From: Anthracocystis setariae
Taxonomy: Eukaryota > Basidiomycota > Ustilaginomycetes > Ustilaginales > Ustilaginaceae
Assembly (NCBI GenBank): GCA_928724745.1
Contig: CAKMXJ010000028.1
Coordinates: 1 to 64,000 of the forward strand
Length of the DNA: 64,000 bases
Direction of reading: 5' to 3'
The notes below the pieces were generated by a model. It was not told the DNA's origin. It saw only the letters and a program-made list of their open reading frames with translations, and did no database searches. Below are positions 1 through 64,000 of the stretch, in pieces. A program made the translations under genes and the position numbers. The first letter of the stretch is position 1, and each line of letters opens with the position of its first letter.

Positions 1-1624
1 CCTTGTAGATAGGTTGGAGTCGGTTGGCTGTACTTCAGTCCGGGTTCAAAGCTATGGAATGAAGTTCAACCTAGATGATGTACCGGTTGAACATCTGGTC
101 AACCTAGGTGAACCCGAGCATCCCCTAGCTGCAACCTTCTTCTATGACATTGGAAGGAACTATGCCCAGGTTCATGTGGTGTTGGTCAAGGCTCCCAACC
201 TACCTTCAGGTACTTGTACCACCTATCCCATGCTTACAAGGTTGGGTGATGGTCATGGTTCCCTCAGTATGACTACCATGTACCGGGGTGATACCTACAA
301 GATCAAGGTTTACCCCCTCCTTGTACATGCCATGAAGGCCACTTCAGGCAAGTTCAACAACTACAACCCTAGGTCCATCCATGCTTGCCGCCTCAAGGAA
401 ACCAACTTGTTGAACCGTCAAGATAGGTTGGCCAAGTTCCCAGCAGTTAAACTTGGTGGACTCCGGAGTTGAAGTTACTGTCCATGCCAGTACAGTGCAG
501 GAAGCTAGGTTCAAGATCTATGATAGTGGGTTCCTGGAACTCAAGGAGTGGTTGAACCCCACTTTACCCCACATGGCCAACTGCCAACTTAGCCTCAAGT
601 TCATCAAACGTAGGGACTACCTCAACAATTTCAACCAACTGCTCACCAAAGCTCAGGAACTTAGGGTCTTCCAGGGTAGAGCTACCAAGAAACCAGGTAA
701 GGTACGTACCTATATCCTACAAGACCTGTTCAATGCCCTAGGTTGGAACTCAGGTATACGTACTTCAAGGTGGGAGAAGGACCTTGGACCCTGGTGGAAC
801 TGGACTCCAAGTACAGTTGACATTGATGAAGTGATGGAAACTGTGGTTGACCCCCAGTCCAGGTTCAAGGATCCCCTCTTGGAGGAGGTTCACCTGCAGG
901 AGATCCTAAGGTGTGTCAAGATCTACAAGAGGGGAAGTAAGTACAAGGCGTATGTACATGGGGACAAACGGCAGGAACCAACCTTTTGGGTCCAGTTCAT
1001 CCAAGTTGGAGTTGGGTAAACAGGTCTTTGCCAAGTACAAGTACCAATGGACCAAGCATTGCCACCTTGTAGATGACCCTTTCCCTACTTCAACCAAGTC
1101 AAGGGACCTTGACTCCTCTCCTTTCTAGCTTGGAGAAAAACAACATCTTTCAACCCACTTTTTTCTTTGTATTTTTTATTTTTACTTAAAAAAAAAAAAA
1201 ACTCTACGCTTGTAACTGCTGGCACGGTACATACAAGGAGATGGGAACTGCCAGTTCAGAGCCATTGCCAAGTTGGTTTATGGTACCTTCAGAAGTACCA
1301 TGGCAAGGTGCGTGAAGAGGTGGTCAAGTACCTTGAACACCACCAACCCATGGTTTTAGTTCTCTTTGGGAACTCCCCCATGCCTTCACCCCCCCATGTA
1401 TGTACACTCTAGGTACATGGGGAGATGATGCTACCTTGTCAGCTGCTGTCAACTACTATGGACTGAAGTTGGTGGTAGTTAATGTGGACTGTACCCACTT
1501 TGAAGTGCGGGCAGAGCATGGAACCACAGATAAAGGTCAGTGGCATGCACTTTACTACACTGGCAACCACTATGAACTGGTGTACAAGGTACCTTACCAG
1601 CCAGTTCCCTCCCCTTCACCCTAG
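1..1624 (+). pseudogene. OTU-domain gene, copy 1 (5' cut by window, broken)
   Basis: Third and most damaged copy of the array gene; its 5' part lies outside the window. Compared with the intact copy at 8123-10123 it has an extra base near 466 and another near 964, each shifting the frame. The segment 1114-1213 is scrambled and rich in T and A runs, and 1345-1398 is shortened, removing the stretch just after the catalytic cysteine region. The GDGNC-type motif is itself partly lost (only the GNCQFRA-like part survives in another frame). The final 70 or so codons, including the WGDD and NHYEL segments, are still readable and end at the same stop. The damage clusters at homopolymers, so either decay or poor-quality consensus could explain it. 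Confidence 0.8.
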
Positions 1625-2302
1625 TTCAACTGTACACAGACCCCGCTTGTAGATACCTCAGCCCCAGTTGTAGATAGTTTCCAGGACCTCATCTGAGGTT
1701 TTTCATCCCCACTACATCCAGTAGATGGGGGGTTTTCCTCACAATGAAGTACCTTTGTCCATGTTAAATGTACCTGACCAAGCTTGACATGCAGTTGATG
1801 TGGGTTGTAGGTACCTTTGACCTTGGGTCTACTGACGTCAACACCATACCATAACCATGGTTGTACCAGGGTTGAAGTACCTTGAGAGTACTTTACCGCG
1901 CTTTACGGTACTTCCGGCAGTCAATGGCACTTCACCCTAGATTCAACCTAGGTTGGCCCTAGGTTCACCCCAAGTACATACCCCAGGTGAACCCCCCGCT
2001 GAGACCAACTTTGAACCGCCATATCTCCGCAACCACGCACTTTCAGGGCTAGCCACGCTATGTACACACTCCCTACACACTCCTCTACATGTTTACTTAA
2101 GACAGCAAGCCATTTGGAGGTGATCAAAAACTTTTTTTTTCTTCCCCGGGTGATCAGCCCCCACAGGTTCAACATCAAATATCTCGGAATTGGCGTTAAT
2201 CGGTAACGCCAAAGTTTGCATACACCCTCCGTTTGGGTCCCTCTACAAGTTTCATTAGTACAGATTTCACGGTGTGAAGCACCTCCGTGGGAGAGCCCTT
2301 GT

Positions 2303-2326
2303 AACCCTAACCCTAACCCTAACCCT
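2303..2326 (+). repeat. Interstitial telomeric tract 1, (CCCTAA)n
   Basis: Just over three and a half CCCTAA repeats directly follow GAGAGCCCTTGTAA and precede TTGCCAGAAGG, the first bases of the next unit. The tract sits at the same place in every unit and so marks the unit junction. Orientation puts the telomere to the left. Confidence 0.95.
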
Positions 2327-2486
2327 TGCCAGAAGGCTTGGAAGAGGTGGTAGAGCGATCAGCAGGCATGTTGGAGAAGTTGGAAGAGGATGGATGGTGG
2401 TGGTAGGAAAGAAAGATGCAAAGTGCAAAAAAACAGAATTTATCCTTTTTTTTCAACCCCCAAATTTTTCAAAATTTTCATCCATG

Positions 2487-2597
2487 GCTGTGGGAATTTT
2501 CAAAATTACAGTTAGTCACATGACTTGCTGTGGGAATTTTTGAAATTACAGTTAGTCACATGACATGGTCACATGACATGGTCACATGACATGGTCA
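2487..2597 (+). repeat. Short tandem repeats with CACATG cores (unit 2 leader)
   Basis: Two near-identical copies of a roughly 40 bp element starting GCTGTGGGAATTTT and ending CAGTTAGTCACATGAC are followed by a 13 bp repeat, ATGGTCACATGAC, present about three times. CACATG fits the E-box form CANNTG, so this could be a protein-binding cluster upstream of the OTU gene. The same cluster is found at 6730-6840. Function is inference only. Confidence 0.6.
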
Positions 2598-3879
2598 GAA
2601 CTATTACCTGGCACGTGTTAAACCTCACTCAACACCAAGAAATTGCATTTTTATCAAACGTAGGTTCATATAGGCCCCCAGGCAGGGAATTCTGACATGT
2701 GATTCTTTTGCTCAAACACGTAATTTTCACCGAGATACGGGCATCGGGAATATTGCTATTGATTTTCCACCGTAACTGACATAATAATCATATGCAAATG
2801 AGGTATCATTTTGAACGTATTGAACGGCTCTAAACAGTAGCGCTGTTTGCGTGATGAAGATCCGACATCTATTTTTGGCCAATTTGGCCCGGCAACTGCT
2901 TCAAACTGAAATGGCTGCATCAAATGGAAAGCAAAGTGGGGCAAATGGGGGTGCGTTTGAACCGTACAACTCAGCTCCACATGATGGTACCATTTTCAGA
3001 TCGATTGGAACTCATTTTGACATGGTCAAAATTCCAACTTTTCCAACGTTGGTTTGACTTAGGGTTGAGCTGCCAAACAGTACAAGGAAGTAGCTCACAG
3101 CTAGGTTCAACATAGGCTTGTGTAACCTTCCTGAGCTGAAAGCTAGGTTCAATGTAGGCTGGTGGGACCTTCCTGTGGTTGACCGTATTTGCAAGGTACG
3201 GTCAACCAGGACTGGAACACCTTCATTGCTTGCATCCTGCACTTGGAGGACGTTCAACCTAGGTCTAGTGAAGCTCCAGCCAAGTCCAGTTTAGGTTGGT
3301 GAAGTGTAACGTGTGTCAAAGGTGGTTGAACATACTTGCACCGTTCTCATACGTAGGCTCAACCTAGGAGCATCCACCTTGCCTGTGCCTGATGTACCTT
3401 CTGCCAAGGCGTACCTGGGCTTGACCTGCTTGAACTGAGGTTTGATTGCAGCTACAACAACAGTTGCCACACCTTGACTGGAGTGCAACATAGGTTCATG
3501 TATGTGAGACCCCACTTGACCGCACTTCAACGTGTTCAGCCAATGGTTGACCCTACTTGAACCCTACTTCACTACAGTTTACTGAGGCTGTTGGAGTCTT
3601 GACCCTACTAGAACATACATGGAGGTGAGGCCAACTGCAACTGTGTACAACAATGATGTACCATGGTACGTTGAACTGCCGTTGAACTGCCGTACATACT
3701 GGGACAAACGTAGGTCAACTTCTGCATTTAAAATTCGCTTTTTTGAGCCTTCTTTTATCACCATTTACTCCTTTCCTTCCTATTTATCACTCCTCCACAT
3801 TCTGATCCATCACCCCACTTCACCAACTTCAACCTACCTTAACCTACCTTACCAAACTTGCACCTACCTTTTGCCTACC

Positions 3880-5881
3880 ATGCCTTGGGTTTACCAGGAG
3901 CAGGAACTAGGGGATACCGACTTCCCTGACCCTATAAGGGTACCTTATCCCGAGACACCGGAGGATCTAGATGGGTTTAGCTTCACTTGCAACCCCTGGA
4001 ACCTACTTTCAACCTTTGGCAAGTACAGTATTGTTACCTTAACCTCCCATGCACCCCAGATCAGGGATGTCAAGTACTATGAAGGTTGGGTCTACCTAGG
4101 TACAGGTCCCTGTGTACTGAAGATCCACCCTAGGTACAAGGTACCTCTCCTGCAGGAACTGAACTACACCCTCACTCTGCAGGCGTCAAACTACCCTACA
4201 ACCATGATTGAGGGTAGTCAGCATGTTACCATGTACGACCTTGTAGATAGGTTGGAGTCGGTTGGCTGTACTTCAGTCCGGGTTCAAAGCTATGGAATGA
4301 AGTTCAACCTAGATGATGTACCGGTTGAACATCTGGTCAACCTAGGTGAACCCGAGCATCCCCTAGCTGCAACCAACTTCTATGACATTGGAAGGAACTA
4401 TGCCCAGGTTCATGTGGTGTTGGTCAAGGCTCCCAACCTACCTTCAGGTACTTGTACCACCTATCCCATGCTTACAAGGTTGGGTGATGGTCATGGTTCC
4501 CTCAGTATGACTACCATGTACCGGGGTGATACCTACAAGATCAAGGTTTACCCCCCTCCTTGTACATGCCATGAAGGCCACTTCAGGCAAGTTCAACAAC
4601 TACAACCCTAGGTCCATCCATGCTTGCCGCCTCAAGGAAACCAACTTGTTGAACCGTCAAGATAGGTTGGCCAAGTTCCCAGCAGTTAAACTTGGTGGAC
4701 TCCGGGTTGAAGTTACTGTCCATGCCAGTACAGTGCAGGAAGCTAGGTTCAAGATCTATGATAGTGGGTTCCTGGAACTCAAGGAGTGGTTGAATCCCAC
4801 TTTACCCCACATGGCCAACTGCCAACTTAGCCTCAAGTTCATCAAACGTAGGGACTACCTCAACAATTTCAACCAACTGCTCACCAAAGCTCAGGAACTT
4901 AGGGTCTTCCAGGGTAGAGCTACCAAGAAACCAGGTAAGGTACGTACCTATATCCTGCAAGACCTGTTCAATGCCCTAGGTTGGAACTCAGGTATACGTA
5001 CTTCAAGGTGGGAGAAGGACCTTGGACCCTGGTGGAACTGGACTCCAAGTACAGTTGACATTGATGAAGTGATGGAAACTGTGGTTGACCCCCAGTCCAG
5101 GTTCAAGGATCCCCTCTTGGAGGAGGTTCACCTGCAGGAGATCCTAAGGTGTGTCAAGATCTACAAGAGGGGAAGTAAGTACAGGGCGTATGTACATGGG
5201 GCAAACGGCAGGAACCAACCTTTTGGGTCCAGTTCATCCAAGTTGGAGTTGGGTAAACAGGTCTTTGCCAAGTACAAGTACCAATGGACCAAGCATTGCC
5301 ACCTTGTAGATGACCCTTTCCCTACTTCAACCAAGTCAAGGGACCTTGACTCCAGCTTGGAGAAGTACAACATCCTGTCAACCCACGTTCTTGGACCTTT
5401 GGAGATCTTCTCTGAACTTCAAGGAAGTAAGAACTACCGTGTAACTGCCGGGTACATACAAGGAGATGGGAACTGCCAGTTCAGAGCCATTGCCAAGTTG
5501 GTTTATGGTACCCAGAAGTACCATGGCAAGGTGCGTGAAGAGGTGGTCAAGTACCTTGAACACCACCAACCCATGGTAGAAGCTCTCCTTGTGGCCACCA
5601 ATGGTACTCCCCATGCCTTCAACCCACCTTGTACTGTGGCACAGTACCTTGAAGGTATGTACACTCTAGGTACATGGGGAGATGATGCTACCTTGTCAGC
5701 TGCTGTCAACTACTATGGACTGAAGTTGGTGGTAGTTAATGTGGACTGTACCCACTTTGAAGTGCGGGCAGAGCATGGAACCACAGATAAAGGTCAGTGG
5801 CATGCACTTTACTACACTGGCAACCACTATGAACTGGTGTACAAGGTACCTTACCAGCCAGTTCCCTCCCCTTCACCCTAG
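3880..5881 (+). pseudogene. OTU-domain gene, copy 2 (single frameshift)
   Basis: Same gene as the intact copy at 8123-10123 and nearly identical to it. The only disabling change seen is a run of six C at 4551-4556 where the intact copy has five; the reading frame shifts after about codon 224 and the protein would end at 4611. The downstream frame, including the GDGNC catalytic motif and the final NHYEL histidine segment, stays open to the shared stop at 5879-5881. Because the lesion is a one-base homopolymer change, a sequencing or assembly error is as likely as real decay; if so this is a second working copy. The start is placed at ATGCCTTGGG as for copy 3. Confidence 0.85.
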
Positions 5882-6558
5882 TTCAACTGTACACAGACCC
5901 CGCTTGTAGATACCTCAGCCCCAGTTGTAGATAGTTTCCAGGACCTCATCTGAGGTTTTTCATCCCCACTACATCCAGTAGATGGGGGTTTTCCTCACAA
6001 TGAAGTACCTTTGTCCATGTTAAATGTACCTGACCAAGCTTGACATGCAGTTGATGTGGGTTGTAGGTACCTTTGACCTTGGGTCTACTGACGTCAACAC
6101 CATACCATAACCATGGTTGTACCAGGGTTGAAGTACCTTGAGAGTACTTTACCGCGCTTTACGGTACTTCCGGCAGTCAATGGCACTTCACCCTAGATTC
6201 AACCTAGGTTGGCCCTAGGTTCACCCCAAGTACATACCCCAGGTGAACCCCCCGCTGAGACCAACTTTGAACCGCCATATCTCCGCAACCACGCACTTTC
6301 AGGGCTAGCCACGCTATGTACACACTCCCTACACACTCCTCTACATGTTTACTTAAGACAGCAAGCCATTTGGAGGTGATCAAAAACTTTTTTTTTCTTC
6401 CCCGGGTGATCAGCCCCCACAGGTTCAACATCAAATATCTCGGAATTGGCGTTAATCGGTAACGCCAAAGTTTGCATACACCCTCCGTTTGGGTCCCTCT
6501 ACAAGTTTCATTAGTACAGATTTCACGGTGTGAAGCACCTCCGTGGGAGAGCCCTTGT

Positions 6559-6570
6559 AACCCTAACCCT
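6559..6570 (+). repeat. Interstitial telomeric tract 2
   Basis: Two telomeric repeats (AACCCTAACCCT) at the junction of units 2 and 3, after the same GAGAGCCCTTGT sequence as tract 1. Repeat number varies between units, as expected for telomerase-derived tracts. Confidence 0.9.
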
Positions 6571-6729
6571 TGCCAGAAGGCTTGGAAGAGGTGGTAGAGC
6601 GATCAGCAGGCATGTTGGAGAAGTTGGAAGAGGATGGATGGTGGTGGTAGGAAAGAAAGATGCAAAGTGCAAAAAAACAGAATTTATCCTTTTTTTTCAA
6701 CCCCAAATTTTTCAAAATTTTCATCCATG

Positions 6730-6840
6730 GCTGTGGGAATTTTCAAAATTACAGTTAGTCACATGACTTGCTGTGGGAATTTTTGAAATTACAGTTAGTC
6801 ACATGACATGGTCACATGACATGGTCACATGACATGGTCA
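6730..6840 (+). repeat. Short tandem repeats with CACATG cores (unit 3 leader)
   Basis: Same arrangement as 2487-2597: two copies of the GCTGTGGGAATTTT element, then about three copies of ATGGTCACATGAC. It lies about 1.3 kb upstream of the intact OTU start codon. Conservation between units shows it is part of the unit; a regulatory role is only a guess. Confidence 0.6.
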
Positions 6841-8122
6841 GAACTATTACCTGGCACGTGTTAAACCTCACTCAACACCAAGAAATTGCATTTTTATCAA
6901 ACGTAGGTTCATATAGGCCCCCAGGCAGGGAATTCTGACATGTGATTCTTTTGCTCAAACACGTAATTTTCACCGAGATACGGGCATCGGGAATATTGCT
7001 ATTGATTTTCCACCGTAACTGACATAATAATCATATGCAAATGAGGTATCATTTTGAACGTATTGAACGGCTCTAAACAGTAGCGCTGTTTGCGTGATGA
7101 AGATCCGACATCTATTTTTGGCCAATTTGGCCCGGCAACTGCTTCAAACTGAAATGGCTGCATCAAATGGAAAGCAAAGTGGGGCAAATGGGGGTGCGTT
7201 TGAACCGTACAACTCAGCTCCACATGATGGTACCATTTTCAGATCGATTGGAACTCATTTTGACATGGTCAAAATTCCAACTTTTCCAACGTTGGTTTGA
7301 CTTAGGGTTGAGCTGCCAAACAGTACAAGGAAGTAGCTCACAGCTAGGTTCAACATAGGCTTGTGTAACCTTCCTGAGCTGAAAGCTAGGTTCAATGTAG
7401 GCTGGTGGGACCTTCCTGTGGTTGACCGTATTTGCAAGGTACGGTCAACCAGGACTGGAACACCTTCATTGCTTGCATCCTGCACTTGGAGGACGTTCAA
7501 CCTAGGTCTAGTGAAGCTCCAGCCAAGTCCAGTTTAGGTTGGTGAAGTGTAACGTGTGTCAAAGGTGGTTGAACATACTTGCACCGTTCTCATACGTAGG
7601 CTCAACCTAGGAGCATCCACCTTGCCTGTGCCTGATGTACCTTCTGCCAAGGCGTACCTGGGCTTGACCTGCTTGAACTGAGGTTTGATTGCAGCTACAA
7701 CAACAGTTGCCACACCTTGACTGGAGTGCAACATAGGTTCATGTATGTGAGACCCCACTTGACCGCACTTCAACGTGTTCAGCCAATGGTTGACCCTACT
7801 TGAACCCTACTTCACTACAGTTTACTGAGGCTGTTGGAGTCTTGACCCTACTAGAACATACATGGAGGTGAGGCCAACTGCAACTGTGTACAACAATGAT
7901 GTACCATGGTACGTTGAACTGCCGTTGAACTGCCGTACATACTGGGACAAACGTAGGTCAACTTCTGCATTTAAAATTCGCTTTTTTGAGCCTTCTTTTA
8001 TCACCATTTACTCCTTTCCTTCCTATTTATCACTCCTCCACATTCTGATCCATCACCCCACTTCACCAACTTCAACCTACCTTAACCTACCTTACCAAAC
8101 TTGCACCTACCTTTTGCCTACC

Positions 8123-10123
8123 ATGCCTTGGGTTTACCAGGAGCAGGAACTAGGGGATACCGACTTCCCTGACCCTATAAGGGTACCTTATCCCGAGACA
8201 CCGGAGGATCTAGATGGGTTTAGCTTCACTTGCAACCCCTGGAACCTACTTTCAACCTTTGGCAAGTACAGTATTGTTACCTTAACCTCCCATGCACCCC
8301 AGATCAGGGATGTCAAGTACTATGAAGGTTGGGTCTACCTAGGTACAGGTCCCTGTGTACTGAAGATCCACCCTAGGTACAAGGTACCTCTCCTGCAGGA
8401 ACTGAACTACACCCTCACTCTGCAGGCGTCAAACTACCCTACAACCATGATTGAGGGTAGTCAGCATGTTACCATGTACGACCTTGTAGATAGGTTGGAG
8501 TCGGTTGGCTGTACTTCAGTCCGGGTTCAAAGCTATGGAATGAAGTTCAACCTAGATGATGTACCGGTTGAACATCTGGTCAACCTAGGTGAACCCGAGC
8601 ATCCCCTAGCTGCAACCAACTTCTATGACATTGGAAGGAACTATGCCCAGGTTCATGTGGTGTTGGTCAAGGCTCCCAACCTACCTTCAGGTACTTGTAC
8701 CACCTATCCCATGCTTACAAGGTTGGGTGATGGTCATGGTTCCCTCAGTATGACTACCATGTACCGGGGTGATACCTACAAGATCAAGGTTTACCCCCTC
8801 CTTGTACATGCCATGAAGGCCACTTCAGGCAAGTTCAACAACTACAACCCTAGGTCCATCCATGCTTGCCGCCTCAAGGAAACCAACTTGTTGAACCGTC
8901 AAGATAGGTTGGCCAAGTTCCCAGCAGTTAAACTTGGTGGACTCCGGGTTGAAGTTACTGTCCATGCCAGTACAGTGCAGGAAGCTAGGTTCAAGATCTA
9001 TGATAGTGGGTTCCTGGAACTCAAGGAGTGGTTGAATCCCACTTTACCCCACATGGCCAACTGCCAACTTAGCCTCAAGTTCATCAAACGTAGGGACTAC
9101 CTCAACAATTTCAACCAACTGCTCACCAAAGCTCAGGAACTTAGGGTCTTCCAGGGTAGAGCTACCAAGAAACCAGGTAAGGTACGTACCTATATCCTGC
9201 AAGACCTGTTCAATGCCCTAGGTTGGAACTCAGGTATACGTACTTCAAGGTGGGAGAAGGACCTTGGACCCTGGTGGAACTGGACTCCAAGTACAGTTGA
9301 CATTGATGAAGTGATGGAAACTGTGGTTGACCCCCAGTCCAGGTTCAAGGATCCCCTCTTGGAGGAGGTTCACCTGCAGGAGATCCTAAGGTGTGTCAAG
9401 ATCTACAAGAGGGGAAGTAAGTACAGGGCGTATGTACATGGGGCAAACGGCAGGAACCAACCTTTTGGGTCCAGTTCATCCAAGTTGGAGTTGGGTAAAC
9501 AGGTCTTTGCCAAGTACAAGTACCAATGGACCAAGCATTGCCACCTTGTAGATGACCCTTTCCCTACTTCAACCAAGTCAAGGGACCTTGACTCCAGCTT
9601 GGAGAAGTACAACATCCTGTCAACCCACGTTCTTGGACCTTTGGAGATCTTCTCTGAACTTCAAGGAAGTAAGAACTACCGTGTAACTGCCGGGTACATA
9701 CAAGGAGATGGGAACTGCCAGTTCAGAGCCATTGCCAAGTTGGTTTATGGTACCCAGAAGTACCATGGCAAGGTGCGTGAAGAGGTGGTCAAGTACCTTG
9801 AACACCACCAACCCATGGTAGAAGCTCTCCTTGTGGCCACCAATGGTACTCCCCATGCCTTCAACCCACCTTGTACTGTGGCACAGTACCTTGAAGGTAT
9901 GTACACTCTAGGTACATGGGGAGATGATGCTACCTTGTCAGCTGCTGTCAACTACTATGGACTGAAGTTGGTGGTAGTTAATGTGGACTGTACCCACTTT
10001 GAAGTGCGGGCAGAGCATGGAACCACAGATAAAGGTCAGTGGCATGCACTTTACTACACTGGCAACCACTATGAACTGGTGTACAAGGTACCTTACCAGC
10101 CAGTTCCCTCCCCTTCACCCTAG
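8123..10123 (+). CDS. OTU-type cysteine protease domain protein, intact copy
   Basis: A 666-residue protein whose last 150 residues match the OTU family, which cleaves ubiquitin or related modifiers. The catalytic loop reads GDGNCQFRA with Asp529 and Cys532; it is followed by the WGDDATLSAA segment and a closing NHYEL with the expected histidine at 649. Family knowledge assigns Cys and His as the catalytic pair, so the enzyme looks competent. Residues 1 to about 500 match nothing I recognise; they are rich in Tyr, Leu and Pro, with no signal peptide or membrane helix. The start was placed at ATGCCTTGGG, after a pyrimidine-rich leader; an in-frame ATG at 7862 would add 87 residues of leader-like sequence. 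The gene is the only large one in the repeat unit and points away from the telomere. Substrate and role are unknown; selfish-element maintenance or host interference are possibilities. Confidence 0.8.
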   Translation: MPWVYQEQELGDTDFPDPIRVPYPETPEDLDGFSFTCNPWNLLSTFGKYSIVTLTSHAPQIRDVKYYEGWVYLGTGPCVLKIHPRYKVPLLQELNYTLTLQASNYPTTMIEGSQHVTMYDLVDRLESVGCTSVRVQSYGMKFNLDDVPVEHLVNLGEPEHPLAATNFYDIGRNYAQVHVVLVKAPNLPSGTCTTYPMLTRLGDGHGSLSMTTMYRGDTYKIKVYPLLVHAMKATSGKFNNYNPRSIHACRLKETNLLNRQDRLAKFPAVKLGGLRVEVTVHASTVQEARFKIYDSGFLELKEWLNPTLPHMANCQLSLKFIKRRDYLNNFNQLLTKAQELRVFQGRATKKPGKVRTYILQDLFNALGWNSGIRTSRWEKDLGPWWNWTPSTVDIDEVMETVVDPQSRFKDPLLEEVHLQEILRCVKIYKRGSKYRAYVHGANGRNQPFGSSSSKLELGKQVFAKYKYQWTKHCHLVDDPFPTSTKSRDLDSSLEKYNILSTHVLGPLEIFSELQGSKNYRVTAGYIQGDGNCQFRAIAKLVYGTQKYHGKVREEVVKYLEHHQPMVEALLVATNGTPHAFNPPCTVAQYLEGMYTLGTWGDDATLSAAVNYYGLKLVVVNVDCTHFEVRAEHGTTDKGQWHALYYTGNHYELVYKVPYQPVPSPSP

Positions 10124-10709
10124 TTCAACTGTACACAGACCCCGCTTGTAGATACCTCAGCCCCAGTTGTAGATAGTTTCCAGGACCTCATCTGAGGTTT
10201 TTCATCCCCACTACATCCAGTAGATGGGGGTTTTCCTCACAATGAAGTACCTTTGTCCATGTTAAATGTACCTGACCAAGCTTGACATGCAGTTGATGTG
10301 GGTTGTAGGTACCTTTGACCTTGGGTCTACTGACGTCAACACCATACCATAACCATGGTTGTACCAGGGTTGAAGTACCTTGAGAGTACTTTACCGCGCT
10401 TTACGGTACTTCCGGCAGTCAATGGCACTTCACCCTAGATTCAACCTAGGTTGGCCCTAGGTTCACCCCAAGTACATACCCCAGGTGAACCCCCCGCTGA
10501 GACCAACTTTGAACCGCCATATCTCCGCAACCACGCACTTTCAGGGCTAGCCACGCTATGTACTCCCTACTCCCTACACACTCCTCTACATGTTTACTTA
10601 AAACAACAAACATTTTAAGTTGATCAAAAACTTTTTTTTTTCTCCCGGGTAATCACCCCCAAAAACAAAAACAAAAAATCGAAATTGGTTTTATCCACAT
10701 TTTGCAAAT

Positions 10710-10725
10710 GTTTTTTTTTTTTTTT

Positions 10726-10785
<60 letters not shown>

Positions 10786-10871
10786 CTTTCCAAATTTTTT
10801 TATTTTTTCTTTTATTTTCTTTTCTTTTTTTTTTTTTTTTTTTTTTTTTCTTTTTTTCTTTTTTTTTTTTT
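10710..10871 (+). repeat. T-rich tract, about 160 bp
   Basis: Nearly pure T broken by single C, A or small TTTATTTTCT groups. It occupies the place where the other units read CAAAGTTTGCATACACCC, so it is an insertion or a corrupted consensus inside the junction block. The flanking 100 bases also differ from the other units mostly by homopolymer changes, which favours a sequencing or polishing problem. Confidence 0.8.
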
Positions 10872-10957
10872 CCCATACACCCTCCGTTTGGGTCCCTCTA
10901 CAAGTTTCATTAGTACAGATTTCACGGTGTGAAGCACCTCCGTGGGAGAGCCCTTGT

Positions 10958-10966
10958 AACCCTAAA
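10958..10966 (+). repeat. Interstitial telomeric tract 3 (shortened)
   Basis: One and a bit telomeric repeats (AACCCTAA) after GAGAGCCCTTGT, followed by a short A run. This is the inner end of unit 3. Confidence 0.75.
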
Positions 10967-11007
10967 AAAATATTCTTCCCCGACAGAATCCTGGCGGCAA
11001 CTTCAAA

Positions 11008-11163
11008 TGCCCGTATCTCCGTCAATAGGTTAAACTTTAACCCAAACTCAACGGCTTCTGGCGGCTCTTGGACAGCTCTACAACTCTCATTAGTACAGAT
11101 TTGATGATGAATTTCATGGTTGCTGAGGAGAGCCTTGTAACCCTAACCCTAACCCTAACCCTA
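11008..11163 (+). repeat. Diverged telomere-junction block with (CCCTAA)4
   Basis: Shares with the unit junctions the order: a TATCTCCG-type motif, then CTCTACAA, TCATTAGTACAGATTT, GGAGAGCC, TTGTAA and four CCCTAA repeats (11,139-11,163), but the bases between are different. It is therefore an older relative of the unit ends. It directly borders unique chromosome and may be the site where the array was first added to a chromosome end. Confidence 0.75.
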
Positions 11164-11335
11164 TCTTTCCGAGTGTAAGAGCTTGACTGTGCGGCATTTG
11201 TTCGCATCGCATCTGTCTCGGTTGCACTGACGAGCTCGGCGACTCTGACTTGGCAAAAGCGCATAGGCTCTGGAGGCCCGCTTGCGCGAGCGCGCGCTCT
11301 CCGGTGGCTGTGCTGCGTTAAGCTACTATGTATGG

Positions 11336-11345
11336 TATATATAAC
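11336..11345 (+). promoter_or_regulatory. TATA box of the gene at 11,381
   Basis: TATATATAAC lies 36-45 bp before the start codon, in otherwise GC-rich sequence. The short distance implies a very short leader or a transcription start close to the ATG. Confidence 0.5.
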
Positions 11346-11380
11346 ACACGAAATCAACGCAGCGGCTCAAGCGCTCGGCG

Positions 11381-12165
11381 ATGACCGACCCTCAGCCACA
11401 CAGAAAGCGCAGGATGGTGACGGCAGCATCAACGACTGTGGCTCGAGATGCGTTCTTCGAGTCATCTGAAAAACACCAACGGTTGGATCGACAAAGACAG
11501 CTCGATCAGCAACAGCAACACTTTGAATTGATCCTCGAGGCGCGCAGTCAGCAGTTGACGGTGCTGGCCAACATGTGCACCGCGCTGGAACGACAAAACG
11601 ACGTGTTGGACACCATTGCGCGCTCGGCCAATCAGCAGAGCCAGGCTCTGAAGCTGGTGGCTATGCGATTGGATCAGCACATGCACATGTGCTTGGCTGC
11701 AACCGCCGTGCCACCTCGACCCTCTCCATCATCATCGCCGTCACCGGTGGCGTCGGTGCCGCCGCCGCCGCCACCGCCGGTGCCACAGGTCAAGACGAGG
11801 ACGAGAAACGCTTCCGATGCCAACCGAACCCCGACGCGCAAAGGTTTGACTCGCTTGCAACCGCTGCACACGCCAACCGATCCCCCTCTAACGCTCAAAG
11901 GTAGGTTTTGGCAACGTCGATCGATGGCATAGAGAGCGTCGTTTGAGACCACCCAGCTCACCTTTGACTCTGTTTTTTTTGATTTACTGTTGTTATTGTT
12001 GTTGTTGTCCTTGCTGTGCTCGTCATCGGTGTTGGGGGTGGAGGACGTCCAGATCAGCTGCTAGCATCGCTCAAACGCAAAGCGATCGACATGAAACTGC
12101 GCGTGGATACCCATCAAGCCTATACCAAACTCTCTTTCGGTCCGCATCCGCAAGCGCGCTGCTGA
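11381..12165 (+). CDS. Coiled-coil protein of unknown function, two exons
   Basis: Exon 1 is 11381-11900 and exon 2 is 12053-12165. The donor AAAG/GTAGGT and acceptor GTCCAG/ATCAG give a 152-base intron and an open 210-residue product; without splicing the ORF ends 11 codons into the intron. Residues 30-105 are rich in Q, L, R and E with heptad-like spacing and should form a coiled coil; 110-135 is Pro/Ser-rich with a run of seven prolines; the C-terminus is basic. No family recognised. It is the first unique gene inside the telomeric array, 217 bp from the last CCCTAA tract, and converges with the gene at 13,859. Intron length matches the other host genes here (142 and 154). Confidence 0.6.
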
Positions 12166-12679
12166 TCGGGCACACAACCCGCAAGCATCTTTTCATTGAT
12201 TCATTGATTCATTCCCTCCCTCGCTGCTTCTGCTGCTGCTGCCTCTGCATTTTGTAATCAACGACTTTGAACCGCTCAATCAGTGCGTCACGTCAGCCCG
12301 GATCAATGCAATGTGACAGGGTAGGCAGGATTGCCCCTGGGTCTTGTGTTTGCCCTGAGGTCGGCTAAGAAAAGCTGCGGCGTTTGCGTTTGGATAATGC
12401 CATGCTGGACACCATCGAAGCATACTACTAAACTGTGCTGTACTGTACTAGCTACCTGTCACGAAGACGGACCTTGAGGGGGAAAAAAAAAATTAAAAAA
12501 GGAGGAAAAACGTCTTTTTTTGCCATCCTAAAAATGCCTTGTACAGTACTTCATGTTTCAGGTGCAACGTGACCCGCGGCGGCTCGAACGAAGCTGGCAA
12601 ACGAAAGAAAAATCAACCAAAAAAAAAAAAAAAAAATCAAAAGTTAAAAATATTAAAAGTTCGAGTAGTTTCTTTTTGT

Positions 12680-12865
12680 TGAAGGTCTAGGACGACTAGC
12701 GCATCGACTCGCGGCTGGTAAAGCTGAGTTACCGGCTCGCGAGACAATGGAACGAGCATAGGCCAGCTAGCTTAGTTTGACACCGTACACTGTTGTCTTG
12801 TGACTACATCGTACACTGTCTTTACTTTGATCGGAATGCCAGAACCAGTTACTCGATGATACAAC
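12680..12865 (+). mobile_element. LTR fragment of a Ty1/copia-type element
   Basis: Aligns with 31,690-31,860, which follows a copia RNase H relic. Shared stretches include GGACTAGCG or its variant GACGACTAGCG, AAGCTGAG, CCGGCTC, CGAGACAATG, TACACT, TTGTCTTG and GATCGGAATGCC versus TATCGGAATCCC. Similarity is around three quarters over 170 bp. No internal region is next to it, so it is a solo or truncated LTR. Confidence 0.6.
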
Positions 12866-12963
12866 CTGATCATCTCGGTACGTTTCAACAGCTCGCTTGG
12901 TGGTGTGGATCTTAAAGAGGCCCTTTTCGGATTGTTGAGCGCAGCAAAATTGCAATCGATTGT

Positions 12964-13024
12964 GCAGTACAGTACAGTACAGTACATTGCAGTACAATTA
13001 CAGTGCGGTGGAATACAGTACAGT
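12964..13024 (+). repeat. CAGTA/AGTAC microsatellite
   Basis: Repeated CAGTA and variants. The same word recurs in short bursts across 12-37 kb, for example at 16,100, 22,033, 24,387 and 27,457. Confidence 0.7.
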
Positions 13025-13147
13025 GTGCAGAGCGGTGCGGTGCAGAGGAGCCCAAGCTAGAGATCCAATCTCACTCGTCCAGGTTAGCGCATCCCAGGGC
13101 CGTGCAGAAGCCCGATTACGTTTTTTTTTCCTTTTTTTTCTTCCACG

Positions 13148-13859
13148 TCAATGTGGACTTTTGTTCGCAACGGTCGACACGCTTGTCTTTGTTGTTGTTG
13201 ATTCTGTTGTTGTTGTGGTGGTGGTGGTGGTGGTGATGGTTCGAGTGGTTGTGGTGGTTGTGGTGGTGGTGGTGGTTGTTGGATCTTTATAGGCGACAGT
13301 GCTTGTAGAGCTAGTGTCATAGGCATGCGTGCGGTCAAGCATCGCGTCGTCGTCGTTCATGGTGACGTCAGTGTTGGGGCAATCCGTGGTGGTGGTGGGA
13401 GACGTGCTCGCATGCAGCTCGACGACGTTGTAAGGAGCGGCTGGGACGCCATCGTGAGGCGTTGTACTAGTCATTGACACATCCTCCAAATCGATCTCGC
13501 TATCGCCCTGGCTTGCACTGCTGCTTTCGAGCGCCGAGGTGGAGTCGTCGTGACAAGCAGGCACAGGAGGCCGGACCAGAAACGTGGGGTTGAAGATGCG
13601 CGATCGTCGAGGCTGCACGTTGATGGGCACCGATTCAACCAGCACTTGTTGCTGTTTCGGTTGAACCTCAAGCCGCTGTTGGCGCGGACGAGATTGATAC
13701 CGAGGCAAGCTGTCCCCCAAAGAAAAAAAAAAAAAACAAAAAACAAAAAGGAAATGGAAAAGAAATGAAATAAATGCGATCCGATCTGTGGGTACAGTAC
13801 AATTGCACCACAGTGTGCAAATAATTTAATAAATGACTGTAAAGTACTCACCGTGACAT
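13148..13859 (-). CDS. Low-complexity Thr-rich protein, two exons
   Basis: The first exon is only eight bases (13859-13852: ATG TCA CG) and ends at a consensus donor GTGAGT. The acceptor GGACAG at 13,710 leads into 13709-13148, giving a 189-residue product starting MSRLPRYQSRPRQQ. The intron is 142 bases. Residues 1-45 are basic and Gln-rich, 60-90 acidic and Ser-rich; the last 45 residues are almost all Thr, encoded by a GTT/GGT-type microsatellite. No domain recognised. The Thr-rich tail may be non-coding if a further splice occurs, and the gene could be a low-complexity nuclear protein. A GA microsatellite lies directly upstream (13,863-13,884). Confidence 0.4.
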
Positions 13860-15108
13860 TTTGAGAGAGAGAGAGAGAGAGAGAAATTGCACGAGTAACC
13901 CTTGTAAATGTGGCTAGGCCTTTTTTAGGCTGCTGCGACTGCTTTATATGCGTCTGTAGGCCGCCCTAACTCATGGCCGAGTGCGCCGCTGCGTACGCGG
14001 AGCTACAGAATGACAGAATGCAGACGATACAAAAAAAAGCCAGCTTGAAAGCCGACGGTCATATTAATATAATGGTCGTGAGGCTCAATCATTGTCACCG
14101 GCAATGGCAGAGGCGAAAAGATGGTCGTCTCAAACAAGAGGTTAGGCTAATCCATCCGATCCGCCTCTATCCAACCCCGGCTCGCTGCGAGGCTGAGCCA
14201 AATAGAGTATGTCAGACGAGGAAAAGATCAGACGCGGGTTAGAGTACTAGAGTACTGTACGGTATACAAATACAGTAATAATAATAGTAGTGGGGACTTG
14301 TGCAGCCATTTGTGGCACAAATGCGCGCCCGCACTTGTATAACCTCGCCAGGTGCCTGCGCGTTAAACACGTTTTCATTCGTGTCCATTTTCTTGACCAT
14401 ACCAGATTGCCACGGGCAAACTCGTGAAAGTTGGCATGTATTTGCATCAGCGCAATCTCGAGTAATAACAGGCATCTCGGTCACAGTCGCTGATCCGTGC
14501 ATGTCCAAAGACTCGTCAGTGCACCAGTTTGGCTCGCCTCGGCGTCGAGGTGACCTTGACCTTTCGCGATACCATATTTGTCCAAGTTTCGTCCAAGTTT
14601 CGGACTAACGCAAGGGCTTATTGATAGCACACGATACATTTTTAGCCGATACAGTTTAAATCAAGCAACATCAACGGTCGTCTTTGTTGAGATTTAGGTC
14701 CGAGTCATTACCAGCGAAAAAAAAAAATCACAAGTGGCAATGGCGCGTCACTGTCCACAACTTGTCGCCCAACAAGAAGGCGCCGTGACTCTAAGCTTCT
14801 ATAGCACGGCAATTGTCCAATTTCACGACTGACATACGACAACAATGTGTAGTGCTACTACCGACGTCACTATTTTTAGCAACACTGCATTACATAAACC
14901 GGTTACTTGTGTCAGAAATTATAGACAAAACAAAACGACTGATACCTTGTGTACCGTTGGGTGTCAACCTATGACACCAATAGACCAACTTTTCTATCAT
15001 TTGATAACTTTATTGGGTAGCATCTATATTAAGCATACATTTCATAGCATCATCAAGCTGCACCAACCGGTAGAACATGTCGAAAAGAGAGAGAGAGGAG
15101 GGTAAGTC
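13860..15108. other. Intergenic DNA, no gene seen
   Basis: Starts with a (GA)11 microsatellite at 13,863-13,884, which lies in the promoter of the minus-strand gene. The remaining 1.2 kb holds only short unrelated ORFs and no recognisable repeat. Confidence 0.55.
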
Positions 15109-15354
15109 GTGGCAGGCCTCGCACTCTCAAGCCCGAAGACACTGACCAATTCAATCTACAAGAAGGACGACGACATCGAGGTCTTCTGTCGTCGCATCTT
15201 GGACATGACTAACACCAAAGGTGCCGGACTTGTCCGCGATGTTCTTTCCTTATGCCTGCGTGGTGCCGATTCACATTGGTACGCCAACCTGCGCGGAAAG
15301 ACGACCGCGTTGGTGTCCGCAGCATCCCAACCGGATGTGGGTTCTTGTCCTTAA
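15109..15354 (+). pseudogene. LTR-retrotransposon Gag fragment
   Basis: About 60 codons resemble the central helical part of retrotransposon Gag: DDDIEVFCRRI, then a spacer, VLSLCLRGADSHWYANL. The acidic start, the CLRGxAxxWY signature and the spacing fit the Gag family found next to fungal LTR elements. Upstream, a second frame reads LKPEDTDQFN, the segment expected just before, so the fragment is frameshifted. No Cys-knuckle, protease or polymerase follows. It is a relic and cannot be assigned safely to copia or Ty3. Confidence 0.55.
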
Positions 15355-16549
15355 GCAGCAATTGGGTATGGTATGAGTGCAACGGAGGCTTTATATGCCC
15401 TCGACACTCAGAGACCGCAAAGTGCTTATACTAGACGAGCCGCGGGTCTCGCCTTCAAGGGACATCTTGCAATCACCGCGCGCCTTTTTCAGCGTTAAAG
15501 GCACCCAGCCGAGGCTCTCTCGTCTGTACACGCGGTCCACCTTGTCGATCATCTACGAGCCATGGGCGTACCAGCTGTCTCTGAGGCCGCTCAACGGGGG
15601 GGGGAGGGCATTGCGACGAATCACGCTCACTGCCTTTTAGCCTTGACGTTGCACCATCATCTTGTATTGGCACGACGCTGCGTTGTGGATAGCACGCACT
15701 CGCCGTATCTTTAATTTTGACCCTTCCGATCCCTCCCTTAAGCTCCGCCTGTATGTACCGCTGCTCTTCTCTGCGCTCAACCGGCCACCTTACGGCGCGC
15801 TGGGAGCCTTTGAGCCAGCGAGCTAGCTCACTGACCCGCAATCTAACAGTTATCTCTCTGTTGTGGGTTTTCCCAAAGTTTTGACAGTTGAAGGGCAACA
15901 AGTTGTCGCTGTGAAATGTCAAAACGTTGGAACTTTGTGAGATCACAAGGTTGCAACAGGGCAGTTCATTTTCGCGACAACATTGTGCTGTTCCGAGGCC
16001 AAAAAAAAAAAAAAATGCCTACAGTCCAGTGAATTCAAATTCGAGTTAAAGTCAAGCGTCACGTATGGCGATAGGCAAGCGGACAGTGTGAGGGAGCGGC
16101 GTAATACTGTACTGTAGCTTTGTTACACAGCGTGACAGCAGAGGCGGTCCCAGAAACACATTTGTCCGAAAACGGCTCGTGACCAAAGCCTATTGCATGA
16201 ATCACCATCGGGTAGCGCCGAGCGGAAACCGAGCCAACCTTGTTGCCTCTTGTTGGAGAGCGTTTCGTTGGCTGTTGGATCCGGTCAAACGTGATTGAAA
16301 AATTCTATGCGTGTGATTTGGTGGCTTCCATTTAGCCACACACCCCAACGTGAACGCATCATTTCGATCTGATCCATCTTTCGAGCAACTTGAATTGAAT
16401 TGATTTGATTTGATTCGATTCGATTCGATTCATTTTTGAGTTTTGCAGCTGTTAAGTCGAATTTGGGGCTGAGTCGGCATCATCCCATTTCAACCAAACC
16501 GTTTCAACCAACAATACTACCACCACCACCACCACCCTTGATCCCGTCA
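15355..16549. other. Intergenic DNA, no gene seen
   Basis: No ORF here has coding character and no repeat copy was found elsewhere in the window. A short ACTGTACTGTA burst occurs near 16,102, and TTGATT/CGATT short repeats at 16,393-16,433 precede the F-box-like relic. Confidence 0.5.
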
Positions 16550-18035
16550 ATGGCGGATTCCAAGAAAAGCAAAGCAGCTTCAGAGCGACAGACCATCAAA
16601 AAACACAGAGCCACGATGCCCGAACCCAAGCAACAAGCCGCTACGACGCCTGCAACGCCTGCAACACCTGAAACGCTGCTGGACCTTGCCAACGAGCTTC
16701 TGTCCATCACCATTGCCCAAGGTCTATTTTGACATTTTCGCGAGCCCGATGGAATACTGCGCCATGCATGACTCCTACACCTGCCACTGTCGCAACTACA
16801 AACAGTCCCGCCAAAGGAGCTGGTTCAGGTTTAGCTTGCCTTTGGTGTATCCGCTCATTCTTTCATCTACTCGCTTTGTCTCGTCAGCCGTGCATCTCGT
16901 TGCCAACACCTTACGGCCAAGACTTGTCAGCATGCATCGCCTACATGTTGTGTCCGTCTTTTGCATCCATCTTGACCCACACGCCACACGTTCGCATCGA
17001 TTTCGACAGCTTGGATCAGTATCGTAGCAATGCCAATCGGTATCTTGCTCACATCGACCTGATCTGCCTCTCGGCCGTTGAGCTTGAGACGCTCGAGTTC
17101 GACGATTTGGTCCTGAATGCCGCACACCAACTGTCTCAGCTATGGTGTCTCGGCTTTCGACTCTTTGACCAAGCGCCTCCATTGCGATTCGACCTCACCG
17201 CCTCATATCTGCTCCAAGCTCTGCCCGCCATCTTTGCATCTTTGCATTCTGGCCGAGATCAATCAGACCCGTCGTTGTCGCCTTGGCGTCCCGACGCCCT
17301 CCAACGCCTTTTTGGCTCAGTGGTACCACATTGTCAAGCCGTCCGCCCAATCCGAGCCCAAAGCCAAATCCGAGGCAGGTGGGCAACCAGGCAAAGGCTT
17401 TGCAAAGCTCAAGCACGTCTTTCTCCTCATGGATGGCAATCGCGGCATCTCGATCGACCACTATGCCAACCTCTTTCTGATTCCGCCTCACCTCCCCTCT
17501 GTAGTGCGCCGGTCGCCGCTATCCACGCCGATCGAGATCCAACCGCGTGCAATGCGTGACCCCACGACGAGTGCGCTAGCGGCGTGACAGCCTGTCCATC
17601 GCTCTCGTCGCTCACGTTTGTTCTGTGGCACGGTTTGATCAACACGTCGTTCTTGCATGCCATGCTCCATCTGGCCCACCCATCATCATCCCAAGCTGGT
17701 CCGACTCAATCTCATCTCGCTTCGGCTGCGCTACAAGCCCAGCTCGGTGAATTCCAACCTCACTCTGGAACAGTGGTTCCAGTACAAGGTGGTTCCCCAT
17801 GCTTGCGCTTGCGCACGACTTATTTCAGGATAAGCTTGAGCAGCTGCGCATTTACATTCTCACCAACACCAAAGACGACGAGCCACTGAAGGCCGCCATT
17901 CAAATCCATCAAGACGCTTTCAGCAGCATTTGGGTCGAGACCATCAAGATTGTTGGCAGATACAAACCCCGAGTGGTGGATGGCAAGCAAGGCTTCCGAG
18001 ATCCACCAGACTTTGTGCCGCATAGATTTTGTTAG
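16550..18035 (+). pseudogene. Decayed F-box/leucine-rich-repeat-like gene
   Basis: Readable coding segments follow each other on the + strand but in changing frames. 16550-16725 has a basic start and LLDLANELLS, like the first helix of an F-box. 16980-17160 contains HVRIDFDSLDQ and AVELETLEFDDL. 17330-17540 contains KLKHVFLLMDGNRG. 17596-17680 and 17690-17790 contain Leu-rich segments such as SLTFVLWHGL and LVRLNLISLRLRY. 17829-18035 ends the gene. A possible 40-base intron (GTGGTT to TTTCAG, 17,789-17,828) explains one shift; the others look like indels. F-box proteins bind Skp1 and select substrates for ubiquitin ligases; here no intact product is possible as read. Heavily mis-sequenced or many-intron alternatives remain. 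Confidence 0.4.
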
Positions 18036-18162
18036 CTATCGAGTCCGCCAGCAGCAACGATTGGAATGGCTCGACTGGCAGAACATCCAGGCTATCTGTT
18101 TAATCAACGCTCAAGTGCCGTACTCCTACCAATGATTGTGTGTGAAACAGATTTGAGAGATT

Positions 18163-18673
18163 TCAACAGCGGGTTGCTAACTGTTCATCAGGTTGTGCGT
18201 AGACGAAAGCCGAGGAGAGCGTTGAGCTGGGCAAGCTGGATGAAGCCGTCTGCATGGTACGCGGGCGCGGACGATGCGACGGTGGCGTCCTGAACGTCTC
18301 GATCGCACGTTTCTTCGACACAGGACTCAGCGCATCAAAGTCTTGCGTTGTCAAGTGTCGCAGAGGTCGTGTTGCAGTCTCGTGAGGTCGTGTTGCAGTC
18401 TCATACAGGTCTTGGCCAGCCTCGACCTCGGCCTCCAACATGGCTGAAACCATGGAGAGAGTCTGCTCCGATGGAGCCCACTGTGCCGGCGGCATCACAT
18501 CGCTAAACAGCGAAGAGTACTGTGGGTCGCAAGTCCATGCTCCCAAGTCGTTCATGATCGATTCCGACTGCCTTGGAGGAGGTGCCTCTGGTTCTCCTGG
18601 TAGATCCGGTCCATTCGCAAGCGACGACTGGTTGCCTGACTCGTAGCCATCGTTGTTGTCGTCTTCATTGTCT

Positions 18674-18706
<33 letters not shown>

Positions 18707-19788
18707 TGGTCAAGCAGGGGTTCTGCTTGGCCGCAATCAAAGTCGACACGAGTACCACCATCAACGAGCACATATGAGTTCGAGAGCTGAGTGTGAACCA
18801 AAGTGAGCTGGTCGACGAGATTGTGCTTGACCTGCGAGGGCACATTGAGCGCTTGCACAACCTCGTTCTCGAGGTAGAACGACCACAAAGTAAGTGTGCG
18901 TTGGATTGCAAGCGGTGCTGCTGGGCTTGACATCATCGTGTACACCAGACTTTGCAATTTCGGATGGCAAAGTAGTGGTAGACCGAGTTGATTGGACTGG
19001 CTGGGGAGGGGGAGGAGACGGAAGTGAGCCTGTTGTAGGAACAGCTCAAGGTCTTGCTCGGCTTGGATTCTGATCTGGTCTTGAGGCACTGTATCGATGC
19101 GAATCAGAGCGTCGGCCATGTCGTTGATTCGATGAAGTCGCTGCAAGGCACGGTTGTCAGCAAATCGCGTCTCGGCCTCAAAGTATCGCTTGATAGGTCG
19201 ACCCTTTGAATTGGCAGCAGCAGCAGCTGCTGCTGCCGCTGCTTGAGTGTCACGCGTGGTGCAGCGGTTAGGCAGCACGTTCAGCTCCTTGAGACGATCA
19301 ATGTAGATATCCTTGGATGGTTTGCGCACAGCTGGCAAGCCACCACAAGTCCCTGGCTCAACGCTACATGGTCGGTTCGAGGCTTGGCACGGAATGCATC
19401 TTGGATTGCTTGTAGGGCGGGTACTTGCTTTGCTACAGAATTCGAGCTGCTTGACTACGTCTGGAGAAGGAGAGTAGAAGCATGTCCCTGGCTCGCATGA
19501 GCTACACGGCCGCTCTTGTTGAGCAGCGTCCTCCTGGCCTGGAGCAGCGCATGGCCAGGTCTGTCCAAGTCGATAGCGTCCACGTTTATCCAGCATCTCC
19601 TTCCATGGTGTGTGATCAGCCAGTGACGGCTGCTTTTCCTCCTCAAGGGCAGCGGCAGCGTAGATGTTGATCGACTTGACGCTTTCCTGCCACTTTTTTA
19701 GATTGAATGATGGCCTGCACGACGACAACGATGACGATGACGATGATGCCAGTGATCGGGATGACGATGAGGCATCACGTGCTACCAT
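18163..19788 (-). CDS. Paired cysteine-cluster protein, possible Zn-cluster regulator
   Basis: A 541-residue protein with no intron needed. Two cysteine groups lie near the N-terminus: Cys95-x2-Cys98-x4-Cys103 and Cys131-x2-Cys134-x6-Cys141. The second is the half-site spacing of a fungal Zn2Cys6 finger. It is followed by KDIYIDRLKELNVLPN (159-174), similar in position and character to the segment after the cysteines in the accessory genes of the retroelements at 37,115, 38,566 and 56,855. Further features are a run of nine or ten Ala (about 185-195), a run of ten Asp near residue 360 and a Ser-rich tail. A nuclear DNA-binding role is inference. It could be the host source of the element genes or a domesticated copy. 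It is divergent to the FAR1-like gene at 20,496. Confidence 0.6.
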
Positions 19789-20495
19789 GCTGGGCTTGCT
19801 GACTTGGCGCAGGGCCAGCAGCCCTAGGTACAGTACGTTGCGAGGCGATCAACAGCCGCCAAATCAACGCCCACAGTTGATGACGTTTGTTCCGAGTGAA
19901 TGAAAGGCGTGAGATTGAATGGTGGGACAATACTATACAGTAGAGAAACCCACGACCGACCGTCTTTGCTTGGGATGAAACTTGGATGGTCGGAGGTGGT
20001 GATGGAAACAGGGAGATGAAGTGAGGACGTGAGAGAGAGGAAAGAGAGAGAGAGAGAGAGCGGGGGCGGCAATCGTCCACAAGTGTACAGACATGCTTTC
20101 GTGGTCGAGAGGTGCTGGAACGTGTAAGGAGAACCAATGACGAGGGTTGAGGCGAGGAAATGCACCGACGAGGTTAAGTTTGTCTTGTTCTTAGACAAAG
20201 ACAGACGAGGCTAAACCCACCTGTCGAGGGACTGAAGCGTTCGACTTGATGGGATCTCATCTCATGCGACGGCTGCGCAGGTGAGATGCAGCTCGAGCTT
20301 GCTGTGGATCTGCTCTGCTGATCTGTGGTTTGCTCGATTTGTGCGATTCATTTGCATGCATGCATGCTTGCAACAATGCCATCACCTTGTTTCAATCACC
20401 TCATTTCGACACTATCATTGGCTCGTCTTTGCGGCTGGCACCAACAACGCGTGCTTGTTGAAGGCTATCTAGGTTTGAAAGACGACGCGATAAGG

Positions 20496-20730
20496 ATGGA
20501 AGTCAAGCTCAACGATGCAGGAGGCAGCGTGTGCCAACTCGATGGCACCAGTCGCAGCTTACGCTTCGCATCTCGGCAAGAGGCAGTGGACGAGCTCAAG
20601 AAGCTAGCTGCACAGCATGGTTTTGTCCTCAACGTGCGCACTTCAACCGAAAAGTACGCCTATCTGGAATGTGGCCTGGGTGGCGGTCCAACGTCGAAGC
20701 GCAAGAACAAGGCAGGCAACAGCGAGGTAG

Positions 20731-20819
<89 letters not shown>

Positions 20820-21485
20820 AACGGTGACAAGTGTCAATTTCAAGCAAAGGTTTATAATACATCTCGAAGCGTCATGGAGGCGTGGGCAATGCGCGTACTC
20901 GAGCCTCGACACAACCATATCGTCAAGACGGAATGTCCTATCAAGACAGTCGATGGCGTGGTTGCGGTGGAGCAGCCAGCCATGTGCATTACCACCGGCG
21001 ACAAGGCCAACCAAGCGAATCTTGGCAGTGCGGCATGGTTCCAAGCGAGACGCACCGAACGTGAGATCGAGAATGACGGCAACAGTGGAGTAACGGATCC
21101 GCGTGTTTGGCGCCTAAGTAGCAGCAGTAGCAGCGATGAGGATCAAGACCAAGACGACGACAATGCACCTGATGCACGCATCCGAGCCAACCAAGCAAGA
21201 AGCGATGGCGATGCCAGTACCGATCAACTTGCCACCAACTTTTCGCTTGCTGTAGATGGAAACAGCAGCAGCAGCAGCAACACGATTCGAGAATCCAAAC
21301 CAAATCCTGTTGCGCTACTTCTGGATGCACCTCTGCATTCAACGCTCGAGGCACTGGACCGAATCGTACAGCAAGATGAAAGGCTGGCCGAATTGACGCA
21401 CCACAAGATCAAGCAGCTGCAGTCGATAGTATCGCGGCTTGAGCGTCGCAGCCCAACCGATCGCGGGTCGATGAGCCAACGGTAG
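20496..21485 (+). CDS. FAR1/WRKY-GCM1-like zinc-finger protein
   Basis: A 329-residue protein carrying the zinc-finger pattern of FAR1 and related transposase-derived DNA-binding domains. SLRFASRQEAVDELKKLA is followed by GFVLNVRTS, Cys59, Cys113, a Trp, and His139-Asn-His141. The 25 residues between Cys113 and the HxH fit the family. Between Cys59 and Cys113 lies a (Gln-Thr) run encoded by about 15 copies of the hexamer CAGACG (20,731-20,819), which lengthens the loop and should vary between strains. No MULE transposase domain follows; the C-terminus is acidic, then Ser-rich, with a Leu-rich coiled coil near 290-320. The start is the first ATG that keeps the domain; the frame is open further upstream to 20,325 but reads like non-coding sequence. 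Probably a nuclear regulator derived from a transposase. Confidence 0.55.
20731..20819 (+). repeat. CAGACG hexamer microsatellite in coding sequence
   Basis: About 15 tandem copies encode alternating Gln and Thr. Because the unit is six bases, length changes keep the frame. Confidence 0.9.
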
Positions 21486-21739
21486 CAGCAGTGGTGATGC
21501 GGCGACGCGCACCCGCGCCCAAGATTCGGCGAGCTCACCATCGAGATGAGGGTTGGTTGTTTCAAATTCGAATGTCAAGCCGTTCCGTTCAAGGTCATGG
21601 TGCTGAGCAGAAGTATGTAACAGTGTATGTGTGTGCGTGTATGGACCACTGCGGTTGTGGCTGTGGCTGTGGCTGTGTATGTGTATCACAGTGGAGATCA
21701 CAGTGGAGATCACAGTTGCCACGAATCGAAGCGTTCTCC

Positions 21740-22466
21740 GTCAATGGTCAAGATGCTGCGCCGAGGTTGGCTGCGGTGTCACAAACACTAGAGAGCGAAG
21801 ACCGTGCCGAAAATGGTGAGGATGAGCGTTCAAGTGCGTTGAGCTGGTTCGGTCCTGCGCCTGCGGCATTGCCGATAATCGATCCTGGAGGCGCCCATGT
21901 CTGCTGCTGAACACCGAAATGCCAACCGTGGTCCTGTTGGCGCTGCTCCGAGTTTGGTCGCGTAGCTGCGGTCGGGTTCTCCGAATCCTCCTCTCGCTGC
22001 TGACAAAGCTGCATCGGATCGCGTACCACCCACTACAGTACCCAGTACCCAGCAAACTCTGACGATGTTGCTCGCGCTGTTGCTGCTGGTGCTCAAGTGC
22101 TGCTGCTGCCGAAACTTGCTCTGCGACTGCGTGTGCAAACCCCATCTTCTCCAGTGCGGCCATCTGCAGATTCTGTCTGGTTCAACGCTGGAAAGTCGTC
22201 CCGATACAAGATGCGCAATGGTGCCCCGCCCCCAAGTGCAGCGGAGACACCTGCGGTATCCGCTTGCGTTGCATAGCTCGACAATGGGCTGTTGGGACCA
22301 CCAAGACCGGGTGCGCCGCCTTGCTGTCCCTGCATACCCTGCTGACCACCGCCTAACGCCCGGAAAAATTGCTAATATGCGGAAGCCTGTTTGCGAATGC
22401 TGCAAGCTGTTGATTCGGCCGTTGATTTGCAGAACCTGTTGTAGAGCCCAGAGAGTGTGCGGATAG
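21740..22466 (-). pseudogene. Decayed Gln/Gly-rich gene
   Basis: On the minus strand consecutive segments in different frames look coding: QLAAFANRLPHISNFSG near 22,390; a Gln/Gly-rich stretch MQGQQGGAPGLGGPNSP (from 22,335) leading to a DDFPALNQ motif near 22,200; MAALEKMGFAHAVAEQ then a Gln run (from 22,163); and a Pro/Asn/Gln-rich end near 21,750. DFPAL preceded by Gln/Gly-rich sequence is seen in the N-terminal part of some CCR4-NOT subunit 2-like proteins, but the diagnostic C-terminal domain is absent, so no name is given. Frame changes at three or more places make it a relic. Confidence 0.3.
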
Positions 22467-22551
22467 AGAGGTATGCATGCAATGAGGCGAAACGCAACGG
22501 ATGAGATCAGCGACTAGCTGTGGTGGGAGGAGGATTGAGAAACCTTGGTTC

Positions 22552-22604
22552 GAGCGGTTAAAGAGCGGTTAAAGAGCGGTTAAAGAGCGGTTAAAGAGCG
22601 GTTA
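22552..22604 (+). repeat. AGAGCGGTTAA tandem repeat, five copies
   Basis: Five near-perfect 11 bp copies between the Q-rich relic and the FAR1-like gene at 23,165. No function is evident. Confidence 0.9.
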
Positions 22605-23164
22605 CGTACCTGGTCTCTGCATGTCCGAGCACAAGTGAGAGCAGCGATTGTGCGGCTGAGGTCGACGTCTGCTGAAGCAAAGCTGGCAAAATTGGTAAAA
22701 ACGAGACCCAAGATGAAGACAGATTGTGTGTCACGCCTCCGTGACCTCTCGCGCGAGCCGGTCTAGGCTCCTTGCATTGGCTGCGGCGTGCCAAGAATGC
22801 TTGCCTTAAGCAACTGTATTCAGTCTTACACCTTCCTTAGGTACTTAAACTCGCTTGTTTCGGCTCTTCCGTCATTGCAATCAATGAAGTTCTCACCGTT
22901 ACATCAGCACCAAGGCTGAGCATGTGACATTGTGTGTATCACAGTATCACAGTGTAGTAGTGTCAGTCGTTGCGACGGGTGGCATCGCGGGTGCTGTTCA
23001 GCGTGATTGGGAAGGCGATCGGTGATCGGGTTACGGGTATCGGAAATCGGCGGCGTTGAAATCGATGGTGGCAACGTGGCTTGAGCTCGACTTAGCCGTT
23101 GCACCTCATTCCCAGCCACCATGACCACCTCGATTGCGCTTGCAACACGGATCGACAATGAACC
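22605..23164. other. Intergenic DNA upstream of the second FAR1-like gene
   Basis: No ORF of coding character. Contains ATCACAGTATCACAGTG near 22,938 and is the likely promoter region of the gene at 23,165; no TATA box is obvious. Confidence 0.45.
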
Positions 23165-24337
23165 ATGTCGACTTGCGGCTCATCCTCACCCTCGAAACAC
23201 TGTCAGTCCGAGCAGCCAAACTATCATTCTCGACTACAAGACCTTCGATTCAATCACTTTGACGAGTTGGTAGCGTTTCTGCAACAAGAGTCGGCCGCAC
23301 ATCGGCTATGCGCCTTTGATCTGGTCAAGACATCACTCGCTGGTTCGTCGTCGTCGGTGCTCGAGTCACCACGGCTTCAACGAGGACCTACCATCGCTCT
23401 GGTGTGCAAAGCTCGAGCATCCGACTCGGCACCGAGCACCGTCTCGCCATCGCCATCGCCATCGCCATCGCCATCCTCGTCGACATGCAAGTCCAAGACG
23501 ACGACTTGTCCTTTCCAAATGCTGCTCTTTGCATATTGGGACAGTTCGGTCAAGAGGTTCCTATGGCAATGCCGCGTAGTCAACGCATCCACAAATCATG
23601 CGCATCCACCACATACTCCTGGATCTCATTGCCAGGCACGCCCACCATGCTCGAACCTGCCGACGACAACCGCAATGCAACCGCGCCATGACACCTCCCC
23701 ACACCGTCATCGACATGTGCCAAAAGAGCACGACGACAACCACGACGACAACCACGAATCTCCTTGTGTGCGCAAGCTAGACCTGAAGCGCAAACGTACC
23801 AAGCGTGGCGATGGTTGTGTAGATGCGATGGGTGCTTCGGTAACGCGTGCGATGCGATCGAGTTCTTGCGTCGTTGATCTTGGCGGCTCTTGCTCGGCGG
23901 CTATATCCAACCAATCGACTCAAGTGCCGCATCAACTCCGCGAGACGGCCAAGCGGACCGTGCCCGATGCACACCCAAATGGAGAAGAGGATGTCGCCTT
24001 GGCACGCGCCAAACTGCGTTCGAATCGAGCATCGAGTGCTGATCCGCTGGGATTGGTGAATCGGATGATCGAAGCATGGAGCCTTGTCTGGTATTTGAAT
24101 GAGGACGCCCTTGGGAGCTGTGTCGGTGCTTTGGCTGCTGATACCAGCTGTTCGGACGACACGACCACAACTGCCGCCTCCGCATCCGCCTCCGCCTCTG
24201 CATCCCCCTCCGCATCTCATCGTCTTGCTCCACGAGGCGCAACAAAGCTCGAGCTTAGTATGCAACAATGGCTCGACTTGCTAAGATATCGACTCGACAT
24301 TTGGGACCGCAAACTCACCCAAACCATCTTGGAATGA
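23165..24337 (+). CDS. Second FAR1/WRKY-GCM1-like zinc-finger protein
   Basis: A 390-residue protein with the same domain order as the gene at 20,496: FNHFDELVAFLQQE, a hydrophobic strand with LCAFDLVKTS, Cys81 (IALVCKA), a Ser/Pro loop, Cys115 in TTTCPFQ, Trp134 and His145-Ala-His147. The final pair reads NHAH rather than HNH, but spacing from Cys115 is 29, within reach of the family. The Pro-Ser repeats in the loop come from a CCATCG microsatellite (23,449-23,478), in the same loop as the Gln-Thr run of its paralogue. C-terminal to the finger are basic KRKR stretches that could be nuclear signals and a Leu-rich segment. No transposase domain. Gene pair spacing is 1.7 kb, same strand. Confidence 0.5.
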   Translation: MSTCGSSSPSKHCQSEQPNYHSRLQDLRFNHFDELVAFLQQESAAHRLCAFDLVKTSLAGSSSSVLESPRLQRGPTIALVCKARASDSAPSTVSPSPSPSPSPSSSTCKSKTTTCPFQMLLFAYWDSSVKRFLWQCRVVNASTNHAHPPHTPGSHCQARPPCSNLPTTTAMQPRHDTSPHRHRHVPKEHDDNHDDNHESPCVRKLDLKRKRTKRGDGCVDAMGASVTRAMRSSSCVVDLGGSCSAAISNQSTQVPHQLRETAKRTVPDAHPNGEEDVALARAKLRSNRASSADPLGLVNRMIEAWSLVWYLNEDALGSCVGALAADTSCSDDTTTTAASASASASASPSASHRLAPRGATKLELSMQQWLDLLRYRLDIWDRKLTQTILE

Positions 24338-24815
24338 TACCCCTAACACCATGAATGGCAACGTCATGCTTTCCATGCTTCTTGTACCGTGCTGTACCGT
24401 ACTGTGTTGTGTTTGTTGCGTTGTGTTGGGCTGAGCTCGGTTAGACTGGATTGGATGTAGGCTGGGCAGTGGCAAGATGGGTTGGCAACCTTTGCATCGC
24501 GGTGGCCAAGATTCGGGACACGCATGGGACGCGCTGACAAAGAGCCCAGTTGTCGCAACGAAGGAGGATACAATCGAGATTAGAGGTCACACTTTGGGTG
24601 GCGACGGGTAGCGCACAACGAGCAGAGGTGCCAGCAAGTCAGACACATGCGGAATAGAAGGAAAGGACGTCGAATCACGACGACATTGGATACACTGACA
24701 GTACAGAGCAGAGGAACAGAAACGAGGTGACAATGAATACACGAGTACAAAAGAAGCAAGGCTGCGAATGCGGTTGCGAGTGGGACTGCGACTGGAACTG
24801 CGACTGGGACTGCGA
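24338..24815. other. Convergent intergenic region
   Basis: Lies between the 3' ends of the FAR1-like gene and the Gag-like gene. Contains a CTGTACCGTACTGTG burst at 24,389. Nothing else recognised. Confidence 0.45.
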
Positions 24816-26445
24816 TCAAGATTCGGACTCAGCGAGAATACGGTTCACTTCATTGCTGACCATGTCAAGAGCTCCAACGACACGGGAGAGCCTGGCATCG
24901 CGATCGTTCTGGTGTTCTCCGGAACTGTTCTGCGCGTTGGTGTTTCTGGAGACAAACATGCCGCGTGCGTTTCGAGGAGATTGATCAGCCAGCTGCTTCT
25001 GTCGATTCCTGTTGCGATGAAGACGATCTTGGCGATAGTAAGTTGAAGAGCCTCTTCGCTTCTTGTTCGTCGAGGGAGATGGCTGCTGGACACCGTCGGC
25101 GCCGTTGGTAGACGGAATGGGTGCAAGAGAAGTTGACCGTGTCGATGCTGAATGGGGCGGTTGATCATCGTTGAGATCGAAGCCGACCAGGTCTTGCTCG
25201 TCCTCACCATGCTGATGTGGTCGGCGGCGTTGTGGATCCTGAGCGAGATCAAGGTCGGTGTCGTCCTGCTCATTGCCGGACTCCCCAGAGTCGCTAACGA
25301 CCAGACCTCGACCTGCATGGCGTCTATCGAGACGATGTCTGGGCGAATGACGATCGAGTTCGTTGTCTCGATCGTCGTGCATCATGTCGGAGGGCGCATC
25401 ATCAGCAAAAGCGATAGCGTCGTACTGGTGGGCGTCACCGTTGTGCATATCGCAGAGGGCATCGTCATCTGCAGATGCCTGACGAAACGGGTGGCGGCTC
25501 AGCGTATGGTGATTGACGATGGGAGCGGGAGCATGGCGTCGAGCCAAGCCAGGCGAGGGGAGAGGAGAGATAGGTCGAGATGATTCGGAGCGAGCCACTC
25601 GGGGCATGGGCCGGCAGGCTGCGGCCCAAGCACGGACGGTGGCATCGCACACCTTTTTGAAATCGTTCTTGTCGGCATCGTTGAGCGCCGAGATGGCCTG
25701 GCTGGCGCATTTGGCGAGAGTGTTGCGACTGCCAAGCTGAGCGAGCTTGATTCGCAAGAGCTCCGTCTGACCACGAGCAGAGAGGTGGGCTTTGTCGATC
25801 GCTTGGCTGACATCGTAGAGCTGTGGATCGGAAGTGGAGCCAAGCCAGGCGCAATGCAAAGCAAAGCAAGCAATCGATTCAGGTAAGGCACGGGTTCGGG
25901 TGGGCGGATATGTGAAAGGAGAAGCGAGCCAGCTTGGCAGCAAGCACGTGGAAAGGAGTGCGAGCCATGCTTACCATGTTGAGCTCGTCGTGGAGCTGAA
26001 ACGGAGTGCGACAACGGTCAAGCAGGTGCAGACGAGTGTGGAATGCGAAGAGCGGTTCGGACGCGTGCGAGGAGGCGGCATGCCCACTGGGTGGCGGTGA
26101 CGATACGAGCGTATCAATCGGAGAGAGGTGTTGAGGAGGAATTGGTCTCGAAAATCTTGCGAGAAACTCGTTTCGGATCTCGAGGATCGAGAGGCCATCG
26201 GGCCGATTTGTGATCAGAGTGCGAAACCAAGATAGGGCTGCATCCTTAAGACAAGTTTCGAGCAGCAGCACCACAGCCTCATTCGAAGGCCATCCATCTT
26301 TGATCTGTTGCTTGACGAAGCTTGCCCACCACGGCCAACCTTCGCCAGTACCATCGAAAGTCGAAACACGAGCGGAAGAACGAGAACGAGACGCGCCATT
26401 GGCACCGCGCTCTAGTCGATGCGTGCGATCCATCGGATTGACCAT
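24816..26445 (-). CDS. Stand-alone Gag-like protein, two exons
   Basis: Exon 1 is 26445-25975 and exon 2 is 25820-24816. The consensus donor ATG/GTAAGC and acceptor ATCCACAG keep the frame and give 491 residues; the intron is 154 bases. Residues 28-155 resemble retrotransposon Gag (capsid): STFDGTGEGWPWWASFV, LLLETCLKDAALSWFRTL, then ILEIRNEFLARFS. Exon 2 begins LYDVSQAIDKAHLSARGQ and continues into a long acidic, Arg/Gln-rich tail ending in a short helix. There is no Cys-knuckle, protease, reverse transcriptase or LTR nearby, and the frame is intact, so the gene may be domesticated from an LTR element. Particle formation or nucleic-acid binding are possible but unproven. The gene converges with the FAR1-like gene. 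Confidence 0.55.
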
Positions 26446-26720
26446 GATGCTAATGGAGGAGCGATGGTTGAGCGAAGCGAACAGAGCGATGGGCGATGGG
26501 CGATGGGCGATGGGGCGATAGGCGACGAGGAATCAGAGAACGAGTCTGAATGCAGAAGTCGAGTTCGAGTCGCAGCGAACCATCGACTCAGCCATCGACT
26601 CGGCCATCGGACACTGAAGCGAAGATTGTGATGGTGATGGTGATGGTGATGGTGATGGTGATGGTGATGGTGATGGTGATGGTGATGGTGACAACTTTGT
26701 TTGTGTGTCGGAACTCTCCG

Positions 26721-26759
<39 letters not shown>

Positions 26760-27944
26760 TAGCAAAAATGTCGCATCAAATCTCCGATCGATAGTCAGAC
26801 TGAACCGAATCGGTGGATCGGGAGGACACGTGCTCTTTCGTGATCTCTCTCGCGTTGAGAGGGTTTTGTTCAATTTGTTGATTGTTCTGCTCAGTGTGAC
26901 ATCTCAATTAGGCTGACTCGCACCTGGCCAGAATTAATTTCGATTTAGATATCTGACCCTATTTTTGTTGGGTTTTTTCGGGGCTTTTTTGCCAGGTTTT
27001 TTTATTTATTTTTTATTTTCTTTTATTTTTTGGGTTTCATCGAGTTGAACAATTTGCACGGTAGTCTGCAGTACGTGAGACCAGTTTGGCTTGCATTGAC
27101 GGCCCACACTTTTCACCGATCCTGCCTGCCGCACACAGGCCGCTTGCGTGGTATGCAGTGCAGTGACCCTGTCCAGCTCACTTGCGTTCCAACCACGCCA
27201 CCGTGAGCAATGCAAGGTGCCTCGGACTGGCACGTGCATGGCAGCTCACTCGTGCGGTAGAGTTCTCGGGCGAGACGTCACATAGGCGTGACAGATAGGC
27301 CTCGTATCAGTGTTGTTGTGGAGGGATAGGGAGAGAGATGCGGACCCATGCTCGGCGAGACCTTTTCCGACTTGGTCGCGTCGAAAATTGCGATTTCCAA
27401 AAAATGCGCGCCTCCACCGGGCTCAGTACGGTCAGCGCACAGAATTCTTTGTGTACAGTACAGTACAGTACAGTACAGTGCGGTAAGGGACAGTTAAGAC
27501 CAAAGTGAAAAAATAGAGTTTGCCGCAAAGCCCTTTTTGTCCAAGGATCAGACCCTAAAAGCCTCTCATGAGCTTGATCTACTTCCAAATCTGCTATGCA
27601 AGGTTCAAATGGGCAACATCAACGGTGTTATGATGATGAAGTCAAATGACGAAGAAAACGCTCAGTCAAGGTTTTAAATGGCGGCCTCGCGCGTCGCAGT
27701 GTGGAGCGGGAAAAACAAGCACCCTAAAAATGCAAGCAACGTCCTGTTCCGAAAATAGGATTCTCGGGTGCACTACTTTCGCCTGTAACTCTTTAAATGT
27801 CTAGCTTTTGATATATCTGAGGCCTTCAATGCTTTGTGTTGGATCGAAATCATATAAAGAATCAAACATAAATCAGCATGAACGGTGCATAAACAAGTAT
27901 GCAACGGTCTGCGACCAAGTCAGAAAGGCAAAGGTTTGAAAATT
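26446..27944. other. Intergenic DNA with microsatellites
   Basis: After the GGTGAT and CT repeats the region is T-rich near 27,000. It holds CAGTA repeats at 27,455-27,480 and no convincing gene. A short TATATCTGAGG-like sequence near 27,813 is unexplained. Confidence 0.5.
26628..26692 (+). repeat. GGTGAT hexamer microsatellite
   Basis: About ten copies, followed at 26,724-26,752 by a (CT)n run. Both lie just upstream of the Gag-like gene on its strand. Confidence 0.9.
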
Positions 27945-28574
27945 CTACAGGCCGCTGCAGGTGGCTGAAACGCGTCGAGAGATACCATGAGTCTCACGGG
28001 CCGCACGAATTAGGATATGGTCTGCAGTTAACGATGACATGAACTTGTTGCACACAAACGGACGGCTCCCCGTCGCGATGTGGAAAAGCTTGTGTGAAGA
28101 TCCATTATGACGATCGGGCTCAGGTGCACGCAAACATCTAAAAAAGGGAATCTTTTCTCTCCAAATTGTTCCTCGCCGTGACACTGGACGGGACATACAT
28201 GGTGAATTCAGTCAGCAAATTGTCTTCATTAACACCGTTGATGTAGCACTTTGACAGCCCGAACAAACTACTGATGAGCTGATCTATTGTGTCCGGAGGT
28301 GAACAGATTGTATCTCTGGACCGACATATAGTTATGTTGAGGCTCAGTGTTGGGCAAGCGTCTAAAACAGCGAGGGACATACAGTTCACACGTTGATTAT
28401 GCACCCGTCTCTGCTTGGCTTGGTGTTTCTCGACTGTAAAAGCGCATTGCACTCGCTCGCTGTTGTAAGCGGATTGCGTAGCAACCAGGCTTTCAAGAGG
28501 CTGTATCCCGATTTCATGTAGCAAAGTTGCCGCCGTCGGGAGCTACAGTCGCTACGTTGCCTTTGGCGAGTCAA
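27945..28574 (-). pseudogene. Hypothetical gene with one frameshift
   Basis: Two overlapping minus-strand frames look like one broken gene. The upstream part (28524-28138) includes CRSRDTICSPPDTIDQLISS and LLTEFTMYVPSSVTARNNLE. The downstream part, entered near 28,150, reads FRCLRAPEPDRHNG, ATGSRPFVCNKFMSSLTAD and ends RRVSATCSGL. A single base change at the T/A run near 28,141-28,146 would join them. No family recognised; no signal peptide seen. A short intron is an alternative to a frameshift. Confidence 0.35.
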
Positions 28575-28768
28575 GTTCTGTGGTGCGTGGATGCTTCAGT
28601 GCCTCCGCTGTCTGTGTGATTTCAGCTTCAACGAATGACGGAGCGATGACAGCTTCTGCATCATGGCGGCGGGCTCTGCAGATTATAGAGGCCTGTGAAA
28701 TCCCTCGCTCCACTCGATGTCATGACAGTTGCATCAATCAATTAGCAGACACGTACCAGCCAACCTGA

Positions 28769-29219
28769 TCACTTGCCCTCCTCCTCGTTGACGGATCTTG
28801 CCGAGGATGCTTGTTCTAGACGCGCGTGAGTGCAATGACAAGATGCCTCGTCGGTCAGTATACTTGGCGAAACGGCACTATGTTTAACCCTAGCTTTACA
28901 GACCATTCTAGATTCTGCATCCGAGTCTGCAGTCTCATCTGTAGCGGCAAGCATCTTTCCAATGACACGGCTCAGCCCACCAACGTCTGGCAAAGCTATA
29001 CTGACACGTACAGGTGGCCTTCTTTTTTTTCTCGGTGTGACCATCATTGGCTCCCGACGCAGGGATAGTGGACAGTTGCATCCGACGACAAAAAAAAAAT
29101 GTGATTGTGGGAAAGGGTTTGTGCGCAAGTGCGTGCCCGAATGCCTGTGGCAAGCTGCTGCCGATCGCCTCATCCGAAATGTGGCAGGAAAATATGGTCA
29201 AAGACTTCCGCGTCTCCAT
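28769..29219 (-). pseudogene. Hypothetical gene, frame broken at an A run
   Basis: The first part starts METRKSLTIFSCHISDEA (29,219) and continues to the basic HTEKKKKAT. From a run of eight A near 29,024 a second frame continues as RRPPVRVSIALPDVGGLSRVIG and stays open to 28,769, ending NEEEGK. The two halves join if one A is removed. No domain recognised. The homopolymer makes a sequencing error possible. Confidence 0.3.
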
Positions 29220-30175
29220 CGGGGATCCCGACGAAAGCGATTGCCTTTGCGGTGGTTGACAGTGTCATGTGGCTCGGGACAATAAGAATGTGATGGCGTA
29301 GAGCATATAAAGCAGACGGCGACCAGCCGATAGATACAGTGTGATCACAGTGAAAAAGCTCAAGTTCTAGCTCAAAACAGCTGGGTCCAGCCGATTAGGT
29401 TCGCCGCTGCTAGTCACACCGCTCAAGCGCCTCTCACTTTCTGGCTCGCTATTGACCACGCACGCGCACATCCGCACACGCACACGCACACGCGCACACT
29501 TATTGGCTGCGGTGAGCCAGCGCTCTTGTTGGCTTGACTAGGCTTGTTCGCTCGTTGTTTCATTCATCATTGGCTCGGTTGGTTTCAGGAAAGGCAAAAT
29601 CACAGAGAGAGGCAAAGGGCAGGAGCAGAGCCTTTGTCGGATTGTGCCGAGGCAAGAGGCTCGATGCCCTGACGGGTAGTCTGCGCTGCTGCGGCTCTCT
29701 CTGCCACTGTGTCCGTCTGACTCTAATTTGTTGCCCTCGAAAGGTTTCTTACACGCAAGTAGGATCGCAAGGCACTCGATTGGCTCAAACTTCCTCCTGG
29801 GCACCCTCGCAGCAGCATCGTTACCACCACCAACAGCTCCATTTTTAGCTCCAGCTATGGCTCCGGCTGTGGCTCCGGCTAGGGCTTCCATTCTCAATCT
29901 TGTGCCCAAGCTCGCCCCGCGAGAGCACCTGACCATCGACGACCCCAATATCTTCGGGCTTCACTCCTTGGCGAACGCAAAAAGTACTCAATCGGTACTG
30001 AACAGTTTCTGCAGAATAGCCCAACTGAATCAACGCACGCTGTTGGATGGAACGGAGCTAGATACCTCTGCGCCAAGGGTCCAGAACCTCTCTCGCCTCC
30101 TGTTCCTCCCCCTTCCGAACGCTCCACTGCGTCTTCATCGGCCATCGACCTCCTTGACGAAGAGGTCCAGCTAGA
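29220..30175. other. Intergenic or unresolved DNA
   Basis: ORFs on both strands (for example 29728-30174 plus and 29538-29948 minus) overlap each other and neither has a recognisable domain, splice pattern or codon bias that would decide. A (CACACG)n stretch lies at 29,460-29,500, and a TATAAAG sequence at 29,307 resembles the TATA region of the LTR at 31,679-32,050. Confidence 0.4.
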
Positions 30176-30830
30176 TTATGATGATGACGATGACAAGCCA
30201 TCTTGCTGCTTCGAGAGGAGTTGCGAGATGAAGCTGTACATGTGTCGCTTCGCGTCCGCCTGGCATAACGACTTGAGGCAATCCGTAATCTCTTGCAACT
30301 TGTCGAAGCCCATCTTAAGGTCTTGCCGCCGAGCGTGCTGATACTGGGTCCAGCTCATCGCACTTGTGCCCTTCGCCGTTGATGCTGGAGATGTCGTCAG
30401 AGATGCTGGGTTGCGAGTTTCGGTTGGAGTCGATGTCTTGCCCGACCTGACACTGTTCGAGACGGTGGTCGTGGCCTTCGAAGCTTGCAAAATCTCGTTT
30501 TCGTGGGTGGAGAGCATGGTGAGCGTTGATGGCACGCTCGTTGTGCCAGCGTTGGATCAGTCCATGGTTCTCTGCATCGGGATGGGAAGACGAAGAGGCT
30601 CCGAAAAGCTATTCCATCGGATCCCCTCGCAGAGCAAACTCTTCGACACCATCCGACATCGATGTTGTTGCTGCTGTTGGCGATCCTAGCGCCTGATCGG
30701 CTCGCGCTGACCGATAAGCGATGAGGGGGAATCGGCGACATCGGCATCGCCGATATAGGAGTCCTTGTAGGGGCCCGTGACCTGCATACACATGTTCTGG
30801 TCTGTCTCGTCCTGGGTAGAGTACACCGAA
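30176..30830 (-). pseudogene. Decayed bHLH-like gene
   Basis: The 3' part (30535-30176) is open and holds QYQHARRQDLKMGFDKLQEI followed by a second helix with SFISQLLSKQQDG, which resembles a basic helix-loop-helix DNA-binding domain, and ends in a Ser run. Upstream, segments in three frames read TQDETDQNMCMQVTGPYKDS, SPTAATTSMSDGVEEFAL and SFSEPLRLPIPMQRTMD, interrupted by stops. This fits an N-terminal regulator region that has decayed, or a gene with several introns not resolved here. The basic region is short and the assignment is weak. Confidence 0.35.
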
Positions 30831-31170
30831 TAAAACACAAGAGTTAGCTAGCTACATCACTGTCCTTACCACAACCCATCTTGATCTCCTGTCCGTAGTC
30901 CGGCTCCCTAATACTAAGTGCTCTACCCGACGTTGTGCGATATCCCACCGAAACCTCAACAGCTGCCGCTTGGCAAGCAGCGCTCTGGTCATGGTTCCTA
31001 GCGCGGTCCACATCTTACACAGCTGCCTGCTGGGCGTCGCCCATCGGCTTTGTCGATAAGAGAGGGGCCTGAGCAAATACGACGCGTCACAACGCCACAC
31101 TTTTGCTTTGATCACACTGTCGGTTCAATCCGCTCGATTAGGATTTGACAACAGAGCGGGCAGCAAGCCA

Positions 31171-31206
31171 GCCAGACAGCCAGACAGCCAGACAGCCAGA
31201 CAGCCA
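31171..31206 (+). repeat. CCAGACAG tandem repeat
   Basis: Four to five 8 bp copies. A second simple repeat, GAGCC, six copies, lies at 31,287-31,316. Confidence 0.85.
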
Positions 31207-31326
31207 TCCTGGAAGCAAGTGCGCAATCACTGATCCTCCTCCCCCAAGATATTTGGGTTCGGGCGCTCTGACAGAGGGTCACAGACCCGAGCCGAGCCGA
31301 GCCGAGCCGAGCCGAGTCAATTCGAA

Positions 31327-31656
31327 CGGCTGAACGTCGTCGCGCTCAGTGATGCCTTTCACAAGATTGACTGGCTGCTCGATGTGCTCTAAGGCTTGGG
31401 TATCATCAAAGGAGGCATCGTGCTTCATACTGACAATGTAGCAGCTCAGAAGGTTACAATGTCGGACGGTCCTCAACAAAACAAGGCTCTCACACTGCGC
31501 GCAGCATACGTCAAGGACGTTGTTCAGGAAGGTACGGTCAGCATCAATTGGATTGAAAGCAAATTCCAGGTGGCTGATGGTTTGACAAAGCTGTTGAAGC
31601 TTCGAGGAAGCTTCAAGTCCCGTGATGACTTGGGAGTGAAGGAGGTTGTGGATTGA
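31327..31656 (+). pseudogene. Ty1/copia RNase H relic
   Basis: The last 105 codons of a copia polyprotein. VALSDAFHKIDWLLDVL is followed by a TAA stop (31,390) and then GLGIIKGGIVLHTDNVAAQK, ending WIESKFQVADGLTKLL. HTDN with the downstream ADxxTK signature is diagnostic of the copia RNase H end. The in-frame stop makes it non-functional. A purine-rich tract GATGGAGGAG follows 15 bases after the stop, then the LTR. Confidence 0.8.
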
Positions 31657-31678
31657 CGGGTCCTTGCCGATGGAGGAG

Positions 31679-32050
31679 TGCAGGATTTCTGGAGGACTAG
31701 CGTGTCAGCTCGGCCGGTGAAGCTGAGCTTCCGGCTCCCGAGACAATGCAATGTCCACAGGCCACCTTGCTTTTACACCATACACTCTTGTCTTGCGACT
31801 GTGACCAGATACACTGTTTTTAACATCTTTATCGGAATCCCGGAACCAGTTTGCTTTATCTTCGACTTAAGCACGGCTCAACAAACAGATGCAACCCTCA
31901 CTGACGTCGGGGCTTCTTCCCCCATAGAGAGACTCATGTTGAGGCCATGCGTGTGTTCTCGTTTGCATTCATAAGCATAGCGTAGAGCACATATATACTC
32001 ACACACCAACCACAGTCACTTTTCCTACAACAAGAATTGCTCGACCATCA
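31679..32050 (+). mobile_element. 3' LTR of the copia relic
   Basis: Begins TGCAGGATTTC directly after the polypurine tract. Its first 180 bp match the solo fragment at 12,680-12,865. A TATA-like CATATATACTC lies at 31,990. The right end is uncertain because no second copy with flanks is present. Confidence 0.6.
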
Positions 32051-32244
32051 ACGTGTGTGCGCGACTGAACCAAGAAATGACGATGATAGAGTGGATCACT
32101 TCGAGCCTCATCGATGCAACGAACCGACGAGGTCTGTGTAGATCTAACATCCTTGCTAGGGTCGGGTCGATGTTTGCTTTGCTTTGCTTTGCTTACTTGC
32201 TTGCCAACTACGTTGACTACAGGGCTGCTCCAAATCCGGCATAG

Positions 32245-33918
32245 TTATGCAACAGCTAGCCGCGAAGCTAGGTCGATTCGAGCCAAGGTGTGTTGTTGGA
32301 TGGGTTTGCGTTCCACCCAAAAGGCACGTTCAAAGTCGATCAGAACGACGGCGTTGAGCTTGTTGCACCAGAGCATGTTGCCGAGGTGCAGATCGTTGTG
32401 TTGGATGCCCAACGCGTGCAAGCGCTGCTCGCACCAATGCTGCAGCTCCTTCAACGCCGTGTCGATCGTAGCTCCGCCCTTACGCTTGCGCTTGCCCTTG
32501 CTGCTCGACTGAATGCACAGCTGGCGCTCGAGCTTTTGGCGCGACTCGGGCCGAGCGAGGCTGAGCGAGTGGTACGACAGAAGCAGCCACATGTTGTACA
32601 CCGGAAGGTCGTCGTTCTCATCCTCTCCAAACTGTCCTTTCAGCGGCCAGAGTGGGTAAGGAAACATGCATTCGTCTGGCTCAATGACTCCGAACGACAT
32701 GGCAACGTGCACCGTTACCGATGCTCCTCGCTTGTTGATGTGGTTGTCGAGCTGGAAGCGGCCAAGGGTCGGGAACAAATTGGACTTGGTGCTGGAGCTG
32801 GAGCTGGCTGTGCTACTGGTGGTGGCGTTGGCGAGGTGTTGGTACTTGGCGTGCTCGGCATAAAGGAGGTTGGCGTCTTGCACGTGGATGCCCTTGGCAG
32901 CAAACGCGTAGCCCAACTCGACGTGGCAGAAGCGGAACAGCTGCGCCGTGACGCCGTTGCATCCTACCATGGGTTCCATCACCTGATAGATCCACTCCTT
33001 ACCCGTCTTGACCTGCATGTCGGCTCGAATGCGTTCCAGGCTGTACGGATGCTGGTGCGCCGCGTGGTCGCGACAATCAACGTTGGTGCAATGAAGCGAT
33101 ACGTTGGGGCAATCAGGGTCCATAGCCAAACCATACTTGAGACCGGCCAGGCACGCGGGCGTACACCAGTGTCGAGTCACAAGCTCTGGGCATCGTAGCT
33201 CATATCTGCGAGTACCATCCCACTCGTAGTCGTCGTCGTCGTCGTCATCTGCTACAGCAGCAGCACCACGCTGAATTCGCTTTCCAGACGCTCGAGTCTT
33301 GCACTTCCCGCCCCTGACGTTGCTCGTCGGCGGCTGCTGCTGCTGCAACTGCTCGGAAACCATCGTCACCGGCTTGGTAGTCGACTTGAAGAGCTTTCCG
33401 GGTGGTACTCTACTGCGCGGCACATTCGTATCCAGCCTACCAAGGGGTCTGCGAGTGGAACCAGCTCCACCAAATCCGTCAACTGCTCCCAGACTCAAGT
33501 TGTTGTTGTTGTTGTTGTTGTTGTTCTCTTTGTTGCTTGTGCGACCCTGACCTTGGCTGCGAGACTTGGCAGCAGCAGGTGCTCTACCACCTCGTCGATC
33601 ATTACGAGCAGCACGGCTGCCGCGACCACCAATAGCACCACCTCCTGCGCCCTTGTCGTCGCTTCGCTTGCGAGTGTTGCCTCCGCCAGTAGCAGCAGCA
33701 GCGGAAGCAGAAGTTTGGCCTACCTGTGTTGACGTTGATGGCTTGGACTTGGCTGGGGCTTCGCGACAAACATACGCATTGAGGTCGAGATCTGCCATCC
33801 AAGCGGAGCGCGCTTCTTCTGTGGTGGCAAAAAGGTCGTTGAGGCCGTGGAGATGGTAACAGAGAACAGCGTCGAGAAGAGGATGCTTCTGGTGCCAGTA
33901 GCCTTTGGCGTAGTTGCG

Positions 33919-33949
<31 letters not shown>

Positions 33950-35742
33950 TTGTCATCCTCATTCTCATTCTCATTCTCATTCTGATTTTCGTCCTCGTTC
34001 GGCAGCGGGTGGTGGAAAGGATGCATGGAAACGACGTAGAAATGCAGCTGGATTCGAGGCAGCTGGGTGCTGCTGGGTGCAAGCTCAGCTAAGCTCTTGG
34101 TGCGGGCCAAGTGATCGAAGCGGAAAAAGACGTGGGTGAGACCGATGTTGAGATGGAGATAGGCGCAACCGTGCGCACTCATGTAGGTGAAGCACTTTCG
34201 GGTAACGTTGATCATCTCGGCATCTGCTTGCCTCTCGAGCAGCTCGATGAGGTCGACGTCAGCCTCGCCGAAAAAAGTTTGAGCCTTGCGCGAGTTTTCC
34301 TCACTAAACGCTTTGAGTTCGGCGATCATGTAGAGCAGTCTGTCACCGCATGGGTCCTCGAAGGTCGTGAAATGGTCGGTGCGGATTTTGCCATATTGGG
34401 ACGAAGGTTTGGCCGAGGACCTGCTGCCAGTTGTGGCGTCACGCTTGGTGCTGCTGCTCTGTTGTTTATTGCTGCTTTTGCTTTTGCTGTTGCTGCTGCT
34501 TGAATGCTCGCTCCTTCGAGATCGAGAAAGGGGAGCGAGATCGGTTGAGGTGTGGTGTACCTCGTGCTTTTCCATATCGCTTGGAAGACGGTTGGCGCCC
34601 AGCAATAGGGATGGCATCTCAGAATTCCAGTGCGATTTATGGGCAAATTTACCCCAAGGGACGCACGGGAACAAAGCGACGAGCTCATTGATCATCTCAG
34701 CGTAATTTCGTTGATCGGTGTTGGTATCGGTGTCGCCGTCCTTGTGCTGTGGTTTGGACGCTCGAGGAGCTCGATGCTCAGAAACTATGGCGTCCAGCAC
34801 ATTGAGAATGGCTTTGAGTACGGGGACAACCAAAGACATCCAGCTCATTGAGAACGAGAACTCGTACCTGTGTGGTTCTTCGCGAGCAAGCTTGGACTTT
34901 TCGTTGAGGGACGTGATGAGAAGTTCGGTAGGTCGATCTCGGATGTGCGGATGATCGAGGATCTTGGTGAGCTTGGCGACATTGGCGAGCATGAGATCGT
35001 CGTAAATGAGCTGGTGCGGGATCAACTTGCTCTTGTTCGGTGTGGTGATGGCTCGTTGATCAGGGTTAGCTAGGGGCTTGCGATCGCTGCTCATGCTAAG
35101 CGGCCTCTGTTGCAAATCGGGAGGCTCGATGATGTCGTCGAGAAGCAGTTTGTCAAGATAGTGGCGCACTTCTTGCACCGTTGCGCAGCGCTCGGCCTGT
35201 AGTCGACGGCGTCGCTCGTCTTCCTTTTCTTTGCGCTCTTGGGCTGCTCTCATCTCGGCTTGAGCTGCTCTGATTTCGGCCTCTTGTCGAAGTCGCATCT
35301 GCTCTGCCAACTGCCTACGGAGTTGGTCCAGCTCGGACTGGTTGTCAGCGTCGGCGACATGATCAAGGGATTGCGCGATCGGATCGGTGTTGTTGTGAGT
35401 GGGAGAAGACGATGGTTGCTGGGGTGGTGGGTGCAAGAGCAGAGCGTTGGTTTCGGCGCGGCTGCTGAAAGGCGAGGCAGATGAAACTTTGTGCAGCACA
35501 AGGCGATTGAGCTTCTCAACCACTTGGTCGACATTGCTGTCACTATCCAAGACGGTGGTGATCGGGCCTGCGCGCGCTGGAGGCGACGAGACGATGCTCA
35601 GAGGCGTTTCCGGGTGCTGAGCAGGCGTGGTGGAGATAAAACCAGAAGAAACGGTCGAAGCCAAGGGGGATGGCAGCGACACTGCTGGTGAAGCCAATGC
35701 TTGACCGCCGCCTTGATTGTCTTGCACTACTTCTTTCTCCAT
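32245..35742 (-). CDS. Fungal-type protein-kinase-like protein
   Basis: A 1165-residue product from the ATG at 35,742 (MEKEVVQDN); an in-frame ATG at 36,039 would add 99 residues of leader-like sequence. Residues 145-190 form an Arg/Gln/Glu coiled coil. A middle region (about 450-560) with RTDHFTTFEDP and AELKAFSEEN resembles the substrate-like or nuclease-like half of fungal kinase-associated proteins. Gln, Asn and Asp runs separate it from the kinase half. There WCTPACLAGL and DPDCPNVSLHC (about 858-880) match a large fungal family, and QHNDLHLGNMLW (catalytic Asp near 1116) with VVLIDFERA (metal-binding Asp near 1135) supply the kinase active-site residues. The glycine-rich loop is not obvious, so activity is uncertain. 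Neighbours give no clue; the family is usually variable and accessory in fungi. Confidence 0.7.
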
Positions 35743-36910
35743 CGCTATACGTGGCTGGATGGTCAATACGAGGCTACGATTTGGATGGAAGATCAGATTG
35801 ATTTGAAACACAGCGACGTCTGAGTGCAGAAGAGGCACAGCAAAGTGGACCAAGCTTTGGAGGGGATATGAGGTGGGCGGAATACAAAGGGAGCGAATAC
35901 AGTAGTAGGCCGGCCCCATCACCAACTGAGCCCACCATGGTAGTGAGCAACTAAACAATTCATGATGCTCGTGCTTAAGCTCAAGCTCGCTCGGTCTTGG
36001 CCAGTCAAGGAGGTCCAGTCGCGGCAAAGAGAGTTGCACCTGCTGGCGTTGACAACCAATTTGAGCTACTGCAGCACAATCTAGCTAAGCCGAGCTGCTG
36101 GAGCCTCCTCCTAAGCTTGGTACAGTATCGGCGGCGCTGAGTTTTTCCTTTCAATGCCATGATCGGTCGAGCGGATAGGGTTAGGCGGTTCAACTGCCGA
36201 TTATGCAAGCTCGAGCCTCCATCAATTCAATTCAATCAATCACCGTCATTGGCATTGGCGTTGATAGCAGGCCGAGGCTGATTGGGCTGTGCTACTGTAG
36301 CAAAACATTTGACATGGCATCCGAAATGAAGAGATCAAGCGGGTGCAAGTGCATGTGCAAGTGCAAGTGCGTGAGGACAGAAAAGGCGGCGCAAGGATTT
36401 GCCAAATGAAAGGGATGCGGCAACGCCTTGATTCGAGACTGTCAAGTGATTGTGATTCAAGCAAGGTCAAGCTGGTGGGATTCATTGGAGCGATTGATTT
36501 GCAAACCACCCAGTCCAAACAGAGCAAGTTTGAGCGAGGCAACCTAACCCAACTAGGCTGAAACAACCAACGACCAACAACCAATGTCAACAACACCATG
36601 CCAGGCAAGACCAAGTTGTCACCATGTCGACCCGTTGCTTGACCAATCTGCCTTGCACTCACCCGGCTCCCAGGCTTGCCTTGTAGGCCAGAATTGGCGG
36701 TGAGCTTTGGTTTACGCGCTCCCCCTTTGATCTCCTTTTGTACTGTGCTCAGTCAATCCGCACCGCATGACCCTTTCGGCTCAGCACGGTGGGTGTAAAA
36801 GTGACAGAATCGCAAAAAAAAAAAAAAAAAAAAGAAAGAAGGCAACAATGGAGTGGGTTTGAATTACAGGCTTCCTTTGCCCGGTGACAGAGTGCATCAA
36901 GCGTTGCAGC
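35743..36910. other. Intergenic DNA between the kinase gene and element B
   Basis: No gene seen. Contains TGTAGC/CAAGTGCA short repeats near 36,340-36,370 and a run of about 20 A at 36,814, close to the insertion point of element B. Confidence 0.5.
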
Positions 36911-36997
36911 TGTGGCTGGATGATCGATGTAGGATTCCAAGTGAGACGCAACAAGTGAAAATCTAATTACAGGAAATTATCTGGGCCGAGAGCCACA
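36911..36997 (-). repeat. 3' LTR of element B (87 bp)
   Basis: Ends TGTGGCT and AGCCACA; matches 51594-51680 with two mismatches. On the minus strand it is preceded by the purine-rich tract at 36,998-37,010. Confidence 0.85.
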
Positions 36998-37114
36998 CTC
37001 CACCTTCCCTAAATTGAACTTAGTGCTTTTTTTAAATAAATTTGGCTCCGGGCAACTTGTGTTCTGGCAAGTTTGGCAAGAAACTTCCATCATCTCACTC
37101 AAAACTTGTCAAAA

Positions 37115-37603
37115 ATGGCCTTAAAGACCACTCAATTGAAAGCTACAGACGCCCCCAGCACAACTGTGCCCGCTGTTTTGCCCTGTTATCGCTGTAAGCA
37201 GAAAAACGCCACCTGTGAACTTGCTGATGGCTCCAAGAAGTGCAAGGGCTGCCTGCCTGCCAACTCTAGGTGCAATGCCAACGGCATAGTGCCTGGCTTT
37301 CAAGAGCCAGAGTTGAAGGAGATCTACCTAGAGCAACTTCTCAAGAAAAATCCAACTTTCCACTGGGTGGCTGAAAATTTGGAACAACCTGCCAAATGCA
37401 CCAAATGGGATCCACCTAGCACCAAAGTCAAGAACCCCAAGCCAAAGGGTCCCCAAATGCCCACTAATTGAGCCAAAGCTGAAAAGCTACTTGCCAAATA
37501 CAAGGTAAAGATCCCAAAGATGGCCAAAGAGCTCCGAGTAGCCCGACTGGCCTACAACTACCAGCAAAACCTCTATGGTCTGACCAAGTATCCTGAATTG
37601 TAA
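37115..37603 (+). pseudogene. Element B accessory gene: Zn2Cys6-like protein, antisense to pol
   Basis: Lies between the end of pol and the 3' LTR of element B, on the strand opposite to gag-pol. From the ATG at 37,115 the product has six cysteines at 24, 27, 34, 43, 46 and 53, i.e. CX2CX6CX8CX2CX6C, the exact spacing of a fungal Zn2Cys6 DNA-binding domain. KEIYLEQLLKKNPTFHW follows at 68-84. A TGA at 37,469 interrupts the frame; the same frame then continues with a Lys-rich stretch AKAEKLLAKYKVKIPK to a TAA at 37,601. A TATA-like TTTAAATAAAT lies about 75 bp upstream of the ATG. The pol stop of B is 53 bp beyond, so the two genes converge. Likely a nuclear DNA- or RNA-binding protein of the element, now broken by one nonsense change. 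Confidence 0.65.
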
Positions 37604-37655
37604 TTAGTCTGCACTTCACTATGCCAAAGGAATCCACAAGAACCCAAAGGTAATA

Positions 37656-37916
37656 TCATTCATCCTGTGTGTGTCCAACATCTGCCAAACTTTCAGAGAT
37701 GATGACAGGCTCTGTCCAAGGTTGCCATCTCGGTTGCTGACTGCGTTGAGGCTCTTGTGGTTCTGCCTGAGGCAATTCCGACTCTATCTGAGAGGGATCT
37801 TCTGCAGGTGGCAGTGCCGTAATGTCTGTGTTGTCCAACTTGGACATGGTTTGCATCTCTGTTGACTCCAAGAGAGCCAATCCCTGTGAGTTCTGAGAAT
37901 GTTTGGCCTGTATGAT
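37656..37916 (-). pseudogene. Element B Pol C-terminus, cut off by element A
   Basis: On the minus strand this reads on from the integrase segment that stops at 46,115. If element A and one copy of ATGAT are left out, the frame passes straight through (…SIWQII then QAKHSQNSQG) and ends at a stop at 37,656. The tail is acidic and Gln/Pro-rich with no chromodomain. This shows element A inserted into the last 90 codons of B's pol. Confidence 0.8.
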
Positions 37917-38277
37917 TGTTATGCTCCTGGGGTCTTAGAACCTCGGAACGTGGCGGTGCGTCTGTGTCGAGGCCAGGGGCGTGGTACCGGGTGTTGCTCC
38001 CGGGATCGTTGCCAAGATAGCGGGGCGGGCGAGCGGGAGATCGGGAGAAGGTCTGATATTTCCACCTACTAGAGTGAGTAAGCTAAAATACAATCGACGT
38101 CCTAACGTGAGTGTGATGGGATCAGGGTGTGGGGTTATGTGGCCCTCCCGGATACCCCCTCCGGGAGATGCCGCAGTCTCCCCCGATCACCGATCCGGGA
38201 CCTCATCGGGGGAACTACCCCCGCCCATGTTAATACTAAAACCAAACACTAACTCCCCCGATATCCCAATCATAACA
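37917..38277 (-). repeat. 3' LTR of element A
   Basis: 361 bp, TGTTATG...CATAACA ends. It differs from the 5' LTR at the sites corresponding to 45,820 and 46,021. ATGAT precedes it on the + strand. Confidence 0.95.
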
Positions 38278-38294
38278 TTACCCCCCCCCCCGGG
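38278..38294 (-). promoter_or_regulatory. Polypurine tract of element A
   Basis: On the minus strand CCCGGGGGGGGGGGTAA runs into the 3' LTR. Element C has the same G run plus TAA at the same place (56,579-56,588), supporting its role as second-strand primer site. Confidence 0.7.
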
Positions 38295-38476
38295 AAGGCC
38301 GACGTCCCCGTGGCCTACTTATTACTCCCGGGCCTTAAGTTCCACCCGGGAGGCTCCCGGACCCACCACGCGTGGCCCGCGCTGAGAACAAAGGGACCAG
38401 GAACGACGCTTTGTGTGCCTGGCGGGGCGTGCGCGGCGGAGCGTGCGCAGCGGGCTGAGCGCTAACTTCTCTTTTG

Positions 38477-38484
38477 TATATAAG
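38477..38484 (+). promoter_or_regulatory. TATA box of the element A accessory gene
   Basis: TATATAAG lies 82-89 bp before the ATG at 38,566 and is followed by a pyrimidine-rich leader. It shows the antisense gene has its own promoter inside the element. Confidence 0.6.
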
Positions 38485-38565
38485 ACTCGCCTCGCTCCCG
38501 TTCCTGGTTCCTTCCCTTCCCCCACAACCTCGTTCCTCAACGCCCGGAACACTATTTCCTTCAAG

Positions 38566-40487
38566 ATGCCTGGTGAGTACCGTCCGGGACCCGGGAGACG
38601 GGTTATGATCATGTGCTGACGTTCTCTTTTTTTCCTTTTACCATAACAGCAACAAGATCTTCCACCCGGCGAGGTGGCTCCGGCGCTGGGGTGTCGGGAG
38701 GCTCTGCCCCCGCCCCCGGCAACAACAATGACGTGGACGAGTCCCGGGGCGTGAGTGCCCCGGAGGTAGTGGACGAGTCCCGGGGCGTGAGTGCCCCGGA
38801 GGGTGTGGACGAGTCGGGCCGCTATGTGGCTCAAGAGGGAGACGTAGTCTCCCTGTATGTGGACGAGTCCCCCGTGCTCCCGCGCGGGGAAGCTGGCCCC
38901 GATTTGGTCCCGGGTGTCCAGGGCGTGGACGAGTCCCCGGCACAGGCTTTGGCCCCGTGTCGGGAAGATGGGCAGCAGGCTCCCGGGCTCCCGGGTCCAG
39001 AAGCCAGCACCGCGACGGCCCCTCCCAGTGGGGCTGTCCCCGGGCCCTCGAGCGTGGCCGCCCCGACTCCCGGGGCTGGCGTAACGATCGGGGATCCCGG
39101 GAGGCTGGCAGAACTGGTCCGGGAGGTCAGAGCACGGGGTACCCCTCCCGTCTCGGAGGGGTATGGGCACTGTTGGTCTTGCGCCAACAGTAAGAAAAAA
39201 CCCCACCCCCAGTGCTCCCTGGGGTACGCGCATCGGGACGCCAGGGGTCCGGAGGACCCCCGGGACGGCCAGCATGCCGCGTGCGAGAGGTGCCATGTCG
39301 CGGGGTATCCCTGCGACTGGCAAGGGCGCGTCCCGGACATCACGGGACGTCAGGAGGGCGGCTTCCTGATGGAAGCCTATCTTGTCCTCCGGGCCCGGGG
39401 TGTCCGTCCTAACCCCGGGATGCCCTTTACGTCCTTCTCGGCGGCGGACCTGCCGGGGTATCTGGCGGCCGAGTACGCCCCCGCGCGTGCTCGGTACGAG
39501 GCTCGACGCCAGGCCAAGGTGGGGACTCGTCCCTGGGCCCCCGAGTCTCCCGCTGGGCCGTCCTCCGGTGGAGGCACCAATGTCCCGGGCTCCCGGCCTC
39601 CCCGGGGTCAACGGGGGTGGAAGCAAACCACCCTTGTCCCCGACGCTCCCCTGGCCCTGCGCCAGGTTTGTCCCTTCGACGCTCCGGGGGACCAACATAT
39701 GGCCGGGGCCCGGGAGGCAGCATCCCACGCGGCGGGAGTCATCGCCGCGTTGGTGCAGGTCCTTCGCCGGACCGCTGCCGTGGGAGCGGAGAGGCGTCTC
39801 GAGTGGTCTTCTCGGGACGAGAACATCCTCCGCTACCTGGAGGGTGTGAATGGTGCTTTCGAGAGCATCACCCGGGAGCTTGGCGTCCCGCCTCCTCCCC
39901 CGCCCCCAATGGTGCCCGCGCCTGCCCCTGCCCCTGTCCCGGTTCCCGCCCCCGCCCCTGCTCGCGTGGCGGCTCCCCCGCGGCCCAATGCTGAAGCTGG
40001 GCCGTCCCGACGCTGGGGTTCCCCTCCCCCGGGATACGCTCCGGCCACCCCGGAGTTGGCGCGTGCCAAGAGGCAGCGTCCCGGGACGCCCACGCGGGAG
40101 CGAGCTCCCCGGGCCAGTGGCTCTCGGCCACAGACGGGAGGAAAGCGCCCTCCTCAGACGGGGGGTAAGCGCCTCCCGGGGAGCTTCCAAACGGGCGGGA
40201 AGCGTCTCCCGGTGGGTGGACTCCGCCCTCCCTCTCCCGAGCCGGAGAGGCGTGCCCAGCGCCGCCGTGCTCAGGCGGTGGTGCGGGACATGCGGGCCCC
40301 GATCCGTGCCCGTCGTCGGGGCAGCTCCCGGGAAGACTCCCGGGGCGAGTCCCGCGGCGAGGAGTCCTCGGGGGCGGAGGACCAGAGCCGGGAGTCCGGG
40401 GAGGGCTCTGACGAGGATGTGGTGATGGTGGACTTGGACGTATACGAGTCCCGTCCTCGCACCCCTCCGCGTCGGGGGCGTCGATAG
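38566..40487 (+). CDS. Element A accessory gene: twin Cys-cluster protein, antisense to pol
   Basis: Two exons, 38566-38572 and 38650-40487; the consensus donor GTGAGT and acceptor ATAACAG give a 77-base intron and a 614-residue product starting MPATRSSTRRGG. Residues 30-95 contain five VDES repeats. Two cysteine groups follow: Cys177-x2-Cys180-x10-Cys191 and Cys214-x2-Cys217-x6-Cys224, then DWQGR and FLMEAYLVLRARGVRPNP. The same block (CDWxGR…LMEAYL…GxRPNP) is found in the accessory gene of element C, and B has a related but shorter version. The C-terminal half is Pro-rich, then Arg/Ser-rich with an acidic DEDVVMVDLD segment before a basic end. The stop is 334 bp from the pol stop; the genes converge. 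A nucleic-acid-binding regulator or nuclear-targeting factor is the best guess. The 734-residue ORF on the other strand is a GC-driven shadow. Confidence 0.7.
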
Positions 40488-40820
40488 GCCCCCGGGAGCC
40501 ATGTTCTGTCGTGTGTCCGGGGTCATTAGGATCCCGGGAATAAGATTGTGTTTACCCCGAGTTCCCGCGTGTTGAGTGTGTATGTGTGTGTATGAGAGTG
40601 AGAGTGTGGGTGTGTCGGAGAGCCCTCTGTCCCCTGGGCGCGGTGGCCGAGTCGGAAAAGCAACCGGGACGGGCTGAATCCGGAGGGGCGCGTGGCTCTT
40701 GACTGCTATCCCGCCTCCCGGATCGGGGCAATCCGTCGCCCGTTCCCTTGCCGATGCTTCCCAAGGTGGCCGCGCTGGTCGCTCCCGCGCTGGCGTCCGG
40801 GGGGCGGGGAAAGCCGGGAG

Positions 40821-43800
40821 TCAGCAGTCCCGGGAGTTAACCTGGCTCCCGGGCCGACGCTGATGGAAATCCTGGAGCAGTTCTTGGCTGTTTTCCAGGT
40901 GAATCGCGGGCTCCCAGGTAGGTTGGGTGTACCCCGCCCACTTCACCCGGTACTGTAGCCCCCGACGTGTCTCCCGGGAAGCTAGGATATCTTCCACTTC
41001 GAAATCTTGTCGGTCGTCCTCCAGGCGCCGGGACGTCGGGGCGTGCTCGGAGGGCCGGGTGTCTGGGGAGTGCGGTTCCAGGAGGCTGACGTGAAAGACC
41101 GGGTGGATTTTCCAGGCAGGCGGGAGGTCCAACTTGTAAGCCCGGGAGCCTACCGCCTGGAGGACACGAAACGGTCCCGCTAGCGGGTTCCCTAACTTCC
41201 GGGACGGTCGATCTTGTTGGAGATGCCGAGTGCGGAGTAGCACCATATCACCCCCGGAAAAAGACCGGTCCATCCTGGAACGGTTGGCATAATGTGACAT
41301 AAGACTGGCAGCGTGGTCGATGTTGACTTGACAGTGCTTGAGGAGCTTCCGGAAGGACGAGTCGGAGGGCGGAGCACCATCCGGGGAGAGGGCCGGGGAG
41401 CCGGGGAGGGTTCGCGGAGTGAAGCCAAATAGGGGTAGGGTGGCCGGGAGTCCGGTAGTAGCTGACACCCTATTGTTAAGCGTAAGTTGGGCGTACGGCA
41501 GCCATGCAGCCCAGTCATCTTGCTGGTAGTTAACATAGAATCGGAGGAAAACTTCTAAGTTCTGGTTGATACGCTCAGTTTGGCCGTCGGTTTGCGGATG
41601 ATAGGCGGTTGAGAGGGCCGGGGTGGTCCCGAGGGCGGTTAATATGTCTTTCCACAAGGATGCTATGAAAGTGCGCCCCCGGTCCGAGACGATGGCGTCC
41701 GGGAGTCCAAAATAGGCGAAGACGCGGGAGAACAGTAGGTGGGCGAGGTCTTTAGCTGTATCGGACTTCCGAGCCGGGAGGAAAAGTGAGTATTTGGTGA
41801 GGCGATCGACGACAACAAGGACGGAGTCGAATGTGAGGCCACCGGCCCGGGAAGGCGGGAGACCTTCGATATGGTCCATGGTGATGGTCCCGAACGGCCG
41901 GGACGGGGCCTCGAGCGGGAGTAGCAGTCCATAAGGCTTATGCCGGGGTGCCTTAGCGCGCCTACAGGCTCCGCAGGTCCGGACGTACTCCGTAACATCA
42001 TGCTTAAGGGTCGGCCAGGAATGGTGACGGCGGACTAGTTCGATGGTCGCGGCCACTCCCGGGTGTCCCGCCGTTGGGTGGTCGTGATAACGTTCTAGGA
42101 TGTGTTTAACTTCGGTGGGGGACACGGGACTGGTCGGGAGAGGGTCGGGGGCCGGGACCACGTCAGATATTCGGTGCGCAGCCGGGGCCCGCTGTTCCGA
42201 CAGCCCGGACTCTTGGAACAGGTAGGGGGGTAGGAGGACCGCGACGTTAGCGGGGTCATGCTGGTGATTGGTAGTGGTGGTGTTGGGATGACCATCGGAG
42301 CGCCGGGACAGAGCGTCCGGGCGGGTTGCCTGGGTCCCGGGTCGGTACGTGATGGTGAACGTGAACTCCCCGAGAGCCATGCTCCACCGGGCCTGCCGCC
42401 TGTTAAGTTGCCGCTTTGTTTGGAAATATTGGAGGGCCTGGTGGTCGGTGAGTACCTCAAACGGCTGCTGGAGCCCGTGGAGATAATGTCTCCATTCCTG
42501 CAACGCGTCCACGATGGCTAGGAGCTCCTTATCGTGTATTTCGTAGTTGCGCTCTGCGGGCTGCATTTTCCGCGACCAATAGGCTACCGGGTGGAGCCGG
42601 TGTGTCGAGGGCCGGGGTACGGCCTCGGGGTCCGTCCCCGGGATGGCGTACCACTGCGAGAGTACGGCGGCCACGACGTAATCACTAGCATCTGTCTCGA
42701 TCACTGTGAGCCGGGAGGGGTCAAAGTGTTGTAGGATTGGGGCGGTAGTGAAGGCTTCTTTGAGACGGGTGAAAGCCTCCCGCTCCTGAGGCTCCAAGTT
42801 GATCTTACCGGCAGCCTTGTTCTTGAGCCGATCGGTGAGCGGGGCTGCCACCCGGGAGTAGTGCCGGATAAAATGACGGTAGAAATTAGCAAATCCTAGG
42901 AAAACCTGGATGTCCCGGATTGTGACCGGTTCTGGCCAGGACGTCACCGCGTCCACCTTGCCGGGATCCATACTGATCCCCCCGGGACTGACCTGGTACC
43001 CGAGGAATTCGACGGACGAGGTCCTGAAGTCGCATTTTTCCGGGGCACAGTACAACTTGTGGTCCCGGAGGCGCCTCAACACCTCCCGGACGTGAGAGGT
43101 GTGTTCCGCGGGGTCGGCCGAGAAAATGAGGATGTCATCCAAATACACTATCACAGTGACGTCCAAGAGGTCGTGGAGGACGTGGTTCATAAGACGCTGG
43201 AAAGTAGACGGGGCGTTACATAGCCCAAAGGGCATAACTAAGTACTCATAGCTCCCGTACCTGGTCCGGAAGGCTGTTTTCCATTCGTCGCCCTCCGCGA
43301 TGCGAACAAGATTGTAGGCCCCCTTAAGATCCAATTTCGTGTAAATCTTAGCCCGGGAGAGGCAGTCCAGGTGCTCGGAGATCAGGGGAATCGGGTACTT
43401 GTCTTTGACGGTGATGCTGTTGAGGGCCCGGTAGTCGACGCAAAGGCGGAGTTTGCCATCTTTCTTCGGGACGAAGATGATAGGGGCGGCTGCCGGGCTC
43501 TTGGACGGCCGGATGAACCCTATCTCCAGCATCTTATCCAGATAGGTCTTTAGTTCCTCCATTTCTCTCCCGGAGAGGGAGTACAGCGCGCCGTGCGGGA
43601 TCTGAGCTCCGGGGAGGAGGTTAATATGGTGGTCGTGGGGCCGGCGAGGCGGAAGCACGTCGGCGTTGGCCTCATCGAACACGTCCGAAAAGTCCCGGTA
43701 CTCTTCCGGAAGGCCTGGGGCCCGGGATGGCTCCAAGGAGCTGGGGTGGATAGCGAAACAGTTCTCCCCCGGGACGGGATCCTGTCCATTGGTAAGCAGC

Positions 43801-44525
43801 GGGGGGCCGGTAGGTTGAACCGGGGTGGTGGCATAACCCCCTCCTCCCGGGAGCGGGAAGTGCATGGTTTGGGTTTGATAATTGAGTACCGGTTCGGTCT
43901 TCTCAATCCAATCCATTCCTAGGATGATATCATAATCGGAGATGCGGGGTGCGACGTAGAATTGATGACTCGGGGTAACCGGGACGCCCGCGAGGCTGAC
44001 CGATGCCCGGATAGTGTGGGTGATATCCTCTGAGCGGGAATCGAAGGTTGCTGTACGCACCGGGGCCCGGAGGGCCTCCGGGACGCCCACCTCCCGATCC
44101 AGCATGGCCCTGTCCACAAAAGAAGCGGTGGCGCCCCCGTCGATTAGGGCCCGGGCACGGCACCCGGCCAGCGTGACCCAGCACTCGTACACCGGGATGC
44201 TGGGGTGTCGGTGTACCCGGATGGTGTCCCCGCTGATCACCGGCTCGGCGGGGGGGATGAGGGCCGCTACATGGCTCCTGAGATCCACGAGTCCCGGGTC
44301 CTGACGAAGTTGGGCGATGTTGGCCCTCACCGGGAGAGTCGGAGGGTGGTCGGTGGACTCGGGGTCCCACTCCGGATCATAGGAAAGGACGGAGCGGTCA
44401 TCGGGTAGGTCATCCTCGCCGTTGGTAGGGGTGGCTTCGTCCTCACCGGACCACCGGGTCTCCGGGACGTCCGGGACCAGGGGTTGGACCAGAAGCTCGC
44501 CGTTGGCGGGGTCCAGGATGGCCAC
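40821..44525 (-). CDS. Element A Pol with chromodomain
   Basis: 1234 residues from the first Met of the open frame; the frame is open further upstream (to at least 44,788) and there encodes the Gag zinc knuckle CYGCGGPHAVRDC, so Pol is probably made by frameshifting from gag. Domains: aspartic protease with ALIDGGATASFV (active Asp near 128; DGG instead of the usual DSG/DTG), reverse transcriptase with VPKKDGKLR and YLDD (near 461), RNase H with TDASDY (near 612) and HDKELLAI, integrase with an HHCC finger and a D-D-E triad at TMDHIEG (near 883), SDRGRTF (near 945) and QTERINQ (near 984), then a C-terminal chromodomain (1170-1225: DFEVEDILASR, YRVKWAGY, TWEP). The chromodomain places it among chromoviruses and should guide integration to marked chromatin. 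No disabling change was found. Confidence 0.92.
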   Translation of the reverse strand: MAILDPANGELLVQPLVPDVPETRWSGEDEATPTNGEDDLPDDRSVLSYDPEWDPESTDHPPTLPVRANIAQLRQDPGLVDLRSHVAALIPPAEPVISGDTIRVHRHPSIPVYECWVTLAGCRARALIDGGATASFVDRAMLDREVGVPEALRAPVRTATFDSRSEDITHTIRASVSLAGVPVTPSHQFYVAPRISDYDIILGMDWIEKTEPVLNYQTQTMHFPLPGGGGYATTPVQPTGPPLLTNGQDPVPGENCFAIHPSSLEPSRAPGLPEEYRDFSDVFDEANADVLPPRRPHDHHINLLPGAQIPHGALYSLSGREMEELKTYLDKMLEIGFIRPSKSPAAAPIIFVPKKDGKLRLCVDYRALNSITVKDKYPIPLISEHLDCLSRAKIYTKLDLKGAYNLVRIAEGDEWKTAFRTRYGSYEYLVMPFGLCNAPSTFQRLMNHVLHDLLDVTVIVYLDDILIFSADPAEHTSHVREVLRRLRDHKLYCAPEKCDFRTSSVEFLGYQVSPGGISMDPGKVDAVTSWPEPVTIRDIQVFLGFANFYRHFIRHYSRVAAPLTDRLKNKAAGKINLEPQEREAFTRLKEAFTTAPILQHFDPSRLTVIETDASDYVVAAVLSQWYAIPGTDPEAVPRPSTHRLHPVAYWSRKMQPAERNYEIHDKELLAIVDALQEWRHYLHGLQQPFEVLTDHQALQYFQTKRQLNRRQARWSMALGEFTFTITYRPGTQATRPDALSRRSDGHPNTTTTNHQHDPANVAVLLPPYLFQESGLSEQRAPAAHRISDVVPAPDPLPTSPVSPTEVKHILERYHDHPTAGHPGVAATIELVRRHHSWPTLKHDVTEYVRTCGACRRAKAPRHKPYGLLLPLEAPSRPFGTITMDHIEGLPPSRAGGLTFDSVLVVVDRLTKYSLFLPARKSDTAKDLAHLLFSRVFAYFGLPDAIVSDRGRTFIASLWKDILTALGTTPALSTAYHPQTDGQTERINQNLEVFLRFYVNYQQDDWAAWLPYAQLTLNNRVSATTGLPATLPLFGFTPRTLPGSPALSPDGAPPSDSSFRKLLKHCQVNIDHAASLMSHYANRSRMDRSFSGGDMVLLRTRHLQQDRPSRKLGNPLAGPFRVLQAVGSRAYKLDLPPAWKIHPVFHVSLLEPHSPDTRPSEHAPTSRRLEDDRQDFEVEDILASRETRRGLQYRVKWAGYTQPTWEPAIHLENSQELLQDFHQRRPGSQVNSRDC

Positions 44526-45706
44526 GTTGGCCCGGAGGGGCCGAGTCTGGGCGGCCTTGGGGCAGTCCCGGACTGCGTGAGGGCCCCCGCACCCGTAGCA
44601 GAGGTTGTTTTCCCGACGGTACTTGCGGACCTCGTCGGGAAGCTCCCGGCTGGCCAGCCCGGGACGGGGCGGATCACCCCGCTTGTTGGGGGCCTCGCGA
44701 CGGGGTACCGTCGGTTGGGTGAGCGACCGCCCCGAAGTTCGGGGCGGCGTTCCGGGCGACCCGGGGTGTCCGAGTGACCCGGGGTCACCAAGCCGATTTC
44801 GTACATTCGCTGCTCGGTTCGGATAGCGGTGTCAATGTACTCGTGCAGGTCGTAGGTCTCCACGTGGAGGAGCTTCTGCCGGAGGCTCTCCCGGAGGCTG
44901 AGCTGGAAAGTCGTCAGCAATTGCTGATTATCGGTAGCGTTAGCCTTAGTGGCTAGGGCCAAGAACTCGGCAGCGTGAGCGCTGACGCTTCCCGATTGAC
45001 GCAGCCGCTGGAGCTTGACCCGGGCGGTATGTCCCGGGTTAGGATCCCCGTAGGTGCGGCGGAGGTCGGTGCAGAACGTGTCCCACTTGTGGAACAGGTT
45101 GATTTCCGGGCGGGCCTGGCGCAGGTTGCGGAGCCGCTCCCGGGGTACACCCGAGATATGGGCTAGGGCCCATAAGACACGGCGGGGGTCGGAGGGGAAG
45201 CGTGCCGGGTTAAGATCGAAATGGAGGGTGCATTGTTCGATGAAAGCCTCCAGCTCGTCGCGCTTACCGTCCCAGGAGGGGGCGGCAACGCTAACTTCCG
45301 GGGTCTTGACCCGGGAAGAATAGTCCTCCGTAAGGTCCCAGTTGGGAGCCACGACGGGAGCTCCCGGGGGCACCGGCTGGGGATTGGACCCGCGCTTGCC
45401 CATAAGGCGAGTAGCGCGGGCGTACCTTTCCTCCGAGGTCTCGCGTTCCGGAGAGGGGTCTCCCAGGTGCTCCATGGGCGGGAGGCCCGGTTCTGCCGGG
45501 GTCGGGACGGCGGGGTCGGGGGCTCGGCCGCTGTTGAGCAGCCGGATCTGGTCGGCCAATCCTCCGACCAGGGCGGTTAGGCTCTGCACGGCGGCGACTA
45601 GCCCCTGGACGGGGTCGCCTCCTGAATCGGGACTTTCGGGGGTAGGGCTGCCCGAACTCGTAACTGAGTCCGGGGAGCCGGGACGATGCTGGCTACGGGT
45701 TTGCAT
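44327..45706 (-). CDS. Element A Gag
   Basis: Zero-frame ORF of 459 codons starting MQTRSQHRPG 48 bases inside the 5' LTR. Residues 130-310 form the capsid-like region: APSWDGKRDELEAFIEQC, RRVLWALAHISG, then LRRTYGDPNPGHTA and LLTTFQLSLRE. These align with the N-terminal part of the element C polyprotein. After about residue 330 (DTPGRPERR) the zero frame runs on without similarity, whereas the minus-one frame continues into the zinc knuckle and protease. The real Gag C-terminus is therefore uncertain: either a frameshift joins Gag to Pol or the last 130 codons are a read-on tail. Confidence 0.85.
   Translation of the reverse strand: MQTRSQHRPGSPDSVTSSGSPTPESPDSGGDPVQGLVAAVQSLTALVGGLADQIRLLNSGRAPDPAVPTPAEPGLPPMEHLGDPSPERETSEERYARATRLMGKRGSNPQPVPPGAPVVAPNWDLTEDYSSRVKTPEVSVAAPSWDGKRDELEAFIEQCTLHFDLNPARFPSDPRRVLWALAHISGVPRERLRNLRQARPEINLFHKWDTFCTDLRRTYGDPNPGHTARVKLQRLRQSGSVSAHAAEFLALATKANATDNQQLLTTFQLSLRESLRQKLLHVETYDLHEYIDTAIRTEQRMYEIGLVTPGHSDTPGRPERRPELRGGRSPNRRYPVARPPTSGVIRPVPGWPAGSFPTRSASTVGKTTSATGAGALTQSGTAPRPPRLGPSGPTWPSWTPPTASFWSNPWSRTSRRPGGPVRTKPPLPTARMTYPMTAPSFPMIRSGTPSPPTTLRLSR
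44727..44765 (-). promoter_or_regulatory. Candidate minus-one frameshift site of element A
   Basis: On the minus strand the gag-frame heptamer C-CCG-GGT (44765-44759) has the X-XXY-YYZ form. It is followed after 11 bases by a perfect 8 bp hairpin, CCGCCCCG / CGGGGCGG with an AACTT loop (44747-44727). The pol frame is minus one relative to gag, as needed. A second copy of the heptamer lies at 44783-44777. Y=G is not an efficient slippery base and CCCGGG words are common in this element, so chance is possible. Confidence 0.35.
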
Positions 45707-45742
45707 GGTAGCTGGAGTCTCCGCGTTGATGGCAACGGGGAG

Positions 45743-45753
45743 GTCGATTGTAA
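45743..45753 (-). promoter_or_regulatory. Candidate self-priming site of element A
   Basis: Directly after the 5' LTR the minus strand reads TTACAATCGAC. The LTR itself contains GTCGATTGTA on that strand (45935-45926), a perfect 10-base complement. Tf1-type elements prime reverse transcription with the 5' end of their own RNA in this way. No tRNA-type TGG start is present here. Confidence 0.5.
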
Positions 45754-46114
45754 TGTTATGCTCCTGGGGTCTTAGAACCTCGGAACGTGGCGGTGCGTCT
45801 GTGTCGAGGCCAGGGGCGTGGTACTGGGTGTTGCTCCCGGGATCGTTGCCAAGATAGCGGGGCGGGCGAGCGGGAGATCGGGAGAAGGTCTGATATTTCC
45901 ACCTACTAGAGTGAGTAAGCTAAAATACAATCGACGTCCTAACGTGAGTGTGATGGGATCAGGGTGTGGGGTTATGTGGCCCTCCCGGATACCCCCTCCG
46001 GGAGATGCCGCAGTCTCCCCCAATCACCGATCCGGGACCTCATCGGGGGAACTACCCCCGCCCATGTTAATACTAAAACCAAACACTAACTCCCCCGATA
46101 TCCCAATCATAACA
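45754..46114 (-). repeat. 5' LTR of element A
   Basis: 361 bp, two differences from 37917-38277. Followed on the + strand by the second ATGAT copy (46115-46119). Confidence 0.95.
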
Positions 46115-48177
46115 ATGATCTGCCAAATAGACACGTCTGGGTACTGTCCATACTCTGTATTGACTGTCTCTTCTATATCTCTGTCCACTTCATCCAAAGA
46201 TGGCGCAACTCTACCGATACCAGTATTTTCTGCGGTCTGGAACGCCTGTCGTAGCCGAGGGTTGTTCCAAAACTGCCGTACATCCGTACCTTCTCTAATA
46301 TGAGCAGGTATCAGCCAATTACCATGAATGAGTGCCAAAAGCAACCGTCCTTCCACAGTTTTCAACTGATATGTGCCCAGTGTTTGCCAAGAGTGGATCT
46401 GATATGGCCCAAACCACTTTGCTTCAAACTTATATGGGTTTTTGTGTCTAACAAGGACCCATTTGGACTCTTGAAGAGTATGCTGTTTCACCTTTTGATC
46501 TGAGATGAGCTTTGCCTGCACTGCACGGTTGTGTACAGCTTGTGCGGCACTCTGTTGTTGAGTCCAAAGTTCTGGAAGACACTGTTTGGCATCCACCACT
46601 GGTGCCTCTATTGCCCAAGGCTCCGCTTTGTCTGTTGGTAGGTGGGGATGGACTCCAAAGGTGAGGAAGAAAGGGCTTTTTCCTGCTGTAGCATGCGTCC
46701 GTATGCATGCGGCAAACAAAGCCTGCCAAAGGTAGGTATCCCAAAGCCAAGTTGATTGTCCAACCATTAACTTGGTAAGGGTTCTACCAAGGAGGCCATT
46801 AAAGCTTTCAACCTTTCCATTAGTCCGAGGATGATAGGCCATAGAGAGCCAATGTCTTGTCCCCATCTTCCAAAGGAGAATCGAAATGACTCTTGCAAGC
46901 AGATTCTTGCCGTTGTCGCTTAGCAATTCCCAAGGAGAGCCAAAGGTTGTGTAAATCTCATCATAGATGAAATTGGCAATCCGCCAGGCCTTGGCGTCAG
47001 GTAATGCTTTAGCAAGCAGCCAGCCAGTTGCATAATTGATGGCCGTTACAATCCATTGGTTGCTGTCAGCTGTCTTTGGCAAAATACCAATGAGATCTAT
47101 TCCCCACCGTTCAAACAGCTGTATGTCGGACTTTGCCATGACCACTGCAAGTTCCTGTTCTTGACCTGTTTGTGGCTGAGCTGATACTTGGCAGGTTGGG
47201 CATGTCCGACAGAACTTCTCCAAGTCCGTATTTATCTTTGGCCACCATGCACGGCGGTGCACAATGCTGAGAAGCGCTTTGGCACCAAGATGTCCGTAAC
47301 TTTTGTGAATTTGGGACAGGAAGTGTTGCCAATGAAGGAGTTCAATATAAGGAGCAACTGTTCCCCTGTCATCTACAACCCAAAGAAGCTGTCCATCTGC
47401 ATCCAGCTTATACTGGGTAGCCTCTTCTTGTACTTTGTGTCCAAGTTCACCAGAAGGTAGGTTGTTGGTCCAAAGGTATTCCACTAAGTGTGGAATATTT
47501 TCCAGCTCTTCTGTAAGGGAGCTGAGAAAGTCTGAACGTTGTGAGATCGCATCCGCAACCATGTTCTCTGACCCTTTTTGATACCAAATGTCAAGATCAT
47601 ACTTGCCGGACTCTGCCAACCAGCGCTCAAGCCTTTTTGAGGCTATCTTGGTGGTTGGTAAGCAGCTGAGACTTTGATGATTGGTAACTACGGTAATTTT
47701 ATGCCCATTGACAATATAATGTTGCCATGTTTGGAGCGCATGCTTGATTGCAAGTAGCTCTTTCTCATGAACTGGGTACCAAAGTTCCGCTTTGATCATC
47801 TTTTGGCCATCAAATGCCACTGGGTGCAATTTCCCCTGCCAATCCTGGAGGAGTACACACCCTATGGCCCAATCCAAAGCGTCCATTTCAATGGTAAATG
47901 GCCAAGAGGTATCCAGTTGACGTAAAATTGGTGCCAAACACAACATATCCTTGACGTTTTCAAAAGCAAGAGTACATTGGTGGTTCCAATTGATCCAAAG
48001 GGTCTGTTTATTTCCCGTACTGTCCGTACTGGCCGGCAAATTTGCCAAACTGAGCAAGCTATATAAGGGTGCAGTGACTGCTGCAAAGCTACGGCCATAA
48101 CAGCGGTAATATGAGCAAAGACCCAGAAAAGATCTCACATCATGAACCGTACGGGGCCAAGGCCAGTCCCTAATCAC
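46115..48177 (-). pseudogene. Element B RNase H and integrase segment
   Basis: One long open minus-strand frame. It begins in the last part of the reverse transcriptase (RTVHDVRSFLGLCSYYR) and continues through RNase H (FTIEMDALDWAIG, KELLAIKHAL) and integrase: zinc-finger cysteines CRTCPTC, then WGIDLIG, LLSDNGKN and NGKVESFNG as the D, D and E positions. It differs clearly from the A and C integrases and has no chromodomain. The frame is cut at 46,115 by element A and resumes at 37,916. The N-terminal link to the reverse transcriptase is broken by a stop near 48,225. Confidence 0.85.
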
Positions 48178-48218
48178 CTTTAGCTTGCTGTTGAGCAGCC
48201 AAATGCAACCATCTTTGA

Positions 48219-48944
48219 TCAGATGTCCTCAGAATTCCATCTTGGACTTCCTGAAGGCACATTTTGACGGTTTGGCATACAGTTGGTGTGTCTTGAGTAC
48301 TGAGAGGACAGCCTTGATATGTTTGGTATGTTTGGCCAGCAAACTTGAATATATAAGGATGTCATCAAGGCAAGAATAACAAACTTGCCAATGTATTCCT
48401 GTAGTTCCTGGTTTATGATTGTCTGAAAAACCAAAGGTGCATTCTTGAGGCCAAATGGCATGACCAGGAACTCGAACTTTCCATTCTGAGTGTTGAAGGC
48501 GGTCTTTGGGATATCCAAGGGATGCATTCGGATCTGCCAATATCCCAAGGTTAGGTCAATCTTGCTGAAAACAGTTGCCAAGCCAAGCTGATCCAAGCAA
48601 TCTTGAATCCGCTGCAGTGGGTAACTGTTTTGGACGGTGACAGCATTGAGTGCACAATAGTCAATGCACATTTGGTACCCTCCATCCTTCTTTGGCACAA
48701 AAAGGACAGGAAAACCCCATGGTGAGCTGCTCTCTCGGATCAAACCTTGTGAAAGGAGTGACCAAACCTGAGTTTCCTGTTCCTTCAGTTGACTGGCTGT
48801 CAACCAATATGACCAAATATTCCTTGGAGGTGCCAAGTCCGTCTGAATGATTTCCAAATGACTTTGCCTTGCGCTAGGAATGTCTCCTGGAGCTTCATTG
48901 GTGGGTATTTCCGTCCAAAATACGTCTGAGAATTCTGAGAGCAT
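48219..48944 (-). pseudogene. Element B reverse transcriptase segment
   Basis: Minus strand: FPVLFVPKKDGGYQMCIDYCALN, KIDLTLGYWQIRM, FLVMPFGLKNAP, then a one-base shift just before the catalytic loop. In the shifted frame the loop reads SCLDDILIYSS, with Cys at the position of the usual Tyr of YxDD. The shift and a downstream stop make it inactive as read. Confidence 0.85.
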
Positions 48945-49660
48945 CCTTTTTTTTTAAGATCTGTATCTTCCACATCCTGAAAGATCGGTGTCTTGGTGAT
49001 GTTGTTGATCATTTTGGCATCTTGAACCTGCCGTATAACCACCATATAAGCTTCATCTGGCCCAGTCTTTAAGACTTTCTGTATCCACATGGCCGAGATG
49101 AGTTCTGACTGTCCATGTGGAACAAAAGGAGTTTGTTGAAGTGTGGTTTGGCATCCAAACGGTATTCTATGATGGTCACCATTGTCCAATTGGAGAACCA
49201 TTTTGTCCAAAAAGAAATCAACCGTTGCCTTGTGTTGCCGAAGCCACTCTACCCCTAAAAATAGTTTTGCCAAAGTCATACCTATGACTGTAGCCTTGAC
49301 CAAGTATTGATGTCCATCAATAGTGACGCCGAAGGTTGTCCAACCTTGGATAGTCATGGCCGAACCGTCCGGTAAGGCCGCAACTTTACTGAGTTCAGCA
49401 TCTTCTTCTATCCGAAGGTTCAGTTGCTGTGCAAAATTCTTTGCAATGTAAGCCCGAGAGGCTGCCGAGTCAATCAATGCATCCGCATTGGCTCTGTTTA
49501 TGGTTACCGCAATCCAAGGTAACTCAATTGGATCTTCTTGACATCCATCCTGAAGCAAAGAGAGCCAAAGTGCTAGTCCTGCAACTTCATCCTGCAAGAG
49601 TTGATTTGACTCTGTCCGAGGAATGGTACTTTGGTCGGAAACATCCTCAATTACTGCCAA
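48800..49660 (-). pseudogene. Element B protease segment
   Basis: 286 codons with an aspartic-protease core: ADALIDSAASRAYIAKNF, where DSA replaces the usual DSG/DTG, followed by a hydrophobic flap-like stretch VIGMTLAKLFLGVEWL. The N-terminal part follows the zinc-knuckle segment in another frame and the C-terminal part overlaps the start of the reverse transcriptase frame. Loss of the catalytic-loop Gly and the frame breaks fit a decayed element. Confidence 0.75.
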
Positions 49661-49878
49661 CCGGTCCCATTTCCCCTAGACTCTTGGATAAGAGTGATTT
49701 GTCTAGGCGCGTTGGAGTCCAAAGCATTGCCCTGGGTACAAGCGCTTGCCAAGTGACCCATTTGGCCACATTTGAAGCAAGCATTGCGCCTTCGGCAATC
49801 CTGGATCCATCTCTGCCAAGCAGAAATGCGGCCGTTGCGCTGTTTGGAAGCACCAGAAGTGTTGAAATATACAGTCAC
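49651..49878 (-). pseudogene. Element B Gag zinc-knuckle segment
   Basis: Minus strand frame with CFKCGQMGHLASAC, a canonical CX2CX4HX4C retroviral-type knuckle that binds RNA. It is separated from the rest of gag by an inserted LTR-like sequence (about 49,859-50,428). Confidence 0.85.
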
Positions 49879-50428
49879 CTACTGCGTCAGCCATCGGCAT
49901 GACATTACAGACGTCAGTAGGTCCATAACTAGTGCGGTAATATTCCAACATAGTTGCCAACAATAGGAATCCTTGGGACACGGCCGCAGAGACCATGCGC
50001 GTGCCAATGCCAATGCTGGCACTGTGCGTTCCCACGTGATGTTGACATGGTGCCTCATCACATTCCTGACCGGGATGTTACTCGTCGGGTCATGTTATTG
50101 TCAACATCATTGTTTATGTTGATGATCAACTGTTGTTTACACTTAGCATAGAATCTTGTCACTAACGTTGTCGCTATGGAGTTCCCTACACCGCTACGGG
50201 CAATAACAATGTAGGGGACCAAGTGTATTTATAGGGCGCACTTCAAGCGCACAGTTGATAGCCCCTTAATTGATTCATTACCAACTTCTCCGTATCATAA
50301 CGTTTGTTACTTACAGATCCTTACCAACGTCGCTACTGTTGTATTGACATAGGTCTCTCCCCTTTGTGCCTGCTGCCTAACGTCACCGCCCACTCTTGGT
50401 CACGGATCTAACTGGTCTGACATAACAA
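49859..50428. mobile_element. Probable solo LTR inserted in element B gag
   Basis: About 570 bp interrupt gag between its capsid part and its zinc knuckle. The insert is bounded by CAGAA on both sides (49854-49858 and 50429-50433) and its ends read GTGTTGAAAT and GACATAACAA, close to LTR-type TGTT and AACA termini. A TATTTATAGGG box lies near 50,227. No second copy is in the window. Confidence 0.45.
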
Positions 50429-50476
50429 CAGAACCAGCTCTACACGCCCATCCACCAGTGTGAGGTCTGTAGCGAC

Positions 50477-51558
50477 TTAGCTACTTGCTATAGTATCTTT
50501 GGCAGACGATAGACTCATTGTACCTGGCTGCCTACCGTCAAGGTCGCCCCTTGACGCAGTCGACTTCCAACAAGAAGAACCAGTGCTCTGCGCAATTGCC
50601 GTTGGCCTTGACAACTGATTGTTTTGATTCCAACCCTGTTCCTGGTTTGGCTGTTGCCTGCGTTTGGCTTGGTTTTCCCGCATTTGGGTGTCAATCTGAT
50701 CCGCAAGTCTGACATACCCATTGAAGTTGGAAGGCTTGTTGGCCAAATAAGACAATGCCTGCTTAAGAGATGCTGAAAGTCCACAATTGAACTTTGCCAG
50801 GATTTCAGATTCCTGAATTGGAGGATGGATGCGTTTGGCCAGCTTTGCTAATTCTGTAGCATACTGGTTAACAGTTTGGCTACCTTGGGTGCACTGATCG
50901 TACTCCCAACGGTGCCTATTGTCCGCATTGTAGTCCTCAAACTTGGAGTTCATCCAATTAAGGAACTGATTGCAGTCTAAATTCTGGAAGAGGTTGGTTT
51001 GGACCGCTTCATTGCTGGTCTCAGCCCAGGTCCGTTCCAAACGGTTGCGTTTGGCAGTCCAAGCCTCCTTAGCATCACCCAAGAGGTAGATGCTGCAAGG
51101 AGGATCTTCTCAGACTCCGATCGGGACCTTCCCCTGAGAGAATAGTATCCAATGTTGTCTCAAATCTCCATGATCCAAGTCTTGACCGTATCATTGTCCC
51201 GAGAACCCAAGAACACCAAAGGTTTATTGATAGGCACACTTCCATGTGCTTCAATGTCCCAAACGGGTCCCATAGGTACAGCCGTCTGTGCCGTAAGTGC
51301 CTGAAGTCTAGCAACCTCTTGTTGAAGCTCCATAATCATGGCTGTCATTGTTGATAAGTCCATATTGGCTGCCAAGGGAGCAGGAGGGACCAGTCCAGGC
51401 CCAAGGTTGACCGTATCACCTGGCATATCCTGCCGAGTCTCCTGAGGAGCATGCATTGAGTCCGCCACTCCTCCGAGCCTTGCCAAATTGTTGACAGAAT
51501 TAACATCCATCTTGAATGATTGAGTGTATACTTTCCGTATTGTTCTGTAGTGGTCCAA
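50477..51558 (-). pseudogene. Element B Gag, N-terminal and capsid parts
   Basis: Two minus-strand frames. The first (51558-51160) has a coiled-coil segment MELQQEVARLQALTAQ and ends at PLVFLGSRDNDTVKTWI. The second (51082-50477) continues the capsid part: LERTWAETSNEAVQTNLFQ, RWEYDQCTQGSQTVNQYATE, LAKRIHPPIQESEILAKFN. A frame break lies at about 51,085-51,160. The order matches Ty3-type Gag. The first ATG is taken from the open frame and may not be the natural start. Confidence 0.75.
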
Positions 51559-51593
51559 TGGTTTGCTAGGCTCTGTTTTCAGAAGCTACCAAT

Positions 51594-51680
51594 TGTGGCT
51601 GGATGATTGATGTAGGATTCCAAGTGAGACGCAACGAGTGAAAATCTAATTACAGGAAATTATCTGGGCCGAGAGCCACA
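51594..51680 (-). repeat. 5' LTR of element B (87 bp)
   Basis: Matches 36911-36997. On the minus strand it is followed by AT and then TGGTAGCTTCTGAAAAC, a plausible tRNA-primed binding site. Confidence 0.85.
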
Positions 51681-52112
51681 CACATTCCGTGGCCTCTGTC
51701 TCACCGCACACTCATTGCTGCGCTCCTCATGTATATAGTCAAGGTCATTGCCGGAGATCTCTCTCCTCCTTGGAAGCCACTGCCTTGACTATACACACGT
51801 TGCATACAAGCTGTGATTGTGTGACAATGCAACTGCATCAGTTATCAATTGAACTGTTGGATCGCAGCAATCAGCATTTAGTCTGTTTCAGAATCCGGCC
51901 AAAAATCCGAATTTTTTCAAAAACTCAAGTTTTTTTGTGAACTACAAAATGCAAAACTCGAAGTCCAAACATTGTGTGAAAGAATAGACGTGTGAAACTA
52001 CAGCCTTGCAGCAAAGCCAGGATAAATAGTTCATTCTGACTTTTGAGCAGGACTTACAGAAGTAGGCATTGGGCGATCAACCCCAACGTTGGGTTTTAAC
52101 AAACAGCAGGTT
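51681..52112. other. Flank of element B, no gene
   Basis: Contains an inverted repeat, GTATATAGTCAAGG near 51,731 and CCTTGACTATACAC near 51,784. Nothing else recognised. Confidence 0.4.
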
Positions 52113-52768
52113 TGTTGGAATCCCAAAAGCCTAAGGATATCCAAACATTGTCTTTGTTATTATTTCAAAGACCCACCTCGGGTTTCTTACATTCATGCCA
52201 TTTTGCAGAGGTTTTGAAGCTCAAATGAAGGATACTATGAGTACTCAATGACTACTTGACAAGTTGTCAGAGAGAAGGTATGGTAAGAGTAAATGGGGAA
52301 AGATTTGATAAATTCCAAGAGCACTAATGGGGCATGACAACACAGTGCTTATATACACAATTGACTAGTCTGGATACTCATATACAAGAGTACTTGATGG
52401 TCTGCTACAAGGAGCATCCCACTTGCGGTGTAATCTCCCTGTTCTGTTACCAATGTGTGTTTTCATTGATGAGAGTATGATCTATTGGTCGGATTGTGAC
52501 AATCCATTGTGAGTCTTTGTTCCATGCCCAAATGTAGTAAACCTGACCACAGGTTTGAGGTAGTGTCTTGTATCATATGTCTTGAACTGTGGGTTTCAAA
52601 CGCATGTGGGAGTTTCCGGCAATTTTCCATAAATACGGTCATGTTTGTCTGGATCCGGCTTGAATTGTGAGTCTGCATGCAGATAACAGAACCCGATGCT
52701 GGGTTCTGGGCCAAAGGGTGAAATGCTCTTAGTGTGAGACGACATAAAGAACCCTAGGTTCTAACAGT
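52113..52768 (-). mobile_element. Candidate LTR of a further element (D)
   Basis: Ends TGTTGGAA and TTCTAACA are near-perfect inverted repeats. On the minus strand the sequence AACAAGGGGGAC directly precedes TGTTAGAACC, as a polypurine tract would. No second copy is present, so the left border is tentative. Internal palindromic groups such as AGAACCCGATGCTGGGTTCT are noted. Confidence 0.35.
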
Positions 52769-52799
52769 CCCCCTTGTTGAGCACTTCACACACTTAAGG

Positions 52800-53709
52800 C
52801 ACACACAATACTCAATGACAAAAAGACATGGAATTACAACGGGTCCTAAGGACCCAAGGCATTTGAACCAGAAGCGCAAACAAGCCTGTTTTGAGGACCA
52901 GGGGCCTCACATTTATCAACAAGTTCTTTGGCCTGGCCAAGAAGCTTGATGAAGTAGGAGGGGTCCCACCTCTTGGGGGTGGGGTTCCTGCTTTGTGATG
53001 CCACAATTGCATCAATACAGATCTCCTTGGCTTTGTTGAGCTTGCCTCAGAGTTTGTCAACTGTGACCATCTTCTTGGTCCCTTTCCCTTCATATCCAAG
53101 TCCCCTGCATGGTTTGGAGATCACTATGCAGTGATTGCAGGACCCGCAGTTGGTTTCTCATTTCTTGCCTGATTGAGTAACCCTGGCGCCAAATGTGCAA
53201 TGGACTCTGATGAGTTGGCATCCTTGACATCCGGGGTTCACAACTACCAGGCCGGGGTGTGGAGGTTGGTCAAGCGGGATGAAGTGTTGACAAGCGCTGA
53301 GTACAACCCCCGCTGGAACCACAAAACGCTTTTGCTTAGAGAAGGGTACCCCCGGAGTAAGTGGCCCCAACCATGCCAGGTGCAAGGGAAGGCAGTAATC
53401 CAGGGATCCGCCGCCAGGCTGTGCTTGGTTGTCCTGATGATTGGCTTTGGCATTGGCTGCGGCAGCTGCAGCAGCGCCAACAACACGGCGGCAGGGAGCG
53501 GTCATGGTTGCTTCAATGAGCTTGATCGCTCTCATGGGATTGGTTTGGCAAGCTGGGATGCTTCGCTGTTCTTGCTTGTTGTTGTCCTTGTGATCGTAAC
53601 TTGGATCCACCTCAAAGTCCCCGTCGATGAGGGAATTGTTGGAGTACAGGAAGAGAGCTCTTCCCTCGGTTGGTTTGCTCTCTCCCATGGTGGATGGTGC
53701 TGGCCTCAA
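52800..53709 (-). pseudogene. Twin CX2CX6C gene relic (element D)
   Basis: Minus-strand frame with CQGCQLIRVHC, then after 21 codons that include a stop, CNHCIVISKPC: both are CX2CX6C, the pattern of the accessory genes of the Ty3 elements. Stops at the positions near 53,161 and 53,048 interrupt it. Upstream is an Ala-rich segment and FVVPAGVVLSACQHF; downstream WDPSYFIKLLGQAKELVDK. Unlike in A, B and C the gene runs toward the neighbouring LTR-like sequence rather than away from it. It is a relic of the same broad family. Confidence 0.45.
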
Positions 53710-53755
53710 CGCAGGGAGAGGTCGGCTGCAGAGGCGTAAGGGACAGGCGGCCTCA

Positions 53756-54104
53756 TGTTATGCTCCTGGGGTCTTAGAACCTTGGAACGTGGTTGTGCGT
53801 CTGTGTCGAGGCCAGGGGCGTGGTACCGGGTGTTGCTCCCAGGATTGTTGCCAAGATAGCGGAGCAGGGAGTTGGGAGAGCGGGAGAAGGTCTGTGATTT
53901 CCACCTACTAGAGTGAGTAAGCTAAAATACAATCAATGTCCTGATGTGAGTTCTCTGCTCACTGGAAGTGGGAATACATTGCCCCCCGGCCTCCCCTGGG
54001 GAATACCGCAGTTGACCCTGATCTCCCAATCCAGGAGGATAATTAGGGAACACCGCCCTTAGCTACAATCCCCAAGACTCTCCCTCCAGCACTAAGTCAT
54101 AACA
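53756..54104 (-). mobile_element. Solo LTR of the element A family, older
   Basis: 349 bp with the same TGTTATGCTCC and CATAACA ends as A's LTRs and long shared stretches such as CACCTACTAGAGTGAGTAAG, but many differences in the 3' half. Flanks CCTCA and CTTCC do not match, so no target duplication remains. Confidence 0.85.
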
Positions 54105-55580
54105 CTTCCTTGCGCAGAACAACATTGTCCATGGACCTTGATGCAGTGTGTGGCACAATGTAGCGGCCAGGAAAAGACTTGCTACCGTTGTTGAGATGCT
54201 TGAGGAACAGCCCACACGTTTTGTTGTCCATCTCCTTCTTGTTGAGCTTTGTGGGAGTCTGCAGTTTGTTGTGTTTGCTGCGACTCTTTATATGACTGAG
54301 AAGGATTTCCTTGAAGAACAAGTCACTGGACTGTGACAGCAGATGACAAAGCTCTAGCTGATGTACCATCTTGCACATCAGTGTGAGCTCAAGCTGACCT
54401 CCTTTGTGCCCAGAGGTGTTGATCTTGCCAAGAATGCTGTTGTACCGTTCAAAGGGCAAGCACAAGAAGTTCCTCAGTGCTTCAAAGCATTGGATAGCAT
54501 CTGAGACGTGCTCAACAAGGTGGTTGTTGAAGGTGAGCCAGCCATTATCAAGCATTTCCCTGCCCTTGGTGTTATAGCACAGGATGTACAAGTGCAGTAG
54601 CATCACTTTGTCCTTGATGAAATTGCCTTCCAGCATGTCCATGATGCAGCAAAGCAGCATGCCCATCTCAAAAATGTCCTTGACTGACTTGCTGCCTGTG
54701 ATATACGGATGCTTTTGCTTGTCTTCTTGGGGCTGAAAGGGAGTGACTCACTCCCTTTGTGAATGAGCAAGTCTCCCCAGAGATCAAGCATGACAAATGG
54801 GAGGAGGCATTGGAAGAGTGTCATCTATTCCTCAGCCGTTGGCACGCCTCCTCCTCTATCACCTATCCTGCCATCTGGTTGCTTGATGCTGCTTGGAACC
54901 ATCGTACACCATATCACAGTCTGTGCTTCTCCAAGTCTTCTGTTGATGTTATTGCATAATTTGACAAATAACTTGTGCCAGAAACAATGGCAGATTCCCA
55001 AGTGGACCGCATGCATGGGATCCAGGGGTGCATCAAGCCGGCATTCAAAGTACTTGAGGCCTGTAAATGGAGATGGCCTGGCAACATAGATAGCAGGAGC
55101 GTCTGTCTGAGCCAGCCAGGATTCAACTGCCTTGTCTTCCCACGCCTCTTGCAAGCCAAAGTGGTTGGTATGCTTTGGGCAATTGTGGCAGATATGCCCA
55201 GTGTGTCAGTTACCCAACCATCCCATCATCTTTGCTCAAGCTGGGCTGTCTGCTACAATCATGTTCAATTGCACTCAAACTGTACATCCTGTATGAAAGC
55301 AATGTGAATGGAATCATCAGTACCACACCTTTGTGAGAGCCAGGGGGCGTTGATCAAGGCAAATGATTCTTCTTGCAAGGAGACTGCGGAATGAGGACGT
55401 GCTACTTACCTTCTGGGTGCAGAGCAGTCTGAATAGCGTCTCCTTTCTTGTCCATCTTGCGCAGATTGTCAACAATGAGCTGCAAGCACTGCTGAAGCAC
55501 CTCGGCGTGCAGCTCTTTGTCACAGGACGATGTGGGGTCCACCTTAAGGGTGGGTTATAATTAACCTCACTGACATGCAT
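54097..55580 (-). pseudogene. Tnp2-like (CACTA) transposase relic
   Basis: Broken minus-strand segments. Near 55,200 TGHICHNCPKHTNHFGLQEAW is a zinc-binding-like part. 55154-54825 contains APLDPMHAVHLGICHCFW, the DPMH signature of Tnp2-type transposases. 54666-54097 contains HVSDAIQCFEALRNFL and FERYNSILGKINTSGHKGGQLE, also typical. Several stops and shifts separate them. These enzymes move CACTA DNA transposons by cut and paste. The 3' part is truncated at the solo LTR, and no terminal inverted repeats were found. Confidence 0.7.
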
Positions 55581-55590
55581 GATAGCCTCA

Positions 55591-56135
55591 TGTTAACGTG
55601 GACGGGCATTGGGATCCATACTGACGTACGAGTGAGCAAGCGCGGGTGAGCTTGAACACACGGATAACGTACAGTGTTGGCACAGGCATTACGAGGAGCT
55701 GGTCTCCGGTAGAAGAGGAGGACTTGATGCTCGCGGCTGGGTCGAGAGGTCAGTCTTATGTAAGTACGCGTGGGCCCTTGTACACACGCCGGTCGTTATA
55801 GTAGCGAGCTTGCTCATGACGGCAACAAGGGTTGAGCCTATGTTGCTAGGCGGGTATATAGGATCACACTTGTTGACGGGTGGATGAGCTGGAGACTCAT
55901 CCACTCTACCAAATCTCTTACAGTTAGTACGTTCTCCATTCAGCACGTTTGTTGTCTCGGCAAGTAGCAATCACAGTACGGTTGCTACATCTTAGTGTGA
56001 TTCCGTTCGAGTCGGCAAGCACTATATAACGACAGACCCATTAGTAACACAGGCACAAGCTGTGAGCACTAGCTACACCATCTCGGTTAGAGACTCCAAC
56101 AAACACCAGCATTTGCATCGACGTCTCCTACAGCA
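55591..56135. mobile_element. Candidate solo LTR next to element C
   Basis: TGTTAACG start and CTACAGCA end, with a TATA-like GGGTATATAGG near 55,851 and a second, CTATATAACG, near 56,022. It abuts the left end of element C. No second copy in the window and no matching flanks. Confidence 0.4.
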
Positions 56136-56141
56136 ATCCCC

Positions 56142-56578
56142 TGTTAAGCGCCAAGGGTCTGACAACCTCCTGACTGTTTGGCGTGGCACGCGGTGTGCGA
56201 GGCTTGGGGCTTGAGGGCGCGTGGCGGGAGTGGTGGCCACGAGAGTCACCGAGCACGATCCTGAGGTTAACGGTTCTACCGTTGGGTCTGATATTCGCTA
56301 TTACTCAAGGTAACTAAGAATACATTCGACGAGCGGACGACAGGGAGGTGGCGCGCAGCTACTCACTTATAAAGCATCACGCGTGCCGCGCGGCGCGCAA
56401 CGGAACGTAGGCCGCGCGCGGTCCTGACTCGCGAGGTGGACCTTGTCATGTCACGCGTGGCACGCCCCCTCCTGCACGGCGTACCGCGCGGCGCGCCCCA
56501 GTGGCCACACATCGCGCGGCACGCACCTGGCGGCACTCTCGTGGCGCGCTGGCTGGGGCCCCCCATCCAGCCGTAACA
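56142..56578 (-). repeat. 3' LTR of element C
   Basis: About 437 bp with TGTTA and TAACA ends. The internal segment CTAAGAATACATTCGACG corresponds to CTAAAATACAATCGACG in A's LTR. A + strand TTATAAAG at 56,368 could serve the accessory gene. Left border inferred from the inverted ends. Confidence 0.7.
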
Positions 56579-56854
56579 TTACCCCCCCGCCTCGGGGTGC
56601 GCGCACTCCGGAGCGCGCAGTCCCACTCGCGGCGGCGGGCGGGAGTGGTCCCAAAAATTTTCACTCGTGGGGCGTGGCGCGGCGCACGCGTCGATCGCTG
56701 GGCGCACAAAGCGTTGCGCAGCGGAGGGACTCAGCCTCATTTGGGTGCTGCGGCTCACAATGGCCGATCGACGGGGGCGTACACTTCTCCCTCCTTCCAC
56801 CACCTGACTACATCTCGACCTCTTACGCTGGGACACCGAGTTAGCTGAACAACG

Positions 56855-58717
56855 ATGACCACCAATAGTAAGTATGAACACGTTTGGGGTACGGCACCTG
56901 CGGCGAGGCGTTGACTGACGCGTGGCTCTGAATTTCCGGTTCCTGTGTCTGGCCAGCCGACACGCCTTCGAACGAGAAGACGCGCGCTGAAGCTGAGGCC
57001 GCGTCCACCCTTCGTGCAATCTTGGCCGTGGTCCCCGATCCTCGGGCAAGCAGCGATACCGCCGTCCCGCCCCCGGTGGTGGCTGTGGCCGGGCCCCCTC
57101 CAGCTGCACCCTCTCCAACCGACAAGGCCGGTAAGTAGCCCCTTCCCTTGGCGCTTTGATCCGGTGTACGTACTGACTCCGATCTTCCCGGTGGGGATGC
57201 GGTGTCTGACAGCACCCGTAACGCCGAGCACTCCCGTGATTGAGATCCCTTCTTCGCCGCCGCCCCAGGTTTGCGATGGTGCACCTTCCCCCAAAGTGCG
57301 CGATCCCCCTTCCCCCGAGGCTCGCGACCGAGCTCCCTCCCCCATCGACGATCGCGCCGACCAGAGTCAATTCCGCTATCAAGTGTGGGAGATCCTGCCG
57401 TGGGGCGAGCGGAGCTGCCCTATCGTGGACTCCCTGATGCGGGAGCGCAAAGACCAGCCCATCGGCGACGTCCCCTTCGTGGTACGTCTCATCAAGGCCG
57501 CTCTGGTGCTCAGTGATCCCGATTGCGAGGAATTCATGGCTCCCTGCTATGCATGCGAGCATAAGGGCTGCGACGCCGCGGCATGCCACGTGGATCCCGA
57601 GCGTGGCGCCGTGACGGGCAAGCGCGACGCTGGCGCCAGGATTCCCGAAGAGATCGCCCGAGCCTTCGAGGGCATGCCGACGCCTTGCAGCGCGTGCGGC
57701 ACGAAACGTAAGTGCGACTGGCGCGGCAGGATCCCGTGGCTGGGGAATCGGCTCGAGGGCCCGTGGCTGATGGAAGCCTACCTCTGGATGCGCGTCCTGG
57801 GCCACCGTCCTAACCCCGCCCTGACCCCGTCGATGGTGCCGGTCGGCTCCCTCCCGCCCTACATGGAGACTGAGCGCGCCGCCGTCGTGCAGCGCTACGC
57901 CAGGCGCCGTTGGCCGCGTACCAGTCGCCGGACTAGGGCCGACCGAAGCGATGACAACGAGAGCAGTGAGAGCGATGGCGAATCCGTGGAGGAGGAGCCC
58001 GAGCCCGCTACCCCCAGCCCCCGCGCGACCCGTGCTACCCGAGCCCGGGCTGCCGACCGTCCCCGTCCCCTGAGCTCGCCTAAGGCTCCTCGTCCCCGCC
58101 GCGCTGCCGCGCGTAAACCCCTCAGCGCCGCCCCGGGGGTGAGCGCTACCATCCGCGCGACGCCGCGTAGTCGTGACGAGGAAGCTGGGGGGTCGTCGTC
58201 CCTGGGTTCCAATCCGCCGGCGCCATCGGCTTCTTACCGGAAACAGGCGGTGCATCTCCAGCGCAGCACGGAGGCCATCGAGCGCGCGCTCGACGATCTC
58301 AAGGTTACGATTCGGCAGTGCGCCGCCGCTGGCCTGCTGGAGGGTATGGACGTGCAGTCTTCCACCATGAAGCGGCACCTGATGATGCTGGAGTCTACGC
58401 CCGCCGCCCTGCGAACGACGCTGCACGAGCTTGTAGACTACTGGCGGGTGAGCGGCCCCGCGTATCTGATTGCCTCGGACTCGTCGGACTCGGACAGCGC
58501 GTCCCATGTTGCCGCTGCTCGCGAGCGTGTTGGGCGCCTTCTGGATCGCGCGCCACCGACTGGCGTCCCGCACCCGGCTGCTGACTCTCCCGTCGCTGCG
58601 GTACCCGCGCGCCGCGCGTCGCCCTCGTCCCCCTTGGCGGCGGAGGCTCCTCGCACGCCGAAGCGTCCGCGCCGGCAAGCGCTTCTTGATGGTGGAGAGG
58701 ACGCGGCTCCGGCCTGA
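56855..58717 (+). CDS. Element C accessory gene: twin Cys-cluster protein, antisense to pol
   Basis: Three exons: 56855-56867, 56957-57130 and 57213-58717. Both donors are GTAAGT; introns are 89 and 82 bases. The spliced frame gives 563 residues starting MTTNTDTPSNEKTRAEA. A Pro-rich N-terminal part precedes QFRYQVWEILPWGERSCP. Cysteines at 174, 177, 182 and 187 form the first cluster and Cys221-x2-Cys224-x5-Cys230 the second, followed by DWRGR and WLMEAYLWMRVLGHRPNP, the same block as in element A. The C-terminal half is basic with acidic Ser patches (near 300-315) and a helical region around 400-440. The stop is 433 bp from the pol stop; genes converge. The frame is intact, so the protein is probably still made. 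The 828-residue minus-strand ORF here is a shadow. Confidence 0.68.
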
Positions 58718-59149
58718 GTCCTCAACTGTACCGCGCGCCCCTTGCACTGTTTCCCCAACGTCTGCTGGCCGGCTCCGGTGACCCCGTGGCTGGCCGTGAA
58801 ATCCAAAATGCTTCCCGTGCTGTTGTGCCTGTGTCGTAGCGTTCGTGTCTGAATTACGGTGAGGAGTGAGCGTGGCGAGGTCCCGTGAGTGCTGTGGCGC
58901 GCGGGGTTCCAGGACCTCTGGCGTGCCGCGCGGTAGTGGGGGGCTGTGTGAGGGCAGCGGGCACGCCCGTAAGGGTGGCGAGCACGCCGTGAGTAAGCCG
59001 GCGCGAGGCGGGCTGGAAGCTCGTCCTGGGGGTGCGCGCGCCAACGACGGTGGCGAGCGCGCCATAAGCAGGACGACGCGAGGCGGGTTAGGGGTTCGCC
59101 CTGAGGGAGCGCGCGGCCTTGGGAGGTTGCCGCTAGCCCCCGGCCGCCG

Positions 59150-62100
59150 TCAGGCCTGACTCCGTCCCGTGGGCGCTCCTGGGTGCGACCTGTGGAATTC
59201 GTCCACCAGCTCTTGGCTATTGGCGAGGTGATGCGCTGGCTCCCATGTGGGCTCATCATAACCGGCCCACTTGACCTGGTACTCGAGGCCCCGTCTGCTC
59301 GTTCGTGCCTCCAGCAGTCGTTCCACCTCAAAGTCTTGGCGGTCGTCTTGGAGGTTGGTGGCTTGTGGCGCGTGCTCCGTGGGGCGCGCGCCCGCTGGGT
59401 ATGGCTCGAGCAAGCTCACATGGAATACCGGGTGAACGCGGGAGCCTGCTGGCAGGTCCAACCTGTACGCGCGCTGGCCCACGGCCTCTAGAACCGTAAA
59501 TGGTCCGGCGAGGGGGTTGGACAGCTTCTTGGACGGTCTGTCCTGGCGCAGGTGTCTGGTGCGCAGCAGTACTTGGTCACCCCCGGTGTAAGACCGATCC
59601 GTCCTGGATCGGTTTGCGAGGCTCGCCATGGCGCGCGCGGCACGCGCGATGTTGTCCTGGCAGGACGCGATGAGCACCTGCAGGGAAGCCGGGGAGGGTG
59701 GCGCACCATCGGGGGCGAGCGCGGGGGAACCCGGGAGCGTTTTGGGCGTAAAACCAAAAAGGGGAAGGGTGGATGGAAGGCCGGTAGCGCCAGCGGGGCG
59801 GTTGTTGATGGCAAGCTGCGCGTGCGGGAGCCACGCGGCCCAGTCATCCTGCTGGTAGTTGACGTAGAGGCGCAAAAAGACCTCCAGGGTTTGATTGGTA
59901 CGCTCGGTTTGGCCGTCAGTTTGAGGGTGATAGGCCGTGGATAGTGCCGGGCGGACCTGGAGTTGCTGTAGCACCGCTCGCCAGAGGGAGGCGATGAAAG
60001 TGCGCCCGCGGTCGGAGACAATCTGGTCAGGCAACCCAAAATAACAGAACACACTTGTAAAGAGCATGCGTGCGAGGTCGGGAACGGTGTCGGATTGCCG
60101 CGCTGGGATAAAAATCACAAACTTGGTGAGGCGGTCTACGACTACAAGGATGGAATCGAAGAGTGTGCCGCCCACGCGCGAGCGCGGGAGGCCCTCGATG
60201 TGATCCATGGAGATGGACCCGAACGGACGGTCGGGCGCGCCCAACGGGAGTAGCAGCCCGTAAGGTTTATGGCGCGGGGCTTTGGCGCGCTTGCAGGCAG
60301 AGCAGGTGGCGACGTAGGTGACAACATCTTGCGCGAGGGTGGGCCAGCTGTGGTGGCGGCGGACGAGCGCGGTGGTAGTAGCCACGCCGGGGTGCCCCGC
60401 GGTGGGGTGGTCATGATAGCGGGACAGAATGGCGGCGATGTCAGCCGCGCTGGAAGGGGTGGCCGGAAAGGCGGTCGCCGGGAGGAGAGCCGCGCGGCGC
60501 GCGGCCGGGGCCGGGAAGTTGACGGGGTCGGCGCCGGTTGTCTCGGGGTGGACGAACAGGGAGGGCGGCAAGAGGGTAGCTACATTAGCGGGGTCGCCAT
60601 GGCGTTGGGCGTCCGCGAGGTTTGGGTGGCCATCGGATCGGCGTGACAGAGCGTCCGGCCGCGCGGCCTCTGTACCCGGGCGGTAGGTGATGGAGAATGC
60701 GAACTCCGCCAGGGCGATGCCCCAACGGGCCTGACGGCGATTGAGCTGGCGCTTGGTTTGGAAGTACTGGAGAGCTTGGTGGTCCGTGAGGACATCAAAC
60801 GGTGCGTGCAGCCCGTGTAAGTAGTGGCGCCACGCTTGAAGGGAGTCGACGATGGCCAGGAGCTCCTTATCGTGGATCTCGTAGTTGCGCTCGGCAGGCT
60901 GCATCTTCCGTGACCAATACGCCACTGGGTGGAGACGGTGCGTGCTCGGGCGCGGCGCTGTTGTAGTGGCGGGGTTGATTGGGTACCATTGGGACAGGAC
61001 GGCCGCCACGACGTAGTCACTGGCGTCGGTTTCCACTACTGTGGGCAGCGCTGGGTCAAAATGTTGCAGGATAGGAGCCGTGGTGAATGCGCGCTTGAGG
61101 GTCTCGAATGCGGCCAGCTCGGAGGGCTCTAAGGAGATGCGCCCGCTTGCTTTGCCCTTGAGGCGGTCTGTGAGCGGGCGAGCCACGCGCGAATAGTGTT
61201 TGATGAATCGTCGGTAGAAGTTGGCAAAGCCAAGGAATACCTGGATGTCACGAATGGTCGTGGGTGCGGGCCAGGTAGTTACGGCCTCGACCTTCGCCGG
61301 GTCCATGGAGATACCGGCCGGGCTGACTCGGTAGCCCAGGAACTCCACCGAGGTGACCCCAAATTCGCACTTGTCGGCAGCGCAATATAGCTGGTTATGG
61401 CGCAAACGGCGGAGCACCTCGCGCACGTGTGTGTCGTGCTCGGCGGGATCGCGGGAGAACACGAGGATGTCGTCCAGGTACACCACCACGGACACGTCGA
61501 GCAGGTCGTGCAGGATGTGGTTCATTAAGCGCTGGAACGTAGATGGCGCGTTGCACAACCCGAATGGCATTACCATGTATTCGAAACTACCGTAGCGCGT
61601 GCGGAATGCCGTTTTCCATTCGTGCCCCTCCTTGATACGGAGGAGGTTGTACGCCCCCTTCAGGTCGAGCTTGGTGAAGACGCGCGCTTGCGCGAGGCAG
61701 TCCAAGTGTTCGGCAATGAGGGGTATGGGGTACTTGTCTTTGATGGTCACGCTGTTGAGCGCGCGGTAGTCGACGCACGGTCGGAGGCGACCGTCTTTCT
61801 TAGGTACGAAGATGATAGGGGCCGCGGCGGGGCTCTGCGATTCCCGAATGAACCCAATAGCAAGCATCTTGTCAATGTACTTCTTGAGCTCATCGAGCTC
61901 GCGTGCGGACAGGGAGTATAGTGGCCCGTGTGGGATCTTGGCTCCCGGCAGGAGGTTGATCTCGTGGTCCTGGGGGCGCGGGCGCGGCAGGATGTCGGCG
62001 TTGGCCTCATTGAACACCTCCGCAAACTCCTGGTACGCAGCGGGGATGTCCTTAGTCGATGGTGCGGCGGCGAGCTCGTCCGCGTGCGCCTGGACAAGGA

Positions 62101-63985
62101 CGCAGTGTTCGGCGGCATTGTCGGTAAACGGCAGCGGGGGGATGGCCCCGGCCGGGGGCGTCGCGGGCTCATGCTCGCCTTGCCCGGGCAGGGGAAATTG
62201 CATGGCGCGAGCCTCGTAGTCGAGGACGGGGCGCGTGGCCTCGATCCAGTCCAAGCCTAAGATGACGTCGTAGCTCGATATGCGCGGGGCCACAAAGAAG
62301 CGGTGGTGGGGGGCGACAGTGAGGCCCGCCAGCCCCACGGCTGCCCTGCAGGTATGAGTGATGGGCTCCGAGGCTGCGTCGAACGTCGCTGTCTTAACCG
62401 GAGTGGCCAACCCGTGCAGGTCGATGCCCGCGCCCTCGAGGAGATCCTTCGCCACGAAGGACGCGGTAGCGCCGCCGTCGATGAGAGCGCGCGCCCGCAG
62501 GTGGTCAATGGTGACCCAGCACTCGTAGGCCGGAATGCTGGGGTGACGACTCACACGGATGTGGTCGCCCCGAACAGATGGCTCCGCGATGGGTTCCAGT
62601 GCGGCGACATGCGTGCGGAGTGGGAACCAGTCGGGGTGAGTCAGTAGTTGTGCCACGGCCGCGCGCGGAGGGAAAAGGGCGTCTTCAAAACCCAGGGGAT
62701 CGAGGGTGGGGTCGTAGACCGCTTCGTCGTAGGCATCCCTTTCGGCCGGGGGGTCGCACTCGGTAGGCGCGTGGTCTGAAGAGGGGTCTTCTCCTTCGGG
62801 CGGCAGGAGGTAGTTGCCTGTGGTGGGCTCAACCGTAATGACATTAGCGCGCAGCGCGCGCTCCTGTGTGGCCTGTGGACAATCGCGCGCGAGGTGCTTC
62901 TCGCCACAGGTGTAGCACAGGTTGTTCTCGCGCCGGTAGCGGCGTGTGTCCTCCGTGAGCTTCTGCAAAGCCGTGTTGGCGCGGGCCGGAGCATGGAAAG
63001 TTGGGCGCGCGGCGGCCGGGGCGGCGGCGGGGCGGGCGGCGTTCAGCCCACCAGTCGGGGCTCCCGTCGGGGTCGTACCGGGCTCCGGTCGGGGGCGCTC
63101 GTCATTGCGGCCCGTCGCGCGGCCCGGAATGTGGGCGGTTCCGGCTGAGTCGAGGCCGGTTTCGAGCATCTGCTGCTCGGTGCGTACAGCAGCGTTGATG
63201 TACTCCTGCAGGTCGTGGGTCTGCACATGTAGGAGGTGACGCCGGAACGTCTCGCGGAGTCCCAGCTGGAACGTAGTGAGCAGCTGCTGCTTGTCGGTAG
63301 CGTTGGCTCGCGTGGCCAGCGCCTGAAACTCGGCAGCGAAGCGGCTGACGCTCCCGGTTTGACGCAGCTTCTGCAGCTGCATCCTGGCCGTATGTCCTGG
63401 GTGAGGATCGCCGTACGTGCGGCGTAGGGACCCGCAGTAGCGCGGCCAGTCGTGGAAGATCGGGTCGTGGGGGCTCGCCTGGCGCATGTTGCGCAGGTGG
63501 TCGCGAGGCGCGCCACCCACGTGTGCCAGGGCCCAGAGGACCCGGCGATTGTCTGTGGCAAAGCGTGCCGGGTTGAGGTCGAAGTGCAGCTCGCACTGCT
63601 CAATGTAGGCCTCCAGCTCTTCACGCTTACCGTCCCAGTCGGGGGCAGCGATGCGGAGTTCGGGAGCTTTGTCGAGGCTCGCGTCCAGGGGAGCGATCCA
63701 CGGCACCAGAGGGGGGGCCGGGAGGGAGTACCCAGGCTGCGGCTCGCGGGCGTGGTGGGGGTCCTGCTCCATCCGGCGGGTGGCTCGCTCGTAGCGCTGC
63801 TCGGATGTCTCGCGATCCGTCGCCGGGTTGGGAGCCTCTCTGGGGGGCTCCGCTTCGGCGGCCCTGGGCGAGCGCTGGGAGGGGGTAGCCGCGGGGGGTG
63901 GTTGGCCTCTTTGCTCGCGGCGCAGCGCGCGCATCTCCAGGACCAATTCCTGCAGGACGGCCATTTGCTCCTGGAGCACCGCCAT
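59150..63985 (-). CDS. Element C Gag-Pol polyprotein with chromodomain
   Basis: A single open frame of at least 1611 codons; the frame remains open to the window edge, so the true start may lie to the right. Order: a Met/Leu/Gln/Glu coiled-coil start, capsid region (APDWDGKREELEAYIEQC near 115), zinc knuckle CYTCGEKHLARDC (near 355; CX2CX3HX4C, one residue shorter than usual), protease with ALIDGGATASFV (near 500), reverse transcriptase with YLDD (near 835), RNase H with TDASDY (near 988), integrase with SMDHIEG, SDRGRTF and QTERTNQ (near 1260, 1321 and 1360) and a chromodomain (1550-1600: DFEVERLLEAR, YQVKWAGY, TWEP). All catalytic residues are present, so the element may be active. It is the nearest relative of A here, but A needs a frameshift between Gag and Pol and C does not. 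Confidence 0.93.
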   Translation of the reverse strand: MAVLQEQMAVLQELVLEMRALRREQRGQPPPAATPSQRSPRAAEAEPPREAPNPATDRETSEQRYERATRRMEQDPHHAREPQPGYSLPAPPLVPWIAPLDASLDKAPELRIAAPDWDGKREELEAYIEQCELHFDLNPARFATDNRRVLWALAHVGGAPRDHLRNMRQASPHDPIFHDWPRYCGSLRRTYGDPHPGHTARMQLQKLRQTGSVSRFAAEFQALATRANATDKQQLLTTFQLGLRETFRRHLLHVQTHDLQEYINAAVRTEQQMLETGLDSAGTAHIPGRATGRNDERPRPEPGTTPTGAPTGGLNAARPAAAPAAARPTFHAPARANTALQKLTEDTRRYRRENNLCYTCGEKHLARDCPQATQERALRANVITVEPTTGNYLLPPEGEDPSSDHAPTECDPPAERDAYDEAVYDPTLDPLGFEDALFPPRAAVAQLLTHPDWFPLRTHVAALEPIAEPSVRGDHIRVSRHPSIPAYECWVTIDHLRARALIDGGATASFVAKDLLEGAGIDLHGLATPVKTATFDAASEPITHTCRAAVGLAGLTVAPHHRFFVAPRISSYDVILGLDWIEATRPVLDYEARAMQFPLPGQGEHEPATPPAGAIPPLPFTDNAAEHCVLVQAHADELAAAPSTKDIPAAYQEFAEVFNEANADILPRPRPQDHEINLLPGAKIPHGPLYSLSARELDELKKYIDKMLAIGFIRESQSPAAAPIIFVPKKDGRLRPCVDYRALNSVTIKDKYPIPLIAEHLDCLAQARVFTKLDLKGAYNLLRIKEGHEWKTAFRTRYGSFEYMVMPFGLCNAPSTFQRLMNHILHDLLDVSVVVYLDDILVFSRDPAEHDTHVREVLRRLRHNQLYCAADKCEFGVTSVEFLGYRVSPAGISMDPAKVEAVTTWPAPTTIRDIQVFLGFANFYRRFIKHYSRVARPLTDRLKGKASGRISLEPSELAAFETLKRAFTTAPILQHFDPALPTVVETDASDYVVAAVLSQWYPINPATTTAPRPSTHRLHPVAYWSRKMQPAERNYEIHDKELLAIVDSLQAWRHYLHGLHAPFDVLTDHQALQYFQTKRQLNRRQARWGIALAEFAFSITYRPGTEAARPDALSRRSDGHPNLADAQRHGDPANVATLLPPSLFVHPETTGADPVNFPAPAARRAALLPATAFPATPSSAADIAAILSRYHDHPTAGHPGVATTTALVRRHHSWPTLAQDVVTYVATCSACKRAKAPRHKPYGLLLPLGAPDRPFGSISMDHIEGLPRSRVGGTLFDSILVVVDRLTKFVIFIPARQSDTVPDLARMLFTSVFCYFGLPDQIVSDRGRTFIASLWRAVLQQLQVRPALSTAYHPQTDGQTERTNQTLEVFLRLYVNYQQDDWAAWLPHAQLAINNRPAGATGLPSTLPLFGFTPKTLPGSPALAPDGAPPSPASLQVLIASCQDNIARAARAMASLANRSRTDRSYTGGDQVLLRTRHLRQDRPSKKLSNPLAGPFTVLEAVGQRAYRLDLPAGSRVHPVFHVSLLEPYPAGARPTEHAPQATNLQDDRQDFEVERLLEARTSRRGLEYQVKWAGYDEPTWEPAHHLANSQELVDEFHRSHPGAPTGRSQA

Positions 63986-64000
63986 CAGCGGGACGGCGGC

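What the first reader, a model, noticed from the sequence alone, without database searches (positions are those of the whole stretch)
36911..64000. Three different Ty3 elements share an opposite-strand Zn-cluster gene at the same place
Elements A, B and C each have, between pol and the 3' LTR, a gene on the other strand that starts just inside the LTR and converges on pol. Two are spliced (which would be invisible in genomic RNA of the opposite sense), two have TATA-like boxes, and all encode twin cysteine clusters followed by a short helical segment. In B the spacing is exactly Zn2Cys6. B is only distantly related to A and C, so the module is old or was swapped. Extra genes are known in plant elements, but I know of no described fungal element with an antisense zinc-cluster gene.
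Basis: partly seen in the sequence, partly recalled or inferred. Interest (0 to 1): 0.9.

Follow-up and report, generated by a model that had tools for sequence, protein, structure and literature searches.

The report
Antisense zinc-cluster gene in fungal retrotransposons
Several related retrotransposons in this fungal genome carry, on the opposite strand, a spliced extra gene that selection has kept intact and that probably makes a zinc-cluster nuclear protein, much as some plant elements and one known fungal element carry an antisense gene of unknown function.

Summary
In families A and C a spliced gene lies antisense between pol and the 3' LTR; a third family, D, has one too. In this genome the gene follows 67 of 86 A/C/D reverse transcriptases, on the opposite strand at near-constant distance, never on the same strand. 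Full-length open copies, lower bounds: A 19, C 10, D exon 2 23. dN/dS is 0.22 (A) and 0.17 (C); wrong frames give 1.4-2.1, except the one sharing wobble positions (0.33, 0.25). Splice sites hold in 23 of 23 A and 13 of 13 C copies examined. The long pol-strand ORF is a by-product. B is decayed, with one other copy found; its 118-aa ORF fits Zn2Cys6 spacing and its tail resembles A/C (permutation p 0.002, post hoc). Antisense genes at this place are already described in plants and in fungal Boty (brtn): a new variant, not a new kind. Zinc and DNA binding are inferred from motifs; Pfam and structure prediction gave no support. Likeliest role: self-encoded nuclear regulator.

The parts
37917..38277 (-). 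element A, 3' LTR
   Evidence: 99.4% identical to 45754-46114; TSD ATGAT
45754..46114 (-). element A, 5' LTR
44327..45706 (-). element A gag
   Evidence: PF03732 E 5.5e-8
40821..44105 (-). element A pol: RT, RNase H, integrase, Tf2-type SH3, chromodomain (chromovirus)
38477..38484 (+). TATATAAG, putative promoter of antisense gene A
   Evidence: kept in 18 of 23 A copies examined, CATATAAG in 3, neither in 2
38566..38572 (+). antisense gene A, exon 1
   Evidence: ATG and donor kept in 23 of 23 copies examined
38573..38649 (+). antisense gene A, intron (GT...AG)
   Evidence: 75-82 nt, donor and acceptor kept in 23 of 23 copies examined
38650..40487 (+). antisense gene A, exon 2 (protein 614 aa in all)
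   Evidence: 19 full-length copies without a stop; dN/dS 0.219
39171..39314 (+). twin cysteine cluster of A, CX2CX10C-X22-CX2CX6C
   Evidence: six Cys aligned between A and C; codons 180-240 have the lowest dN/dS, 0.065
39366..39521 (+). segment LMEAYL..R.RG.RPNP and following stretch of A, probably helical
   Evidence: shared with C; helices in a low-confidence model
36911..36998 (-). element B, terminal repeat (3' end)
   Evidence: 98% identical to 51594-51681
51594..51681 (-). element B, terminal repeat (5' end)
37115..37471 (+). antisense ORF B, 118 aa, Zn2Cys6 spacing at 37184-37273
   Evidence: one relative C23:97503, 45% identity
46024..47946 (-). element B pol piece (RNase H, integrase)
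50477..50953 (-). element B gag piece
   Evidence: PF03732 22.4 bits, just under the cut-off 24.1
56142..56578 (-). element C, 3' LTR (ends read from TGTTA...TAACA)
   Evidence: 5' LTR not in the window
59150..63985 (-). element C gag-pol with chromodomain
56855..56867 (+). antisense gene C, exon 1
56957..57130 (+). antisense gene C, exon 2
   Evidence: splice sites of both introns kept in 13 of 13 aligned copies
57213..58717 (+). antisense gene C, exon 3 (protein 563 aa in all); cysteine cluster 57545-57715
   Evidence: 10 full-length copies without a stop; dN/dS 0.172

Best explanation
Chromodomain Ty3 elements of this fungus carry a third gene, antisense between pol and the 3' LTR. Shown by sequence: the gene exists in at least three multi-copy families (A, C, D), is protein-coding and has been kept by purifying selection while the elements multiplied; its splice signals are kept on the antisense strand. 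Inferred: it has its own promoter (TATA box in family A); its introns are removed only from the antisense transcript, so they survive retrotransposition of the sense RNA; the product is a nuclear protein with a Zn2Cys6-like zinc cluster and a following helical segment, bound to DNA, probably the element's own LTR or leader, where it tunes transcription or silencing of the element, as HTLV HBZ (recalled) or plant VANC proteins do in their own elements.
For: Strand and place: 67 of 86 A/C/D RT matches have the gene on the opposite strand, 2.5-3.4 kb beyond RT, 0 on the same strand (these are 86 of the 138 RT matches, the other 52 being B, more distant families and duplicate pieces). Coding: dN/dS 0.219 over 152 of 171 A pairs, against 0.151 for the pol end of the same 19 copies; four of five wrong frames give 1.42-2.15, one 0.33. 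C: 0.172 over 48 of 55 pairs. By age in A: 0.58 for the 12 pairs with dS under 0.02, 0.22 for the 144 pairs over 0.15, as expected if selection acts while copies spread. Neutral simulation for 4 A pairs: 5-7 stops and 68-78% aa identity expected; 0 stops and 84-88% seen. D exon 2: 92-98% aa identity at 86-96% DNA identity, neutral mean 75-92%. Introns: A 23/23, C 13/13; D exons 68-75 nt apart in 25 loci. Six cysteines aligned between A and C; D spliced reads CX2CX6C-X19-CX2CX6C, matched by 0 of 100,000 shuffles.
Against: No Pfam match over its cut-off (B to Zn_clus 8.1 bits against 21; C to SOG2 9.7 against 26.9). A and C lack the exact Zn2Cys6 spacing. Structure models are poor (mean pLDDT 59.9 and 50.7) and Foldseek gave two matches, best E 7.8. 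No relative was scored for A/C in the 5.8-billion-protein set, though relatives of the pol RT/RNase H part at 72-79% identity are there. One wrong frame (pol strand, shared wobble positions) gives 0.33 (A) and 0.25 (C), the latter not far from 0.17. 19 of 86 RT copies lack a gene in reach, and 26 of 93 antisense places have no RT in reach. Antisense and pol dS agree only moderately (rho 0.33 in A, 0.62 in C). D splice letters were seen in one copy only. No transcript, zinc or DNA-binding data.
Confidence: 0.55

Rival explanations
1. The antisense gene is a real protein gene but not a DNA-binding regulator: the cysteines form a structural or RNA-binding zinc fold and the protein acts in the particle, in RNA export or in integration.
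For: No Pfam zinc-cluster match over cut-off; spacing differs in A and C; long proline-rich and basic stretches fit many roles.
Against: B and D fit the Zn2Cys6 spacing; antisense gene products in plants are reported nuclear (Grande) or predicted DNA-binding (TRP28) (PMC7264820, PMC11963269, passages seen).
Confidence: 0.28
2. The function lies in the antisense RNA (double-stranded RNA with the 3' end of the sense RNA, feeding RNA silencing); the protein is incidental.
For: The gene converges on pol, and such a role is discussed for plant antisense ORFs (PMC7264820 passage).
Against: Selection is on amino acids: dN/dS 0.17-0.22 with frame and strand controls; reading frame kept across the splice.
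Confidence: 0.06
3. The long pol-strand ORF in the same region (38322-40526, 56579-59065) is the real gene, an env-like third ORF, and the antisense frame is its shadow.
For: The complementary register is open in 19 of 19 A copies and the ORFs run up to the LTR.
Against: dN/dS of that register is 1.42 (A) and 1.61 (C); low-complexity product; the splice signals belong to the other strand.
Confidence: 0.02
4. Unrelated captured host genes in some families (independent captures), alike only in cysteine spacing.
For: A/C against D not related by hhalign (probability 1.3%); D tail permutation p 0.045 only.
Against: A and C are clearly homologous, B tail p 0.002 (post hoc), same place and orientation in all; the genome searches with A and C proteins listed members of these two families only.
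Confidence: 0.25

Closest known systems
Boty-like elements of Botrytis cinerea / Sclerotinia, antisense gene brtn
   Same: fungal chromodomain Ty3 element (gag-pol with CHROMO, PMC4227169 passage) with an antisense gene between pol and 3' LTR (PMC7264820 section 5)
   Different: different fungal division; I could not read the original paper (not held), so cysteine cluster, introns and homology are untested
Plant Retand / Grande / RIRE2 antisense ORFs (aORF-3R, TRP28 domain PF04195)
   Different: Retand is a non-chromovirus plant lineage; no TRP28 match here
Fungal Zn2Cys6 (GAL4-type) transcription factors, PF00172
   Same: B and D fit the cysteine spacing
   Different: no Pfam match over cut-off; A and C deviate; none of the 78 PF00172 places of this genome coincides with an antisense place (compared by eye)
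VANC anti-silencing proteins of Arabidopsis VANDAL transposons; HTLV HBZ
   Same: element-encoded nuclear regulator acting on its own element; HBZ is antisense (recalled)
   Different: no homology claimed; analogy of role only (VANC: abstract beginnings in a listing; HBZ recalled)

Membership tests
Ty3 chromovirus | RT, RNase H, integrase and C-terminal chromodomain in pol, LTRs | tested here: met
   A and C: RVT_1, RT_RNaseH, rve, PF00385; LTRs of A. No chromodomain match in the B pol piece scanned
[quoted passage not shown]
   67 of 86 RT copies in A/C/D, 0 same-strand
antisense additional ORF between pol and 3' LTR (aORF-3R) | conserved as a protein | tested here: met
   dN/dS 0.219 and 0.172 with controls
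antisense additional ORF between pol and 3' LTR (aORF-3R) | antisense transcription | not testable with these tools
   no expression data; TATA box and splice signals only
Zn2Cys6 (PF00172) | profile match over the curated cut-off | tested here: not met
   A, C, D none; B 8.1 bits against 21
Zn2Cys6 (PF00172) | CX2CX6CX5-24CX2CX6-9C (consensus recalled) | tested here: inconclusive
   met by B and by D after splicing, not exactly by A or C
Boty brtn family | sequence homology to BRTN | not testable with these tools
   paper not held; no BRTN sequence in hand
Retand TRP28 (PF04195) | TRP28 profile match | tested here: not met
   not among the matches of the Pfam scans

The most novel reading that the evidence does not exclude
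Smut-type chromoviruses have evolved a self-encoded antisense transcription factor: a spliced zinc-cluster protein made from the element's own internal promoter that binds the LTR and controls the element's expression or silencing, a fungal counterpart of retroviral antisense regulators, old enough to be shared by families whose RTs are only about half identical.
Probability: 0.35. Interest if true: 0.85.

Novelty: new variant of a known kind. Interest (0 to 1): 0.62.

Why it matters
Antisense genes of LTR elements have been known for years without a function. Here several families in one small genome keep one, with dozens of open copies, conserved introns that point to the strand of expression, and a conserved cysteine core, so function becomes directly testable (antisense RNA-seq, zinc and DNA binding on the LTR). 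It would also show that introns can persist in a retroelement if they face the other way.

Tried and rejected
Sense env-like ORF: rejected by dN/dS. Host origin: genome searches with A and C proteins listed only members of these two families, though 14 of 42 A places and 4 of 22 C places had no RT in reach. Relatives elsewhere: none scored for A/C (where only the 7988 candidates sharing most words were scored, 2531 candidates, C core only); B and D were not searched. Control with the RT/RNase H part of A pol (120 of 7962 listed): unnamed JGI proteins at 78-79%, then Melanopsichium pennsylvanicum 73-75% and Pseudozyma flocculosa 72%; Melanopsichium is in Ustilaginales, so the host is probably a smut fungus (inference). 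hhalign A1 against D and B: probability 1.3% and 2.0%, P 0.039 and 0.024, though the B alignment puts all six cysteines and the YL segment in register; the permutation test of the tail was made after seeing that, so its p 0.002 is optimistic. B against its relative: dN 0.51, dS 1.42 over 82 codons (ratio 0.36), five control frames 0.43-1.11: inconclusive. Structure prediction and Foldseek: uninformative. More distant Ty3 families of the genome (RT 28-40% identity) were not read for antisense genes. Rough numbers in notebook entry 2 (about 33 D copies and the like) are replaced by those given here.
Full report
What is there. Three Ty3-type elements lie on the minus strand in the right half of the window. 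Element A (37917-46114) has LTRs 99.4% identical, a 5-bp target duplication, a gag and a pol with RT, RNase H, integrase, SH3 and chromodomain. It is inserted into element B, whose 88-bp terminal repeats lie at 36911 and 51594 and whose gag and pol are in pieces. Element C has a 3' LTR at 56142-56578 and a long gag-pol with chromodomain; its 5' LTR is not in the window. On the plus strand, between each pol and 3' LTR, is a gene: A 614 aa with one intron, C 563 aa with two, B 118 aa with none.

Is it coding? The region is GC-rich and also holds a long ORF on the pol strand, so an open frame alone proves little. Copies from the same genome decide it. For A, 19 loci match exon 2 over all 611 codons without a stop (79 matches in all, 72 of 79 candidates scored). 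Over 152 of 171 pairs with dS above 0.05, pooled dN/dS is 0.219; the pol end of the same copies gives 0.151 (158 of 171 pairs). Reading the same alignment in other frames gives 1.42, 0.33 and 2.15 on the pol strand and 1.92 and 1.89 on the antisense strand. The 0.33 frame I take to be the one whose third positions coincide with those of the antisense frame; the mirror control in pol behaves the same way (0.235 against 0.151). The register of the pol-strand ORF, open in 19 of 19 copies, is the one with 1.42: it is open because of codon usage (inference), not selection. For C, 11 of the 15 longest copies (10 without a stop, one with a TGA) give 0.172 over 48 of 55 pairs, controls 1.61, 0.25 and 2.00; its pol gives a median of 0.091 and a pooled 0.222 over 27 of 36 pairs from 9 copies. 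In A the window of codons 180-240, which holds four of the six cysteines, has 0.065; the least constrained window, codons 60-120, has 0.77. The 12 pairs with dS below 0.02 have 0.58, the 144 pairs above 0.15 have 0.22: new copies decay, and those that multiply keep the gene.

Introns and promoter. In the 23 of 30 A loci (fetched with the A probe) whose match begins at residue 1 of exon 2, the start codon, a GT[A/G]AGT donor and an AG acceptor in frame are all kept, with introns of 75-82 nt; TATATAAG is kept in 18, CATATAAG in 3, and neither is found in 2. In 13 of the 15 longest C loci (two left out) both introns keep GT...AG. The intron bodies vary. These signals are on the antisense strand, so the sense RNA that is reverse transcribed would not be spliced there; that is an inference from orientation.

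A further family. A RT search of the genome gave 138 matches. I assigned 39 to A, 18 to C and 29 to a family D (64-66% RT identity to A); the other 52 are B, more distant Ty3 families and duplicate pieces and were left out. One D copy was read (L071). Beyond its pol, antisense, is a two-exon gene of 506 aa whose two exons each give one CX2CX6C half. D exon 1 is found full length without a stop in 14 loci (42 matches in all) and exon 2 in 23 (27 matches). In 25 exon-1 loci given to a script, exon 2 follows after 68-75 nt in 25; four further fragmentary exon-1 places were left out. DNA and protein identities against neutral simulation show amino-acid constraint. Across A, C and D, 28 of 39, 18 of 18 and 21 of 29 RTs have the gene 3' on the opposite strand at 2.5-3.4 kb; none has it on the same strand. 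Of the 11 A RT matches without one in reach, 6 have an opposite-strand piece 10-14 kb off (5 different pieces), as nested insertions would give; the other 5, and the 8 in D, are unexplained. Conversely 14 of 42 A, 4 of 22 C and 8 of 29 D antisense places have no RT in reach.

How the genes relate. A and C are homologous (31% over 153 aa, E 1e-16), with six cysteines and the segment LMEAYL..R..G.RPNP in register. B shows no significant pairwise or profile match, but the profile alignment sets its six cysteines and a YL segment in register, and a permutation test with cysteines fixed gives 40 of 20,000 (post hoc). D is not significantly similar by profile and marginal by permutation (903 of 20,000). 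RT identities to A are about 80% (C), 65% (D) and 46-52% (B). The simplest reading is one old, fast-evolving gene; independent capture in D or B is not excluded, and the D product being less like A/C than that of B is against strict co-inheritance.

What it does. Selection, basic stretches of nuclear-signal type (for example PKRPRRQ near the C terminus of C, read by eye), the cysteine clusters and the analogy with other antisense genes point to a nuclear zinc-cluster protein that regulates its own element. Only the first of these is a test. Pfam does not recognise the domain, models are of low confidence, and the fold search is empty of significant matches.

What is known. A review read in part (PMC7264820: section 5; [quoted passage not shown] function unknown. 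PMC11963269 (passages) reports antisense TRP28 ORFs, predicted DNA-binding, in 97% of Retand clusters. PMC8365987, PMC4227169 and PMC5987419 (passages) mention brtn; those passages name no zinc cluster as part of it. The original brtn paper is not held. Searches showed no title or abstract beginning about an antisense zinc-cluster gene in a fungal LTR element; some lists were capped (20 of 25, 20 of 87, 20 of 29, 12 of 20), and the library lacks most subscription journals.

Noticed in passing
window 1-10965: Tandem copies of a unit of about 4.24 kb at the contig end (three copies of most stretches, many 99-100% alike, some 66-97%), with an OTU-like cysteine protease domain (PF02338) in the 753-aa ORF at 7862-10123; looks subtelomeric.
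   Followed up: partly
window 53756-54104: A solo LTR-like copy, 91% identical over its first 197 aligned positions to the A LTR, then diverging.
   Followed up: no
L070 1146-1495: A solo A-type LTR with a GCTTG duplication (read by eye) is inserted in the middle of the zinc-cluster ORF of the only other B-family copy found.
   Followed up: partly
window 38322-40526 and 56579-59065: Long pol-strand ORFs (734 and 828 aa) opposite the antisense genes; the register is open over exon 2 in 19 of 19 A copies yet shows no sign of selection.
   Followed up: yes
G000, A and C families: dS of the antisense gene and of pol agree only moderately between copies (rho 0.33 in A, 0.62 in C), which suggests recombination between copies.
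   Followed up: no
window 49879-50476: B gag is interrupted by about 600 bp of other sequence, possibly a further insertion (read by eye).
   Followed up: no
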